Positions 1 through 46,859 are shown, counted from the first letter of the stretch. The stretch is 46,859 nucleotides of DNA from a virus (IMGVR_UViG_3300032731_000599:1-46859), one strand, 5' to 3'. Notes: a model not told the origin generated them from the letters alone. Translations and numbers: made by a program.

Positions 1-141
1 CAACGCTAAAGTAGAGATTTTACAAGCTATTGCTGATGCTACTGCTTTATTAGCTGCTTGGGATGGAGTAACTGGAGCAGATAAACCAGAAGATAACGCT
101 GATGTTTCTCCTAACTTTCCAAGCGATGAAAACCTTGTAGG
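1..141. repeat. Left copy of 141-bp terminal direct repeat (circular contig overlap)
   Basis: These bases are identical to 46719-46859. The repeat lies inside a single open reading frame that stays in frame across the join, so it marks overlap of the two ends of a circular assembly rather than a biological terminal repeat. The length of 141 equals a k-mer size commonly used by metagenome assemblers, which supports an assembly overlap. Confidence 0.93.
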
Positions 142-2173
142 CTATTGGTCTTTAGATGAAGGAAGTGGAAGTAAGGCTTATGACGGGAGTGGAAATGGAT
201 TAGATGGAGTTTTGACAAATATGGAAGAAGGAGATTGGATAGATGGTGTTGTAGGCAAGGCATTAGATTTTGGAGGAACTGACGAATATATAGAACTTGG
301 AGATAATTTTCCTTTAGTTACTACTACTGGCACTTATTCAATTTCTTTATGGTTTAAAGTAACTGATATTTCTGCATCTGGAACTTTAATAAATATAAGT
401 CCTGGAGCGGCAAGTGGAGATAGAAATGGTATAAATATTTATAGTTCAAGAATACAAGCAGGATATTGGAATGGTTCGGCTTATGTTGGTAAAAAAACTG
501 CTGCTTTAAGTACTGAATCAGAAGATGTTTGGATACATGTAGTTTTAGTTAATACAGCAGGAACAATTACTCTTTATGTAAATAATGTTGCTCAAACTAC
601 TTCGGGAATGAGTAGACTTAATCAAGAGAATCATATAGCACAAAATGCTGGAACAGCTTTAACTGGAAAAGTAGATGAAGTTCGTATATATGGAAACAAA
701 GCTCTCACAGCCAAAGAAGTATCAGCTCTTTATAAATACCCAGCAGGGAATAAGGGTTTAACTGTTCCTATTGGTCATTTAACTTCTGGTTCAATTTATT
801 CAAAACAAATTACTCTTGCAGTTGCTGCCGGAACTGGTGATACTTATATTGCTGGAGGAAATGCATTAGATTTAGCAAATTGGAGAGGCGGAGATGCTAA
901 TGGAGGAGCTTTTATTCTTGGATTAGATGACAGCGTAGCAAATGACCCAGCAAAGTTTTTTATAGGAAATTATAGCACAAATGATTATTTATCTTATGAC
1001 CCAACAAATAAATTAAGGATTGTTGCTTCAGGAGAAAATGCTATTACTATTGAATACGGTTCAGATATTTTATTAAAACACGGCGGAGATATTAAATTCA
1101 CTTCTATAACCGCTCCTACTACTTGCACAGCTACCCTTGTAGCAACTGATGTGGGAAATGTGGATGCTGGAACTCATACTTATAGAGTAACTTATGTAAA
1201 TGATACTGGTGAAACTGAATTAGGAGCAGTAAGTAACGAAATAACTACAGATGCTACACATCTACAAGTTGATTTATCGGGCATTCCAGTAAGCTCATTG
1301 GATGGAGTCACTCAAAGAAAAATTTATAGAACAAAAGCAAATACAACTAATTATTATTTACTTACTACGATTGCTAATAATACAGAGACGACTTATACGG
1401 ATAATACTGCTGATGCGAGTTTGACTGGTGAAGTTGCTAATTATAAAGAAAATGATAGTTTTGGAAAAATAATAATTGATGGAATAGAAGTATTAAATTT
1501 GGGAAGTTGGAATACTTTTGTTGGATATGAAAGTGGCTTTTCTAACACTGCTGGCTATAAAAACTCTATATTGGGAACGAAAGCCCTCTACACCAATACC
1601 ACAGGCTACGCCAACTTAGCGATAGGTCATAGAGCTCTTTACCTTAACACCACAGGCTACTCCAATTCAGCAATGGGTTATGAGGCTCTTTACCGCAACA
1701 CTACAGGTCACCATAACTCAGCAATGGGAATAGCTGCTCTTTACTATAACACTGTTGGATGTAGAAATACTGCAGTGGGTTGTCAAGCTCTTTATTCCAA
1801 CAGCAATGGCAATTACAACGTAGCAATAGGTGATTATTCCCTATATTCCAATAGTATAGGAGAAAATGGAAATATCGGTTTAGGATACTACTCAGGTAAA
1901 TATGAAACTGGTTCAAACGCTTTTTATGTAAATAATCAAAATAGAACAAACACAGCAGGCGATAAAGCAAAATCTATTTTATATGGTGTAATGGCTACTG
2001 CAGCAGCTAACCAAAAATTAACGATAAACGCATTGCTTAATTTGTCAGTACCCAAAACTCCAGCAAGTGCCGCTGCCGCAGGAGTAGCAGGAGATGTTTG
2101 TTGGGATACTTCTTATATTTATGTTTGTGTTGCTACTGATTCTTGGAAGCGTGTTGCAATTGCAGCGTGGTAA
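2..2173 (+). CDS. Tail fibre / receptor-binding protein, C-terminal part (continues from 45967)
   Basis: This is the C-terminal three quarters of a protein that starts at 45967 and crosses the contig junction in frame, about 974 residues in total. The reading frame is open from base 2, so the first ATG at 212 is internal. The segment starts with a LamG/concanavalin-like domain (whole-protein residues about 295-490, opening LVGYWSLDEGSG), a carbohydrate-binding fold common in adhesins. A beta-rich stretch with a fibronectin-like section follows, then seven 17-residue repeats of the type NTTGYxNxAxGxxALYx (1544-1900). The end (GDVCWDTSYIYVCVATDSW) is a familiar ending of phage tail-fibre proteins. 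Inference: distal host-recognition fibre. Confidence 0.85.
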   Translation, partial: NAKVEILQAIADATALLAAWDGVTGADKPEDNADVSPNFPSDENLVGYWSLDEGSGSKAYDGSGNGLDGVLTNMEEGDWIDGVVGKALDFGGTDEYIELGDNFPLVTTTGTYSISLWFKVTDISASGTLINISPGAASGDRNGINIYSSRIQAGYWNGSAYVGKKTAALSTESEDVWIHVVLVNTAGTITLYVNNVAQTTSGMSRLNQENHIAQNAGTALTGKVDEVRIYGNKALTAKEVSALYKYPAGNKGLTVPIGHLTSGSIYSKQITLAVAAGTGDTYIAGGNALDLANWRGGDANGGAFILGLDDSVANDPAKFFIGNYSTNDYLSYDPTNKLRIVASGENAITIEYGSDILLKHGGDIKFTSITAPTTCTATLVATDVGNVDAGTHTYRVTYVNDTGETELGAVSNEITTDATHLQVDLSGIPVSSLDGVTQRKIYRTKANTTNYYLLTTIANNTETTYTDNTADASLTGEVANYKENDSFGKIIIDGIEVLNLGSWNTFVGYESGFSNTAGYKNSILGTKALYTNTTGYANLAIGHRALYLNTTGYSNSAMGYEALYRNTTGHHNSAMGIAALYYNTVGCRNTAVGCQALYSNSNGNYNVAIGDYSLYSNSIGENGNIGLGYYSGKYETGSNAFYVNNQNRTNTAGDKAKSILYGVMATAAANQKLTINALLNLSVPKTPASAAAAGVAGDVCWDTSYIYVCVATDSWKRVAIAAW
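1544..1900 (+). repeat. Seven tandem 51-bp (17-aa) repeats in the tail fibre
   Basis: Seven degenerate units of 51 bp encode a 17-residue motif with conserved Asn-Thr-Thr-Gly, Asn, Ala-Gly and Ala-Leu-Tyr positions. Repeats of this kind are widespread in phage tail-fibre proteins and probably build a regular beta-structured shaft. Units in the middle are the most alike at DNA level, which suggests recent duplication or recombination. Confidence 0.8.
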
Positions 2174-2201
2174 AATAATTATTAAATAATAAAATAAATA
2201 T

Positions 2202-2378
2202 ATGTCAGACAAAACTTACAAGAAAATAGATAATACAAAATTAGAGGAAATAACAACTTCCTCCAGAATTATTGATAAAGAATGGGTTGAAAGAGAATTG
2301 GAGGCAATGAAAGAGAATTTAATAGAAAATCAAGCTCAAATAAAAGGATTTGAGGAATTATTAAAGAAATTTAAATAA
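2202..2378 (+). CDS. Small coiled-coil protein, 58 aa
   Basis: This 58-residue charged protein begins MSDKTYKKIDNTKLEE and ends in a Glu/Lys-rich helix (residues about 27-58) predicted to form a coiled coil. It lies between the tail-fibre gene and the Ser/Gly-rich virion protein, on the same strand with short gaps, so it belongs to the late tail module. Small coiled-coil proteins next to fibre genes are sometimes chaperones or fibre connectors, but nothing here proves that. No Shine-Dalgarno is visible, as for most late genes in this genome. Confidence 0.7.
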   Translation: MSDKTYKKIDNTKLEEITTSSRIIDKEWVERELEAMKENLIENQAQIKGFEELLKKFK

Positions 2379-2396
2379 GAAATAATAAATAATTAT

Positions 2397-3767
2397 ATGG
2401 GATATTGGTCTGGAAGTCCATTTTCGGGTGGCACATATCAAACGGGTTCACCACCAAGTGGTGGTTCATCAGGAGGTTCATCAGGAGGAAGTTCTGGCGG
2501 TTCGTCAGGTGGCAGTTCAGGAGGTTCATCGGGCGGAAGTTCTGGTGGTAGCGGTTCATCTGGTGGCTCTGCTCCTTTATGGACTATGGCTACAATAAAA
2601 GCATTATATAAGCAATATTTAGGCTCTAATTATGAAGCTCCTGAAAGCGAAGGTGGCTGGGCTGATGTTTTAGAGCATCATAATACAAGTGGAACTACTG
2701 AAGCTGTTTTAACTGACTGGCTACAAAAGCCCGAAACTCAAGCTGCTGCTGATGCTTCTATGGGCGGTAGTACTAGCGACACTCCTATTGATATGCCAGG
2801 AATGCCAGAACCAGTTGTTCCACCAGCAGAAGGTGAAACTGGCGATACAGGTGATACTGAATTTGAAGCAGTTACTCCCGAAAACCAAGTTAGCCCAGAA
2901 CAAGTTAGACAACTTTATAAACAATATGCTGGATATACAGACGAAGAAGTTGAAAGTATGGGCATTATAGAATATCATACCCAAACACACCCTATATCTT
3001 ATGCTGATTTACTTAATTGGGCTCAAACAGCTCCTGAAGTTGCCGCATCTTTAGCTGAACATCAGGCAATAACAGAAGAAGAAACAGCTAACTACGAAAG
3101 CGGAAGGCAGATGATTATAGATGCTTATAACGATGGCATTTTAACAGAAGAGCAAAAACTTGAATATTTAAGAGTTTATGAAGCTTATCCTTACGAGGAT
3201 GTAAAAGTTGAACAGATTTTAGAAACTTACGAAAAATATAAAGAAGATATTATTGACCCATACTACAAAGAGCTTGCTGATGTTTCCGAAAAAGCACTAA
3301 GAGAAAATATAGCTTCTATGAGAGAAAGCGGAATAAGAGCCGAAGAAGCAGAACAGCTAAAACATAAGGAAGAGCTTAGGTCTACTCGCGCAGGATTAGA
3401 AGGAAGCGGTATGACTTTTTCAGGACGAGCTGTTGGAGAGCTAGGTAGCAAAAGTGCTTATAAAACTACTGAAAAAGGTAGACTTGCTACAGCTCAGGGC
3501 TTAATAACATCATCAAGGCAAGCAGGTTATGCAAAAAGCCTAAGACAACTTGGCAGAACAGCTGAAGGCTACTGGGGTAGTAGTTTGCCCAGTGATATTT
3601 TTACAGCTTCTGAATATACCCCAATGGGCGTAGATTTAACTGGCAGTTGGGACTGGAATAAAAAGCAAGATTTAGGAAGTAAATTAGGTACTCTAATTGG
3701 GACAAGTGTAACGCAGGAAGAAAGGCTTGGTAATATTGATTATAATTTTCCTCAATATAATGATTAA
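2397..3767 (+). CDS. Putative internal virion protein with Gly/Ser repeat and duplicated domain
   Basis: This 456-residue protein is not recognised by family. Residues about 18-60 are a low-complexity Gly-Gly-Ser-Ser repeat. Two copies of a helical domain of about 55 residues follow, one near residue 61 (TIKALYKQYLGSNYEAPE) and one near residue 166 (QVRQLYKQYAGYTDEEV), both with the core LYKQY and a later Leu-x-x-Trp. The C-terminal half is alpha-helical and charged. It is the first of three consecutive late genes ending in a giant protein, an arrangement like the ejection proteins of short-tailed phages. An internal or ejected virion role is inferred from that context. Confidence 0.65.
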   Translation: MGYWSGSPFSGGTYQTGSPPSGGSSGGSSGGSSGGSSGGSSGGSSGGSSGGSGSSGGSAPLWTMATIKALYKQYLGSNYEAPESEGGWADVLEHHNTSGTTEAVLTDWLQKPETQAAADASMGGSTSDTPIDMPGMPEPVVPPAEGETGDTGDTEFEAVTPENQVSPEQVRQLYKQYAGYTDEEVESMGIIEYHTQTHPISYADLLNWAQTAPEVAASLAEHQAITEEETANYESGRQMIIDAYNDGILTEEQKLEYLRVYEAYPYEDVKVEQILETYEKYKEDIIDPYYKELADVSEKALRENIASMRESGIRAEEAEQLKHKEELRSTRAGLEGSGMTFSGRAVGELGSKSAYKTTEKGRLATAQGLITSSRQAGYAKSLRQLGRTAEGYWGSSLPSDIFTASEYTPMGVDLTGSWDWNKKQDLGSKLGTLIGTSVTQEERLGNIDYNFPQYND

Positions 3768-3787
3768 TAAATTTTAACTATAAATTC

Positions 3788-5092
3788 ATGCTATCTCTAA
3801 CTTTGAATAAGATAAGAGCGCAAAGACCTGACCTACAGAGCGCTTATGACGATGAAGGCAAAGCTACCAATGACAAGGTTCCTAAAACCATAGAAAGTTG
3901 GTGGGAGCAATATGGGAAAACTGAATATCCTAAATTAGGAGAAAGGGATATGAAGTCTGAAAACTCTGCTATTCAGCAGTTTGTTGATCAAGTTGGCAAG
4001 TATCCCACCGAACCACACGAACTTGACTTATTGGCTCGCATTGCTTACGACAACCCACCTGCGGACTTACTTACAGGACAAGATTTGCCACAACTAGGAC
4101 TAAACAAGATGGCTTCATTTAACAAAGCTTTTGGACCACAAGGAGCTGTTGCTGGAGCTCAAGAAGCTAGCAATATGGCTCAGCCTAGATTAGACATTTT
4201 ACAAGATGCATTAAAGAAAAAGACAGGTGCTACAGGAGCTGGAATAGGTAAGAGCAAGGTTTTTGAAAAAGCTGGCTTAAGCGGTATGGCTAATTTATCT
4301 CAATCTCTAATGGCTAGGCGTAGTGAGATAGGAAATAGCTATGAACGTTTCAGAAGAGCAACACAAGATATGGCAGACGTTACAAAGTACCAAAACCAAA
4401 AACTATTTAACGAAGCTGATTTAGCTGTTAAGAGATATGAAACTGATGTAGCTGCTTATGATAATTTATCTGAACAGATGTATAAGCTTCAACAAGATTT
4501 AACTGATAATGAAAATTATATACAAGGAATAGAATTAAAACATAAAAACGATATAGAATTAGCAAACTTAAGAAGTGAACTTAGCCAAAGAGAAGCAAGT
4601 CATAAAGCTGGATTAGAAGGTGGAGAAGATATAGCAGGTTCTATAAAAATATCGTCTTCTCAGAGAACTAAGTTTTCTAAAATTGGTTTAGCTACTCAAG
4701 AAGTTGACAGAATAAGAGATGGGCTTAATTCTCCAAACCCAGAAACTGGAATGAATTTCACAATAGATGAAATACTTGCTAAATGTGATTTTAATGCTAA
4801 AGAAAAAGTACAGATTAAAGACATAATGGGAGGAAGCCAACCAACAGAAATTACAAAAAACTATTTAGATATGGATTGGATAGAAGAAAATATAACCAAT
4901 AAATGGTTAAAAGATCAAAGAGAAGAAGTTGAAGGAGCTGAAGAGAAAGGATTTTATAAGGGAGGATTTCTTGGAATGGGAACTGGAGATGCAGGATTAA
5001 AGGAAATTAGAAAATATATATTAACAGAAATTGAGAAATTAAGAATTGAAGGATTAAACGATGAAGAAATAGAAGAAAAATTATTTAACTAA
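3788..5092 (+). CDS. Putative internal virion / ejection protein
   Basis: This 434-residue protein has no recognisable family. An Ala/Gly-rich segment lies around residues 115-165. Long charged helices (about 170-270) are likely coiled coils. The C-terminus is acidic and ends EEIEEKLFN. No signal peptide or membrane segment is seen. It is sandwiched between the Gly/Ser-repeat protein and the 2474-residue protein with 6-20 bp gaps, so the three are probably expressed and packaged together. A role in the particle interior or in DNA ejection is an inference from position. Confidence 0.6.
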   Translation: MLSLTLNKIRAQRPDLQSAYDDEGKATNDKVPKTIESWWEQYGKTEYPKLGERDMKSENSAIQQFVDQVGKYPTEPHELDLLARIAYDNPPADLLTGQDLPQLGLNKMASFNKAFGPQGAVAGAQEASNMAQPRLDILQDALKKKTGATGAGIGKSKVFEKAGLSGMANLSQSLMARRSEIGNSYERFRRATQDMADVTKYQNQKLFNEADLAVKRYETDVAAYDNLSEQMYKLQQDLTDNENYIQGIELKHKNDIELANLRSELSQREASHKAGLEGGEDIAGSIKISSSQRTKFSKIGLATQEVDRIRDGLNSPNPETGMNFTIDEILAKCDFNAKEKVQIKDIMGGSQPTEITKNYLDMDWIEENITNKWLKDQREEVEGAEEKGFYKGGFLGMGTGDAGLKEIRKYILTEIEKLRIEGLNDEEIEEKLFN

Positions 5093-5098
5093 ATATTT

Positions 5099-8000
5099 AT
5101 GAATAGAGTGCCTGCATTTCCACTTGATAGTGGAAATAAACCTGCTATTTTCCCTAAAGCTAATATTGAAACTAATAAAAAGGTCACTGTTGATCCAGTT
5201 TCTGGTATGCCAGTTAAAGAAGACATCAGATTAGGGAGCGACAAAGTAGTGTCTATTCCTAAATCTAAAAGTCAAACTGTTAGTGGCGTATCTTTTGATA
5301 CTAAAACCCAAGGTCAAGTTGTTAAGGATGTAACTTTAGAAAATGATAAAATACAATCTAATTTACCTAAGTCTAAATTAAGGGTACCAGAATTTACAAT
5401 AGCTGAACCACCTAAACCAGTCACTATATCAGAAGGGTTTAAAGAACCTATGAAATGGTTAGAGAGCTTGGAGACTAAAGAGACAGAGCAAAGAGATTTA
5501 CGTCAACAAGCTAAATTAGGGAAAGATTATGATAAATTCCTTGATCTTAGATTAGACCCAACTAATAAACCAGGAAGTCATTTTAACCCTTATGATTATT
5601 CTCCAGGTGGAGTATTAGAAACATATACAAACCTAAAGGATGGCATAGAAGAAGGTACTGCCGATCTTAGAAACAAGATAGATAATGGTTTTGAATCTGT
5701 AACAAGACCACAGGATAACTTCGGACCAAATCCGACTATTGGAGAACTGGGAGTATGGGCTACCGACCCAGAATGGGAATATAGAGTTTCAGAAATTTAT
5801 AATTCCCTAATGAAAGCAGACACTACTATTAACTCTCATTCTCAAGGCTTAGATTTCGATGGACTAACAATAGCTATATGGACTCAAGAAGGCTTTTTGA
5901 AACCATCTGCTAAAAAAGAGGCTTACGATTTATTAAAGGGTATTAGGGGAGGAAAGCTAAGAACTCCCGATTTTACCAATGTTCAGAAAGCTATTAAAAC
6001 TCCATACGATTTAGAAACAGGCACACCTAGCAAACTATTAGAATCTAGAGAAGGGGGCGAAATTTCGCCATCTAAGCCTATGGCACAGAGAATAGCCAAA
6101 GATCAGTTTATTAAAGAAAGCATAGGAAACACCATTAAAAGCTTAGAGCAAAGTATAAAAGAAGCTATAAAGAAAGAACCTAAAGGTGAAAAAATAGAAA
6201 CGAAACAATATGGGCTTTTGGGACCAATGGTTCAAGGCAAAGTTGAACCTCTCTTAGCTATTGGAGCTCAAAAAGAAAAGAGAAATGAAATAGCTAACTT
6301 AAAGATTGCGAAGAAGTTTAACGAAGACTTTTTAAAACAATTAAAAGAAGAAAAAGGACACTTTTTTGTAGAATTTGTTGAAGAAATGGTAGGAGAAATG
6401 GATAGGATAATGTTAGAGCCAGAAAAATTACTTCCATTTGCTGGAACTGCTTTTAAATTTGAGGATCTTATGGAAGGCATTTATGTAGCAGATAAAGTTA
6501 AGAATGGTGAAGAGCTTACTGATGTAGACAAAAGTTATTTAGAAAAATTCAAAGCTGTTGGTTTGCCAATAGAAAGGGGAGCAGGGGCTATGTTAGCTAA
6601 TATAATGACTCAAATGCCAACTTATGCCATGGAATTTTCTGCCTTAAGAGGGCTTGTAGCAAAACCTGTGCAAATGGCTTTTGGAAAGCAAGTAGTAAAA
6701 TATGGTGCTTTAGGGCGTAGTGTGGCAAAATGGACTGGAGTTGAAGCTCAAGCTATAGTTTTTTCTACTATAAAATTGCCAACTGCTGTAGCTGAAGAAT
6801 ATATTCCTTACAGAAAAGAGTTAAGTCATCCTTTATTTAACGATTTTTATAAAGAACTTGGAGAGTTTAATTTATTAAAAACAATAGGAGAACAGTTTGC
6901 TGTTAATGCCTTAGAGGTTATAACTGAATATGCTGGTGACTTAGTTCAAAAACCAGTTACTTTAATGGGAAGAGCTATTTTAGCAAAGTTTTTTCACAAA
7001 ACTGGTTTCAAAATGACTAATATGGCATTAAGCAAATTCAAAAAAGGTATAGGATGGAATGACCCATTTTTTGAAGTATTTGAAGAAGAGCTTAACGAAA
7101 AGCTACAAGCTAATTTGTTAGGCAAACCATACGATAACCCATTCACTACCACAGAAGGCTTTACAAGACTATGGGTTGAAACTCTTGGTTTTAGTATAAT
7201 GGGGAAAGCTATGCAAGCTCCTATGGCTGCGCAAGTTGCTGGGAAGAAGATTTATGAAGCAGGAAAGCCTATTGCTGAAAAAGGAATAGAAACAGGAAAA
7301 GCTGTTTTCAAAGCAATCAAAGAAGATAAGGGTGCCTTTATTAAGCCATATGAGTTTGTGCCGGGCAAGAAAAAGGAAGCGGCAGAAAAACCAGTTGTTA
7401 AAGAATTGGTTAAGGATCTTGACAAAAGGGCAGTTGAATTATTTATAAAAAGGCAAGGAAAAGAAACATACGAGAGCAAAGATATTGGAACAACATTAGA
7501 AAGAATAGCACAAAAAGCTGAAGAATATGATCCAGTTTTCTTAGAGCAACATCCCGAAATAAAAGGACACGACATAACGGTTTACCATGATCCAATCGCA
7601 GGGGAAGATTTAGCTGTTATCGACGATACAACTAATAAAATTGTAGAAATACTTGACAAAGAATTAGCAACTATAGCAAAACCCAAAGAACTACAACCCT
7701 TAGCAGAAGAAGCTAAAAAATATAAGAGTGCGGAAGAGTTTGTGAAAAAAGCACTTCCACAGATTCTTAATAGTGCTAATTTAGCAGACGCTGGGAAAAA
7801 ATATAGATTTTATGATTATTCATTGGAAACAAAAGAAATTAAAAATTTAAGACCAACTGAAAAAATATCTTTAAAAGATGAAGGAATTAAAGAATATGAA
7901 ACAAAAATTAAAGCTGGGGAAATCATACCACCTATTATTATTAATACTAAAGGAAATATCCTAAATGGACATACAAGATTACAAGCATATAAGAACCTTG

Positions 8001-11000
8001 GGATAAAAGATATTTCTGTTTTAACTGCTGAACAAGAAAATAAGTATGATACAGCCAGAATAATAAATTTAACCAAACAACAACTAACAGACATCTATAA
8101 CCAAACAGCTAAAGAAGTAAAGCCTGTAAAACCTACATTAAAGCAAAAGCTAGAAGATGCTTTAATAAAACCATCATTAGAAAGTAGTAAAGCAGTCAAA
8201 GAAGCAAAACCGTTAGTAAAAAGAATTGAATCTATTGCTGAAATTTCTAAAACTCCAATTACTCCTAAATTACAAACTAAATTAGAAACCCTTGGCATAG
8301 CTGAAGATAATGCAAAAAATCTTTTAGCAGAAGGAGAATACAAAACTTATGTCGAAGGCTGGTCTGAAAAATGTTTTCCTAAAGATATAGATGACTCTGA
8401 AAGATTTGCTTATGCTGAAAAGGAAACTCCCAAAATAGCAAAAGAACATATTCCAAAAGGATTTGAGATTGTTGAATCTGGTTATATTGATAGTGATGTT
8501 GGAGATAATCCATGGGGAGCTACTTATGCTATTTATAAAGAAACTAAACTATCAACAGAAGCTAAAATAGAAACTAAAGCTTTGCCAGAAATAACCTCAA
8601 CTAACGAAGAATCTCTTACACCAGAAGAACAGCAAGTTATTTTAGAAGAGGAATATAAAAAAACTACATTTGAAGATATAGATTACGAAGATATATTTTA
8701 CCCAGAAACCGATAAAGAAAATAACTATCAAACATTCAAGGCTATTTTTAGCAAACCCGGTGTTTCTCTTATGAAAGAAAAATTATCATCTGGAGATGCC
8801 GATAGCTTTATTACCGCGCTCAAGAATAATAAGAGTATTAAAGCTGATGCATTAGAAGTTAAGATGGCTGTTCAAAAATATCTAGGCAACTTATTATATA
8901 GCCAAGATGCTTCTAATAATGAAATCTTTGATCAATTTAGAGGAAGGCTTGAAACTGAAGATCCCGGATTACTATATGGCAGAAAGATTGCTAGACAGCT
9001 TGGATTGAAAGGTATGGTTAGTGCAGAAGCTGTTAAAACTAGAGATACTAAAGAAGTTAAGTCTTTACCACAAAGACTTAAAGATATTACTACATTTGTT
9101 ATATTGCCAGCTATAAAACAGAAAGCTCGCTTATTTGGTTTGTTAGGAAACAAGCTAACATCTATTCCAGTATTTAGGGAAGTTTTTGATAAATGGGCTA
9201 AGTCAGGAGTTGAGACCATAGTTGAAGTTTATGGTGGTGCATTTACTTTAGTTCCACACAGCTTAGACAAAGCTGTTGATAGTGGGCTTAAGAACTTTTA
9301 TTCTAATATATGGGATGTAGAAAAATTTAAAATAATTAAAGAAATTAAAAATAATAGAATAAATTCTGTAAAAGCCTCTTACGAAAGAAGTATTAGAAGT
9401 TTAGACGATGCTATTATTGCTCGAGCTCAAAAAGCAGAAGGCTCATCTGTTATTAAAACTATTGAAGCTTTCAAAGCTAAATTTCCAGACAAGATAGTTG
9501 GAAGCGTAGAATGGTATACTTATATTAGAAACGAAACCCCAGTTGGGGCTAGAGTTATGACCTTGAAAGATGAATATAATGCATGGAGAGAAGTATTGCA
9601 AGGAGCTATCAATGATGTCTATGTAACCAAAATTAAGACTTTAGATGAAGCTACGATGAAAGCTTATATCAATAGGATTGGAGTCTATAATGACAAAGGA
9701 CAAAAGTTTATAGGCAATAAAGGTTTCAGAATGATAGCAGGTGCTATTTATAACAAGCAAGGAATTTTCAATGCGTTGGATACTATAAATGATAGTTTTA
9801 AGCTATTAAAAAAGAAAGGAGTTAATGTAAAATTATTTAACAGAGATGGTGCTGAATTAACCAATTTTTTAAAGTTTAAAGATAATTCTAAAGTTGGTTG
9901 GGTATTTGATCCACCTTATACAAAAACTGCTAAAACTTATAAGAATTTAAAAAATGTAAAAAACTTTTTGACAGGAGAAAGCTTTATTGATTCACATTCT
10001 GCTGCCTTTAATGGCAAATCTAAAGTTGCCCTTACTAATGACGTGGCAAAAGAGTGGATTGATCCCCTGATGAACAAGATGTCAGAAAGCACAATATTTG
10101 CTTACAAGGAAGGGTCTACACCAACCTCACTTATATTATCTGAAGATATGACAGGTGATATGTTAGATATGATAGAAAGAAGAAAAAAAGTTGGCGCAAC
10201 TGGAGCTGAAAAATTTGTTAATTCATTTACTCAATCTGTTATTGATATTGAAAATAAAGTTGTTAAAAAATACAGAACACCAGCATTAACTAAAGAAATG
10301 TCAGAAAAGTTTGGCAACATAATACCTGATGACCAGTTTTATAATTATGAAGTTTTATGGGCTAACGACAAACTTACTAAACAAAAAGGAAATGTTGATA
10401 CAATAATAAGTGTACTTAGTAACTCAGGTGTTAGGCAAGAAATAATAGATATGCTTAAAGTTAATGATGTTTATCTAAAAGACATGGTTAAGTTTAAAAG
10501 AGAAAAAACTAAAATTGTTAGTACTGCTATTAGCAAGAAAGTTATTAGCTATATTAAAAATACTAGCAATATAAAAAACCATGATGAAGTAGAGATTAAA
10601 AAATGGTTCACTGGGATGAAAAATACTGCTAAGTGGGCTGTTGCTGGATATGAAGTTCCTATGCGATTTTTTAAACGATTAGGGGAAGGTTTTTCAAAAA
10701 TGATAAATCAACCAATAAGAGAATCTGAACGTGCCGCTGTTAAAAAAGCAGATTGGATTAAAATTCAATTGCCTAGCTGGTTCAGAACTCCAAAAGCAAG
10801 ACTTAATTCTGCTGAAATAATTGAAAGAGAAGGTTTAAAAATTCTAAAAAGAAAAGAAAGAATTAGAATCAATGCTTATTTTATGAGCAAACAAGGAGTT
10901 AAAAATATACCTAAAGAATTGTTAGAGATTCCATTAACAAAAAGAGAAGGGCGTGGATATGATGAATTAGTAGAATTGTTTGACATTTTATATCCTGAAG

Positions 11001-12523
11001 TAGAAAGAGTAGCTAAAATTATGGGGACGACTATTCATAAAATACCAAATTATTCTCCTTTGATGTTGTCGTCTGATTTGAAAATATTACAGTTTGGCTC
11101 TTTATACGAGATACGAAGGAAAGACCCATACTTTAGTTCTATTAAAGAAAGAACTGGACCAACTGATTATAGATTCTATGAAAAAGACATGGGCAAAATA
11201 ATGAAAACTTGGCTTGATAATGCTGCCAGATTTATTGAGATGTCAGAGACAACAAATAAAATTAAATATCTTATTGAAAGCGACGATTTCAAAGCTTTGG
11301 TATCGCCTGATATTCACAAGAAGATAACAGATTGGTATGACTTTGTAGTCAATACTCCTGAAATAAAGGGGGGAGCTACAGTTTTAAGATGGTTGAGGGG
11401 AAGACAAGCTACCTTTATTTTAGGATTAAGATATACAGTTCCTGTTAAACAATTTCTTAATTTAATCGATTTATGGGATGTGGTTGGAACTATGGATATT
11501 TTAAAAGGTTTTAGAGAACTATATAAAAATAAGCAATTAGCTCAATATGTTAAAAATTCTCCAGCAGTTATTGAAAGAGATATGGTTGATATTACTATGA
11601 CAGGACTCAATGACGCTATGTTTGAATGGATGAAAAAACCGACAGTTTATACTGACCAAATGACAGCCAAATTATCTAAAATTATTTTAATGCGCAAATT
11701 GATAGAAAGACACATGGATCAAGGAGACAAAATGAATTATAAGTTATGGAAAAAAATTGACAGGTTTAGCAATGATATGGTAGATGGTGTTATGGGAGCT
11801 ATTTCAAAATCACAAACACCAACTCATTTTAGAACAGAAGCAGGCAAAAATTGGAATATGTTTATGTCGCAATTAACTGCTAAAGCTGGTTTTCATGTTC
11901 AAGATATATGGTTTCATCAAAACCCTGAAATGTGGGAAGAATTACCACAATCACACAGAAAAGCTATTCTTAAATCAATTACTTCTTTAATAATAATTGC
12001 TATGTTAGAAAATCTTATTACTAATTTAAGCTTTCCCGATGATCCTGAAGATATAGCAAAAGATACTTTGATATCTTTAATTGGAAACTTCCCAACATTA
12101 GGCGGAATAGCTTATTCGGTTCGATCAGGACAATCTTATTCTCCAATGCCAGTTCTTGGAAATGTTGTAAGAATATTTAAAGAATGGAGTTTAATAAATT
12201 CCTCTGTTAAAAGAGAGACAAAAGAAAAGCATCTCAAAGAGTTGGTCTGGTATGCTACTGGTTTGCTTGGAAATCCAAGGGCTCTTAAACTTTTTTACGA
12301 AGGAACAGCTGGTGCTATACGAGGCTATGTTGAAGTGGGTGGCAAGAAAATTTACTTAAGAGGCATAGAGAAGTGGCTTGCTCCTCTAAAGGGCAAGTAT
12401 GGATCACAAGCTGCTAAAGATGTCTTTAGAAAAGAACCTGCCGAATCTGCTTATAAAAAGGGTGGATCTGCTTATAAAGAAAGTGGATCTGCTTATAAAT
12501 CAAAAAGAAGAGCATATAAATAA
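5099..12523 (+). CDS. Giant polyvalent virion protein with ParB-like and Dam-type methylase regions
   Basis: At 2474 residues this is by far the largest gene. Around residues 930-985 it has a ParB/sulfiredoxin-like nuclease region (IPPIIINTKGNILNGHTRLQ). From about residue 1345 it carries a D12-class N6-adenine methylase: motif-X-like FGLLGNKL, an AdoMet-binding-like VEVYGGAFTL near 1375, and the catalytic DPPY at 1604-1607. Helical regions follow, with hydrophobic stretches near the end (ITSLIIIAMLENL) and a basic tail of SAYK repeats. This multi-domain architecture matches the polyvalent proteins that phages inject with their DNA to counter host defence. Inference: packaged and ejected; the methylase may protect incoming DNA. 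The spacing between methylase motifs is longer than usual, so activity is uncertain. Confidence 0.75.
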   Translation: MNRVPAFPLDSGNKPAIFPKANIETNKKVTVDPVSGMPVKEDIRLGSDKVVSIPKSKSQTVSGVSFDTKTQGQVVKDVTLENDKIQSNLPKSKLRVPEFTIAEPPKPVTISEGFKEPMKWLESLETKETEQRDLRQQAKLGKDYDKFLDLRLDPTNKPGSHFNPYDYSPGGVLETYTNLKDGIEEGTADLRNKIDNGFESVTRPQDNFGPNPTIGELGVWATDPEWEYRVSEIYNSLMKADTTINSHSQGLDFDGLTIAIWTQEGFLKPSAKKEAYDLLKGIRGGKLRTPDFTNVQKAIKTPYDLETGTPSKLLESREGGEISPSKPMAQRIAKDQFIKESIGNTIKSLEQSIKEAIKKEPKGEKIETKQYGLLGPMVQGKVEPLLAIGAQKEKRNEIANLKIAKKFNEDFLKQLKEEKGHFFVEFVEEMVGEMDRIMLEPEKLLPFAGTAFKFEDLMEGIYVADKVKNGEELTDVDKSYLEKFKAVGLPIERGAGAMLANIMTQMPTYAMEFSALRGLVAKPVQMAFGKQVVKYGALGRSVAKWTGVEAQAIVFSTIKLPTAVAEEYIPYRKELSHPLFNDFYKELGEFNLLKTIGEQFAVNALEVITEYAGDLVQKPVTLMGRAILAKFFHKTGFKMTNMALSKFKKGIGWNDPFFEVFEEELNEKLQANLLGKPYDNPFTTTEGFTRLWVETLGFSIMGKAMQAPMAAQVAGKKIYEAGKPIAEKGIETGKAVFKAIKEDKGAFIKPYEFVPGKKKEAAEKPVVKELVKDLDKRAVELFIKRQGKETYESKDIGTTLERIAQKAEEYDPVFLEQHPEIKGHDITVYHDPIAGEDLAVIDDTTNKIVEILDKELATIAKPKELQPLAEEAKKYKSAEEFVKKALPQILNSANLADAGKKYRFYDYSLETKEIKNLRPTEKISLKDEGIKEYETKIKAGEIIPPIIINTKGNILNGHTRLQAYKNLGIKDISVLTAEQENKYDTARIINLTKQQLTDIYNQTAKEVKPVKPTLKQKLEDALIKPSLESSKAVKEAKPLVKRIESIAEISKTPITPKLQTKLETLGIAEDNAKNLLAEGEYKTYVEGWSEKCFPKDIDDSERFAYAEKETPKIAKEHIPKGFEIVESGYIDSDVGDNPWGATYAIYKETKLSTEAKIETKALPEITSTNEESLTPEEQQVILEEEYKKTTFEDIDYEDIFYPETDKENNYQTFKAIFSKPGVSLMKEKLSSGDADSFITALKNNKSIKADALEVKMAVQKYLGNLLYSQDASNNEIFDQFRGRLETEDPGLLYGRKIARQLGLKGMVSAEAVKTRDTKEVKSLPQRLKDITTFVILPAIKQKARLFGLLGNKLTSIPVFREVFDKWAKSGVETIVEVYGGAFTLVPHSLDKAVDSGLKNFYSNIWDVEKFKIIKEIKNNRINSVKASYERSIRSLDDAIIARAQKAEGSSVIKTIEAFKAKFPDKIVGSVEWYTYIRNETPVGARVMTLKDEYNAWREVLQGAINDVYVTKIKTLDEATMKAYINRIGVYNDKGQKFIGNKGFRMIAGAIYNKQGIFNALDTINDSFKLLKKKGVNVKLFNRDGAELTNFLKFKDNSKVGWVFDPPYTKTAKTYKNLKNVKNFLTGESFIDSHSAAFNGKSKVALTNDVAKEWIDPLMNKMSESTIFAYKEGSTPTSLILSEDMTGDMLDMIERRKKVGATGAEKFVNSFTQSVIDIENKVVKKYRTPALTKEMSEKFGNIIPDDQFYNYEVLWANDKLTKQKGNVDTIISVLSNSGVRQEIIDMLKVNDVYLKDMVKFKREKTKIVSTAISKKVISYIKNTSNIKNHDEVEIKKWFTGMKNTAKWAVAGYEVPMRFFKRLGEGFSKMINQPIRESERAAVKKADWIKIQLPSWFRTPKARLNSAEIIEREGLKILKRKERIRINAYFMSKQGVKNIPKELLEIPLTKREGRGYDELVELFDILYPEVERVAKIMGTTIHKIPNYSPLMLSSDLKILQFGSLYEIRRKDPYFSSIKERTGPTDYRFYEKDMGKIMKTWLDNAARFIEMSETTNKIKYLIESDDFKALVSPDIHKKITDWYDFVVNTPEIKGGATVLRWLRGRQATFILGLRYTVPVKQFLNLIDLWDVVGTMDILKGFRELYKNKQLAQYVKNSPAVIERDMVDITMTGLNDAMFEWMKKPTVYTDQMTAKLSKIILMRKLIERHMDQGDKMNYKLWKKIDRFSNDMVDGVMGAISKSQTPTHFRTEAGKNWNMFMSQLTAKAGFHVQDIWFHQNPEMWEELPQSHRKAILKSITSLIIIAMLENLITNLSFPDDPEDIAKDTLISLIGNFPTLGGIAYSVRSGQSYSPMPVLGNVVRIFKEWSLINSSVKRETKEKHLKELVWYATGLLGNPRALKLFYEGTAGAIRGYVEVGGKKIYLRGIEKWLAPLKGKYGSQAAKDVFRKEPAESAYKKGGSAYKESGSAYKSKRRAYK

Positions 12524-12553
12524 AAAATATGCTGAGGAGCACATAAAATAGGG

Positions 12554-12576
12554 GTAGCTTAAAAATTAAAAGCTAC
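12554..12576 (+). other. Hairpin after the polyvalent-protein gene
   Basis: A perfect 7-bp stem (GTAGCTT / AAGCTAC) encloses a 9-nt A-rich loop, 30 bp after the stop of the giant gene and 40 bp before the HNH gene. No run of T follows directly, so it is not a standard intrinsic terminator. It may mark the edge of the inserted endonuclease cassette or stabilise the upstream mRNA end. Confidence 0.5.
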
Positions 12577-12614
12577 GGGTTGACTATATGTAGTTTTTAA
12601 GGCAAGCTATAGCT

Positions 12615-13085
12615 ATGAAATCAGTTAAATTTACATTCAATAAAATTTCAAGCAAACATCCATATTGGTCATCCTATACTTGTTTTATGGAAACTATTCG
12701 AGATAAAAAATATTCAATTACAACAAATATACAGTGGTTTTATCGATTAGTTAATCAGAATGATTATTCTAAAAAAGAAAGAATGCAAATCTCTAATTGG
12801 ATTCGTGGCAAGCCTCCTTGTGGACCTAAATATATCTATTCTTATTCTAAAAATAGACTCGTCGGAACTGGGATATCAAATAAAGAATATAATTTATGGA
12901 AAAATCGTGTCTTTGAAAGAGATAAACACAAATGTAGGATTTGTTCAGAAACTAATTTGTTGTTTGTCCATCATATAAAAAGCTTTAAAAGATATCCTAA
13001 TTTACGAATTAATATAGATAATGGTATTATACTTTGTTATGATTGTCATCAAAAGGTTCATCGTGGAGAAATTATATTAAAATAG
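12615..13085 (+). CDS. HNH endonuclease (free-standing homing type)
   Basis: This is a 156-residue protein with a C-terminal HNH nuclease: the zinc knuckle pairs are CRIC and CYDC, with the catalytic FVHHIKSF and the closing CHQKVH at about residues 110-150. The N-terminal half is basic, Ser/Tyr/Trp-rich and probably binds DNA. It stands between the giant virion gene and the lysin with a gap on each side and no visible ribosome-binding site, typical of a mobile endonuclease inserted between late genes. I see no intron, since the upstream gene ends naturally. A packaging-associated HNH is less likely because it is far from the terminase. Confidence 0.85.
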   Translation: MKSVKFTFNKISSKHPYWSSYTCFMETIRDKKYSITTNIQWFYRLVNQNDYSKKERMQISNWIRGKPPCGPKYIYSYSKNRLVGTGISNKEYNLWKNRVFERDKHKCRICSETNLLFVHHIKSFKRYPNLRINIDNGIILCYDCHQKVHRGEIILK

Positions 13086-13212
13086 GGCACACCTTTCGTT
13101 TTAAGCGATTCAAATTCAATAGAGGTGTTATCATTCGTTTTAATGCTCAAAACCTTTGTATCATTCTCTAAACTCCACTGACGAGCTATTTAATTAACTA
13201 AACTAAAACATT

Positions 13213-13827
13213 ATGTTAAAGAAAGTAATTTATCTTAATCCCGGGCATTTCAATCAAGACCCAGGAGCATCTGGCAACGGGCTAATAGAAAGAGACGAAA
13301 CTATTAAAATTGCTGAATTATTAGTGCCTAAATTAAGAGAATATTTTGAAGTTCATATTTGCTCTAATGACAAAAACTTACAAGCATCCGTTAAGTGGGT
13401 AAATAGTTTAGCCAAGAGCTTAAATAGTGGACTTGCCTTGAGTCTACATTTGAATTCTATGGGAGGAACGGGGGCAGAATGTTTTTATTATGATTGGTCT
13501 ATTAAAGGAAGGTCAATGGCTAAGAAATTGATAGCAAAATATTGTGAAATTACTGGAATAAAGACAAGGGGAGCAAAACCAGATAGGCAATCTGTCAATA
13601 AATATCTCTGGTGGGTGAAAAAAACGAACCCTTGGGCTTTATTATTAGAGATGTGCTTTATTGATAATAAAGCGGATACTGATTACTTTCGGAATAATAG
13701 AGAACAAGTTGCAGAAGGAATTTATCGGGGTGTCTTAGCAATCTATAATATAAAAGAAAAAGTTGAAATAAAAAAAAAGATTATTCAAAATCTAAGAGAA
13801 GCAGAAAGATTATTAGCTTTTACATAA
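13213..13827 (+). CDS. N-acetylmuramoyl-L-alanine amidase (endolysin)
   Basis: This 204-residue enzyme of the Amidase_3 family cleaves the bond between muramic acid and the peptide stem of peptidoglycan. The zinc and catalytic residues are in place: NPGH near the N-terminus, the Glu in LIERDE, the second His in LSLHLNS, and the catalytic Glu in LLLEMCFIDN. There is no signal peptide or cell-wall-binding domain, only a short basic tail, so it needs a holin to reach the wall; candidates are at 42248-43119. It is the last gene of the late rightward block. Confidence 0.9.
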   Translation: MLKKVIYLNPGHFNQDPGASGNGLIERDETIKIAELLVPKLREYFEVHICSNDKNLQASVKWVNSLAKSLNSGLALSLHLNSMGGTGAECFYYDWSIKGRSMAKKLIAKYCEITGIKTRGAKPDRQSVNKYLWWVKKTNPWALLLEMCFIDNKADTDYFRNNREQVAEGIYRGVLAIYNIKEKVEIKKKIIQNLREAERLLAFT

Positions 13828-13961
13828 AATAATTTGGTGTGTGCATTTCATTTCTTGACCTTTTTGAAATGCGGGATTGAAACTTTGCCTTTATTATATT
13901 GTTAATATAACTCAATTGGTGAGCGAGATTAAGGCACTATTTTAGCTGTGCATAACTTGCC

Positions 13962-13989
13962 TTGCTTTTTTCATAAAATCTGCTATGGT
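13962..13989 (+). promoter_or_regulatory. Sigma-70-like promoter for the early block
   Basis: TTGCTT at 13962-13967 and TATGGT at 13984-13989 are separated by 16 bp, and the -10 is preceded by TGC (extended -10). The predicted start of transcription is near 13996, where the ATG of a 42-codon frame lies, so the message may be leaderless. The stretch 13828-13961 upstream holds no gene that I can support. Confidence 0.6.
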
Positions 13990-13995
13990 TAGTTT

Positions 13996-14124
13996 ATGTC
14001 AAAACCAAAATACAAACAAATAATCCATACAGAGAAACCAGCGAGCATTTTTTGCTCACGGCTGTTTGTAACCGGGGTTTCTGGTTTCTCTCTATGGGTT
14101 ATTTTTATTTTATGGCTAAACTAA
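13996..14124 (+). CDS. 42-aa putative membrane leader peptide (paralogue of 15241-15369)
   Basis: This is a 42-residue frame directly below the promoter, beginning MSKPKYKQIIHTEKP and ending in a hydrophobic segment (residues about 24-41). It has the same length as the frame at 15241, the same EKP at residues 13-15, and similar DNA in its first 50 bases. Its end overlaps the start of the next gene by 13 bp, which suggests translational coupling. It may be a small membrane protein or a regulatory leader peptide. Part of the similarity could be due to RNA structure (14025-14097) rather than protein. Confidence 0.45.
   Translation: MSKPKYKQIIHTEKPASIFCSRLFVTGVSGFSLWVIFILWLN
14025..14097 (+). 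promoter_or_regulatory. Long inverted repeat in the early leader
   Basis: Arms at 14025-14041 and 14081-14097 pair over 16 of 17 positions (core AGAGAAACCAG / CTGGTTTCTCT). Inside is a 5-bp hairpin GAGCA-TTTTT-TGCTC. The right arm includes the ATG at 14094, so the structure could hide that codon and favour the start at 14112. Similar arms occur at 15273-15354 and 19608-19683. Confidence 0.6.
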
Positions 14125-14834
14125 AAATTAAGAACAAATATGGCATAGCTCCAAATAAATTGATTAATAATGAAAAAGTATCTTTACGCGCTAAAGGGCT
14201 ATATGTTTTCCTACAATCAAAGCCAGATAACTGGAGTTTTTCTGTCGCCAGAATTGCATCACAAACAAAAGAAGGCAAAGCAGCTATCCAAGAGGCTATA
14301 AAAGAGCTAGAAGCCATAAAACTCTTAAGTAGAAAAGCAAGAAAAGACAAACTTGGAAAATGGATTGGCTTTGACTACACCTTATATGGCGACCCGTTTA
14401 CCGATTACCCGTTGACGGCTTACCCGTCAGCCGTTTCTCCGTCGACGGCTTACCCGTTGACGGAAAACCACGTCACCCTTAGTAAGAAAGACATTAGTAA
14501 GAAAGATACTAGTAAGAAGGACATTAGTAAAAAAGAATTAGTAATTAGGAAATCAAAGATTTCGGATCAAATAAATAAGGTTTTTGATATTTTCCTTAAA
14601 GGGATAAATCCAACTATAAATTTCGGGCACAAGACTAATCGGAAGGCGGCGGAAAATCTGATTAAAAAAATGGGTCTTGAGAAAACTATCCGAACAGTTG
14701 AATATGCTATTTCAATTCAAGGGGAGAGATATGCACCGGTGATTACGACCCCATATCAACTATGCAGTAAGTTGGGAGATTTAATGGTTTATTATAAAAA
14801 GGATAATCAAAATAATATTGTAATAGCTAAATGA
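14112..14834 (+). CDS. Replication-initiator-like protein with winged-helix N-terminus
   Basis: This 240-residue protein starts MAKLKIKNKYGIAP. An upstream in-frame ATG at 14094 lies inside the leader stem, so 14112 is preferred. The N-terminal 90 residues (RAKGLYVFLQSKPDNWSFS, then IASQTKEGKAAIQEAIKEL) resemble the helix-turn-helix domain of phage and plasmid replication or regulatory proteins. A Pro/Thr-rich linker with repeated SKKDISKKD follows. The C-terminal 75 residues resemble the tail region of DnaD-like replication proteins. It is the first sizeable gene of the early block, and no polymerase or helicase is encoded. Role in replication start is inferred. Confidence 0.65.
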   Translation: MAKLKIKNKYGIAPNKLINNEKVSLRAKGLYVFLQSKPDNWSFSVARIASQTKEGKAAIQEAIKELEAIKLLSRKARKDKLGKWIGFDYTLYGDPFTDYPLTAYPSAVSPSTAYPLTENHVTLSKKDISKKDTSKKDISKKELVIRKSKISDQINKVFDIFLKGINPTINFGHKTNRKAAENLIKKMGLEKTIRTVEYAISIQGERYAPVITTPYQLCSKLGDLMVYYKKDNQNNIVIAK

Positions 14835-14840
14835 AATTTT

Positions 14841-15185
14841 ATGTACATTGCATTTTATAACGCACAATCACAATTTGAAATTACTGAAAGTGAATTTCAA
14901 CAAGCTATGGTGGCTTGGAACAAAGGTCAAGGCATTTTCATTCCTCGCCTTAATGTTTTTTTAAGTAAGAATGTTATATGGGCAGGGCAAAAGCCAAGCG
15001 ATCCGAATAAAGGATATGCGAGAGAGGATAATCGTCCAGTATTCAAAAAGTTCGGAGAATGGCGATTTGTAGAGTGTCCTGAGCTTGCTCCTGACTTAAC
15101 TTTTTATAAAAGCTTAGCACAAGATAACGTTATGCCTGAATCAGAAAAACGTTTAATAGAAAGCGAAAAGCCAAACAGTGCATAA
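14841..15185 (+). CDS. Hypothetical early protein, 114 aa
   Basis: No family is recognised. The sequence is compact and globular-looking, begins MYIAFYNAQSQFEITE and contains several aromatic residues. It has no membrane segment or metal-binding cluster. It follows the initiator-like gene after 6 bp, so the two probably share a transcript, and it ends just before the next promoter at 15190. Confidence 0.65.
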   Translation: MYIAFYNAQSQFEITESEFQQAMVAWNKGQGIFIPRLNVFLSKNVIWAGQKPSDPNKGYAREDNRPVFKKFGEWRFVECPELAPDLTFYKSLAQDNVMPESEKRLIESEKPNSA

Positions 15186-15189
15186 GTGC

Positions 15190-15218
15190 TTGACAAGATT
15201 GTTTTTTTATGCTATGCT
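15190..15218 (+). promoter_or_regulatory. Consensus sigma-70 promoter (second early promoter)
   Basis: A perfect -35 TTGACA (15190-15195) is followed after 17 bp by TATGCT (15213-15218), with an extended TGC before the -10. Transcription should begin near 15225, about 16 bp before the ATG of the 42-codon frame. It is one of the two best promoters in the window. Confidence 0.75.
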
Positions 15219-15240
15219 ATTTACAGGTAATAAAATATTT

Positions 15241-15369
15241 ATGTTCAAAATCCAAATACAAAAAGAAGATTATATAGAGAAACCCATTAGGCTTTTAAAT
15301 TCTTATTTTAGAGCCATAGTTGCTCGACTATGTTTTGGTGGGTTTTTCTGTATAGTCTTTTTTATATGA
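15241..15369 (+). CDS. 42-aa putative membrane leader peptide (paralogue of 13996-14124)
   Basis: This 42-residue frame starts MFKIQIQKEDYIEKP and ends in a hydrophobic GFFCIVFFI. A longer frame from 15178 would start upstream of the promoter, so 15241 is preferred. The stop overlaps the next start as ATGA (15366-15369), a classic sign of translational coupling. It shares length, EKP position and upstream DNA with the peptide at 13996, so the two promoter-leader cassettes look homologous. Confidence 0.5.
   Translation: MFKIQIQKEDYIEKPIRLLNSYFRAIVARLCFGGFFCIVFFI
15273..15354 (+). promoter_or_regulatory. Inverted repeat in the second early leader
   Basis: Arms at 15273-15286 and 15339-15354 pair (TATAGAGAAACCCA with TGGGTTTTTCTGTATA, with a small bulge). 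An inner perfect hairpin CATAGT-TGCTCG-ACTATG occupies 15315-15332. The layout resembles the leader at 14025-14097: similar outer arms around an inner hairpin that contains TGCTC. Confidence 0.55.
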
Positions 15370-15692
15370 TTTACAAACAACCAATTTTTATTACAACCCC
15401 AAAAGGCAAAGAAGTTTTGCATGGCTATTGGGGAGAATACGAAGGTCATCCTTGTTTCATAAGAAAGGTATCTGAGAGCGATAAAATGACGATTTTTAAT
15501 GCTTGGAGCATTAATCCGGAAGTATTAGAAAAGATTAAAGAAAAAGTAGATGGCTTAGTATACGTGCAAGGAACCACTTTATTTACTATTAATATAAGCA
15601 ATGCTATTGAGTATGGCTTTGAAAAGGAATTTGCAGAAGGAAAAACCGTATATATACCAATTAAACATTGGCATAAACGAGAAAGGTTATGA
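15366..15692 (+). CDS. Hypothetical early protein, 108 aa
   Basis: The start at 15366 overlaps the stop of the leader peptide (ATGA). An upstream in-frame ATG at 15330 lies inside the leader structure and is less likely. The protein begins MIYKQPIFITTPKGKEVLHG and looks like a small beta-rich fold. No family is recognised. It ends in ATGA overlap with the next small gene, so translation is probably coupled through the group 15241-16086. Confidence 0.65.
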   Translation: MIYKQPIFITTPKGKEVLHGYWGEYEGHPCFIRKVSESDKMTIFNAWSINPEVLEKIKEKVDGLVYVQGTTLFTINISNAIEYGFEKEFAEGKTVYIPIKHWHKRERL

Positions 15693-15820
15693 AATTACCA
15701 CCACATAAAACTTCAAAAGAAATAAGAACCCTTATTATTTGGGCTATGTCTGAAATTAATAAATATAAAGATTTTATTAAGGTATGCGAAAAACAAATTA
15801 AAAATAATAAAAAATTATGA
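15689..15820 (+). CDS. Small basic protein, 43 aa
   Basis: This 43-residue Lys-rich peptide begins MKLPPHKTSKEIRTLII. Both ends overlap neighbours by ATGA (15689-15692 and 15817-15820), which is good evidence that it is translated. Function unknown. Basic charge allows nucleic-acid binding but nothing more specific can be said. Confidence 0.6.
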   Translation: MKLPPHKTSKEIRTLIIWAMSEINKYKDFIKVCEKQIKNNKKL

Positions 15821-16086
15821 AAACAGAATCATTAGCTCAACACGCACAAACCGCTAAGAACGAAGCATCACAAGAGGATGCTAAACTAGAACACGACAGA
15901 GAAAAGCAAGAGGTTCAAGCATTTTGCGATGTAGCTCGAGCACAAGGCTGTGGCTTTATTGCTGATTTATTTGAAACATTTGCTGGTCTTAAAGGGGCTT
16001 ATAGAGAGGAAGATGTAGATAAAGAGAGGCGAATATTGCGTGATCAGATTAAAATATGCGAAAATAGGCTTAATAAATTAAAATAG
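15817..16086 (+). CDS. Hypothetical helical protein, 89 aa
   Basis: The protein is Glu/Lys/Gln-rich and almost entirely helical. It contains a conserved-looking centre (FCDVARAQGCGFIADLFETF) with two Cys, then a C-terminal coiled coil (DKERRILRDQIKICENRL). Its start overlaps the preceding stop. No family is recognised. Confidence 0.65.
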   Translation: MKTESLAQHAQTAKNEASQEDAKLEHDREKQEVQAFCDVARAQGCGFIADLFETFAGLKGAYREEDVDKERRILRDQIKICENRLNKLK

Positions 16087-16089
16087 CTT

Positions 16090-16440
16090 ATGACTAATGA
16101 AGAGATATTACAAAAAGCAATAGATAAAGCTATTAAAAATGGATTAAAAGAGAGGGATTTAAGAAGATTTTTAGATATAGATGAGTCTTGGGACTTTGCT
16201 ATATTTAAAAAATTACATTATTCTATTATCTTTTCTCACGATTTTGCTAAATGTTTTTGGGGAGAATATAGTGTTTGTGGAAGTTGTGGAGAAAAATGGG
16301 AAGAAGCTTGCTGGTGTGATAGAGCAGATGTTGCTTGCATAGGCGAGATAAAAAATTGGCAATATCACTTACAGCAATTGGTTATATTAACAGATGATGA
16401 AAAGTTTAAATATTTAGAGAAGTATTTATGGACAAAATAG
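16090..16440 (+). CDS. Cys-rich putative zinc-binding protein, 116 aa
   Basis: Residues about 55-80 hold a cluster of cysteines (CFWGEYSVCGSCGEKWEEAC, then CWCDRADVAC) that could bind one or two zinc ions. The rest is helical with a short repeat of Lys/Asp. It follows its neighbour by 3 bp and overlaps the next gene by 13 bp. Function unknown; small zinc proteins are common in early phage regions. Confidence 0.65.
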   Translation: MTNEEILQKAIDKAIKNGLKERDLRRFLDIDESWDFAIFKKLHYSIIFSHDFAKCFWGEYSVCGSCGEKWEEACWCDRADVACIGEIKNWQYHLQQLVILTDDEKFKYLEKYLWTK

Positions 16441-16646
16441 AAGGCTTAGCTAAATTTATTAAGGTAAACTTGAAGGCAATAGAGGGTCGTGAAAGGGGAG
16501 ATGCTAATTTAATATGGGCTGAAGAACACGAGGATGATTGTCCAATAGTTTGGGACAAGGGTGGCATAGAAGAATTTTATATTCACATAGCAAAAGATAT
16601 AATAAAATTTTTGGATAAAGGTCAAATAGCTAATAAATTAAACTAA
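16428..16646 (+). CDS. Small acidic protein, 72 aa
   Basis: This 72-residue acidic protein (MDKIEGLAKFIKVNLKAI) overlaps the end of the preceding gene by 13 bp. The middle has a run of acidic residues and a Trp-Asp-Lys-Gly turn. The type resembles small unknown proteins of early phage blocks. No function is assigned. Confidence 0.6.
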   Translation: MDKIEGLAKFIKVNLKAIEGRERGDANLIWAEEHEDDCPIVWDKGGIEEFYIHIAKDIIKFLDKGQIANKLN

Positions 16647-16656
16647 ATGAGTTTTT

Positions 16657-17130
16657 ATGGAAAATCAAGTATGCCCACAATGTGGTTCGCCATTAAAGTT
16701 AGTTCCTGCTGGAGTTAGTAAAGCTGGTAAAAATTATCCAGCATTCTGGTCTTGCACAAACAGGGATTGCAAATATACTTTCAATACACCAACAGTTACT
16801 ACAAGACCAGCTTATGCTCCTCCTGTTCCAGCTCCAAATCCTTATCCAACAGCTCCTGTTCCACCTGTTGCGCCCGTTGCCAATTCTGGCAACCGAGAGG
16901 ATAGCATCAACTGGCTAAACGCAAAGAATAATGCTTGCTTACTGATCGCACACCATCCAAAATTTGCGAAGGTAAACGAAGACATTAAGATTACTATTGA
17001 AAACCTTACCTATTTTCTGCACAAGACAACATTAGTAAGTGTTTCTAAGAAGCTAGCTCCTGATCCAACTCCACCGCCACCATCTCCGCCAGATAATTCT
17101 GACATTGATAATTCAGAAATTCCTTTCTGA
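16657..17130 (+). CDS. Zinc-ribbon protein with SSB-like C-terminal tip
   Basis: This 157-residue protein has a topoisomerase-type zinc ribbon at residues about 6-40 (CPQCG ... CTNRDC). A Pro-rich linker follows (residues about 46-80), then a short helical domain of about 55 residues. A disordered Pro/Asp tail ends DNSDIDNSEIPF. The last residues match the acidic DxxIPF tip by which bacterial single-strand-binding proteins recruit repair and replication enzymes. There is no OB fold. Inference: a phage-encoded adaptor that binds DNA through the ribbon and attracts host SSB partners. It sits within the replication region of the early block, which fits that role. Confidence 0.65.
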   Translation: MENQVCPQCGSPLKLVPAGVSKAGKNYPAFWSCTNRDCKYTFNTPTVTTRPAYAPPVPAPNPYPTAPVPPVAPVANSGNREDSINWLNAKNNACLLIAHHPKFAKVNEDIKITIENLTYFLHKTTLVSVSKKLAPDPTPPPPSPPDNSDIDNSEIPF

Positions 17131-17148
17131 TCGTTTTGGCTCTTTATT

Positions 17149-17173
17149 CTGCTCACAAGCATTTTGTGGGCAG
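17149..17173 (+). other. Intergenic hairpin
   Basis: A 10-bp stem with one G-T pair (CTGCTCACAA / TTGTGGGCAG) and a 5-nt loop lies between the zinc-ribbon gene and the next small gene. A T-rich stretch does not follow, so it is more likely an mRNA stabiliser or processing site than a terminator. Confidence 0.5.
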
Positions 17174-17193
17174 TGCTAAGGAACTAATAATCT

Positions 17194-17355
17194 ATGGAAC
17201 AATCAAGATTAAGTTTAGTAATAAGCAATCTTACTGATGAAGAAATAGAACAGCAAGAGCAAGAAACAGAATTGTTAGCAAAAGCATTGGTAGAGCAATT
17301 TGGCGAACTATTTTGGGCTAAGTTTTTTGCGGGAGAGTTTAGTAGTTTAAATTAA
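17194..17355 (+). CDS. Small acidic protein, 53 aa
   Basis: A 53-residue protein beginning MEQSRLSLVISNLTDEE, with a Glu/Gln-rich helix and a hydrophobic aromatic end (FWAKFFAGEF). It sits between the zinc-ribbon gene and a small membrane protein in the same direction. No homologous family is recognised. Confidence 0.6.
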   Translation: MEQSRLSLVISNLTDEEIEQQEQETELLAKALVEQFGELFWAKFFAGEFSSLN

Positions 17356-17361
17356 ATTTAT

Positions 17362-17505
17362 ATGATTATCTGGTTTATAAAATTTATAACAATAATGGCA
17401 TTAGGTATTGCTGGTATGGGAATTAAGGAAAAGCCAAGATTTATATTATTACATCTAATTTTATGGTTCTGGTTGCTTTATTTAATTGTTTGCCAGATGC
17501 CGTGA
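17362..17505 (+). CDS. Small membrane protein, 47 aa
   Basis: This frame of 47 residues is almost entirely hydrophobic, with two likely membrane segments (WFIKFITIMALGIAGMG and ILLHLILWFWLLYLIV) joined by a short charged turn. It follows the previous gene by 6 bp. Function unknown. A small inner-membrane protein in an early phage block could act in superinfection exclusion, but that is speculation. Confidence 0.55.
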   Translation: MIIWFIKFITIMALGIAGMGIKEKPRFILLHLILWFWLLYLIVCQMP

Positions 17506-17567
17506 TAAATAGCATTATGAAACCAGTAATATTAAAACAAAGTTTTTGGGTTAATGAAAAATTAAAT

Positions 17568-17903
17568 ATGAATTGGGAAGAGGAATTTGACAAAATATAT
17601 CCATTACAAATATGGAATGAAAGTAATAAAGAACAAGCTATTTTTATTACTCCAACATTACAAAAAAGACATAAAGAAGAAGTTAAACAATTTATCCAAA
17701 ACCTATTAGATAAACAAGAAAAAAATCATCAAGAAGAGAAAATTGCTTTGAACAAAATGTTAAATCAAGATTGTTTTAATCAATTAGATAAACAAAAATC
17801 CGACATAATGAGTATTGTTCAGAAAGAAGTAGCCAAATCAGACAAATATCAAATTGCTCCATTAGAAAGAATAAGATTTGAAATACTGGGGTTAAATAAA
17901 TGA
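17568..17903 (+). CDS. Coiled-coil protein, paralogue of 18275-18712
   Basis: This is a 111-residue protein starting MNWEEEFDKIYPLQIW. A longer frame back to 17463 overlaps the membrane-protein gene and is rejected because the start here matches the paralogue (MNMKKEFEKLW). The centre (about residues 44-76) is identical to a block in 18275-18712 and is predicted as a coiled coil. The 88-bp DNA identity points to recent duplication or recombination. Function unknown. Confidence 0.65.
   Translation: MNWEEEFDKIYPLQIWNESNKEQAIFITPTLQKRHKEEVKQFIQNLLDKQEKNHQEEKIALNKMLNQDCFNQLDKQKSDIMSIVQKEVAKSDKYQIAPLERIRFEILGLNK
17701..17788 (+). repeat. 88-bp direct repeat, copy 1
   Basis: Exact match to 18405-18492, in the same codon phase in both genes, encoding LLDKQEKNHQEEKIALNK and the following residues. 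The surrounding sequences differ, so only the coiled-coil core has been duplicated or homogenised. Confidence 0.9.
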
Positions 17904-18091
17904 GTATTATGAAAAATAAATTTAAAATAATAAGAGTCAAAGCTGACATTCATCCAGATGGAGATGTATATGTTAAATATAAAAGAACATTTTATAGAAT
18001 TGGTCAATTAGATGATAATGAAGAAGAACATTGGCACGGTCCTGTACCAAGCCCATCTTATCTTAAAATGAGAAAAATAATAAATAAATAA
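17900..18091 (+). CDS. Hypothetical protein, 63 aa
   Basis: The start overlaps the previous stop (ATGA); an alternative start is at 17909 (MKNKFKIIRV). The sequence looks like a small beta-rich domain (DIHPDGDVYVKYKRTFYRIG) with a Pro/Ser-rich end. It is located between the two paralogous coiled-coil genes. No function is recognised. Confidence 0.6.
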   Translation: MSIMKNKFKIIRVKADIHPDGDVYVKYKRTFYRIGQLDDNEEEHWHGPVPSPSYLKMRKIINK

Positions 18092-18093
18092 GT

Positions 18094-18264
18094 ATGAAAA
18101 AAGAAACATTTATTTTGGCAGCAATATTGTTAATAGGTAATGGATTATTTTTTTGGATGGCAAATATGATTGATGGTCAATTAGGATTATTTTGTTTAGC
18201 TAATATTATGCTTGGGTTTATTCTTGCGAAAACCACTATGAATAATTATTTTAATTTTAAATAA
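18094..18264 (+). CDS. Small two-helix membrane protein, 56 aa
   Basis: It contains two hydrophobic segments (FILAAILLIGNGLFFWMA and LGLFCLANIMLGFILA) separated by a short polar turn, and begins with a Lys-Lys-Glu cap. It starts 2 bp after its neighbour. The position next to a second copy of the coiled-coil gene mirrors the membrane protein before the first copy, so a pair of membrane-plus-coiled-coil genes may have been duplicated. Confidence 0.6.
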   Translation: MKKETFILAAILLIGNGLFFWMANMIDGQLGLFCLANIMLGFILAKTTMNNYFNFK

Positions 18265-18274
18265 ATAAATATAT

Positions 18275-18712
18275 ATGAATATGAAAAAAGAGTTTGAAAA
18301 ATTATGGCAAGACGAAATGGAAATAATTGCCAGTTTTCGTTCAATAGAAAAATATCCACCTAATTTTACTTATCTTCATAAAATGTGTTTGAGGATTATC
18401 CAAGACCTATTAGATAAACAAGAAAAAAATCATCAAGAAGAGAAAATTGCTTTGAACAAAATGTTAAATCAAGATTGTTTTAATCAATTAGACAAACAGA
18501 TAAAGATTGAGAAAAGTTATAGAAAGCATTATACAAATGAAATGGTTAGAATAAGATTAGATAAGCAAAAGGAAGAATTTAAAAAAATGATTGAGGATTG
18601 GGCAAGTCCTTTTGAAAGTTACCCAACAATGATGTCAAGCAAGAAAAACCACGAAAGAGGTTTATTGGTTCGTGAATTAAGAGAATATATTTTAAAAGAA
18701 TTAAATAAATAA
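18275..18712 (+). CDS. Coiled-coil protein, paralogue of 17568-17903
   Basis: This 145-residue protein starts MNMKKEFEKLWQDEME and contains the same central coiled-coil block as the earlier paralogue (residues about 44-76). It then continues with its own basic region and a helical end (RELREYILKELNK). No family is recognised. It immediately precedes the DGR target gene on the same strand. Confidence 0.65.
   Translation: MNMKKEFEKLWQDEMEIIASFRSIEKYPPNFTYLHKMCLRIIQDLLDKQEKNHQEEKIALNKMLNQDCFNQLDKQIKIEKSYRKHYTNEMVRIRLDKQKEEFKKMIEDWASPFESYPTMMSSKKNHERGLLVRELREYILKELNK
18405..18492 (+). repeat. 88-bp direct repeat, copy 2
   Basis: Exact copy of 17701-17788 inside the second coiled-coil gene. Such identity in an AT-rich accessory stretch gives a substrate for deletion of the roughly 700 bp in between. 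Confidence 0.9.
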
Positions 18713-18728
18713 GTATAAAACAAAAATT

Positions 18729-19244
18729 ATGAACAAACAAAAAGCATTAGAAAAAATTGAAGAATCAAAAAAGTTCGTAGAAGATTTAGATAAAAAACAA
18801 GAGTGGGTAAAGATTGATTATTCTGTTATCCCAAAAGAATTATTTGACAAGTATGGATGCAAGCCCTTTGAGATAATGAAAAAAAAGATGAGGGATGTGA
18901 ATAATGAAGTTTGGAATAATATCAATTATTTTGAAGCTCAAAAAATATGTGAGAGGTCAGGTTATCGTTTGCCAAATATTAGAGAAATGTTGGTGTTATT
19001 AGAATTTTATAAAGAAGAAAATAAAATCGTAGGTTGCTACGACAAAGGATTTTTAGGGATTGAAGAATTAGATTATAATGAGAATGTGTGCTATGAGTGG
19101 ATTTATTGTTTGAAAGATTGTGGCTTTCTCCGCGGTGGCAATTGGCGCTATGGCTCGTATGCGGGGCTGTTTGCTCTGAACCTCAACTCTGCTCCGTCTT
19201 ACACGTACAACAGCATTGGCTTTCGGTGCGCTCGCTCGCTTTAA
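18729..19244 (+). CDS. DGR target protein 1, C-type-lectin/FGE-sulfatase fold
   Basis: This 171-residue protein ends in a C-type-lectin-type domain of the formylglycine-generating-enzyme-like family, the standard scaffold diversified by DGRs. Visible marks are YRLPNIREMLVLLEF and, in the variable region (residues about 132-169), FLRGGNW, AGLFAL and IGFRCAR. The N-terminal 45 residues are a charged helix. It has no signal peptide or virion-anchoring domain, and it lies in the early block rather than with the tail genes. Inference: a diversified binding protein, perhaps displayed through a partner. No retroelement reverse transcriptase is nearby. Confidence 0.85.
   Translation: MNKQKALEKIEESKKFVEDLDKKQEWVKIDYSVIPKELFDKYGCKPFEIMKKKMRDVNNEVWNNINYFEAQKICERSGYRLPNIREMLVLLEFYKEENKIVGCYDKGFLGIEELDYNENVCYEWIYCLKDCGFLRGGNWRYGSYAGLFALNLNSAPSYTYNSIGFRCARSL
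19122..19233 (+). other. DGR variable region 1 (VR1)
   Basis: 112 bp aligned without gaps to 40719-40830. Ninety-three positions are identical. The 19 differences all fall at codon positions 1 or 2, and in 16 of them one copy has A; the other three are explained by both copies having changed from A. Reconstructing A at those sites gives a template with 11 AAC or AAT codons, the hallmark of a DGR template. The region uses CGC, CGG, CTG, CTC and CCG codons that the rest of this AT-rich phage largely avoids. Confidence 0.88.
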
Positions 19245-19304
19245 TCTAAAATCTAAATAAATAAACTCTTTAATAAAAGGAGGAAGTAATCTTAGGAGGT
19301 TATT

Positions 19305-19442
19305 ATGTTCTAGCAGATTTCTATACTTTGCATCGTTTTAATACTTCTGATTGGTGGAAGTATATTTAATGAGTATTTTCTTTATAATCCGTATTATAAA
19401 GGGACGAAAGATAGCAGAAAACCAAAAAAGTCCGAATTATAG
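19305..19442 (+). pseudogene. Small membrane-protein frame with in-frame TAG at codon 3
   Basis: A strong ribosome-binding site (TTAGGAGGT, 19293-19301) precedes an ATG at 19305. The frame reads Met-Phe-TAG and then stays open for 42 codons, encoding a hydrophobic segment (QISILCIVLILLIGGSIF) and a polar basic tail before the next TAG at 19440. TAG ends other genes here, so it is not reassigned genome-wide. The frame could be a recent nonsense mutant, a suppressor-dependent gene or an assembly error. Confidence 0.4.
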
Positions 19443-19493
19443 GGCTTATTATAAGAACGAAAAATAGCAGAGAATAGCAGAGGAGGAGGTATA

Positions 19494-19601
19494 ATGAACA
19501 AGAAAGATAAGGACACAATAATCACTCTCTATCTCAGATATGGATACAAAGGCATACTGGCTGTTATTGCTAACTTCTTATTGAGCAAAAAGATTACTTA
19601 A
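19494..19601 (+). CDS. 35-aa peptide with strong ribosome-binding site
   Basis: An unusually strong Shine-Dalgarno (AGGAGGAGGT) lies a few bases before the ATG at 19494. The peptide MNKKDKDTIITLYLRYGYKG continues with a hydrophobic stretch (ILAVIANFLLSKKIT). Most genes in this window lack such a site, so this small cassette (19281-19601) has a different translational style and may be acquired. Function unknown; a membrane-active peptide is possible. Confidence 0.5.
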   Translation: MNKKDKDTIITLYLRYGYKGILAVIANFLLSKKIT

Positions 19602-19607
19602 ACAAAC

Positions 19608-19683
19608 GAGAACCCCTAGCTCAAAACAAAATAAATAAGTCATTACGGCTTAAAAATTAAATAGAGGGGTGTCGGGGGTTCTC
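19608..19683 (+). promoter_or_regulatory. Inverted repeat leader 3
   Basis: GAGAACCCC at 19608-19616 pairs perfectly with GGGGTTCTC at 19675-19683 across a 58-bp A/T-rich loop and is followed by a T-rich run. The arms resemble those of the leaders at 14025 and 15273 (GAGAAACC/GGTTTCTC type). It precedes the gene at 19719. A regulatory RNA structure is inferred. A terminator is possible but the T run is interrupted. Confidence 0.5.
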
Positions 19684-19718
19684 TATTTAAAAGATTTTAA
19701 TTAGTTTAATATAATATT

Positions 19719-19910
19719 ATGGAGATATATGATAATGAATTTAATAAACCTAAGAAGATAATGTGGGTAATTAATTTTGTTTTGACACTTGTATTTTTTG
19801 GTGCTATTGCACTTTTTGTTATTAAAGAAATAGAAAGAGTAAAAGATGAAAACGGAATTAAGGGCGTTTTAATGGAAGTTTGGGAAGGCAAAGAGGTAAA
19901 AGTTAATTAG
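19719..19910 (+). CDS. Single-pass membrane protein, 63 aa
   Basis: It has a polar N-terminus (MEIYDNEFNKPKKIMW), one membrane helix (VINFVLTLVFFGAIALFVI) and a charged tail of about 25 residues. Its stop codon is contained in a 27-bp repeat that also follows the gene at 20131. Function unknown. Confidence 0.6.
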   Translation: MEIYDNEFNKPKKIMWVINFVLTLVFFGAIALFVIKEIERVKDENGIKGVLMEVWEGKEVKVN

Positions 19911-19924
19911 TTTAATAATATAAT
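19898..19924 (+). repeat. 27-bp intergenic repeat, copy 1
   Basis: Identical to 20366-20392 and similar to 19693-19712. Each copy starts near the end of a gene and includes TTTAATAATATAAT, which contains a TATAAT-like hexamer, so the repeats may carry minor promoters. They may also mark duplicated gene cassettes. Confidence 0.75.
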
Positions 19925-20134
19925 ATGAAAAAGTTAATGGCGAGAAATAGAATAAAAAAGGATGATATATTTATTATTGAGGGTGGTTATAAAGAATATT
20001 TTTATGCAAGAAAAGCAGAAAGAAAAGATGATAAATGGTTATTTAGATTTTTTGTTTCAGATAAAAATTATAAGGGGGGTGAAATAATGATTAAAGGGAT
20101 GAAAAGTTTAAACAATTTTAAAGAAATAATATGA
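19925..20134 (+). CDS. Small basic protein, 69 aa
   Basis: A Lys/Arg-rich protein (MKKLMARNRIKKDDIFIIEG) with a predicted small beta-sheet centre (YFYARKAERKDDKWLFRFF). It directly follows a repeat copy and overlaps the next gene by 4 bp (ATGA). No family is recognised; nucleic-acid binding is possible from charge alone. Confidence 0.55.
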   Translation: MKKLMARNRIKKDDIFIIEGGYKEYFYARKAERKDDKWLFRFFVSDKNYKGGEIMIKGMKSLNNFKEII

Positions 20135-20367
20135 AATGTAAAATATGTAAATTTAACGACACTGACTCAACCACTGGAATATGTTGGGAGTGTTGCGACA
20201 ATAGAGAATTTCTTTTAGAATGGAGTAGTATCATAGATTGGTTTATGATTTATTATATAATTTATCCAAAAAGTTTAGAAGATAGTCCAGAAAGATATGA
20301 TTATAGAACAAGGGAAGAATACATAAGGTATTTTGTTAAGAAAATGACGCTTCAAGAAAATTTTTAA
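20131..20367 (+). CDS. Small zinc-finger-like protein, 78 aa
   Basis: The N-terminus carries two Cys pairs (CKIC and CWECC) around residues 3-25 that could bind zinc. An aromatic-rich helical region follows (WSSIIDWFMIYYIIY). Its start overlaps the previous stop. Function unknown. Confidence 0.55.
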   Translation: MKCKICKFNDTDSTTGICWECCDNREFLLEWSSIIDWFMIYYIIYPKSLEDSPERYDYRTREEYIRYFVKKMTLQENF

Positions 20368-20392
20368 AAGTTAATTAGTTTAATAATATAAT
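20366..20392 (+). repeat. 27-bp intergenic repeat, copy 2
   Basis: Identical to 19898-19924. Here it lies just before the phosphoesterase gene, which has its own strong Shine-Dalgarno. The position fits a promoter or a recombination scar. Confidence 0.75.
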
Positions 20393-20449
20393 CGTTCTTT
20401 TAAAAATTCTATGGAGGAATAAGAAGTCCAAAAACCAAAAGGAGGTAAG

Positions 20450-21280
20450 ATGGACAAGATAGATAAAAACAGGTGGGCTGAATTGCGTAAAAATGTTAAT
20501 TTTCAAAAAGGAGCAACGCCAAGATTAAATCGCCAAAGGTTAGAACCCAAGAATCACGGAAAAGAGTATGCTGAAATAGTTTTTTTCGGAGATACACACT
20601 GGGGTAGTCCACAATGCGACAGAGAAAGGGCAAAGCGAATGATACAATATTGCATTGACAAAGAGATTTATGTTTTGCTTATGGGAGACTTGATTGAATT
20701 CGCTACCAAAGGTTCTGTTGGAGCTGGAGTTTACGAACAGACAATGAACCCTCATCAGCAGTTTGACGAGACAATGGAGATGCTTATGCCATTAGCAGAC
20801 AAGAAATTGATATTGGGATTACACAGAGGAAACCACGAAATGAGAGGATACAAAGACGCTGGTATTGATATTGCTCGTATTATGGCAACGGAATTGAATT
20901 GCCGTTATTTAATGGATGCTTGTTGGAACTTGTGGTATGTTGGCAAGCAATCATACACTCTCTACACTTTGCACGGGGCAACTGGAAGTCAATATGTTTA
21001 TACCAAATTGAATTCAGCCATTAAAATTGCTCAGAATTTCAAAGCAGAAATTCTTGCAATGGGACACGTCCACGAGAACGCAAGCACTTCGGTAATCTAC
21101 CAGTCGGTTGATAAAGTAAGAAAAGTTATCCAAGAAACCAAAGGGTATGTTATTCTTACTGGGCATTATCTCAAATACGACGGTGGCTACGCACAAATGA
21201 AAGGAATGACTATTGGCAAAATGGGTTCTCCAAAACTTAAGCTGTATGCTAACAAGCACGACATTCACATTTCAAGTTAA
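20450..21280 (+). CDS. Metallophosphoesterase (calcineurin-like)
   Basis: This 276-residue enzyme carries the full set of metal-binding motifs in order: GDTHWG (residues about 43-48), GDLIEF (about 83), GNHE (about 125), a His in TLHGATG (about 172) and GHVHENA (about 203). Such proteins hydrolyse phosphomono- or diesters with two metal ions. Phage members are often DNA or RNA processing enzymes, but the substrate cannot be read from sequence. The ATG is preceded by AAGGAGGTAAG, a strong ribosome-binding site unusual in this genome. A hairpin follows the gene. Confidence 0.85.
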   Translation: MDKIDKNRWAELRKNVNFQKGATPRLNRQRLEPKNHGKEYAEIVFFGDTHWGSPQCDRERAKRMIQYCIDKEIYVLLMGDLIEFATKGSVGAGVYEQTMNPHQQFDETMEMLMPLADKKLILGLHRGNHEMRGYKDAGIDIARIMATELNCRYLMDACWNLWYVGKQSYTLYTLHGATGSQYVYTKLNSAIKIAQNFKAEILAMGHVHENASTSVIYQSVDKVRKVIQETKGYVILTGHYLKYDGGYAQMKGMTIGKMGSPKLKLYANKHDIHISS

Positions 21281-21297
21281 TTGGACTTCAAAAAATT

Positions 21298-21318
21298 GGG
21301 CAGGTGAAATTCCTGCCC
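21298..21318 (+). terminator. Hairpin after the phosphoesterase gene
   Basis: A perfect 7-bp GC-rich stem (GGGCAGG / CCTGCCC) with a 7-nt loop lies 18 bp after the stop codon. There is no strong T run downstream, so if it is a terminator it is weak. It could equally protect the mRNA end. Confidence 0.45.
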
Positions 21319-21337
21319 ATACAAAACATTTAAGATT

Positions 21338-21958
21338 ATGAAAAAGTTAAAAATATTAAATTCATATTGTGGAATTGGAGGAAATAGAAAGCTATTAGGA
21401 GATGACCACGAGATAACTGCCATTGAAAATGTGCCAGAAATAGCAAAAATTTATCAAGATTTTTTTCCAAACGATAAGGTTATTGTTGCTGATGCTCATC
21501 AATATTTGATAGAACATTATAAAGAGTTTGATTTTATTTGGAGTAGCCCACCTTGCGTAAGCCACTCATCTTTTAGGCAAAATATTTGTGTAAGATTTAG
21601 GGGGACCAAACCCGTTTATCCTGATATGCGATTATATGAAGAAATATTATTTTTAAAATATAATTTTAAAGGAAAATATATAATAGAAAATGTTAAACCT
21701 TATTATGAACCTTTAATAAAGCCAAATATAATTTTACAACGACATTTATTTTGGAGTAATTTTGAAATTGTTGACAAAAAGTTTGAAAAAGATAATATTC
21801 GTAAAGCACAAATACCTGATTTGCAAAAGAAATATGGATTTGATTTATCATTTTATAAGTTAAAAAATAAACGACAAGTGTTAAGAAATTGTGTAAATCC
21901 AGAGTTAGGGTTACATATATTTCAAGAGGCATTTAGAGAAGATAATAAATTATTTTAA
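21338..21958 (+). CDS. DNA (cytosine-5) methyltransferase, short
   Basis: This 206-residue protein has the C5-methylase motifs: an AdoMet-binding motif I (YCGIGGNRKLL), an acidic motif II (ITAIENVPE), motif IV with the catalytic Cys (WSSPPCVSHS), ENVKP (motif VI), and a C-terminal NCVNPELG that corresponds to motif IX/X. It is shorter than typical type II methylases because the target-recognition region is small. The likely role is to modify phage DNA against host restriction. There is no partner restriction enzyme. Confidence 0.85.
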   Translation: MKKLKILNSYCGIGGNRKLLGDDHEITAIENVPEIAKIYQDFFPNDKVIVADAHQYLIEHYKEFDFIWSSPPCVSHSSFRQNICVRFRGTKPVYPDMRLYEEILFLKYNFKGKYIIENVKPYYEPLIKPNIILQRHLFWSNFEIVDKKFEKDNIRKAQIPDLQKKYGFDLSFYKLKNKRQVLRNCVNPELGLHIFQEAFREDNKLF

Positions 21959-22066
21959 ATAGGAGAGAAAGAATGGGATTATGGAGAAAGTATATATAAT
22001 ATTGATATTAGACCTTTGCCAACACAATATATATCAACACAAGTTAATAAACCTAACAAAAAAAGT

Positions 22067-22267
22067 ATGTTAAACAAATTGACGAACACATTAAAAAAGA
22101 TTTTACCAAGTGATATTCAAAAGCAATATCGTGCTGGTTTTAGAAATGGTGATTTAATTTTGACTGGTGCTGGGCAAGGTGAGTTATTTGAAATTATGGC
22201 AGACAAATTCAAAAAAGAACTTACTGATAGAGCAATAGAAGTTATAAAAGAAGAAGAGAAAAAATAG
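22067..22267 (+). CDS. Small helical protein, 66 aa
   Basis: The only ATG in frame is at 22067; a TTG at 22016 could give 83 residues. The frame is open right back to the methylase stop at 21956-21958 and reads like protein (GEKEWDYGESIYNIDIRPLP), so a longer product or a truncated downstream exon of the methylase gene is possible. The core is amphipathic helix with a Lys/Glu tail. Function unknown. Confidence 0.5.
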   Translation: MLNKLTNTLKKILPSDIQKQYRAGFRNGDLILTGAGQGELFEIMADKFKKELTDRAIEVIKEEEKK

Positions 22268-22269
22268 CC

Positions 22270-22599
22270 ATGGAAGAGAAAAGAACATCACAACAGAATA
22301 GAGCGCTTTATTTATGGTTTACATTAGTAGCTAAAGGATTAAACGATGCAGGGCTTGATATGAAAGAGGTTCTAAAGGACGAGGTAGATATTCCTTGGAC
22401 CAAGGATATGGTTAAAAAGTTTCTTTGGAAGCCTATCCAAGAAATCGCTTTAGCTAAGAAGTCTACAGCTAAGCTTACTACAAAGGAGGTTGATATTGTT
22501 TACAATGTTCTAAACAGGCATCTTGGAGAAAAGCTGGGCTTTTATCAGCCATTTCCTTCAGATGAGCAAGTGGCTTTGAGTAAGCTAAAGAAAGATTAA
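22270..22599 (+). CDS. Conserved recombination-region protein (NinB-like, tentative)
   Basis: This 109-residue protein opens with SQQNRALYLWFTLVA and contains DEVDIPWTKDMVKKFLW and a closing HLGEKLGFYQPFPS. Proteins of this shape occur in phage recombination or Nin-type regions, and it lies just before zinc-ribbon and endonuclease genes here. I name the resemblance from memory of the family and cannot test it. It starts 2 bp after its neighbour. Confidence 0.5.
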   Translation: MEEKRTSQQNRALYLWFTLVAKGLNDAGLDMKEVLKDEVDIPWTKDMVKKFLWKPIQEIALAKKSTAKLTTKEVDIVYNVLNRHLGEKLGFYQPFPSDEQVALSKLKKD

Positions 22600-22617
22600 T
22601 CAACTAATCTAAATATT

Positions 22618-22878
22618 ATGATTTATCTAGGAGAAACAGGACTAAATAAGACTTGGCAGACAGCATTTCCCAAGGCTACGAGATGCGTTCATTGTGGCAA
22701 GGTCGCAAGGATTGGCTTTGTTTATTGTGAGGAGGCTGATAGCGCCAACAAGGAATTCGTTTGCCAACTACACGATAATGGGAAGAAAGACAAGCTCTGG
22801 CTCCATGATGCTGTGGCTGTTGCTGTGTATTTTTGTGAGGGTTGTCTGAAAGCCACTGCGTTATATAACCAAGCGTAA
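22618..22878 (+). CDS. Zinc-ribbon protein, 86 aa
   Basis: It has two zinc knuckle pairs, CVHC near residue 22 and CEGC near residue 77, with additional Cys in between (VYCEEAD). The protein begins MIYLGETGLNKTWQTAFP. Its stop overlaps the next start (TAATG, 22877-22880). No specific function is recognised. Confidence 0.6.
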   Translation: MIYLGETGLNKTWQTAFPKATRCVHCGKVARIGFVYCEEADSANKEFVCQLHDNGKKDKLWLHDAVAVAVYFCEGCLKATALYNQA

Positions 22879-23753
22879 TGAAAAGATGGAAAAAACAAGA
22901 GTTAAAATGGTTAATTGAAAATTATCCTTCAAAGGGAAAGGTTTTTTGTGCAACATATTTAAAAAGAACAGAGGGAGCTATAAGGCAAAAGACGTCTGAT
23001 TTAAAGTTGAAGTCTAATTTTAAATTTAATTCAATATCAAATTATAATAGAGGTTCTGGATGGAGGGGGAGGAAACGAGAAGAACATTCAGAATGGTTAA
23101 AAAAGTATCATCCATTGAAAGGTACCCATTGTTCGAATACAACCAAAAAGAAAATATCAGATAAGATAAAAATAGCCGTTAAAGATGGTCGTGTTAGGGT
23201 TGATAATTTTAGGGGATGTCATCATACAAAGGAAAGCAAAAAGAAAATAAGAATATCTAATACTGGTCGTGCGGTATCTCAAGAAACTATCAACAAAACA
23301 TTAGCTACAAAATTAAGAAAATATGGGTATTATCATAAAAATACAGAAAATACCTATTCAAGGTGTAAGAGAGGGTGGTACGATATAGGTGGAAAAAAGA
23401 TGTATTTTAGAAGTTTGTGGGAGGCAAATTATGCATTGTATCTTAATTTTCTTAAGAGAAGAAATGACATAAGGGATTGGGGCTATGAGGTTGATACTTT
23501 TTGGTTCTTAAATATAAAAAGAGGGGTTAGAAGTTATAAGCCAGATTTTAAGATATTTAACAATGATGGCACTATTGAATATCACGAAGTTAAGGGTTGG
23601 ATGGACGCAAAAAGTAAAACAAAGATTAAAAGAATGAGCAAGTATTATCCAAAGATAAAACTGGAAATTATTGGGCAATCTGTTTATAAGGATTTAAAAA
23701 ATAAGCTTGGTAAGTTGTTAAAATTTTATGAAACCAATACCGATAAAACTTAG
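22878..23753 (+). CDS. Modular homing endonuclease: DNA-binding repeats plus PD-(D/E)XK nuclease
   Basis: This 291-residue protein has three parts. The first 45 residues resemble a Myb/SANT-like helix-turn-helix (WKKQELKWLIENYPSKG). The middle carries NUMOD3-type motifs (TKKKISDKIK, HTKESKKKIRISNTGR). The C-terminal 110 residues have a PD-(D/E)XK nuclease layout: RSLWEANYA, YKPDFKIF and HEVKGW. This composition is typical of mobile endonucleases. It overlaps both neighbours (1 bp and 26 bp), so it appears integrated in the operon. Confidence 0.75.
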   Translation: MKRWKKQELKWLIENYPSKGKVFCATYLKRTEGAIRQKTSDLKLKSNFKFNSISNYNRGSGWRGRKREEHSEWLKKYHPLKGTHCSNTTKKKISDKIKIAVKDGRVRVDNFRGCHHTKESKKKIRISNTGRAVSQETINKTLATKLRKYGYYHKNTENTYSRCKRGWYDIGGKKMYFRSLWEANYALYLNFLKRRNDIRDWGYEVDTFWFLNIKRGVRSYKPDFKIFNNDGTIEYHEVKGWMDAKSKTKIKRMSKYYPKIKLEIIGQSVYKDLKNKLGKLLKFYETNTDKT

Positions 23754-24072
23754 AGAAGAGATGAATGCTGATAAATATTACAGCCGGTGTTGTCTCACTG
23801 GGACCAAAAGCGAGATAGTTTTTCACCATGCTTGGCAATATGCTAAAGGTCAAATAAACGAGAAGTGGGCTATCATGCCCGTGACTAACAGGAAACACGC
23901 TTTTGATGGCGACGCTGATAGCATTCATAATTGTTTAAAAACACGCAGGAAGGTTCAATACCTTTCTTTGCTTAGGGCTGACTTAGAGGATTTGAAATGC
24001 CGTATGTCACGGAAAAATTGGCAACAGGAGTTTAACTTCTTAAAGAAATTAAATGATTCTAATTTGTTGTAA
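23728..24072 (+). CDS. HNH-type endonuclease-like protein (recombination module)
   Basis: This 114-residue protein has a C-C-L-T-G start motif and FHHAW (residues about 22-36), followed by a closing His (NRKHAFDGDADSIH) and a helical tail. The layout is that of phage HNH-like recombination nucleases in Nin-type regions. The start is inside the end of the homing endonuclease gene, in another frame. The assignment rests on motif shape only. Confidence 0.55.
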   Translation: MKPIPIKLREEMNADKYYSRCCLTGTKSEIVFHHAWQYAKGQINEKWAIMPVTNRKHAFDGDADSIHNCLKTRRKVQYLSLLRADLEDLKCRMSRKNWQQEFNFLKKLNDSNLL

Positions 24073-24544
24073 ATGTGGCAAAAAGATAGAAAGAACAAAA
24101 AAGCAGAAAGATCCAGTATGTTTTGAGTGCCGAAAAGAAAGAAGAAGAGAGGCTACTTTAAAAAGAAAGAAAGCTATTAAAGCCGGAACTTTAGTTGTCA
24201 AAAAGAAGCCGCTAAAGAAGCCTATTATATTTAAAGATAAGAAGTTTGTCATAAATATGGTAGAAAATCCACACGAAGATTTTAGCAAATTTTCCAAGAA
24301 GTTAATTTATCGTATTCCCTTTCGTCTTAATAAAAAAACTGTTGAGTATAATAGCTGGCTTACCAGAGATTATTTTGCTCGACAACATTGTTGCAAATGT
24401 GATGCTAAGTTAATTTTTTTGTGTCGAAAAGATAATCCTTACAATATCTCGCCTTGTTGTCCTAATGAGAATTGTTGTTTGCATTCTGATTATAGGAAAA
24501 TAACAACTTGGAAGAGAATTAAAAAACCTTATGTCCATTTGTAA
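24053..24544 (+). CDS. Double zinc-ribbon protein, 163 aa
   Basis: The protein starts MILICCKCGKKI, has a second Cys pair at CFEC, a basic linker (KKKPLKKPIIF) and a C-terminal Cys-rich region (CCKCDAKLIFLC, CCPNENCC). Two or three zinc sites are likely. It overlaps its predecessor by 20 bp and its successor by 14 bp. It may bind nucleic acid or zinc only for structure. Confidence 0.6.
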   Translation: MILICCKCGKKIERTKKQKDPVCFECRKERRREATLKRKKAIKAGTLVVKKKPLKKPIIFKDKKFVINMVENPHEDFSKFSKKLIYRIPFRLNKKTVEYNSWLTRDYFARQHCCKCDAKLIFLCRKDNPYNISPCCPNENCCLHSDYRKITTWKRIKKPYVHL

Positions 24545-24794
24545 TATTTGTAGTCAAAAGAAAACTGAAATGCATCGTAAGGATAATATCTATAATATTG
24601 CGTGGATATGCGAGAATAAAAAATGTGTGATGTTTTGCGATAGACATGAGATAATAACATGGTCTGCAAAGCAACGAGAATATACTGATGAAGATGTTAA
24701 AACGGTTAGAAAGTTGCGTCGTGCTGGTAATAGCTATCGGCAAATTTCTTTGCAAACAGGTATTCCGAAGTCTACTTTGAGCGGTTGGCTTTAG
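24531..24794 (+). CDS. Zinc-finger plus helix-turn-helix protein, 87 aa
   Basis: An N-terminal Cys cluster (CNIC ... CENKKC ... C) is joined to a C-terminal helix-turn-helix (EDVKTVRKLRRAGNSYRQIS, then GIPKSTLSGWL) similar to the resolvase/transposase-type HTH. It is the last gene of the early rightward block. A regulator or DNA-binding adaptor is plausible. Confidence 0.65.
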   Translation: MSICNICSQKKTEMHRKDNIYNIAWICENKKCVMFCDRHEIITWSAKQREYTDEDVKTVRKLRRAGNSYRQISLQTGIPKSTLSGWL

Positions 24795-24885
24795 GTGAAA
24801 ATGAGCTTAAGTGTCCGACTTGCTTTTGGTTTTTGCGACGCGCTTCTATACTTTGCCTATAAGTAAAGGTTCTGGCTGTGTGATA

Positions 24886-24914
24886 TTGACAAGTGTCGTG
24901 AAATGCTATAAAAT
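24886..24914 (+). promoter_or_regulatory. Consensus sigma-70 promoter for a short transcript
   Basis: TTGACA (24886-24891) is followed after 17 bp by TAAAAT (24909-24914), inside TGCTATAAAAT. The predicted start is near 24921. It is followed within 90 bp by a terminator-like hairpin, so it seems dedicated to a very short transcript. Confidence 0.65.
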
Positions 24915-24920
24915 GGAATT

Positions 24921-25001
24921 TATGAATGGGAGAATTATATCTACAAATTATCTTTTTTCTATTAACATATTTTAGGTATGGGGCTTTATTGCTCCTTTTT
25001 T
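24921..25001 (+). ncRNA. Candidate small RNA or leaderless 17-aa peptide mRNA
   Basis: A transcript of about 80 nt is predicted between the promoter at 24886-24914 and the terminator at 24980-25001. It contains a frame of 17 codons from 24922 (MNGRIISTNYLFSINIF), which begins at the predicted transcription start. It lies in the gap between two convergent gene blocks and points at the leftward operon. A regulatory RNA is the simplest reading. It remains unproven without transcript data. Confidence 0.45.
24980..25001 (+). terminator. Intrinsic terminator (rightward)
   Basis: A 5-bp stem (GGGGC / GCTCC with one G-T pair) and a 6-nt loop are followed by TTTTTT at 24996-25001. It would end the short transcript from 24921 and possibly the early block. 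Confidence 0.55.
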
Positions 25002-25061
25002 GTTTGGTATATTATATCCACTTCTTTGAAAAAATGGCGCAGAAGGGCACACAATGCTTTG

Positions 25062-25094
25062 AAAAAAGGGCAGACACTCCCTTTTATTGGGAAT
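25062..25094 (-). terminator. Terminator of the leftward operon
   Basis: Read leftward, a 6-bp stem (arms 25089-25094 and 25076-25081, one G-T pair) with a 7-nt loop is followed about 8 nt later by six U (25067-25062). It lies just beyond the last leftward frame at 25105. Confidence 0.45.
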
Positions 25095-25104
25095 GCCTGT
25101 AGAT

Positions 25105-25194
25105 TTAGCTTAATATCGCTATGAATGTTATAGCTATCAGAAATGGTGCTACGAATATTGCTATTGCTATGAATAGCTCTTTATGCTCATCCAC
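25105..25194 (-). CDS. 29-aa putative membrane peptide
   Basis: Starting at a GTG that overlaps the stop of the preceding gene by 8 bp, this frame encodes DEHKELFIAIAIFVAPFLIA and a few more hydrophobic residues. No ATG is in frame. It is very short, so confidence is low, but the hydrophobic content and coupling to another membrane peptide are suggestive. Confidence 0.35.
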   Translation of the reverse strand: MDEHKELFIAIAIFVAPFLIAITFIAILS

Positions 25195-25327
25195 TGATGC
25201 ATATTATTAAGGTTGCTAAGCCATACAGAATTATGAATATCCATATTGGCGAGAGTACCCAGAACCACGACCAGTGAATTACGCCGACTAATTTTAGCAC
25301 TATAAATATTGTTAGTAATATTTGCAT
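25187..25327 (-). CDS. 46-aa membrane protein
   Basis: Nearly the whole sequence is hydrophobic, with two likely membrane segments (ILLTIFIVLKLVGVIHW and WIFIILYGLATLIICISG). It belongs to the leftward cluster and starts like the next gene upstream (MQI...). Function unknown. Confidence 0.5.
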   Translation of the reverse strand: MQILLTIFIVLKLVGVIHWSWFWVLSPIWIFIILYGLATLIICISG

Positions 25328-25347
25328 AATATTATTTAGTTAGTGAA

Positions 25348-25623
25348 TTATTCTATTTTTCCTTTTATTGCTAGCTTTCTCAAAGCTTTTAGTTGATGGA
25401 TAAGATAGTTGAAATCTCTCTTGTTAAATCCACCTAGTTCAACCTCGTGTCCATTGTTATCTTTATCTAAATTTAGAACTATTTCTTGCTCATATGGATC
25501 ATATGTGAATACTAGGTTGCTTTCATTATTTCCACAATAACAATTTATTATTCCTGTCATACAGACTTGTCTGTTATTTCTCCACAATTTTATCTTTTCT
25601 TTTATATTTACTAATATTTGCAT
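25348..25623 (-). CDS. Hypothetical leftward protein, 91 aa
   Basis: It begins MQILVNIKEKIKLWRNNR and is a mixed alpha/beta protein with acidic patches and one short Cys motif (CYCGNNES). It has no membrane segment. It lies 11 bp after the 95-residue gene in the leftward cluster. No family is recognised. Confidence 0.6.
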   Translation of the reverse strand: MQILVNIKEKIKLWRNNRQVCMTGIINCYCGNNESNLVFTYDPYEQEIVLNLDKDNNGHEVELGGFNKRDFNYLIHQLKALRKLAIKGKIE

Positions 25624-25634
25624 ATTATTATTGT

Positions 25635-25922
25635 TTAATGCCGATAAAGGTCAAACGACGCATCATCGCATGCTACCAGCTTTTTAATAAATGTTTCATT
25701 GTGTAGCTTTTCTCCATTAGTAGACACTTCGTCAAATGTTCCTAATGGCATAAAAGGATTGTCAGTGTAAATTGCCCAATCGTGCATTCCACCTCGAACT
25801 GCTACCCATTTTATAATGGTTTCTGTCCCAGCTATGTTGCATCCTCCCGGGCTATCCTCTATTCTGCCTTTAGCAAAAATGGTGCGTGGCTTTAGTTGTT
25901 TTAAATACTTTATTGTAATCAT
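25635..25922 (-). CDS. Hypothetical leftward protein, 95 aa
   Basis: It begins MITIKYLKQLKPRTIFAKGR and is rich in Gly, Thr and aromatic residues (WVAVRGGMHDWAIYTDNPF), consistent with a small beta-barrel. The start is preceded by a 26-bp leader shared with the next upstream gene (25920-25945 and 26089-26114). Similar small proteins occur in phage accessory regions; no function is assigned. Confidence 0.65.
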   Translation of the reverse strand: MITIKYLKQLKPRTIFAKGRIEDSPGGCNIAGTETIIKWVAVRGGMHDWAIYTDNPFMPLGTFDEVSTNGEKLHNETFIKKLVACDDASFDLYRH

Positions 25923-25945
25923 AAGCGTTCTTTAATAATTAGTTA
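25920..25945 (-). repeat. 26-bp translation-leader repeat, copy 1
   Basis: Identical to 26089-26114. On the leftward strand it reads TAACTAATTATTAAAGAACG and ends at the ATG of the 95-residue gene. It contains no Shine-Dalgarno-like GGAGG. The duplication may provide a shared ribosome-entry or operator sequence. Confidence 0.75.
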
Positions 25946-26091
25946 GCTTTGATTATCTTTGTTATTAAATCCTCTAAATCATACCATAGTGATTTGCCAT
26001 TTTTGTGGTAAAACATAGTTTCGTTTCCCATTCTTTTTGAAATGGCTTCTAAGATTTTAATTGCTTTTTCTCTATAAATATCTTTTTCCAT
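25939..26091 (-). CDS. 50-aa hypothetical protein
   Basis: Starting MEKDIYREKAIKILEAISKR, this small mixed-charge helical protein contains a WYDLEDL segment near the end. It starts at the second copy of the 26-bp leader repeat and stops inside the first copy. Function unknown. Confidence 0.55.
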   Translation of the reverse strand: MEKDIYREKAIKILEAISKRMGNETMFYHKNGKSLWYDLEDLITKIIKAN

Positions 26092-26114
26092 AAGCGTTCT
26101 TTAATAATTAGTTA
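26089..26114 (-). repeat. 26-bp translation-leader repeat, copy 2
   Basis: Second exact copy of the leader, ending at the ATG of the 50-residue gene. It also carries the stop codon of the frame upstream. Confidence 0.75.
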
Positions 26115-26327
26115 ATAATCTTTATATATATATTATTATTAGTAATCCAATATCCCCTTCTTGTGCCTCTTGTTTTCATTGCCATTAAGTGTTTGTCAAT
26201 AGTGGACCAAATTAATTTTCCTTTATATTTATTAATTCCTCCAAATATCCCTCCAGACTGAAATTGCTGTATCTGAATCCTCTATTATTGCTTCGGCTAT
26301 TTCCTTAATTGATTCTTGTCTGGTCAT
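26108..26327 (-). pseudogene. Probable frameshifted small gene
   Basis: From the ATG at 26327, preceded by a GAGGT ribosome-binding site, the frame reads MTRQESIKEIAEAIIEDS and stops at 26232 after 31 codons. The +1 frame is then open to 26108 and looks coding (WSTIDKHLMAMKTRGTRRGY, WITNNNIYIKIIN). A single-base indel would join both halves into one protein of about 72 residues. It may alternatively be a genuine 31-residue peptide followed by an untranslated stretch. Confidence 0.4.
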
Positions 26328-26565
26328 TTTACCTCATCTTTTACTATTAACTTGATTGGTTAATGTTCGACCTTTCTCAAAGAATTGCTTACAAGCGATA
26401 CTGGTGCGTTGTTTATTTGGCTAATCCTTGATTACTGATGTTTTTGCTCTTTAAATATTTATTAGCTTGATTTATTTCCGTGCAGATGATAAATGGAATT
26501 TAGCTGGTCAGCGACTCGCTCCCTTGCCGGTTATGTATTTGTGATGCTTATGTTTTACGACTCTT

Positions 26566-26592
26566 GCCAACCTGCCGGTGTGGCAGGCTGGC
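26566..26592. other. GC-rich 11-bp hairpin
   Basis: GCCAACCTGCC and GGCAGGCTGGC (10 of 11 pair) surround a 5-nt loop, just past the stop of the leftward 65-residue gene. No U run follows on either strand. The gap 26328-26600 contains no gene that I can support apart from this structure. Confidence 0.55.
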
Positions 26593-26600
26593 TTATTGAT

Positions 26601-26798
26601 TTATCTGAAGTTATTATTGGTGATTGCGTCATCTATCACCTCTTTCGATTCACATATCGTGTTTGCTACCCAGTTATCTCCTTTGAATAGGTATTGAGCG
26701 TGTTTGACCGCTTGTTGGAGCTGTCGGCTGACGCTTTTAAGATTTGTTATCTGCATCAGGTGATCGTTTTCGATGTCTTGTTCGTTTTCTTTTTCCAT
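26601..26798 (-). CDS. 65-aa hypothetical leftward protein
   Basis: It begins MEKENEQDIENDHLMQITNL and has a central helix (LQQAVKHAQYLFKGDNWVAN) with an Asp/Glu-rich end. The sequence composition is protein-like, whereas the overlapping rightward frame at 26493 reads as low-quality hydrophobic sequence. Part of the leftward cluster. No family is recognised. Confidence 0.55.
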   Translation of the reverse strand: MEKENEQDIENDHLMQITNLKSVSRQLQQAVKHAQYLFKGDNWVANTICESKEVIDDAITNNNFR

Positions 26799-26882
26799 TG
26801 GTTTTTGGGTTACTTTATTAAGTGGGCAGTTTTGCGAGGTACCCAGCTCAGTGGCTTATCCTATTATTAGTTCTGTTGTTTT

Positions 26883-27020
26883 TTAATTAATAAAATGCCA
26901 GCTGGCATTACCAACTGGTTTCTTGCTCCTCTTTGTGAGGAGGATTACTCCGGCAAGGATATTCGCTAACGCTTTCTTTGTTAGCAGTTCCTCATCTTGA
27001 GGTTTTTTGTTCTTTTTCAT
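26883..27020 (-). CDS. 45-aa basic protein, first of the leftward operon
   Basis: Starts MKKNKKPQDEELLTKKALAN, with a short hydrophobic centre (ILAGVILL) and a basic end. It is the first frame below the strong leftward promoter at 27072-27100, with a leader of about 45 nt. Its coding DNA contains a perfect 16-bp palindrome (AATGCCAGCTGGCATT, 26894-26909). Confidence 0.5.
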   Translation of the reverse strand: MKKNKKPQDEELLTKKALANILAGVILLTKRSKKPVGNASWHFIN

Positions 27021-27763
27021 ATTTGCTTTGTTTTGTTTTGCTTAGCTCGACTTTTGTTTTTACTATTTACTATTTTACATTGTTCTTTCCGTTTTGTCAA
27101 GGGCTACACAAGGGCTTTAACTTGTCCTTTCCTGCGAGGAGTGGACAACTATTTCGCTTTGTTTCTTTGTTATTTATTAGCAAGGTATGTAATGCTATCT
27201 TGCTATTTAGCTTGCTTGATCTTGCTAGTTGGTTGGTGTGCGATTTGGCTTGCGGATTAGCGTGGCGATTTTGCGTGTGGGTAGTGTGGGTTTGGCTCGC
27301 GCTGGCGTTCTCGCTACCGATTTACTTTTCCTCGCTCCTATGGGTCGTACTATCGCTATTGTGCGACGCCTACAAGTTGGCTCTAACAGCTGATAGTAGC
27401 TTGGCTCACAAGCTTGGCTGTGTGGATTGGCTGACGGGGCTGGGTGTTTATGCCACTATCAGCTGTACTCCCCTTACACGGGCTTGTGGTGCTTTGTTAT
27501 ACGGCTATGACTGGCGAAACTGGCTGTTTGGGCTGTTCTGGGCTATCAGGCGCGTCAAATGGGTTCTTTCCTTTCTAGTAGTCATTTTCTAATGTATGGT
27601 ATCCCAATAAAATCTCTCTTCTTTATACACCCCTATACAATTTAATTTTCCAAAAAGCCTTTTTACCCTATTATAGCCTGTTCCCTATGCTAATAGCATC
27701 GCTACAAACGCTCTCAGAGGCTCTTACAATCGTTTTAATACAATAATCGCTTAACTATAGCTT
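27021..27763. other. Regulatory, possibly origin-containing gap between divergent blocks
   Basis: This 740-bp stretch separates the leftward operon from the rightward late block. Bases 27200-27560 are richer in G and C than the surroundings. A hydrophobic 204-codon rightward frame (26978-27592) crosses it but has an implausible composition. A 12-bp inverted repeat, ACAGCTGATAGT at 27386-27397 and ACTATCAGCTGT at 27455-27466, lies within it. Near 27700 is a small palindrome (ATGCTAATAGCAT). I see no convincing gene. An origin or control region would fit the position. Confidence 0.4.
27072..27100 (-). promoter_or_regulatory. Consensus leftward sigma-70 promoter
   Basis: Read leftward, TTGACA (27100-27095) is followed after 17 bp by TAAAAT (27077-27072). 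It points into the cluster of small leftward genes that starts at 27020. It is one of the strongest promoters in the window by consensus. Confidence 0.72.
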
Positions 27764-27994
27764 ATGAAGCTAAAACTAAGAAAAATTGGCAATAGTCTAG
27801 GAGTGTTGCTTCCTAGCAATGTTATAACATCTTATAAAGCAGGAGACTATATTGTTATAACATTAGGTGATGATGTTATAACATTCAAGCCTAAAAGCAG
27901 TACAAATGTTATAACACCTGCTAAAAAAGAAAATAATGTTATAACACCAAAAAAGCCTGAGCCATTTGTTAGTTATTTAAAGAAGCGAAAATAA
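27764..27994 (+). CDS. AbrB/MazE-like DNA-binding protein
   Basis: This 76-residue protein opens with LRKIGNSLGVLLPSNVI and continues AGDYIVITL, the swapped-hairpin SpoVT/AbrB fold used by transition-state regulators and MazE antitoxins. The C-terminal 30 residues are a basic tail with repeated NVITP. Remarkably, the repeated Val-Ile-Thr triplets are all encoded by the same palindrome, TGTTATAACA. No toxin gene follows, so it is more likely a regulator. It is the first gene of the late rightward block, placing it well to control late transcription. Confidence 0.75.
   Translation: MKLKLRKIGNSLGVLLPSNVITSYKAGDYIVITLGDDVITFKPKSSTNVITPAKKENNVITPKKPEPFVSYLKKRK
27820..27946 (+). promoter_or_regulatory. 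Five TGTTATAACA palindromes inside the AbrB-like gene
   Basis: Exact copies lie at 27820-27829, 27853-27862, 27874-27883, 27907-27916 and 27937-27946. The start-to-start distances are 33, 21, 33 and 30 bp, close to three, two, three and three helical turns, so all sites face roughly the same side of the DNA. I saw no other copy in the window. Operator array for autoregulation, or for silencing the late block, is inferred. Confidence 0.65.
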
Positions 27995-28003
27995 ATAGTT
28001 AAT

Positions 28004-28019
28004 TAAATAGTGATGTCAA
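28004..28019 (+). repeat. 16-bp inverted repeat, left arm
   Basis: TAAATAGTGATGTCAA is the exact reverse complement of 28364-28379. The two arms flank exactly one gene (28043-28354). It may be a pair of regulatory sites, a stem enclosing the gene's mRNA, or the ends of a small inserted unit. Confidence 0.85.
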
Positions 28020-28042
28020 GTCAAGTTAAAATTAAATGAGTT

Positions 28043-28354
28043 ATGTTAAAAGAAAATGAAACTGGAGGAGAAATTACAATTAAAATACCAGTAGTTCCAA
28101 TAGTAGATTTACCAACCATTGTTAAATTATGTAGTTATAGAGATATAAGCTATCTAGAGGGGAAATTAAAAACGCTTGTAGATGCTACAATACCTTCAAT
28201 GGTAGGTGGAGATGACAATATGCAAAATAAGGCATTAAAAGATGTTACTCAAAGCATTATAAGAGAATTTTGGGTGCACCTAACACTTTCTACAGACGGA
28301 ACGCTTTATAAGAAAACTAAATATCTTTATCAATTAAAAAATAAAAAGTCTTAA
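28043..28354 (+). CDS. Hypothetical protein, 103 aa, flanked by inverted repeats
   Basis: Begins MLKENETGGEITIKIPVVPI and contains a helical middle (YLEGKLKTLVDATIPSMV) and a polar end. No family is recognised. It lies between the AbrB-like gene and the small-terminase candidate. The 16-bp inverted repeats on both sides make the gene look like a separate unit. Confidence 0.6.
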   Translation: MLKENETGGEITIKIPVVPIVDLPTIVKLCSYRDISYLEGKLKTLVDATIPSMVGGDDNMQNKALKDVTQSIIREFWVHLTLSTDGTLYKKTKYLYQLKNKKS

Positions 28355-28363
28355 TTAATCAAT

Positions 28364-28379
28364 TTGACATCACTATTTA
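28364..28379 (+). repeat. 16-bp inverted repeat, right arm
   Basis: TTGACATCACTATTTA, the reverse complement of 28004-28019. It begins with a perfect -35 hexamer, TTGACA, but no good -10 follows before the start codon at 28387. Confidence 0.85.
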
Positions 28380-28386
28380 GAGAATT

Positions 28387-28755
28387 ATGACAAATACACC
28401 AATATCGTTAACTGGAAGAGGAGGCTGGAGAGGCGGAGGTCGCCCTAAAGGCGTTATTCCTAAAATGACGGTAAAACAAGAAAAAGCTAAAGATCGCTTA
28501 CAATTAAGCGTTCGCCAAAAGTGGGAAGAAGTTATTGATGCTTATTTTACATTAGCTTTTGGTCATTTCAGAGAAAAGGTTTGCAAAGACGGCAAGAAGA
28601 GGATTTATACTATTTCGCCTGATCGTGCTGCTTTAAATGATTTGGTTACCAGAGTTATAGGTAAACCAATTGAAGAGATAGCTGGCAATTTTAACTTTGC
28701 TAATGTAAAAGAGACACAAAAAACACTGCGTAAATTATTAAGTAAAAAGGTCTAA
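28387..28755 (+). CDS. Putative small terminase subunit
   Basis: This 122-residue basic protein begins with a Gly/Arg-rich segment (GRGGWRGGGRPKGVIPKM), followed by helices (KAKDRLQLSVRQKWEEVIDA) and a short C-terminal tail. It directly precedes the large terminase, with a 1-bp overlap (TAATG). Small terminase subunits bind the packaging site and feed DNA to the motor. The sequence is too divergent to assign by motif, so the call rests on size, charge and position. Confidence 0.6.
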   Translation: MTNTPISLTGRGGWRGGGRPKGVIPKMTVKQEKAKDRLQLSVRQKWEEVIDAYFTLAFGHFREKVCKDGKKRIYTISPDRAALNDLVTRVIGKPIEEIAGNFNFANVKETQKTLRKLLSKKV

Positions 28756-30275
28756 TGTTTTTATATCCGAGATTTGAATACAAAACTGCTAGCGATGCTG
28801 AAATTAAAGCATCGGTAGCAGAAGAAGAACGTAATCTTAAAAATGATGTTGGCTGGAATATTGCTAAGGAGATGTTTAAGAATGAATATGATAAGCCATT
28901 TATAATGAGTCCGGGAGAGACTGCTATTTTCAATTTAATTTCGCAAAGGCAACATAAGTTTTCACAAATACTTTGCAGTACGCAGTATGGCAAAACTTTT
29001 ACCGTAGCACGTGCAATTTTGACTCGCATTTCTAATTTTCCTGAAGACTGGCTATTGGTTGTTCCTGATTTTAAAAGGGGTAAAATTCTATTAGACTATA
29101 TCATTAAGGACTCTGCTAATAATCAATATTTTAAAGACAAATTGATTGGCAAGGATTTAGGAGACCGCAATACCTTAACTAGACTTCTTGAAGAACGTTC
29201 TAAACTTAAACTCACATATCAAGTAATAATGGAACATGGCAGGATTAAGTATGGAACTATTCAAATTTTGACAACTGAAGCTCGCAAGAGGACTAACACT
29301 ATTGGAGCCATAATGGGTTTTGGAGGAGCTAACATTATAGCTGACGAAGCTTCTTTGGTAGCTAATGATATTGATGCTGGTATTTTCAGAATGCTTGCAG
29401 GTCGTGGCAAAGATACTTTTTTATGTAAAATTGGTAATCCGTTCTTTAGAAATCATTTCTATGAATCGTGGCAAGACCCTGACTACAAAAAGATTTTTAT
29501 AAATGATAGAATTGGACTTGCTGAAGGTCGTTATGAACCAGATTTTCTCGCTAAAGCTCGTAAAAAGCCTCAATATGACATTTTATTTGGCTGTAAATTC
29601 CCTGAAGCTGGGGCTGTTGACCAACAAGGCTTTACAGCTTTGCTTACAGATGATGAAATTGACCGAGCTAAAGAGACTTTGCCAGAAACAACTTGGGGAG
29701 GAGAGCCAAGGATAGGCGTTGACGTAGCCAGAGGAGGCGGAAATTATAATGTTTGGGTCTATAGATGCCGAAATTATGCTTATATTATTGACCAGAACCA
29801 AACATCTGATTTAATGGATATTGCTTCACAGACAGTTGGACACGCTCGAGAACTGGGTGTTAAAACCACTTCTATCTTTGTAGATGATACTGGAGTTGGA
29901 GGCGGAGTGACAGATAAGCTTAGAGAGCTAAAATGTAATGTCCACGGGGTCAAGGTTGGCAGAAAGACTGTCGGCAGATTTTACAATAAAAGAGCTACTA
30001 ACTTTTGGAGATTAAGAGATTGGGTTATGGGAGGAGGCAAACTAAAAGAAAATGATAATTGGTCAGACCTCATTTCTATTAGATATAAAACTGTTTACCA
30101 AAGTGGCGGTAGCAAAATACAAATTATTTCAAAAGATATTTTACGAAGCATAGGAATACCATCTCCAGATATTGCAGACGCTTTAATGCTTACATTTGAT
30201 ATTCCCGATACTAATATTTATCAAACTATCGAAACAAAAAATGATGTTACATTCGATAGACACGCTATAATATAA
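28755..30275 (+). CDS. terL: Large terminase subunit
   Basis: This 506-residue packaging motor has an ATPase half and a nuclease half. The Walker A equivalent is STQYGKT (residues about 75-82), and Walker B with the catalytic Glu is IIADEAS (about 194-200). The RNase-H-like nuclease starts at RIGVDVARGG (about 320), continues IFVDDTGVGGG (about 374) and ends with DIADALMLTF (about 475). It cuts concatemeric or circular DNA and pumps it into the prohead through the portal encoded next. The packaging type cannot be decided from sequence. Confidence 0.93.
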   Translation: MFLYPRFEYKTASDAEIKASVAEEERNLKNDVGWNIAKEMFKNEYDKPFIMSPGETAIFNLISQRQHKFSQILCSTQYGKTFTVARAILTRISNFPEDWLLVVPDFKRGKILLDYIIKDSANNQYFKDKLIGKDLGDRNTLTRLLEERSKLKLTYQVIMEHGRIKYGTIQILTTEARKRTNTIGAIMGFGGANIIADEASLVANDIDAGIFRMLAGRGKDTFLCKIGNPFFRNHFYESWQDPDYKKIFINDRIGLAEGRYEPDFLAKARKKPQYDILFGCKFPEAGAVDQQGFTALLTDDEIDRAKETLPETTWGGEPRIGVDVARGGGNYNVWVYRCRNYAYIIDQNQTSDLMDIASQTVGHARELGVKTTSIFVDDTGVGGGVTDKLRELKCNVHGVKVGRKTVGRFYNKRATNFWRLRDWVMGGGKLKENDNWSDLISIRYKTVYQSGGSKIQIISKDILRSIGIPSPDIADALMLTFDIPDTNIYQTIETKNDVTFDRHAII

Positions 30276-30278
30276 TTT

Positions 30279-32225
30279 ATGGAAAAAGTAGAATATAAAA
30301 ACCCTGTTAATTATAATGAAAAAGAAATAGCTTATAGGGGCGAATTGATTAAGAAATTGAATAGAGCCAATAATCAAAGAATTGCGAGTTATGTAGAGTT
30401 AGATGATATGAATTATTTAGAATATCATTCCCGAAATAAGAAAGCTGCTAATTCTTATATTCCACCCAAAAAAGATATAGAAGATACTCGCATTGTTACA
30501 GGCATCACTCACGAGAAGGAGTTGAGTTTGCTTTCCTCGATGTTACAATATAATTTTGAAGCTGACATTGAAGCTTTTGACATTAATGATTTGAAGATAG
30601 TTGAGTTAGGCAATACAATGCAGGATTTAATTAAAAAAAGCAGATATATTGAAAGATACGATATAAAACGACCATTGTTTTATAAAGAATTATTTGACCA
30701 AGGAACTATTTTTGTAGAAGAAGATTTTTTAGAAAAAACAATTATTCAGAAAAAGCTTTCAGGGATGGACCCATCTGTGGACCCAACTAAGATTAAGTGG
30801 ACCGAAAAGATTGTTTCAAAAACAGGAGAATGTGATTCTCACGTTTTAGATGGGACTCATGTATATTTAGGAAACATAAAAGAATTTTTTATTGAAAAAC
30901 AACCTTATATTTTTACATTAGATAAGATACCTTATTCTTCTGCTGAACGTAAATATGGCAAATGGAAACGCTGGGAATATGTTCCAAAGAAAGTTGTACA
31001 TTTTGGTACGACAGAAAAAGTAAGTCAAGATGACGATTGGACTCTTTTAGAAACTGAAAATGATTTTGTAGAAGAAATTAAATTCCAAGATAAAAATGGC
31101 AATGAATATATGATTATGCTTAATGGCGTAATGATGTTACCTATTAAGTTCCCAATGTTATGGGGCAATAATTATAATATTATTAAAGGAGATATAGAGC
31201 CCATTAGTCCTTTCTTTGCTTATTCAAAAAGCATTCCTTCTAAAACTAAAGTTGATCAAGAAGTCTTAGATGAAATGCTTAGGCTAATAATTTTAGAACA
31301 GCAAAAGAGCTTTGCTCCTCCAATGGCTAATAATACAGGGCAAGTGTTGAGTCGTAAAATATTTTTACCAAAAACTATTGTTCCAAATATTGACCCAAAT
31401 GATTTAATGGAAATTGGAGAAAACAAAGGGGCAAGTGTCGCTCAGATTAGAGGATATGAATTATTGAAAAAGATAATTGACCAGAAGTCTACTCAGCCAG
31501 CATTTGGAGGTGAACAAGCAGAAGGCAGACAAACGGCTACTGAAATTACTGAGCTCAAAAAGCAAACGATGATGAAGCTTGGAAATGCTTTAATTGGTGT
31601 TATAAATTTTGAGTGGCAAATGTGCAGGGTTAGATTGCCTAATTTATTGATTAACTGGACGAAAGCTAAAGGAACGGGATTTGATAAAGCTAAAAATGAA
31701 GTAGTCAGTTTATATCGCAAAATAGAAGTTAAGGGCGAAGTTGAAGGAAGAGGGCTTGGAACTAAAGTAATAGAATTTTCTAAGACCCCACGGTCTCCAA
31801 AGCAAGTTCAAGCTGAAGAAATGTTACTTAGCTTAGGTGGCAGTCCAGTTCAAAAGCTATACATAAATCCAGAAAAGTTAAGAAAAACAATAGATTATAA
31901 CTGGCAGATAAATATAACACCTGTTGAGAAAGATACCGATGAGCTTCAAAAGGCTATGTGGTTCCAAAAGATAGAAGGATTGTTAAGCTTATTTGGACCA
32001 GATTCATTGAACATGGAGTATCTAAAGTATAGGAGTGCTGTTACATTACAGGAAGATTTTGATAAATTATTTATCTCAGGGGTTCCTGCTGCTCCAGCTA
32101 TGGCTGAGGAGCGTAGACCTAATCCTAGTGTAGAAAGCCCTGACAAAGCTAATGAAAAGATGTCTAGGGGTGTTACAGCTCCAGTAAAAAATCGTCAGCC
32201 TAGTATTAACAAAATGGAAAGATGA
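30279..32225 (+). CDS. Portal protein
   Basis: This 648-residue protein follows the terminase at once. The central region (ISPFFAYSKSIPSKTKVDQE, then EMLRLIILEQQKS) and the helical stretch (GEQAEGRQTATEITELKKQT) have the pattern of podovirus-type portals. The length agrees with P22-like portals (about 700 residues). Twelve copies should form the ring that joins head, DNA motor and tail. It overlaps the next gene by 4 bp (ATGA). Confidence 0.85.
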   Translation: MEKVEYKNPVNYNEKEIAYRGELIKKLNRANNQRIASYVELDDMNYLEYHSRNKKAANSYIPPKKDIEDTRIVTGITHEKELSLLSSMLQYNFEADIEAFDINDLKIVELGNTMQDLIKKSRYIERYDIKRPLFYKELFDQGTIFVEEDFLEKTIIQKKLSGMDPSVDPTKIKWTEKIVSKTGECDSHVLDGTHVYLGNIKEFFIEKQPYIFTLDKIPYSSAERKYGKWKRWEYVPKKVVHFGTTEKVSQDDDWTLLETENDFVEEIKFQDKNGNEYMIMLNGVMMLPIKFPMLWGNNYNIIKGDIEPISPFFAYSKSIPSKTKVDQEVLDEMLRLIILEQQKSFAPPMANNTGQVLSRKIFLPKTIVPNIDPNDLMEIGENKGASVAQIRGYELLKKIIDQKSTQPAFGGEQAEGRQTATEITELKKQTMMKLGNALIGVINFEWQMCRVRLPNLLINWTKAKGTGFDKAKNEVVSLYRKIEVKGEVEGRGLGTKVIEFSKTPRSPKQVQAEEMLLSLGGSPVQKLYINPEKLRKTIDYNWQINITPVEKDTDELQKAMWFQKIEGLLSLFGPDSLNMEYLKYRSAVTLQEDFDKLFISGVPAAPAMAEERRPNPSVESPDKANEKMSRGVTAPVKNRQPSINKMER

Positions 32226-32542
32226 AATTAAAATTTTTAAAGAAATTCAAAGCAAAAGAAGTAAATTATATAGATAAAATGTCTAAAGAGAAAGCTGGTC
32301 AATTTTTTTCTAACTGCAATTCTCTGTTATATAATAAGACATTAAAACTAATAATTGAAAAATTAAGTCAAGATCAGAGTACTTTTGCTACAAGACAAGC
32401 TGGAAATTGGGAAAGTGTTTTGATAGCTAGAGGAGGCATTAATACATTATTTTTACTAGAAGAAGAGATAGAGAAATATGCTGCTTGCTATAAAGATGAA
32501 GTAAAAGCTAAAGAAGTCTTTGATAAATTTTCTATAATTTAA
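32222..32542 (+). CDS. Hypothetical head-module protein, 106 aa
   Basis: It begins MKLKFLKKFKAKEVNYIDKM, is helical and ends in an acidic/basic alternating region. It is translationally coupled to the portal (ATGA). A head-to-tail adaptor or portal-accessory role fits the position, but no motif supports it. Confidence 0.6.
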   Translation: MKLKFLKKFKAKEVNYIDKMSKEKAGQFFSNCNSLLYNKTLKLIIEKLSQDQSTFATRQAGNWESVLIARGGINTLFLLEEEIEKYAACYKDEVKAKEVFDKFSII

Positions 32543-32560
32543 AGGTCGTATTAATTAAGT

Positions 32561-32591
32561 GGTTTTTCAGGCTCCGGAACCTGTAAAAACC
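32561..32591 (+). promoter_or_regulatory. Strong hairpin before the scaffold-like gene
   Basis: GGTTTTTCAGG (32561-32571) pairs with CCTGTAAAAACC (32580-32591) with one bulged T and an 8-nt loop, 17 bp before the ATG at 32608. No U run follows immediately. It is likely a regulatory or stabilising structure at the boundary between portal and head-assembly genes. Confidence 0.6.
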
Positions 32592-32607
32592 GTGTTAAAA
32601 ATCACTT

Positions 32608-33216
32608 ATGACAGAATACAAAAAGTTTACCAACGAAGATGGCGAAGAAGTTGAAGGTCTTTCTAAGGAAGAATTTGAAGCTGAAGCGCAAAAGCAAAAG
32701 GAAGAATTTGAGACGAAAGAAACAGAGTTAAATGAAACAATTAAGAAATTTGAAGCTAAAGATTTAAATTTCAAGGCTCTAAGAGGAAAGAGTAAGGAAG
32801 AAAGAGAAACATTTTTAGAAAAGTTAGATGAGAAAGACAAGAAGTTCTTTCTAGCTAATGAAGAAAATTCTGCAAGAATCGATGAAATTAATTCTAATCG
32901 TACTCAAGAAAATCAAGACATTGCTGTTGCATCTTTATGTGGCGATGATGAAGAATTAGTTAAAAAGGTTTTAGCTAACCTTGAACTATTAAATGTTGAA
33001 CCAAAAACAAAGAAAGAAATGGTTGACAAAGTTACTAAAGCTTACAATATGTCCGTAGATGTTAAAGACAGAAACCCAGTTTTAGGGGTGTCTAGATCAA
33101 CAAACGAAGGAGATATTGTAAGTAAAAACAAGAAACCAATGTCAGCTGAAGTCAAAGAAATTGGTAAAAAAATGGGTATAAGTGAAGAGGATATAAAAAA
33201 GTATGGAAACAAATAA
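32608..33216 (+). CDS. Putative scaffolding protein
   Basis: This 202-residue protein is very rich in Glu and Lys with long helices (LSKEEFEAEAQKQKEEFETK) and no hydrophobic core, the usual look of a phage scaffolding protein. Its place between portal and capsid genes is also typical. It overlaps the next gene by 14 bp. No protease is encoded next to it, so the scaffold is presumably released intact or cut by a host enzyme. Confidence 0.65.
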   Translation: MTEYKKFTNEDGEEVEGLSKEEFEAEAQKQKEEFETKETELNETIKKFEAKDLNFKALRGKSKEERETFLEKLDEKDKKFFLANEENSARIDEINSNRTQENQDIAVASLCGDDEELVKKVLANLELLNVEPKTKKEMVDKVTKAYNMSVDVKDRNPVLGVSRSTNEGDIVSKNKKPMSAEVKEIGKKMGISEEDIKKYGNK

Positions 33217-33652
33217 AGAAGAAAAGAAAGAAAAAACTGTAGAAGTTTCTCAGAAATATCTTGAAGAAATCATGCAAAAGATAGAAAGGTTAGAAGCAAC
33301 TACTTCTAAAGCTCGGTTAGGGACTTACGACGAAAAGCACAGAAAACCAGTTGGCAAGATTTCTGCTATTAGAAAAATTGGCAGTAAATATGTTGTAGGC
33401 TGGAGCGATATGATACAGAATCGGGTTGAACAAAATGTTGTTACTAACAAGTGGGAAGAAATTCAAGAGGTTAATATCTTTTTCATTGATAATACCGAAA
33501 AGAAAATGACTTATAAGCAATGGAAAGATAGATATACTAAAGTTAAATGCGAAGTTGTTTCTGAGACTAAAAATTCTGATGGAAGTGTTAATGTTACTCT
33601 ATTGCTCCCAGAAGGTGAAAAAGTGACTTTAGATGTTAAATTTGTAAACTAA
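33203..33652 (+). CDS. Hypothetical head-module protein, 149 aa
   Basis: The N-terminal 35 residues form a coiled coil (EVSQKYLEEIMQKIERLEAT). The rest is beta-rich (GKISAIRKIGSKYVVGWSDM, VNVTLLLPEGEKVTLDVKF). Overlap with both neighbours places it in the head-assembly operon. A coiled-coil stalk with a beta domain would suit a virion decoration or scaffold-associated protein. Confidence 0.55.
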   Translation: METNKEEKKEKTVEVSQKYLEEIMQKIERLEATTSKARLGTYDEKHRKPVGKISAIRKIGSKYVVGWSDMIQNRVEQNVVTNKWEEIQEVNIFFIDNTEKKMTYKQWKDRYTKVKCEVVSETKNSDGSVNVTLLLPEGEKVTLDVKFVN

Positions 33653-33993
33653 TGTATATTGGAAAAGAAGAGGTATTAACAATTGCAGAAAAGGATTCTA
33701 ATGTTCAAATTTCTTTTAAAGGAAAGAATAAACAGGGGATTGAATTGAATAAAGATTTATATGAGTTGGCTAGAAAGGACAAACCTACTGAGCAAGAACC
33801 AATGGATGCAGTATTTAACAGATTAGCTAAAAAGATATTTGTTGAATTGGCTGACTATGGAATGACTTGTATAGAAATTCAAACATTAGTAAGTCATATT
33901 CAAAACCTTATGCACAATAGACGTGAATTGGTTGTTGGGAAGAAATTTGGAGTAACAAATTCTCGGTTCATTAAACTTAAAGATTTACTTTAA
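33652..33993 (+). CDS. Hypothetical head-module protein, 113 aa
   Basis: The stop and start overlap (TAATG). It begins MYIGKEEVLTIAEKDSNVQI, is mixed alpha/beta and has no membrane segment. Nothing identifies its function. A structured 220-bp intergenic region follows. Confidence 0.55.
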   Translation: MYIGKEEVLTIAEKDSNVQISFKGKNKQGIELNKDLYELARKDKPTEQEPMDAVFNRLAKKIFVELADYGMTCIEIQTLVSHIQNLMHNRRELVVGKKFGVTNSRFIKLKDLL

Positions 33994-34004
33994 TTCTGAA
34001 ATAA

Positions 34005-34148
34005 TGTCTATAAGCGATAAAGGTTTATAGACATGCTTCAGCATTCAAGTTTATCTATTTACTAAAGGATTTTTCTTTTAGCAAGCAGATTAAGCTTTGT
34101 AAACAATCATCTCTTTTTGGTGGAGAAACCACCTTAAAAACTAAAGAG
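34005..34148 (+). promoter_or_regulatory. Structured intergenic region upstream of decoration/capsid genes
   Basis: The stretch 33994-34214 contains no gene. It has a perfect 9-bp hairpin (TGTCTATAA / TTATAGACA, 34005-34033) whose 11-nt loop GCGATAAAGGT recurs exactly in a hairpin at 37087-37111. A second nested structure has an inner GGTGG-AGAAA-CCACC (34119-34133) and outer CTCTTT / AAAGAG arms (34111-34116, 34143-34148). It immediately precedes the most highly expressed virion genes, so mRNA processing, stability or translation control is likely. Confidence 0.65.
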
Positions 34149-34214
34149 ATTATCTAATAGACTTTTGAAAAGAAATTGCAAGTTTATTAGTCGAAAATTT
34201 GTTCTTTTTAAAAG

Positions 34215-34652
34215 ATGGTAATTTCAAACAAATATATGAGATGGATTAAAGGAAAAACTATTTGTAAGAAATTCCCCAAAACCGCTTCTGAAGTCTTCAC
34301 CAAAGGAGATATGGTTAAGTTAGTTAGTGGTTACATAACAAGTGTTGATTCTACAAGTGTTGAAGCTCTTGGTATAATTAAAGAGTCGGTTGCTACAACT
34401 GATGATGATTATGCTTCTACTACCGATGTGATGGTAGAAATTCCCAACGAGCCAAACTGCGTATTTGAATCTACTGTTGTAACCGCATTAGCTGCAACCG
34501 ATGTTGGCAACGTCTTAGATTTTAGCACTGATGCTATTATCAATGAAGCTGCTAATACTTATGGACCAGTTACTTGCGTTAAGTATATTAGTGCAACTAA
34601 AGGTTGGTTCTATCTCAATGGCTTTGAAGGTTATAGAATGGCTAAATCTTAG
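34215..34652 (+). CDS. Putative capsid decoration protein
   Basis: This 145-residue beta-rich protein (TKGDMVKLVSGYITSVDSTS, ESTVVTALAATDVGN) resembles the small decoration/stabilising proteins (DUF2190-like) encoded just before or after major capsid genes. The role is to strengthen the capsid shell. The position 3 bp before the capsid gene is the main support. Confidence 0.65.
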   Translation: MVISNKYMRWIKGKTICKKFPKTASEVFTKGDMVKLVSGYITSVDSTSVEALGIIKESVATTDDDYASTTDVMVEIPNEPNCVFESTVVTALAATDVGNVLDFSTDAIINEAANTYGPVTCVKYISATKGWFYLNGFEGYRMAKS

Positions 34653-34655
34653 TAT

Positions 34656-35672
34656 ATGGAATTAAATTCAGTAAGCCAATCAGATTTTACTAGATTAGCG
34701 TTAATGATTTGGGAGAAGTCAAAAGCTTCTGTTTCAAACATTATGCGTACATCTGGTTTATTTAAGATTGAATCTATTCCAAAAGGAACCGGAGATACAA
34801 GGGAATATTCTGAAATTGACCTGAACGAATATGCGTTAAATAAGGACGAAAGTGATGATGCTGCCAGAGCTTCTGCTCAACAGGGTTATAAGAAAACTAT
34901 GACTGCTGTTACAAGAGGTATGGATATCGGTATCAGTAAAGTTATGAGAGATAGGAATAAATATCCTGAAGTTATTTCTAAACTTACCAACCTTGGTAAG
35001 TTGCCAGATAACAGATTGGATTTAGACCTTACTCATAGGCTTACTTTCGGAACAGCTACTACTTACACCGATATGGACGGAAAATCTGTCAGTATTGATT
35101 TAGGTGATGATTTACAGTTGTTTTACTCTGAACATTTGCTTTTAGGAGCAGATGGCGGAGGAAGTTCAACTACTTATAGGAATCGTTTAGCAAATAATCC
35201 TAGTCTTTCTAAAGGTTCTTTAGAAGGAATGGAAAGATTAGTTGCTGAGGAAACCTATAATTATCACGGTGAACTTATGGCTGAAACCCCATTTGACGTA
35301 TTGTGGACAGGACCAGACCCTAACACTGTAAATACTGCTCAAGAATATCTTAAGAGTACTGCTGACCCAGAAGGAGCTCATTCGGGAACATTTAATGGCT
35401 ATGCCTCTAAGTATAGACATTTAATAATTCCTCGTTTAGCTACCGATGCTTCTGGTGGACCAGATACTGATAAAAGATATTACTGGGGAATTGCTTCCAC
35501 TTCTCATTCAACTGCTCATTTGGGCATTTGGAACGAAACTTATCTTTTAACTCCTACTGAGTTAGGAAAAGATTCTACTGAGGATTGGAACTACGGTGCT
35601 AGAAATGACTACGGAATCTGTATTGTTTCTGGCTCATTCATTAAAATGAGCTCGGGTGATGGTGCTGCATAG
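34656..35672 (+). CDS. Putative major capsid protein (HK97-fold)
   Basis: This 338-residue protein lies in the usual position after scaffold and decoration genes. It has an N-terminal helical part, a spine-like central region (KKTMTAVTRGMDIGISKVMR) and a Ser/Gly/Thr-rich middle that could be the E-loop or an insertion. The end (NYGARNDYGICIVSGSFIKM) resembles the close of Mu-type capsid subunits. The length is on the short side of normal. Structural-fold prediction is needed to be sure. Confidence 0.7.
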   Translation: MELNSVSQSDFTRLALMIWEKSKASVSNIMRTSGLFKIESIPKGTGDTREYSEIDLNEYALNKDESDDAARASAQQGYKKTMTAVTRGMDIGISKVMRDRNKYPEVISKLTNLGKLPDNRLDLDLTHRLTFGTATTYTDMDGKSVSIDLGDDLQLFYSEHLLLGADGGGSSTTYRNRLANNPSLSKGSLEGMERLVAEETYNYHGELMAETPFDVLWTGPDPNTVNTAQEYLKSTADPEGAHSGTFNGYASKYRHLIIPRLATDASGGPDTDKRYYWGIASTSHSTAHLGIWNETYLLTPTELGKDSTEDWNYGARNDYGICIVSGSFIKMSSGDGAA

Positions 35673-35797
35673 ACTTCAATCTAAAGTCCTAAATTAAAAT
35701 TAGGCACACATATAAACTTTTAACTTATGAGGAACTATTAGTCATAGTTCTCTAGGTCGGTGGTGGAGTTAAAAGACACATTAAAATAATTTAATTT
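35673..35797 (+). promoter_or_regulatory. Structured intergenic region after the capsid gene
   Basis: No frame is present. A multi-part structure is visible: outer arms CTTTTAACT (35717-35725) and AGTTAAAAG (35767-35775), and an inner hairpin GAACTAT-TAGTC-ATAGTTC (35732-35750). A smaller CCTAA / TTAGG hairpin lies near 35690. It sits between two abundant virion proteins and may adjust mRNA stability or partial termination. Confidence 0.55.
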
Positions 35798-36799
35798 ATG
35801 AGTAATTATAATCCCAATGTAGGTTATGGTCAAAGCTTGATAAACTTTGCTCGTACTATATGTCCTACTTTTGGAAACATTTTGGTAGTTATGAACTCAT
35901 CTAATTCAGATGAAGCTAATTATCATAAGGTTCAAGAAACATTCAAACCAGACCCAATGGGTTTAGTCAGATTCTATACTACTCTTGATGCAGCTTATGA
36001 TGCTGCTGAAAGTAACAATAATGATATTATTTTACTTGATGCTAATAGCTCTCATAGTGTAGCTGTTGGTGGTTTAGCTGTTAGTAAAAGTAGAATTCAT
36101 TTTGTTGGTATGGATGGTGGAGGTAGATACCTTCAACAAGGTTCTAAAGTTCAAAGTACTGCTGGAACTGCAGCGGTTTATGTAATAAAGAACACTGGAA
36201 CTAGAAATACTTTCAGGAATATCAAGTTTATTCAAACTGATGATGAAGCTACTTCACTCACTTGTTTCCAAGAAGGTGGAGAAGGAACATACTTTGAAAA
36301 TTGTTCATTCACTTTTGGTGATGTAGATAATCTTGACCAAACAGATGCCTATGACTTTGTTCATGGTGGTGATTCTGTAACAATGAAAGAGTGTACATTC
36401 GGTAATGATACTTTATTAACTTCAGCTGGTAGAGCAGTAATGGCTATTGACACTGTAACATCTGGTCAGCCATTTAAGAACAACGTCTTTAAAGATTGTC
36501 TTTGGATGACTGCTACAAGTTCAACAGACCTAAGTTTCATTAGAGTATTAGCTACTTCAGATGTAAACTTTGGAAATGTGTTTATTAATTCTATTATGAT
36601 GAATGCACTTATAGATTCAAATAGTGCTGCTGCTACTGATGATGCTGTTGATTCAGTGTCTGGTTTAGTTGCTGGTAATTTACTTTTTGTAAATCCTTCT
36701 ACTAATGCAACAAAATTTTGTTCAGATGTAACAGACCAAGTGCAAGTTGTCGGTCCTACCACTAATGCTGCTGCTGGATTATCTAAGACACCAGCATAA
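35798..36799 (+). CDS. Beta-helix virion structural protein
   Basis: This 333-residue protein has the repetitive short-strand pattern of a right-handed parallel beta-helix in its middle (VIKNTGTRNTFRNIKFIQTD, FENCSFTFGDVDNLDQ, FKNNVFKDCLWMTATSS). It begins MSNYNPNVGYGQSLINFART. Proteins of this kind next to capsid genes are often capsid spikes, decoration trimers or a second shell component. Composition is Asn/Thr/Ser-rich like other virion proteins here. Confidence 0.65.
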   Translation: MSNYNPNVGYGQSLINFARTICPTFGNILVVMNSSNSDEANYHKVQETFKPDPMGLVRFYTTLDAAYDAAESNNNDIILLDANSSHSVAVGGLAVSKSRIHFVGMDGGGRYLQQGSKVQSTAGTAAVYVIKNTGTRNTFRNIKFIQTDDEATSLTCFQEGGEGTYFENCSFTFGDVDNLDQTDAYDFVHGGDSVTMKECTFGNDTLLTSAGRAVMAIDTVTSGQPFKNNVFKDCLWMTATSSTDLSFIRVLATSDVNFGNVFINSIMMNALIDSNSAAATDDAVDSVSGLVAGNLLFVNPSTNATKFCSDVTDQVQVVGPTTNAAAGLSKTPA

Positions 36800-36810
36800 A
36801 CCATTGATAT

Positions 36811-37074
36811 ATGACAAAAAAGATAGATAAAAAAGTAGTTAAGAAAGTAGTTAAACCAGTGCTAAAACCTAAGGTTAAAAAGGTTGTAAAACCTGTTGAA
36901 CCTAAGATTAAGCCAATAGTAGAACCTAAGGTTCCTGCTATTAAAAGCGAAAGCTATCGTGATATCAAAATTCTCTCTATTAGTAAGAGAGAAGATGGTG
37001 CTTACAATGTAGCTTTAGCTAATGGCACAACCACTATTCTTAATGAAGAACAGTATGCGCAGGATGTAAAATAA
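36811..37074 (+). CDS. Lys/Pro-rich small virion-module protein, 87 aa
   Basis: The first 50 residues are a low-complexity Lys-Val-Pro repeat (KKVVKPVLKPKVKKVV), highly positive. The last 37 residues form a small beta domain (IKILSISKREDGAYNVALAN). A basic tail plus a small domain suits a protein that contacts packaged DNA or the inner capsid. This is inference. Confidence 0.6.
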   Translation: MTKKIDKKVVKKVVKPVLKPKVKKVVKPVEPKIKPIVEPKVPAIKSESYRDIKILSISKREDGAYNVALANGTTTILNEEQYAQDVK

Positions 37075-37086
37075 TCTCTGATAGAG

Positions 37087-37111
37087 CTAATGAGCGATAA
37101 AGGTTCATTAG
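37087..37111 (+). promoter_or_regulatory. Hairpin with the shared 11-nt loop
   Basis: CTAATGA (37087-37093) and TCATTAG (37105-37111) enclose GCGATAAAGGT, the same 11 nt found in the hairpin loop at 34014-34024. The stems differ in sequence but both are perfectly paired, so the structure rather than the stem sequence is conserved. It lies between two structural genes. Confidence 0.7.
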
Positions 37112-37148
37112 TTCGCTTGAGGGATTTAATTAAACTAAATAAAAATCT

Positions 37149-37571
37149 ATGGGAAAAGAACAATTTTCTTACGAAGCGTTTGATGGCGTAACTTTAACTG
37201 CTTTATTTACAGGTAATCAAAAAGTGCTTGATTGTAAGTACTTACCAGCATTGCATTTAGAGTGGAGCTATACCCCCAAAACAGGTCAAACTAATAGGGT
37301 CGTTTACATTTATGTTGAAGTCAGTAATGACGGAGGCACAACTTATTATCCTATTACCACAAAGGCAAATCTTCCTACTACCATTAAGGTGTATGATGCT
37401 TTATCTATTACATTTCCAGGAGATTCAACATCTACTGGAGGAACAGCATACACTGGCTATGACGATATGACCGTTGTAGGAGATAAGGTTAGAATTTCCG
37501 TAAAGGAAAGTGGAACTGCTAACTTTGGAGCATTGACCATGAGGACAGTCGTTTCGAATCCAAATAATTAA
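37149..37571 (+). CDS. Structural protein, 140 aa
   Basis: Beta-rich Thr/Tyr-rich protein (YIYVEVSNDGGTTYYPITTK) with no recognised family. The sandwich-like pattern suggests a small virion component such as a tail or head accessory protein. It is placed between the Lys/Pro-rich gene and the first exported fibre-like protein. Confidence 0.6.
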   Translation: MGKEQFSYEAFDGVTLTALFTGNQKVLDCKYLPALHLEWSYTPKTGQTNRVVYIYVEVSNDGGTTYYPITTKANLPTTIKVYDALSITFPGDSTSTGGTAYTGYDDMTVVGDKVRISVKESGTANFGALTMRTVVSNPNN

Positions 37572-37590
37572 ATAATTTAATATTTTACTT

Positions 37591-39321
37591 ATGAAAAAGA
37601 AATTACTATTTTTGTTTCTAGCATTAGTACTTATTTTTGGCATTACTAAAGTCGATGCCCAAAATCTTATTAGTGGTTTCTCTAGTGGTAATGTTATCAC
37701 TAGTTTATGGGAATATAAGAATACTTATATCGTTCCATTTGAAACCTTAGATATTGGAGCTACTGGCGATAGAATACCAAATATCTATGCTACTAACATG
37801 AACACAAACACAATAACAATAAACACAGCTTCAGAAGGAAAGCTGACTATTGACGTAACTGACCCTGAGGCTTTTTTAACTCGCAGAGATGCTGATGCTG
37901 GTGATTTAGTTGTCTTTGATACGACCAATTTTGACATAGGGTTCTTTGGTGGTGCAGAATTTAGCCCAACAACAGTACCTTCTACGGCTATACTGATTGA
38001 CCAAAATTATAATCATATATCACTTGATATAGATAGCGAAGCAACTTCAGCTACTGTTCTCAATATAGCTGCTGCGAATACTTCAGGCGACTTATTCAAG
38101 ATACTAAACACCTCTGAAATGCTTGCTCTTGATTATTTGGGCAACTTAGATGTCGCTCAAGATGTAGATGTAGGAGATGACATATTATTAGCTGATGGTG
38201 CTGTTATAGGAATAGCTGGTAATGAGGTTATAACTTGGAATGCTGCTGGTTCAATAAACTTCACAGGGGCTACCGTAGATATAGATGGTGCTTTCACAGC
38301 TGGAAGTGTAGCAAGCGATGCTACTGTTTCAGGAACAACTATTACTGCTTCTACTGGGTTTGCTTTAGGAACTACTGATTGGATTGGAATAACAGGAAAT
38401 GAAATCATTACATTTAATGAAGCAGGCTCAATAAATATCACTGGAGCAACATTTGATGTAGACGGAGCTATGACAGCAGGAACGATAACTTCAGATGCTG
38501 GAGTTTCAGGAACAATACTTTATGCAGGAGATGGAACCGCTGCAGCACCAAGCATAACTTTTACAAGCGATACAGATACAGGGCTTTTTAGATTATCAGC
38601 TGATGAATTAAGTTTAGGTGCTGGTGGCGATGAAGGATTAAGAATAGATTATAACGAATTAGAAGTTCAACCTTTAATGACTTTAGCTGTTGGACCAATA
38701 GAACTTGACGAAGATAGTGGAGCAGTAACTTTGGTTAACTTGCCTGTTAGTGCTACACCTGCTGATAACACTGAAGAAAGCTATTCTTTCGCTATTGATA
38801 GTAATCCTGTTTTAACAGTTTATGGATTAGCTGATAGCTCTGGTGGGACAGATACTCATTCAATAACTATCAACGGTTCAGCTTATATATTAGAACAAGC
38901 AGACGCTTACGCTGATACCGCTACTTATGGTCAATTATGGGTAAATACTGCTACCCCTAATGAATTATACTTTACCACTGATGCAGGAGATGATAGAGAG
39001 ATTGCTTATGCTGGTGGTGCTTTTCACGATGGTTTTTCTGATTTTGTAGCTAACGAGCATATTGATTGGACTTCTGCTTCTGTGGCTTTTTCTACAAGCG
39101 GAAGCGTAGGAACAGGAACGATATCAGCAACAGGGGCAATAACTTCTTCTTTTGCTGGTTCTCTTGGCTGGTCTGTAATAGCAAACACTACCCCTGATAC
39201 GACTTCTTGTACTACAAGTTGTACTACAGCTTGTGTATTTGGTTGGGACGATACAGGGGCTACAATATTAGATTGTGCATCACTTGTGCCAGACAAATGC
39301 GTATGTGCTGGAGCTAATTAG
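37591..39321 (+). CDS. Fibrous protein with N-terminal signal peptide
   Basis: This 576-residue protein starts with a textbook export signal (MKKKLLFLFLALVLIFGITK, predicted cleavage at VDA/QN around residue 23). The body is Ala/Thr/Asp/Gly-rich and beta-structured. It contains an internal duplication (GNEVITWNAAGSINFTGAT and GNEIITFNEAGSINITGAT, about 62 residues apart). The end is Cys-rich (TTSCTTSCTTACVFGW). Such sequences resemble tail-fibre stalks. The signal peptide is unusual for a virion protein and implies export of the product, or a cell-surface role during infection. Confidence 0.7.
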   Translation: MKKKLLFLFLALVLIFGITKVDAQNLISGFSSGNVITSLWEYKNTYIVPFETLDIGATGDRIPNIYATNMNTNTITINTASEGKLTIDVTDPEAFLTRRDADAGDLVVFDTTNFDIGFFGGAEFSPTTVPSTAILIDQNYNHISLDIDSEATSATVLNIAAANTSGDLFKILNTSEMLALDYLGNLDVAQDVDVGDDILLADGAVIGIAGNEVITWNAAGSINFTGATVDIDGAFTAGSVASDATVSGTTITASTGFALGTTDWIGITGNEIITFNEAGSINITGATFDVDGAMTAGTITSDAGVSGTILYAGDGTAAAPSITFTSDTDTGLFRLSADELSLGAGGDEGLRIDYNELEVQPLMTLAVGPIELDEDSGAVTLVNLPVSATPADNTEESYSFAIDSNPVLTVYGLADSSGGTDTHSITINGSAYILEQADAYADTATYGQLWVNTATPNELYFTTDAGDDREIAYAGGAFHDGFSDFVANEHIDWTSASVAFSTSGSVGTGTISATGAITSSFAGSLGWSVIANTTPDTTSCTTSCTTACVFGWDDTGATILDCASLVPDKCVCAGAN

Positions 39322-39335
39322 TAAATAATATATAT

Positions 39336-42248
39336 ATGAAAATAAAACACATATTATTAACTGCCACTATATTAGGTCTAATAATATCTGGTGGTTTAGG
39401 AATAAACTCATTAAGGCAATCTGCTCCAAGTGAGGGTGGCTTGGTTGGCTATTGGACTTTAGCTGAAAGTGATTTATATACTGCTGGTATCTTTCAAGAT
39501 ATGAGTGGCAATGGAAATAATGGAACTTCTGCTAATGCTCCTGTATATACTAAAGACCAAGCTGGAGTTCCTAATCAAGCAATGACTTTTAATGGAAGTA
39601 CTGATTATGTAACATTAGGTTCAAGTGTTGTTTTAGATAAAGATAATGCTTCTTTATCATTTTGGATTAATCCGACTTTAGATTCAACAGATATTATAAT
39701 AGGAAAAAGTGATGATAAATATCAATCTTATATAAAACTTGTTGATACTGGAGAGGTTTATGGAGAAACAAATACTAATACAGATGATTTTAGGAGTACT
39801 ACAACAATTTCTGCTGACGTATGGACTAATGTAATTTTAGTATTTGATAGTGGAACTTATTATTTTTATTTTAATGGAATTCAAGTAAGTTCAGGTAGTG
39901 TTTCAGATGATTTAACTTTTAATTGGATTGGTAAAAGTATGGATGATTACTCAGCTGCTATTTTTGATGGCTCACTCTCTGACATAATGATTTATTCCTC
40001 AGCTCTAACAGCAGATGAAGTATCTAAACTTTACTTAGCTGGGCGGACAACTGCGAGGGTTAAGGTGGATGCTTGTCCTACAGATATGGTTTATGTTGGT
40101 CACGATTGGACTTGGCAAGGAACACATTGGACACAAGAATATTTTTGTATTGATAAATACGAGGCGTCAAATGGCGGAGGGGCTTATTATGTAGATATGA
40201 ACGGTGATGGTGATACAGCAGATACAGCGGTTAATGTTTATGGTGATGGCACGACTTTTAATGAAACAACGCCAACAGCAAAAGCAGTTTCTGTTTATAA
40301 CGCTACACCTTGGGTTTCTATCAATCAAGTTAATGCCAAAGCCGCTTGTATGGCAGCAGGCAAACATTTGGCGACAAATTACGAAATGCTTTTAGCAGCC
40401 AAAGGAACCCCTGACCTGGGCTCTGGCTGGGGAGCTAATGACTGTCAGGTTAATTATAACTGGGATTCTCAGCCCGGTCTTACTGGTTCAGGTTCAAATT
40501 GTGTTTCTGATGCTGGAGCTTATGATTTAATCGGTAATGTTTGGGAGTGGACTGATAATGTAATTGTAGATAATGCCCATCCAGCTACTGGGGCGTCTTT
40601 ACCAGGCACAAATCTTATTACTGGGTTAGATGTTTATGGTTTGCCAACCTCAACTGATGGTTCTGGTTCGGATGATTACAATTATGACAAGTTCTGGATT
40701 ACTGTTACTGGTTATCGCGGCTTTCTCCGCGGTGGCGGTTGGACCGGTGGCTCGAATGCGGGGCTGTTTGCTCTGTTCCTCCTCTATGCTCCGTCTAGCA
40801 CGAACAGCGCCCTTGGCTTTCGGTGCGCTCTTACTATTCCTCCTGCTATAACTCCTAAACTACAAAAAGGTTTAATACTTGATATGCCTTTGAATAGTTT
40901 ATATACAGAAGCAGGGGGGGAATTAAGTTCAGGGTTATTGATAGTTGGACATAAATATATTATAACGGCGAGAACAGACGGTGATTTTACAGCAGTTGGC
41001 AGTCCTGATAATAATGTTGGCACAAAGTTTTCAGCAAGTGCTACTGGTGCAGGATTATTAGATGCTGGAGATAAAGTCAAAGAACTTGACGGCACTACTA
41101 AAGACCGAACACCTTATGGAAATGACGGAACTGTAAGCGGTGCTACTATTAAATATGATGGTTTAGTAAATGCTGGTGCTGGGATAGCTTATATAAATCA
41201 AGATAAGGCGTATGGGACTTGGGAGTTTGATGTTAATAAAGGTGGGGCTGATGATATTTTAACTATAATTTTTATAAATGATAACATTGAAACATTTACC
41301 TCTAATAAAAATTCATATTATTTTCAAATATATAGTAATGAAGCATTATATTTTAGTAGATATTCTGAAGGTAGTGAACAATCGCTATTTTATACTGCAG
41401 CTTCTTACATAGCAATCAACACAGATTATCGTATTAAAATAACTCGTTCACTCGCAGGAGTATTCACTGTTTATATAAAAGGTGGAACTTTTGGTTGGGA
41501 TAGTTGGACAACCGTTAGTGTAGCTGGTGGTTCAGGAACTAATCCTGTAACTGACAACACTTATACAACTTCAAATTACTTCATAGCTGACCTTGATAAC
41601 ACAGACACAATTTCTAATTTGCGTATTGATTCAAAAAGAATAAGTTTAGCAAAAGCTGTTCAAAGCACAGGGACTTGGACATTAACAGGTGGGGCTTATG
41701 ATTTCACAACAGATGACTATATTTCAATAACTGATACTGACCTTTTAAGTTTTGGAGATGGAACAGATGATAGTCCTTTTAGTGTTAGTGCTTGGGTTAA
41801 TATGGATGATGCTACTGATTTTAAGATAGCAAGTAAGGGTGTTTATAATACTGATGGAGAGTGGAGACTTGAAACCGCAGGTGATGATAAAATTGCATTT
41901 AATTTATTTGACGAAAGTGTTGCATCTACACTTCAATATGTTTATTATAATACTCCATTAACTGCTTATGAGGGACAATGGATACATTTGGTTGCAACTT
42001 ATAATGGTGTAGGTGGAGTTGACGCTCACGATGGAATGAATATATATATTGATGGTGTTTTAATAGATATTTTAAGGGGGGTAGCTGGAACTTATGTAGC
42101 AATGGAAAACCTAACCCACGATGTATGGATAGGAAGATACAGCACAACTTATGCTAACGGACAAATATCAGGGCTTAAGATATATAATAGGGAGCTTAGT
42201 TCTACAGAAATAGAATACCTTTATTCAGCTAATAAATTCAAATACTAA
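39336..42248 (+). CDS. DGR target protein 2: LamG - C-type lectin (FGE-sulfatase) - LamG adhesin
   Basis: This 970-residue protein begins with a hydrophobic signal or anchor (ILLTATILGLIISGGLGI). It continues with a LamG domain (about 35-230, LVGYWTLAESD ... LYLAGR). An FGE-sulfatase/C-type-lectin domain (about 247-500) carries CIDKYEAS, GKHLATNYEML and YDLIGNVWEWTDN. A second LamG-like domain runs from about residue 790 to the end. The DGR variable region (40719-40830) codes for residues 462-498. It is thus in the middle rather than at the C-terminus, which is uncommon. Likely a diversified surface or tail adhesin. Located with virion genes, but exported by its signal. Confidence 0.85.
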   Translation: MKIKHILLTATILGLIISGGLGINSLRQSAPSEGGLVGYWTLAESDLYTAGIFQDMSGNGNNGTSANAPVYTKDQAGVPNQAMTFNGSTDYVTLGSSVVLDKDNASLSFWINPTLDSTDIIIGKSDDKYQSYIKLVDTGEVYGETNTNTDDFRSTTTISADVWTNVILVFDSGTYYFYFNGIQVSSGSVSDDLTFNWIGKSMDDYSAAIFDGSLSDIMIYSSALTADEVSKLYLAGRTTARVKVDACPTDMVYVGHDWTWQGTHWTQEYFCIDKYEASNGGGAYYVDMNGDGDTADTAVNVYGDGTTFNETTPTAKAVSVYNATPWVSINQVNAKAACMAAGKHLATNYEMLLAAKGTPDLGSGWGANDCQVNYNWDSQPGLTGSGSNCVSDAGAYDLIGNVWEWTDNVIVDNAHPATGASLPGTNLITGLDVYGLPTSTDGSGSDDYNYDKFWITVTGYRGFLRGGGWTGGSNAGLFALFLLYAPSSTNSALGFRCALTIPPAITPKLQKGLILDMPLNSLYTEAGGELSSGLLIVGHKYIITARTDGDFTAVGSPDNNVGTKFSASATGAGLLDAGDKVKELDGTTKDRTPYGNDGTVSGATIKYDGLVNAGAGIAYINQDKAYGTWEFDVNKGGADDILTIIFINDNIETFTSNKNSYYFQIYSNEALYFSRYSEGSEQSLFYTAASYIAINTDYRIKITRSLAGVFTVYIKGGTFGWDSWTTVSVAGGSGTNPVTDNTYTTSNYFIADLDNTDTISNLRIDSKRISLAKAVQSTGTWTLTGGAYDFTTDDYISITDTDLLSFGDGTDDSPFSVSAWVNMDDATDFKIASKGVYNTDGEWRLETAGDDKIAFNLFDESVASTLQYVYYNTPLTAYEGQWIHLVATYNGVGGVDAHDGMNIYIDGVLIDILRGVAGTYVAMENLTHDVWIGRYSTTYANGQISGLKIYNRELSSTEIEYLYSANKFKY
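40719..40830 (+). other. DGR variable region 2 (VR2)
   Basis: 112 bp matching 19122-19233 at 93 positions without gaps. All 19 differences are at codon positions 1 or 2 of the proposed AAY/AYT-type template codons. The flanking sequences outside the 112 bp are unrelated, so the boundaries of exchange are sharp. The region is GC-rich with codons rare elsewhere in the phage. Confidence 0.88.
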
Positions 42249-42496
42249 TGGATATCAAAGATTTAATCATTATTGCTGTAGGGGGATTAACAATACTAAG
42301 GTTCGCTTTAGATATGTTTGGGACTAGTAAGAATGTAAATGCAGAACAGGATACTAAGATTGCTTTGTTGGAGCAGAAATTTGACTTTATAAAAGACGAA
42401 CTCAAAGAAGTAAATACTAAATTAGATAATCATATAGAACATATATCACTTGATATAGGATATATAAAAGAAAATTTAATTCGTTTAAATAAATAA
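42248..42496 (+). CDS. Membrane-anchored coiled-coil protein (lysis-region, XhlA-like)
   Basis: This 82-residue protein has one N-terminal membrane helix (LIIIAVGGLTILRFALDMF) followed by a coiled coil (QDTKIALLEQKFDFIKDELK). The layout resembles XhlA-type holin accessory proteins, which assist a small holin. It is the first of three membrane-protein genes. The start overlaps the end of the adhesin gene (TAATGG). Confidence 0.55.
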   Translation: MDIKDLIIIAVGGLTILRFALDMFGTSKNVNAEQDTKIALLEQKFDFIKDELKEVNTKLDNHIEHISLDIGYIKENLIRLNK

Positions 42497-42498
42497 AT

Positions 42499-42738
42499 AT
42501 GGACAGATTATTACAATCGTCAGCTAATCCCAAAAAGTTAGCTACAACAGTTGTTGGTTTTCTAACAGCTTTAATCCCAGTTTTAGTTATATTATTCTCT
42601 GCTATCGGGCTTAATATAGGGACTGCAGAAATATCAGAAGTTATAGCTCAAATAGGTATTGTTATTTCGTCTGCCTTAATTGCTTTTGGATTAGGCAGAA
42701 AACTTTACTTTACTATCAAAGCATTATTCGTTAAATAA
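42499..42738 (+). CDS. Putative holin, two membrane segments
   Basis: This 79-residue protein has two hydrophobic helices (VVGFLTALIPVLVILFSAI and IAQIGIVISSALIAFGLG) and short charged ends, the size and topology of small holins. Its place between the XhlA-like gene and another membrane protein, in the same direction and 2 bp from the neighbour, supports a lysis role. The amidase lysin is encoded 17 kb downstream around the circle at 13213. Confidence 0.6.
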   Translation: MDRLLQSSANPKKLATTVVGFLTALIPVLVILFSAIGLNIGTAEISEVIAQIGIVISSALIAFGLGRKLYFTIKALFVK

Positions 42739-42744
42739 ACAAAT

Positions 42745-43119
42745 ATGTCTTTAAAAGAAACAATAAACAAATTAAAAGTTAAGATTGCTTCAATATTAGG
42801 TATTACTATTTTAGCCGTAGGTGGCGTGACTATAAATGTGAATATTCAGACAGAGCAGTTTTATGAAGACTTGGCTAATGGGAAACTTGAGGTTAATATT
42901 TTTAATCAAGGAGCTTATAAGGAGGTTGCTAATGGCTTAGCTGACAAAATGGATGCTTATTTATTGGGAGGAGAACCTATGAGTTATCAGGCTGTGCAAA
43001 TATATTTAAAGATGGTCAGTAAAGAAGCAGGAAAAGACGATGGTTGGACATTGAAATCAAGTACCCAAGAGGAATTTTTACAAGAAATGAATGATAAATT
43101 AAAAAAATCTATTAAATAA
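42745..43119 (+). CDS. Membrane-anchored protein, 124 aa
   Basis: One N-terminal membrane helix (IASILGITILAVGGVTINV) is followed by a soluble, helical domain of about 85 residues (EVANGLADKMDAYLLGGEPM). It could be an anchored lysis accessory or a spanin-like protein, but no lipobox or Pro-rich spanin feature is visible. It continues the membrane cluster. Confidence 0.5.
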   Translation: MSLKETINKLKVKIASILGITILAVGGVTINVNIQTEQFYEDLANGKLEVNIFNQGAYKEVANGLADKMDAYLLGGEPMSYQAVQIYLKMVSKEAGKDDGWTLKSSTQEEFLQEMNDKLKKSIK

Positions 43120-43126
43120 TAATTTT

Positions 43127-44509
43127 ATGGCTGAAAAAGCGTTACAAAAACCATCGATAATTGAGGTTATTGGGGAATTTATAAGAATTGCTCATCCTAT
43201 TATAAGTGGCAATATCCAAACTCGCCTAGCTACTTCTCTTGCTGCTGCAGGAACAGCTCTTAGTGTTTTAGATAGCAATGGTTTTACTGATGCTGATGAT
43301 GTTCTATTTGGAGCAGTTGGAGATACTAAAACTGAAGCAGGGGTTATAAATGGAGCTGTTTCTATTGGAACTTCTATTACAGTTGCAAATTCAAATGATT
43401 TCGCGCATGAACTTAATTGTCCTTTTATTAAACTTAATGAGGACCAGATTACTATATTTGATGCTGCTGACGATAGCGAGATAGCTACCATAAATATCCA
43501 ATGGGATAAGGATTATACTGAATATGAAATTGCTGCTGCCGATCAGTCAGACACCGGCTACTATGTCAAGTTTACTGATGGCACAAATGTTGGAGAAGCT
43601 TCTGATACTGTCACTTCAGCTGGGTTAGCTGATAACTCAGTTTATAATTTAGTTACTTCAGGGCTTGATTTGATAGATGAAGAGTTAGGTGGCAAATTTA
43701 GCAATTCTTGGGCTGTTAGAACTGCTAACAACTGTCAGGATGCTATTACTCACTATGTTAGAAAAACTAGAGCAGGGGTTGATATAGTTAAGAATTGGAG
43801 CTTTGAGCTAGCAGAAGATGATACTTCTATCTCCTTAACTGAAAATGAAAATAAATATGCTTTATCCGGGCTTTCTTTTGATTTAAAGCAAGAAGACACA
43901 AAGCGATCTATCCAAAGCGTTAAAATTGGTTCAAAACAGCTCACTTATATTGACATCGATGAATATGACCGCTTAATGGAAAATACCGTTAAAACAGCTG
44001 TCAAAACTGCAATAACAGCTGCTGATACTGAAATAGTATTAGACGATACCTATGAACTATCAGAAACTGGTGTTGTTTATATAGGAGCTGATGCTATTTC
44101 ATATACGGGCAATACAGAGGCTACGGGTACTCTCACAGGTTGCACTGACGTTGATAACAGTCACAGCGTTGATGCTACTGTCTGGCAAAACGTTAGTCCA
44201 ACATTACCTACTAAATATACAATCTTTAATGGTAATCTTTATTTGGATGCTCCAGTTGACACTGATTATGTAGGCTACAAATTAAAAATAAGGGGTTTAC
44301 AGATACTCGCAAGGTTTGCTGATTTAAGCGATACTGCCGATATCAAGTTTTACAACTTGTTTCATTACTTCATTGCTGCTAGAGGAGAGTTCAAAAAAGG
44401 CAATATAGAAGAAGGTAATTATTGGATGAACGAATTTAAGAGCGCTATAAAGAAAGAAGCTTTGCGTGACTCAACGCCAATTTTGGAAGAATTTATTTAT
44501 AAATCTTAG
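43127..44509 (+). CDS. Virion neck/tail structural protein, 460 aa
   Basis: This protein has beta-rich N-terminal two thirds, with a fibronectin- or Ig-like section (VKTAITAADTEIVLDDTYEL), and a helical end (KFYNLFHYFIAARGEFKKGN). It comes just before the beta-propeller tail-hub gene. No direct family match is recognised; a podovirus neck or adaptor protein is a reasonable inference. Confidence 0.6.
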   Translation: MAEKALQKPSIIEVIGEFIRIAHPIISGNIQTRLATSLAAAGTALSVLDSNGFTDADDVLFGAVGDTKTEAGVINGAVSIGTSITVANSNDFAHELNCPFIKLNEDQITIFDAADDSEIATINIQWDKDYTEYEIAAADQSDTGYYVKFTDGTNVGEASDTVTSAGLADNSVYNLVTSGLDLIDEELGGKFSNSWAVRTANNCQDAITHYVRKTRAGVDIVKNWSFELAEDDTSISLTENENKYALSGLSFDLKQEDTKRSIQSVKIGSKQLTYIDIDEYDRLMENTVKTAVKTAITAADTEIVLDDTYELSETGVVYIGADAISYTGNTEATGTLTGCTDVDNSHSVDATVWQNVSPTLPTKYTIFNGNLYLDAPVDTDYVGYKLKIRGLQILARFADLSDTADIKFYNLFHYFIAARGEFKKGNIEEGNYWMNEFKSAIKKEALRDSTPILEEFIYKS

Positions 44510-44512
44510 GTT

Positions 44513-45964
44513 ATGATAAAAAACTATATCCATTTTTTAGGGGGAGCTCAATATTCTACTTCACCTTTTCTTATAGGAGAAAGCGAGCTAAGCCTAATGT
44601 CGAATGTTAACGTGACTTATAAACTCGGGGCTATACTTAAGTCGTTAGGCTATAAGCAGGTGGGAGGAGCATTAGATGCTAAGCCTATTACTGGTTTGCA
44701 TAATTTTAGACAAAGCTCATCTATCCAAAAAATGTTAGCTACTTGCAATAATGCTGCAGGAACTAATTTAACCTTGCAATATAATAATGCTGGAACTTGG
44801 ACTGATATAGTATTAACTGGTGCTTGGGATGGCTTTGAAGATACAAAGGTAGAGATGGAAGATTTTATAGGCTATTGTTTTATGGTTGGCTATGATTCAA
44901 CCGATGACGTCTGGTTGCCATTCAGTTCTTTAACAGGAACTACTTTTTCAACTTCTACAAATGTAGATGCTGATTTGAAAGCTAAATATATTAAAAGGTA
45001 CAGAGATAGGCTTTATGTAGCTAATTTGTATGACGGTGGAGCTTTGCCTTACAGGGTTGGAATATCTGATTTGCCATCAGGGGATACATTAGCTTGGACT
45101 GAATATCAAGCAGACACAGGCTGGATAGATGTTGATTATTCAGAAGCTATTACTGGTTTAGGTTCTAATTGGGATAGATTATTTATTTTTACAGATTATT
45201 CTGCCTATATGTATGACCAAGTTAGCAAAAAGAAAGTTTGGGATATTGGCTGTTGCAACCATAGAACTATTAAAAACTTGGGAGCTCATATGATATGGGC
45301 TAACAGAGATGGTGTCTGGGATTCTACTAGCGGCAGACCTATAAATATTGCTGGAAGAATTATTGATTTTATAAAAGCAGGAACACCTGACTTTGCTGAA
45401 GTGATAGACCAAGAATATTGGCTCCATGTAGGAACAGTTACAGTTAATGGGGTTGTATATTCAAATGCTACTGTAATCTATAATTTACAAACTCAAACTT
45501 GGAGAGTAAGAGAATTTGTTCAAGACACGCCAACTATCTTCGCTCGCTATAATTTAAGTGGAGATGATAGGCTTTATATAGGAGTAAATGATGGAGAAGT
45601 TCACGAGATGACTAAGTATTATGATAGCACGCCAGTATATACTGATGATGGAGCTGACATAACTGCTATGTTTGAAACAAAAGCCTTTGACTTTGATCAA
45701 CCAGAAATTCAAAAGAAAATTCAGAAATTAGTTTTCTATGCCGATCGCGCGCAAGGACTTAACCTAAAAGCAATGATAGTTAATAAAGGCAATAGAAACC
45801 TAAATAAGATTGTAGATATTGGTGTTTTAAAAGATTATATTACTTCAAAAACAGTTGGATTAGAAGGACATTTTATTAAAATAGTTGGGACAGAAACCGG
45901 GAAATTGCCATACTGGTCATTCTTTGGCTTTTCTGCAAAGTATGAGCCCAGCACTAAAATTTAG
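44513..45964 (+). CDS. Beta-propeller tail-hub / DNA-stabilisation-like protein
   Basis: This 483-residue protein shows repeated blade-like segments (RYRDRLYVANLYDGG, GSNWDRLFIFTDYSAYMYDQ, ATVIYNLQTQTWRVREF, GDDRLYIGVNDGEVHEM) typical of P22 gp10-type head-closure proteins found in short-tailed phages. Its start MIKNYIHFLGGAQYSTSPF is also typical of that group. The role is to close the head and connect portal to tail. It precedes the tail fibre gene by 2 bp. Confidence 0.7.
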   Translation: MIKNYIHFLGGAQYSTSPFLIGESELSLMSNVNVTYKLGAILKSLGYKQVGGALDAKPITGLHNFRQSSSIQKMLATCNNAAGTNLTLQYNNAGTWTDIVLTGAWDGFEDTKVEMEDFIGYCFMVGYDSTDDVWLPFSSLTGTTFSTSTNVDADLKAKYIKRYRDRLYVANLYDGGALPYRVGISDLPSGDTLAWTEYQADTGWIDVDYSEAITGLGSNWDRLFIFTDYSAYMYDQVSKKKVWDIGCCNHRTIKNLGAHMIWANRDGVWDSTSGRPINIAGRIIDFIKAGTPDFAEVIDQEYWLHVGTVTVNGVVYSNATVIYNLQTQTWRVREFVQDTPTIFARYNLSGDDRLYIGVNDGEVHEMTKYYDSTPVYTDDGADITAMFETKAFDFDQPEIQKKIQKLVFYADRAQGLNLKAMIVNKGNRNLNKIVDIGVLKDYITSKTVGLEGHFIKIVGTETGKLPYWSFFGFSAKYEPSTKI

Positions 45965-45966
45965 AT

Positions 45967-46859
45967 ATGCCATCTTTACAAGATTTAGGTTTTACAATAT
46001 TTAATCATAAGCCATCTGCTTTAGATGATCAGAATGATAATACTGACCAAACTTTTCCGCCTAATGGAATAAGTGGAAATCAATTGGAATGGGTTAGCTT
46101 TAATAAGATTGTTGCAGGTGAAATGAGAGTTAACGAGTCAATGCAGTCAGCTGATTATGTTGCTCTTACTTCTGGCTGGAAGATTTGGAGTGATGCTGAC
46201 GGAGTTGGATATATAGATGCACAAAACATTATAGCTGGCTCTTACATCCAAGTTTTTAGACAAGACGCAGTTCCTACTTCTATTCACATAGGAGATTTAT
46301 GGGTAGATACTGATGATGGCAATAAACTATATGTAGCTCTTTCTGTAGGTGCTGACCAAATAACTGCTGGTGAGTGGGTAGATGCTTCAGATGAAGCTAT
46401 TGCGACTGCTCAGGCGGCTGCTGAAGCTGCACAAGGTGATGCTACAACAGCTCTTGGCGAATTAGACGATATTGCCCTTGATACAAAGATAACACCAGTA
46501 GAGAAGCTTACTGCTAAACCTTTATGGGATGCTATAGTTGCAGAGAAAGCAGATATTGACACGCAAGCAGATACTTATTCTGTCAGCAAGACAGCTTATG
46601 GCACTGCTTATACAAACCTTAACACATATTTGAATACAACTATTACTGTTTTTGACAGTATGACCACAACAACGACTATTACGAGGTCAGCTTGGGATGG
46701 ATTCTGGGAAGCATATTACAACGCTAAAGTAGAGATTTTACAAGCTATTGCTGATGCTACTGCTTTATTAGCTGCTTGGGATGGAGTAACTGGAGCAGAT
46801 AAACCAGAAGATAACGCTGATGTTTCTCCTAACTTTCCAAGCGATGAAAACCTTGTAGG
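45967..46859 (+). CDS. Tail fibre / receptor-binding protein, N-terminal part (continues at base 2)
   Basis: The ATG at 45967 starts the roughly 974-residue protein that crosses the contig join. The first 120 residues are the virion-attachment part (FNHKPSALDDQNDNTDQTF, then WIDAQNII-like beta segments and a GDLWVDTDDGNKLYVA motif). A helical unit (ITPVEKLTAKPLWDAIVAEK ... SAWDGFWEAYYNAKVEILQA) matches a helical repeat domain seen in many tail-tip and fibre proteins. Base 46719 corresponds to base 1 and the codon phase agrees, so the two halves form one gene. Confidence 0.85.
   Translation, partial: MPSLQDLGFTIFNHKPSALDDQNDNTDQTFPPNGISGNQLEWVSFNKIVAGEMRVNESMQSADYVALTSGWKIWSDADGVGYIDAQNIIAGSYIQVFRQDAVPTSIHIGDLWVDTDDGNKLYVALSVGADQITAGEWVDASDEAIATAQAAAEAAQGDATTALGELDDIALDTKITPVEKLTAKPLWDAIVAEKADIDTQADTYSVSKTAYGTAYTNLNTYLNTTITVFDSMTTTTTITRSAWDGFWEAYYNAKVEILQAIADATALLAAWDGVTGADKPEDNADVSPNFPSDENLV
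46719..46859. repeat. Right copy of 141-bp terminal direct repeat
   Basis: Exact copy of bases 1-141. Removing one copy gives a circle of 46,718 bp in which the tail-fibre gene is unbroken. Confidence 0.93.

Follow-up and report, generated by a model that had tools for sequence, protein, structure and literature searches.

Two DGR-type variable regions in a phage genome without a reverse transcriptase, probably diversified in trans by a cellular DGR

The viral stretch IMGVR_UViG_3300032731_000599, analysed here over its whole length of 46,859 nucleotides and called the window, contains two DGR targets, not a DGR. It cannot be classed as a DGR because the reverse transcriptase (RT), the template (TR) and Avd were all tested for, and none of them was found. 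Comparison of the two 112-bp regions strongly supports their being DGR variable regions (VR1 and VR2) written recently from one template. In our reading, a cellular DGR, probably that of a Patescibacteria/CPR host, diversifies the phage in trans. We put the probability of this reading at roughly 0.7; our confidence is higher for the trans supply taken alone and lower for a seat on a CPR chromosome. The features of the window, with coordinates counted from its first letter, are the following.

1..141, plus strand: left copy of the direct terminal repeat, which indicates that the assembly is circular or complete
18729..19244, plus strand: small target gene, 171 aa, ends in VR1
19122..19233, plus strand: VR1, 3′-terminal in the small target gene, with 57% GC (gene: 28% GC)
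19218..19233, plus strand: candidate IMH of VR1, invariant 3′ end GGCTTTCGGTGCGCTC
39336..42248, plus strand: large target gene, 970 aa, carries VR2, lies between virion genes
40137..40829, plus strand: FGE-sulfatase domain PF03781 (C-type-lectin-like), above the Pfam cut-off; encloses VR2
40719..40830, plus strand: VR2, within the large target gene; 63% GC, against 35-37% GC in the flanks
40815..40830, plus strand: candidate IMH of VR2, invariant 3′ end with the same 16 bases as in VR1 (GGCTTTCGGTGCGCTC)
46719..46859, plus strand: right copy of the direct terminal repeat; agrees with the left copy at 141/141 positions

The variable regions and an independent template

Direct alignment of VR1 and VR2 runs without gaps over 112 bp and gives 93 identities and 19 differences. 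Both regions begin in frame, and in both reading frames each of the 19 differences lies at codon position 1 or 2. The probability that none of them falls at a third position by chance is 5e-4. At 16 of the differing sites one of the two regions has A, and the remaining three are G/C, T/G and G/C. An earlier sequence-only reading of this DNA had given the same coordinates, the gapless alignment, the identities and differences, the restriction to the first two codon positions and the 16 sites with A, and all of these were exact when the alignment was repeated.

The template was deduced from the window sequence alone by keeping the shared bases and placing A at each differing site. The inferred template has A at 23 sites; VR1 departs from it at 8 of these and VR2 at 14, and none of the 89 non-A sites differs between the two regions. 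Since neither a third-position nor a non-A difference separates VR1 from VR2, both were written recently from one template. The base composition of the two regions also stands out. Their GC3 is about 65%, compared with 17-29% in the remainder of both target genes, which is expected if a foreign template overwrites the DNA of the variable regions. No similarity between the large and the small target gene was found beyond about 112-117 bp. Besides VR1 and VR2, the long repeats of the window are limited to the terminal repeat and one 103-bp duplication (17692-17794/18396-18498).

IMG/VR was searched with a peptide containing the translation of the inferred template. The best DNA match was IMGVR_UViG_3300028272_000244 (L061), in which a target ending in a VR, Avd (PF22296), TR and RT form a complete cassette at one locus, with the TR at 675-786 and its own VR at 120-231. 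The L061 TR has A at all 19 sites that differ between VR1 and VR2 (hypergeometric P = 1.3e-16) and at 23/23 A sites of the inferred template, and it matches 74 of the 89 other sites. The TR of the CPR locus G205 has A at 18 of the 19 differing sites. Measured against the L061 TR, the differences between the two regions (19/19 at A, 0/89 elsewhere) are limited to template adenines, as in a DGR variable region. The inferred template and the L061 TR differ at 15 non-A sites, 11 of which are at codon position 3; this preference for third positions points to ordinary divergence and hence to two separate templates.

The L061 TR, which is independent of the window, strongly supports the earlier view of the two regions as DGR variable regions. 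It also has A at the three sites without A in either copy, which had been attributed to double change from a template A. The claim that the template contains 11 AAC/AAT codons held for ten, which are forced by the window; the eleventh, codon 23, counts only if it is AAT, as in L061.

The last 16 bases of VR1 and VR2 are mutually identical and similar to those of L061, and we treat them as a candidate IMH only. A GC-rich hairpin of the BPP-1 type was not found within about 75 nt downstream of VR1 or VR2, and it is equally missing after the VRs of L061, G205 and G665.

The phage genome and its two target genes

The two ends of the window carry an exact direct repeat of 141 bp, which the sequence-only reading omitted. 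As 141 is also the top k-mer size of a widely used metagenome assembler, an exact repeat of this length signals that the contig was closed into a circle, and we take the phage genome as complete. In a closed assembly the lack of an RT is meaningful. The RT family PF00078 had no match in the window. A DGR-RT profile and an Avd profile made from L061 and G205, both run unfiltered in six frames and across the junction of the circularised sequence, gave nothing at E<1. A third template copy was sought on both strands; the best remaining ungapped site reached only 50/112, and gapped blastn returned chance pieces of at most 19 bases. The sequence-only reading had described the window as free of an RT and of a third A-rich copy and had named an RT or template inside the phage as evidence against itself; both were looked for, neither turned up, and the description was borne out. 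A DGR-type RT, a TR in the same genome and Avd are thus all missing from a closed genome, which places the engine elsewhere.

From the N- to the C-terminus, the large target protein consists of a hydrophobic segment, LamG, the FGE-sulfatase domain with VR2 and a second LamG/sialidase-like region. Its likely role is in receptor binding or surface display. On either side of its gene are genes that related phages conserve, upstream (30279-36799) and downstream (43127-45964, with an SU10-type adaptor domain). When used as a query of viral contigs, the protein of the 34656 gene recovered six relatives in IMG/VR, with 54-61% identity, and the terminase (28755) and the 30279 protein recovered none. 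The 34656 product has no family match and, judged by its position, may be the capsid protein. An FGE domain was found in none of the six relatives sharing this gene, several of which are fragments, and the VR-bearing domain therefore looks acquired. The FGE-VR domain is homologous to chromosomal DGR targets of CPR genomes (41-48% identity with G665 and 40% with G131), and the VR-bearing target of L061 is 62% identical to its end. The C-type-lectin scaffold proposed earlier for the variable regions stands in the large target, where the FGE-sulfatase match exceeds the cut-off; the small target matches FGE weakly (E 0.027), and such a fold is no more than a candidate there. Another candidate, G295, has three tandem FGE proteins homologous to the large target and no RT within the 18 kb read, and it was rejected.

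The small target protein has no signal peptide and no hydrophobic or membrane segment, and it is apparently cytoplasmic. A homologue with 61% identity over 173 aa and an in-frame NNY-type VR occurs in G455, whose VR reaches 62% GC against 29% for its gene. This contig is related to the phage (34656 gene, 57%; 30279 gene, 34%). Its VR is nearest, among the loci compared, to CPR templates. Neither an RT nor a second copy of the VR was found in the whole 47,844-bp record. A scan of IMG/VR with the two-sequence alignment of the phage small target and the G455 homologue revealed L206, a 36-kb contig with a 54% homologue that also ends in an in-frame VR; no RT was found within the 20.5 kb examined. 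The terminase and portal of L206 differ from those of the phage and represent a different virion module. Because G455 has no terminal repeat at its ends and L206 was read in part, the absence of an RT is less firm in these two contigs than in the window. A third homologue, in L207, is interrupted by the contig end.

Among 50,697 phage records no member of the small-target family was found, the VR motif itself excepted. A profile of three members weakly matches, in the VR, the structure of Mtd from BPP-1 (E 0.014) and that of the Treponema denticola DGR variable protein, the two matches spanning E 0.014-0.085. AlphaFold models made with no alignments were uninformative, with pLDDT of 34 for the small target and 35 for the FGE domain. 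The small VR gene is thus conserved, with its VR in frame, in two further viral contigs, which is a new observation. That distinct phages, in which no RT was seen, retain a VR gene is difficult to reconcile with a relic.

Cellular DGRs and competing explanations

CPR genomes were reached via the Saccharibacteria contig L087. In the IQ-TREE phylogeny, the L061 RT falls inside the group of RTs from CPR genomes (support 99/95), and the branch of CPR and L061 RTs is set apart from 34 viral RTs (99/97). In the chromosomal CPR locus G665, TR and VR differ at 14 sites, with A in the TR at 14/14, and the neighbours on the contig are genes that we take, from their translations, to be rpsB, tsf, prfA and trpS. 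In G131, Avd, TR and RT come after the target, and a mreB-like gene is present on the same contig. The DGRs of G665, G131 and G205 resemble the phage in having an FGE target that ends in RGG.W...GFRC and TR-VR differences at A. In these genomes, however, the RT is near the VR at one cellular locus, whereas in the phage the VRs are on the virus and the RT is absent. The L061 cassette, so close to the phage in template and target, is likewise complete at one locus, and its template is a different one. VRs on separate contigs in G677 and G511 were considered as remote cellular targets and rejected, as they may be assembly splits or copies.

A donor matching all 89 non-A sites was not found when the exact template pattern was scanned against the whole genome collection, and the viral contigs likewise gave no donor. 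A shorter pattern retrieved only an unrelated DGR from the viral contigs. From the genome contigs it retrieved nine loci, three of which, L087 (Saccharibacteria), L089 and L090, have template-like DGR repeats. Blastn of the template against about 850 CPR genomes (with overlap) matched at best about 67-69 of the 89 non-A sites, compared with 74/89 in L061. The phage terminase had only distant matches in CPR genomes, without a related neighbourhood. Taken together, sequence comparisons point to Patescibacteria/CPR as the host, because the L061 RT nests in CPR RTs and the FGE-VR domain resembles CPR targets; as no exact donor template was found, the host is a reasoned guess. The missing 89/89 template, the distant terminase matches and the origin of L061 in a virus collection count against a CPR source acting in trans.

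We infer the trans step, the identity of the host and the roles of both proteins as follows. The DGR that acts on the phage VRs, either in infection or in lysogeny, would sit elsewhere in the cell; a Patescibacteria/CPR host chromosome is its most likely place. The cellular TR would be reverse-transcribed with errors at adenines, and the cDNA would retrohome into both phage VRs via the matching IMH end, so that one host template could repeatedly rewrite VR1 and VR2. The varied products would be the FGE/LamG protein of the virion region and the small protein conserved in related phages. Trans supply from a host- or plasmid-encoded DGR had been suggested from the window alone. It is supported, as the leading interpretation, by the RT-less G455 with its conserved small VR gene and by the fact that the closest complete cassettes of such DGRs are of the CPR type.

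The trans engine need not be owned by the host, as it could be a DGR on a co-resident prophage, a plasmid or a co-infecting phage. The closest DGR, L061, is catalogued as viral, and a 1904-aa ORF beside its cassette, which resembles phage tail-fibre/endosialidase-chaperone proteins, shares 57% identity over 74 aa with the window ORF 37591; these two points make a prophage donor conceivable. We nevertheless consider a non-host engine improbable, since the L061 RT nests among RTs of CPR genomes, a similar long ORF is present on the contig with a DGR-type target in the CPR genome G654, and clade 2 of Roux et al. (PMC8144416), with which G665, G131 and G205 were placed by description, is described there as cellular and restricted to Patescibacteria. 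The two VRs could instead be relics of an ancestral complete DGR whose RT and TR were recently lost. The engine is indeed missing from the phage, and gene loss is common in phages, but the lack of any difference at third positions or non-A sites indicates that both VRs were recently written, and the diverged G455 also has a VR gene without an RT, which does not fit a single recent loss in this genome. Such a fossil is very unlikely.

We also give little chance to a DGR cassette that is present on the phage and was missed by the assembly, either because the genome is incomplete or because of a structural variant. The assembly is metagenomic, and assembly graphs can break at repeats of the TR and VR kind, which favours this explanation; against it, the exact terminal repeat closes the contig, and the relative G455 (47.8 kb) is likewise without an RT. 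It is hardly credible that no DGR is involved and that a lectin motif was duplicated and altered by diversifying selection or gene conversion. The RGG.W motif of FGE is common in DGR-unrelated proteins, and the large target matches PF03781. This explanation is contradicted by the A present in an independent TR at every differing site, and the unchanged third positions, the dissimilarity of the two genes beyond the repeat and the extreme GC3 contrast of the VRs with the rest of both genes also speak against it.

Relation to known systems

Diversification of a phage by a cellular DGR in trans has partial precedents. The Bordetella phage BPP-1, like the phage described here, has a VR in a receptor protein of the C-type-lectin fold, but the natural BPP-1 has an RT, Avd and TR of its own. 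Its trans case was engineered: BPP-1 delta-ATR, from which the DGR was deleted, was diversified by avd-TR-brt provided in trans on the plasmid pMX1 (PMC3240598). A DGR reconstituted in E. coli edits targets on a second plasmid and on the chromosome (PMC12875486). In Thiohalocapsa PB-PSB1 the VRs agree with a distant TR at every non-A site, and trans action between loci of the genome was argued with such perfect agreement as the criterion (PMC10907252); variable proteins remote from the RT are also found in cyanobacteria (PMC7517822). In these bacteria TR and VR share one cellular genome, whereas here the VRs are on a separate replicon, the phage. A second VR at a distance from the RT cassette is known from gut phages (PMC12629997), which have two distant VRs in one phage, as in our case, but their RT is phage-encoded. 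Precedent exists both for remote targets inside a single genome and for complementation of a phage by a plasmid. The literature searched, which was mostly without subscription papers, yielded no description of phages that naturally lack an RT and draw on the DGR of a host. The survey method of Roux et al. would miss remote targets (PMC8144416).

It is somewhat better than an even bet that certain phages form a class of their own, obligate clients of a host DGR, probably in CPR, that have no RT, TR or Avd. With similar caution, we suggest that their VR genes include a small family common to different virion modules and that both a surface and an intracellular protein are varied. If this is true, viruses can draw on the targeted mutagenesis machine of a cell as a shared resource, and surveys that demand an RT beside the VR leave gaps in the catalogue of hypervariable viral proteins. 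As a near-copy of the host TR, a VR would provide a potential virus-host link. Conservation of the small VR protein hints that, beyond attachment, DGR diversity may also serve inside the infected cell.

Hydrophobic N-termini in the tail-gene region

In the phage group to which the window belongs, several proteins of the tail-gene region start with a strong hydrophobic segment, which is unusual for virion proteins. They are encoded at the following positions:

L147 (tail-gene region locus of the group), 16149-17678
L147, 19454-21004
Window, 37591-39321
Window, 39336-42248 (large target)

The infected cell may carry these proteins on its surface. The gene at 37591-39321 adjoins the large target, and its product is a phage protein that appears to be secreted. 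It shares a stretch of 74 aa (57% identical) with 6547-6759 of L061, the contig with the closest complete DGR cassette, where the match lies in a long, repetitive ORF adjoining the DGR.

Other features of the window

A direct repeat of 103 bp (98% identity; 17692-17794 and 18396-18498) links two small genes immediately upstream of the small VR gene. In the related phage G455 (L180), small genes are likewise duplicated immediately upstream of the homologue of this gene. The protein of 2474 aa encoded at 5099-12523 contains a ParB-like stretch; it had no Pfam match and no relatives in the phage collection.

DGR-like loci in CPR genomes

In the CPR genome G295, three FGE proteins with DGR-like C-termini are encoded in tandem (L132, contig C14, 7624-10144), and the 18 kb examined there contain no RT. 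The CPR genome G511 has one TR and identical VRs on contigs C1 (L188, 885) and C5 (L189, 164), which points to duplication of the target or else to a split in the assembly. The TR of the chromosomal DGR of G665 (L187, 6878) contains an in-frame TAG stop when read in the VR frame, so that its unchanged copying by homing would truncate the target.
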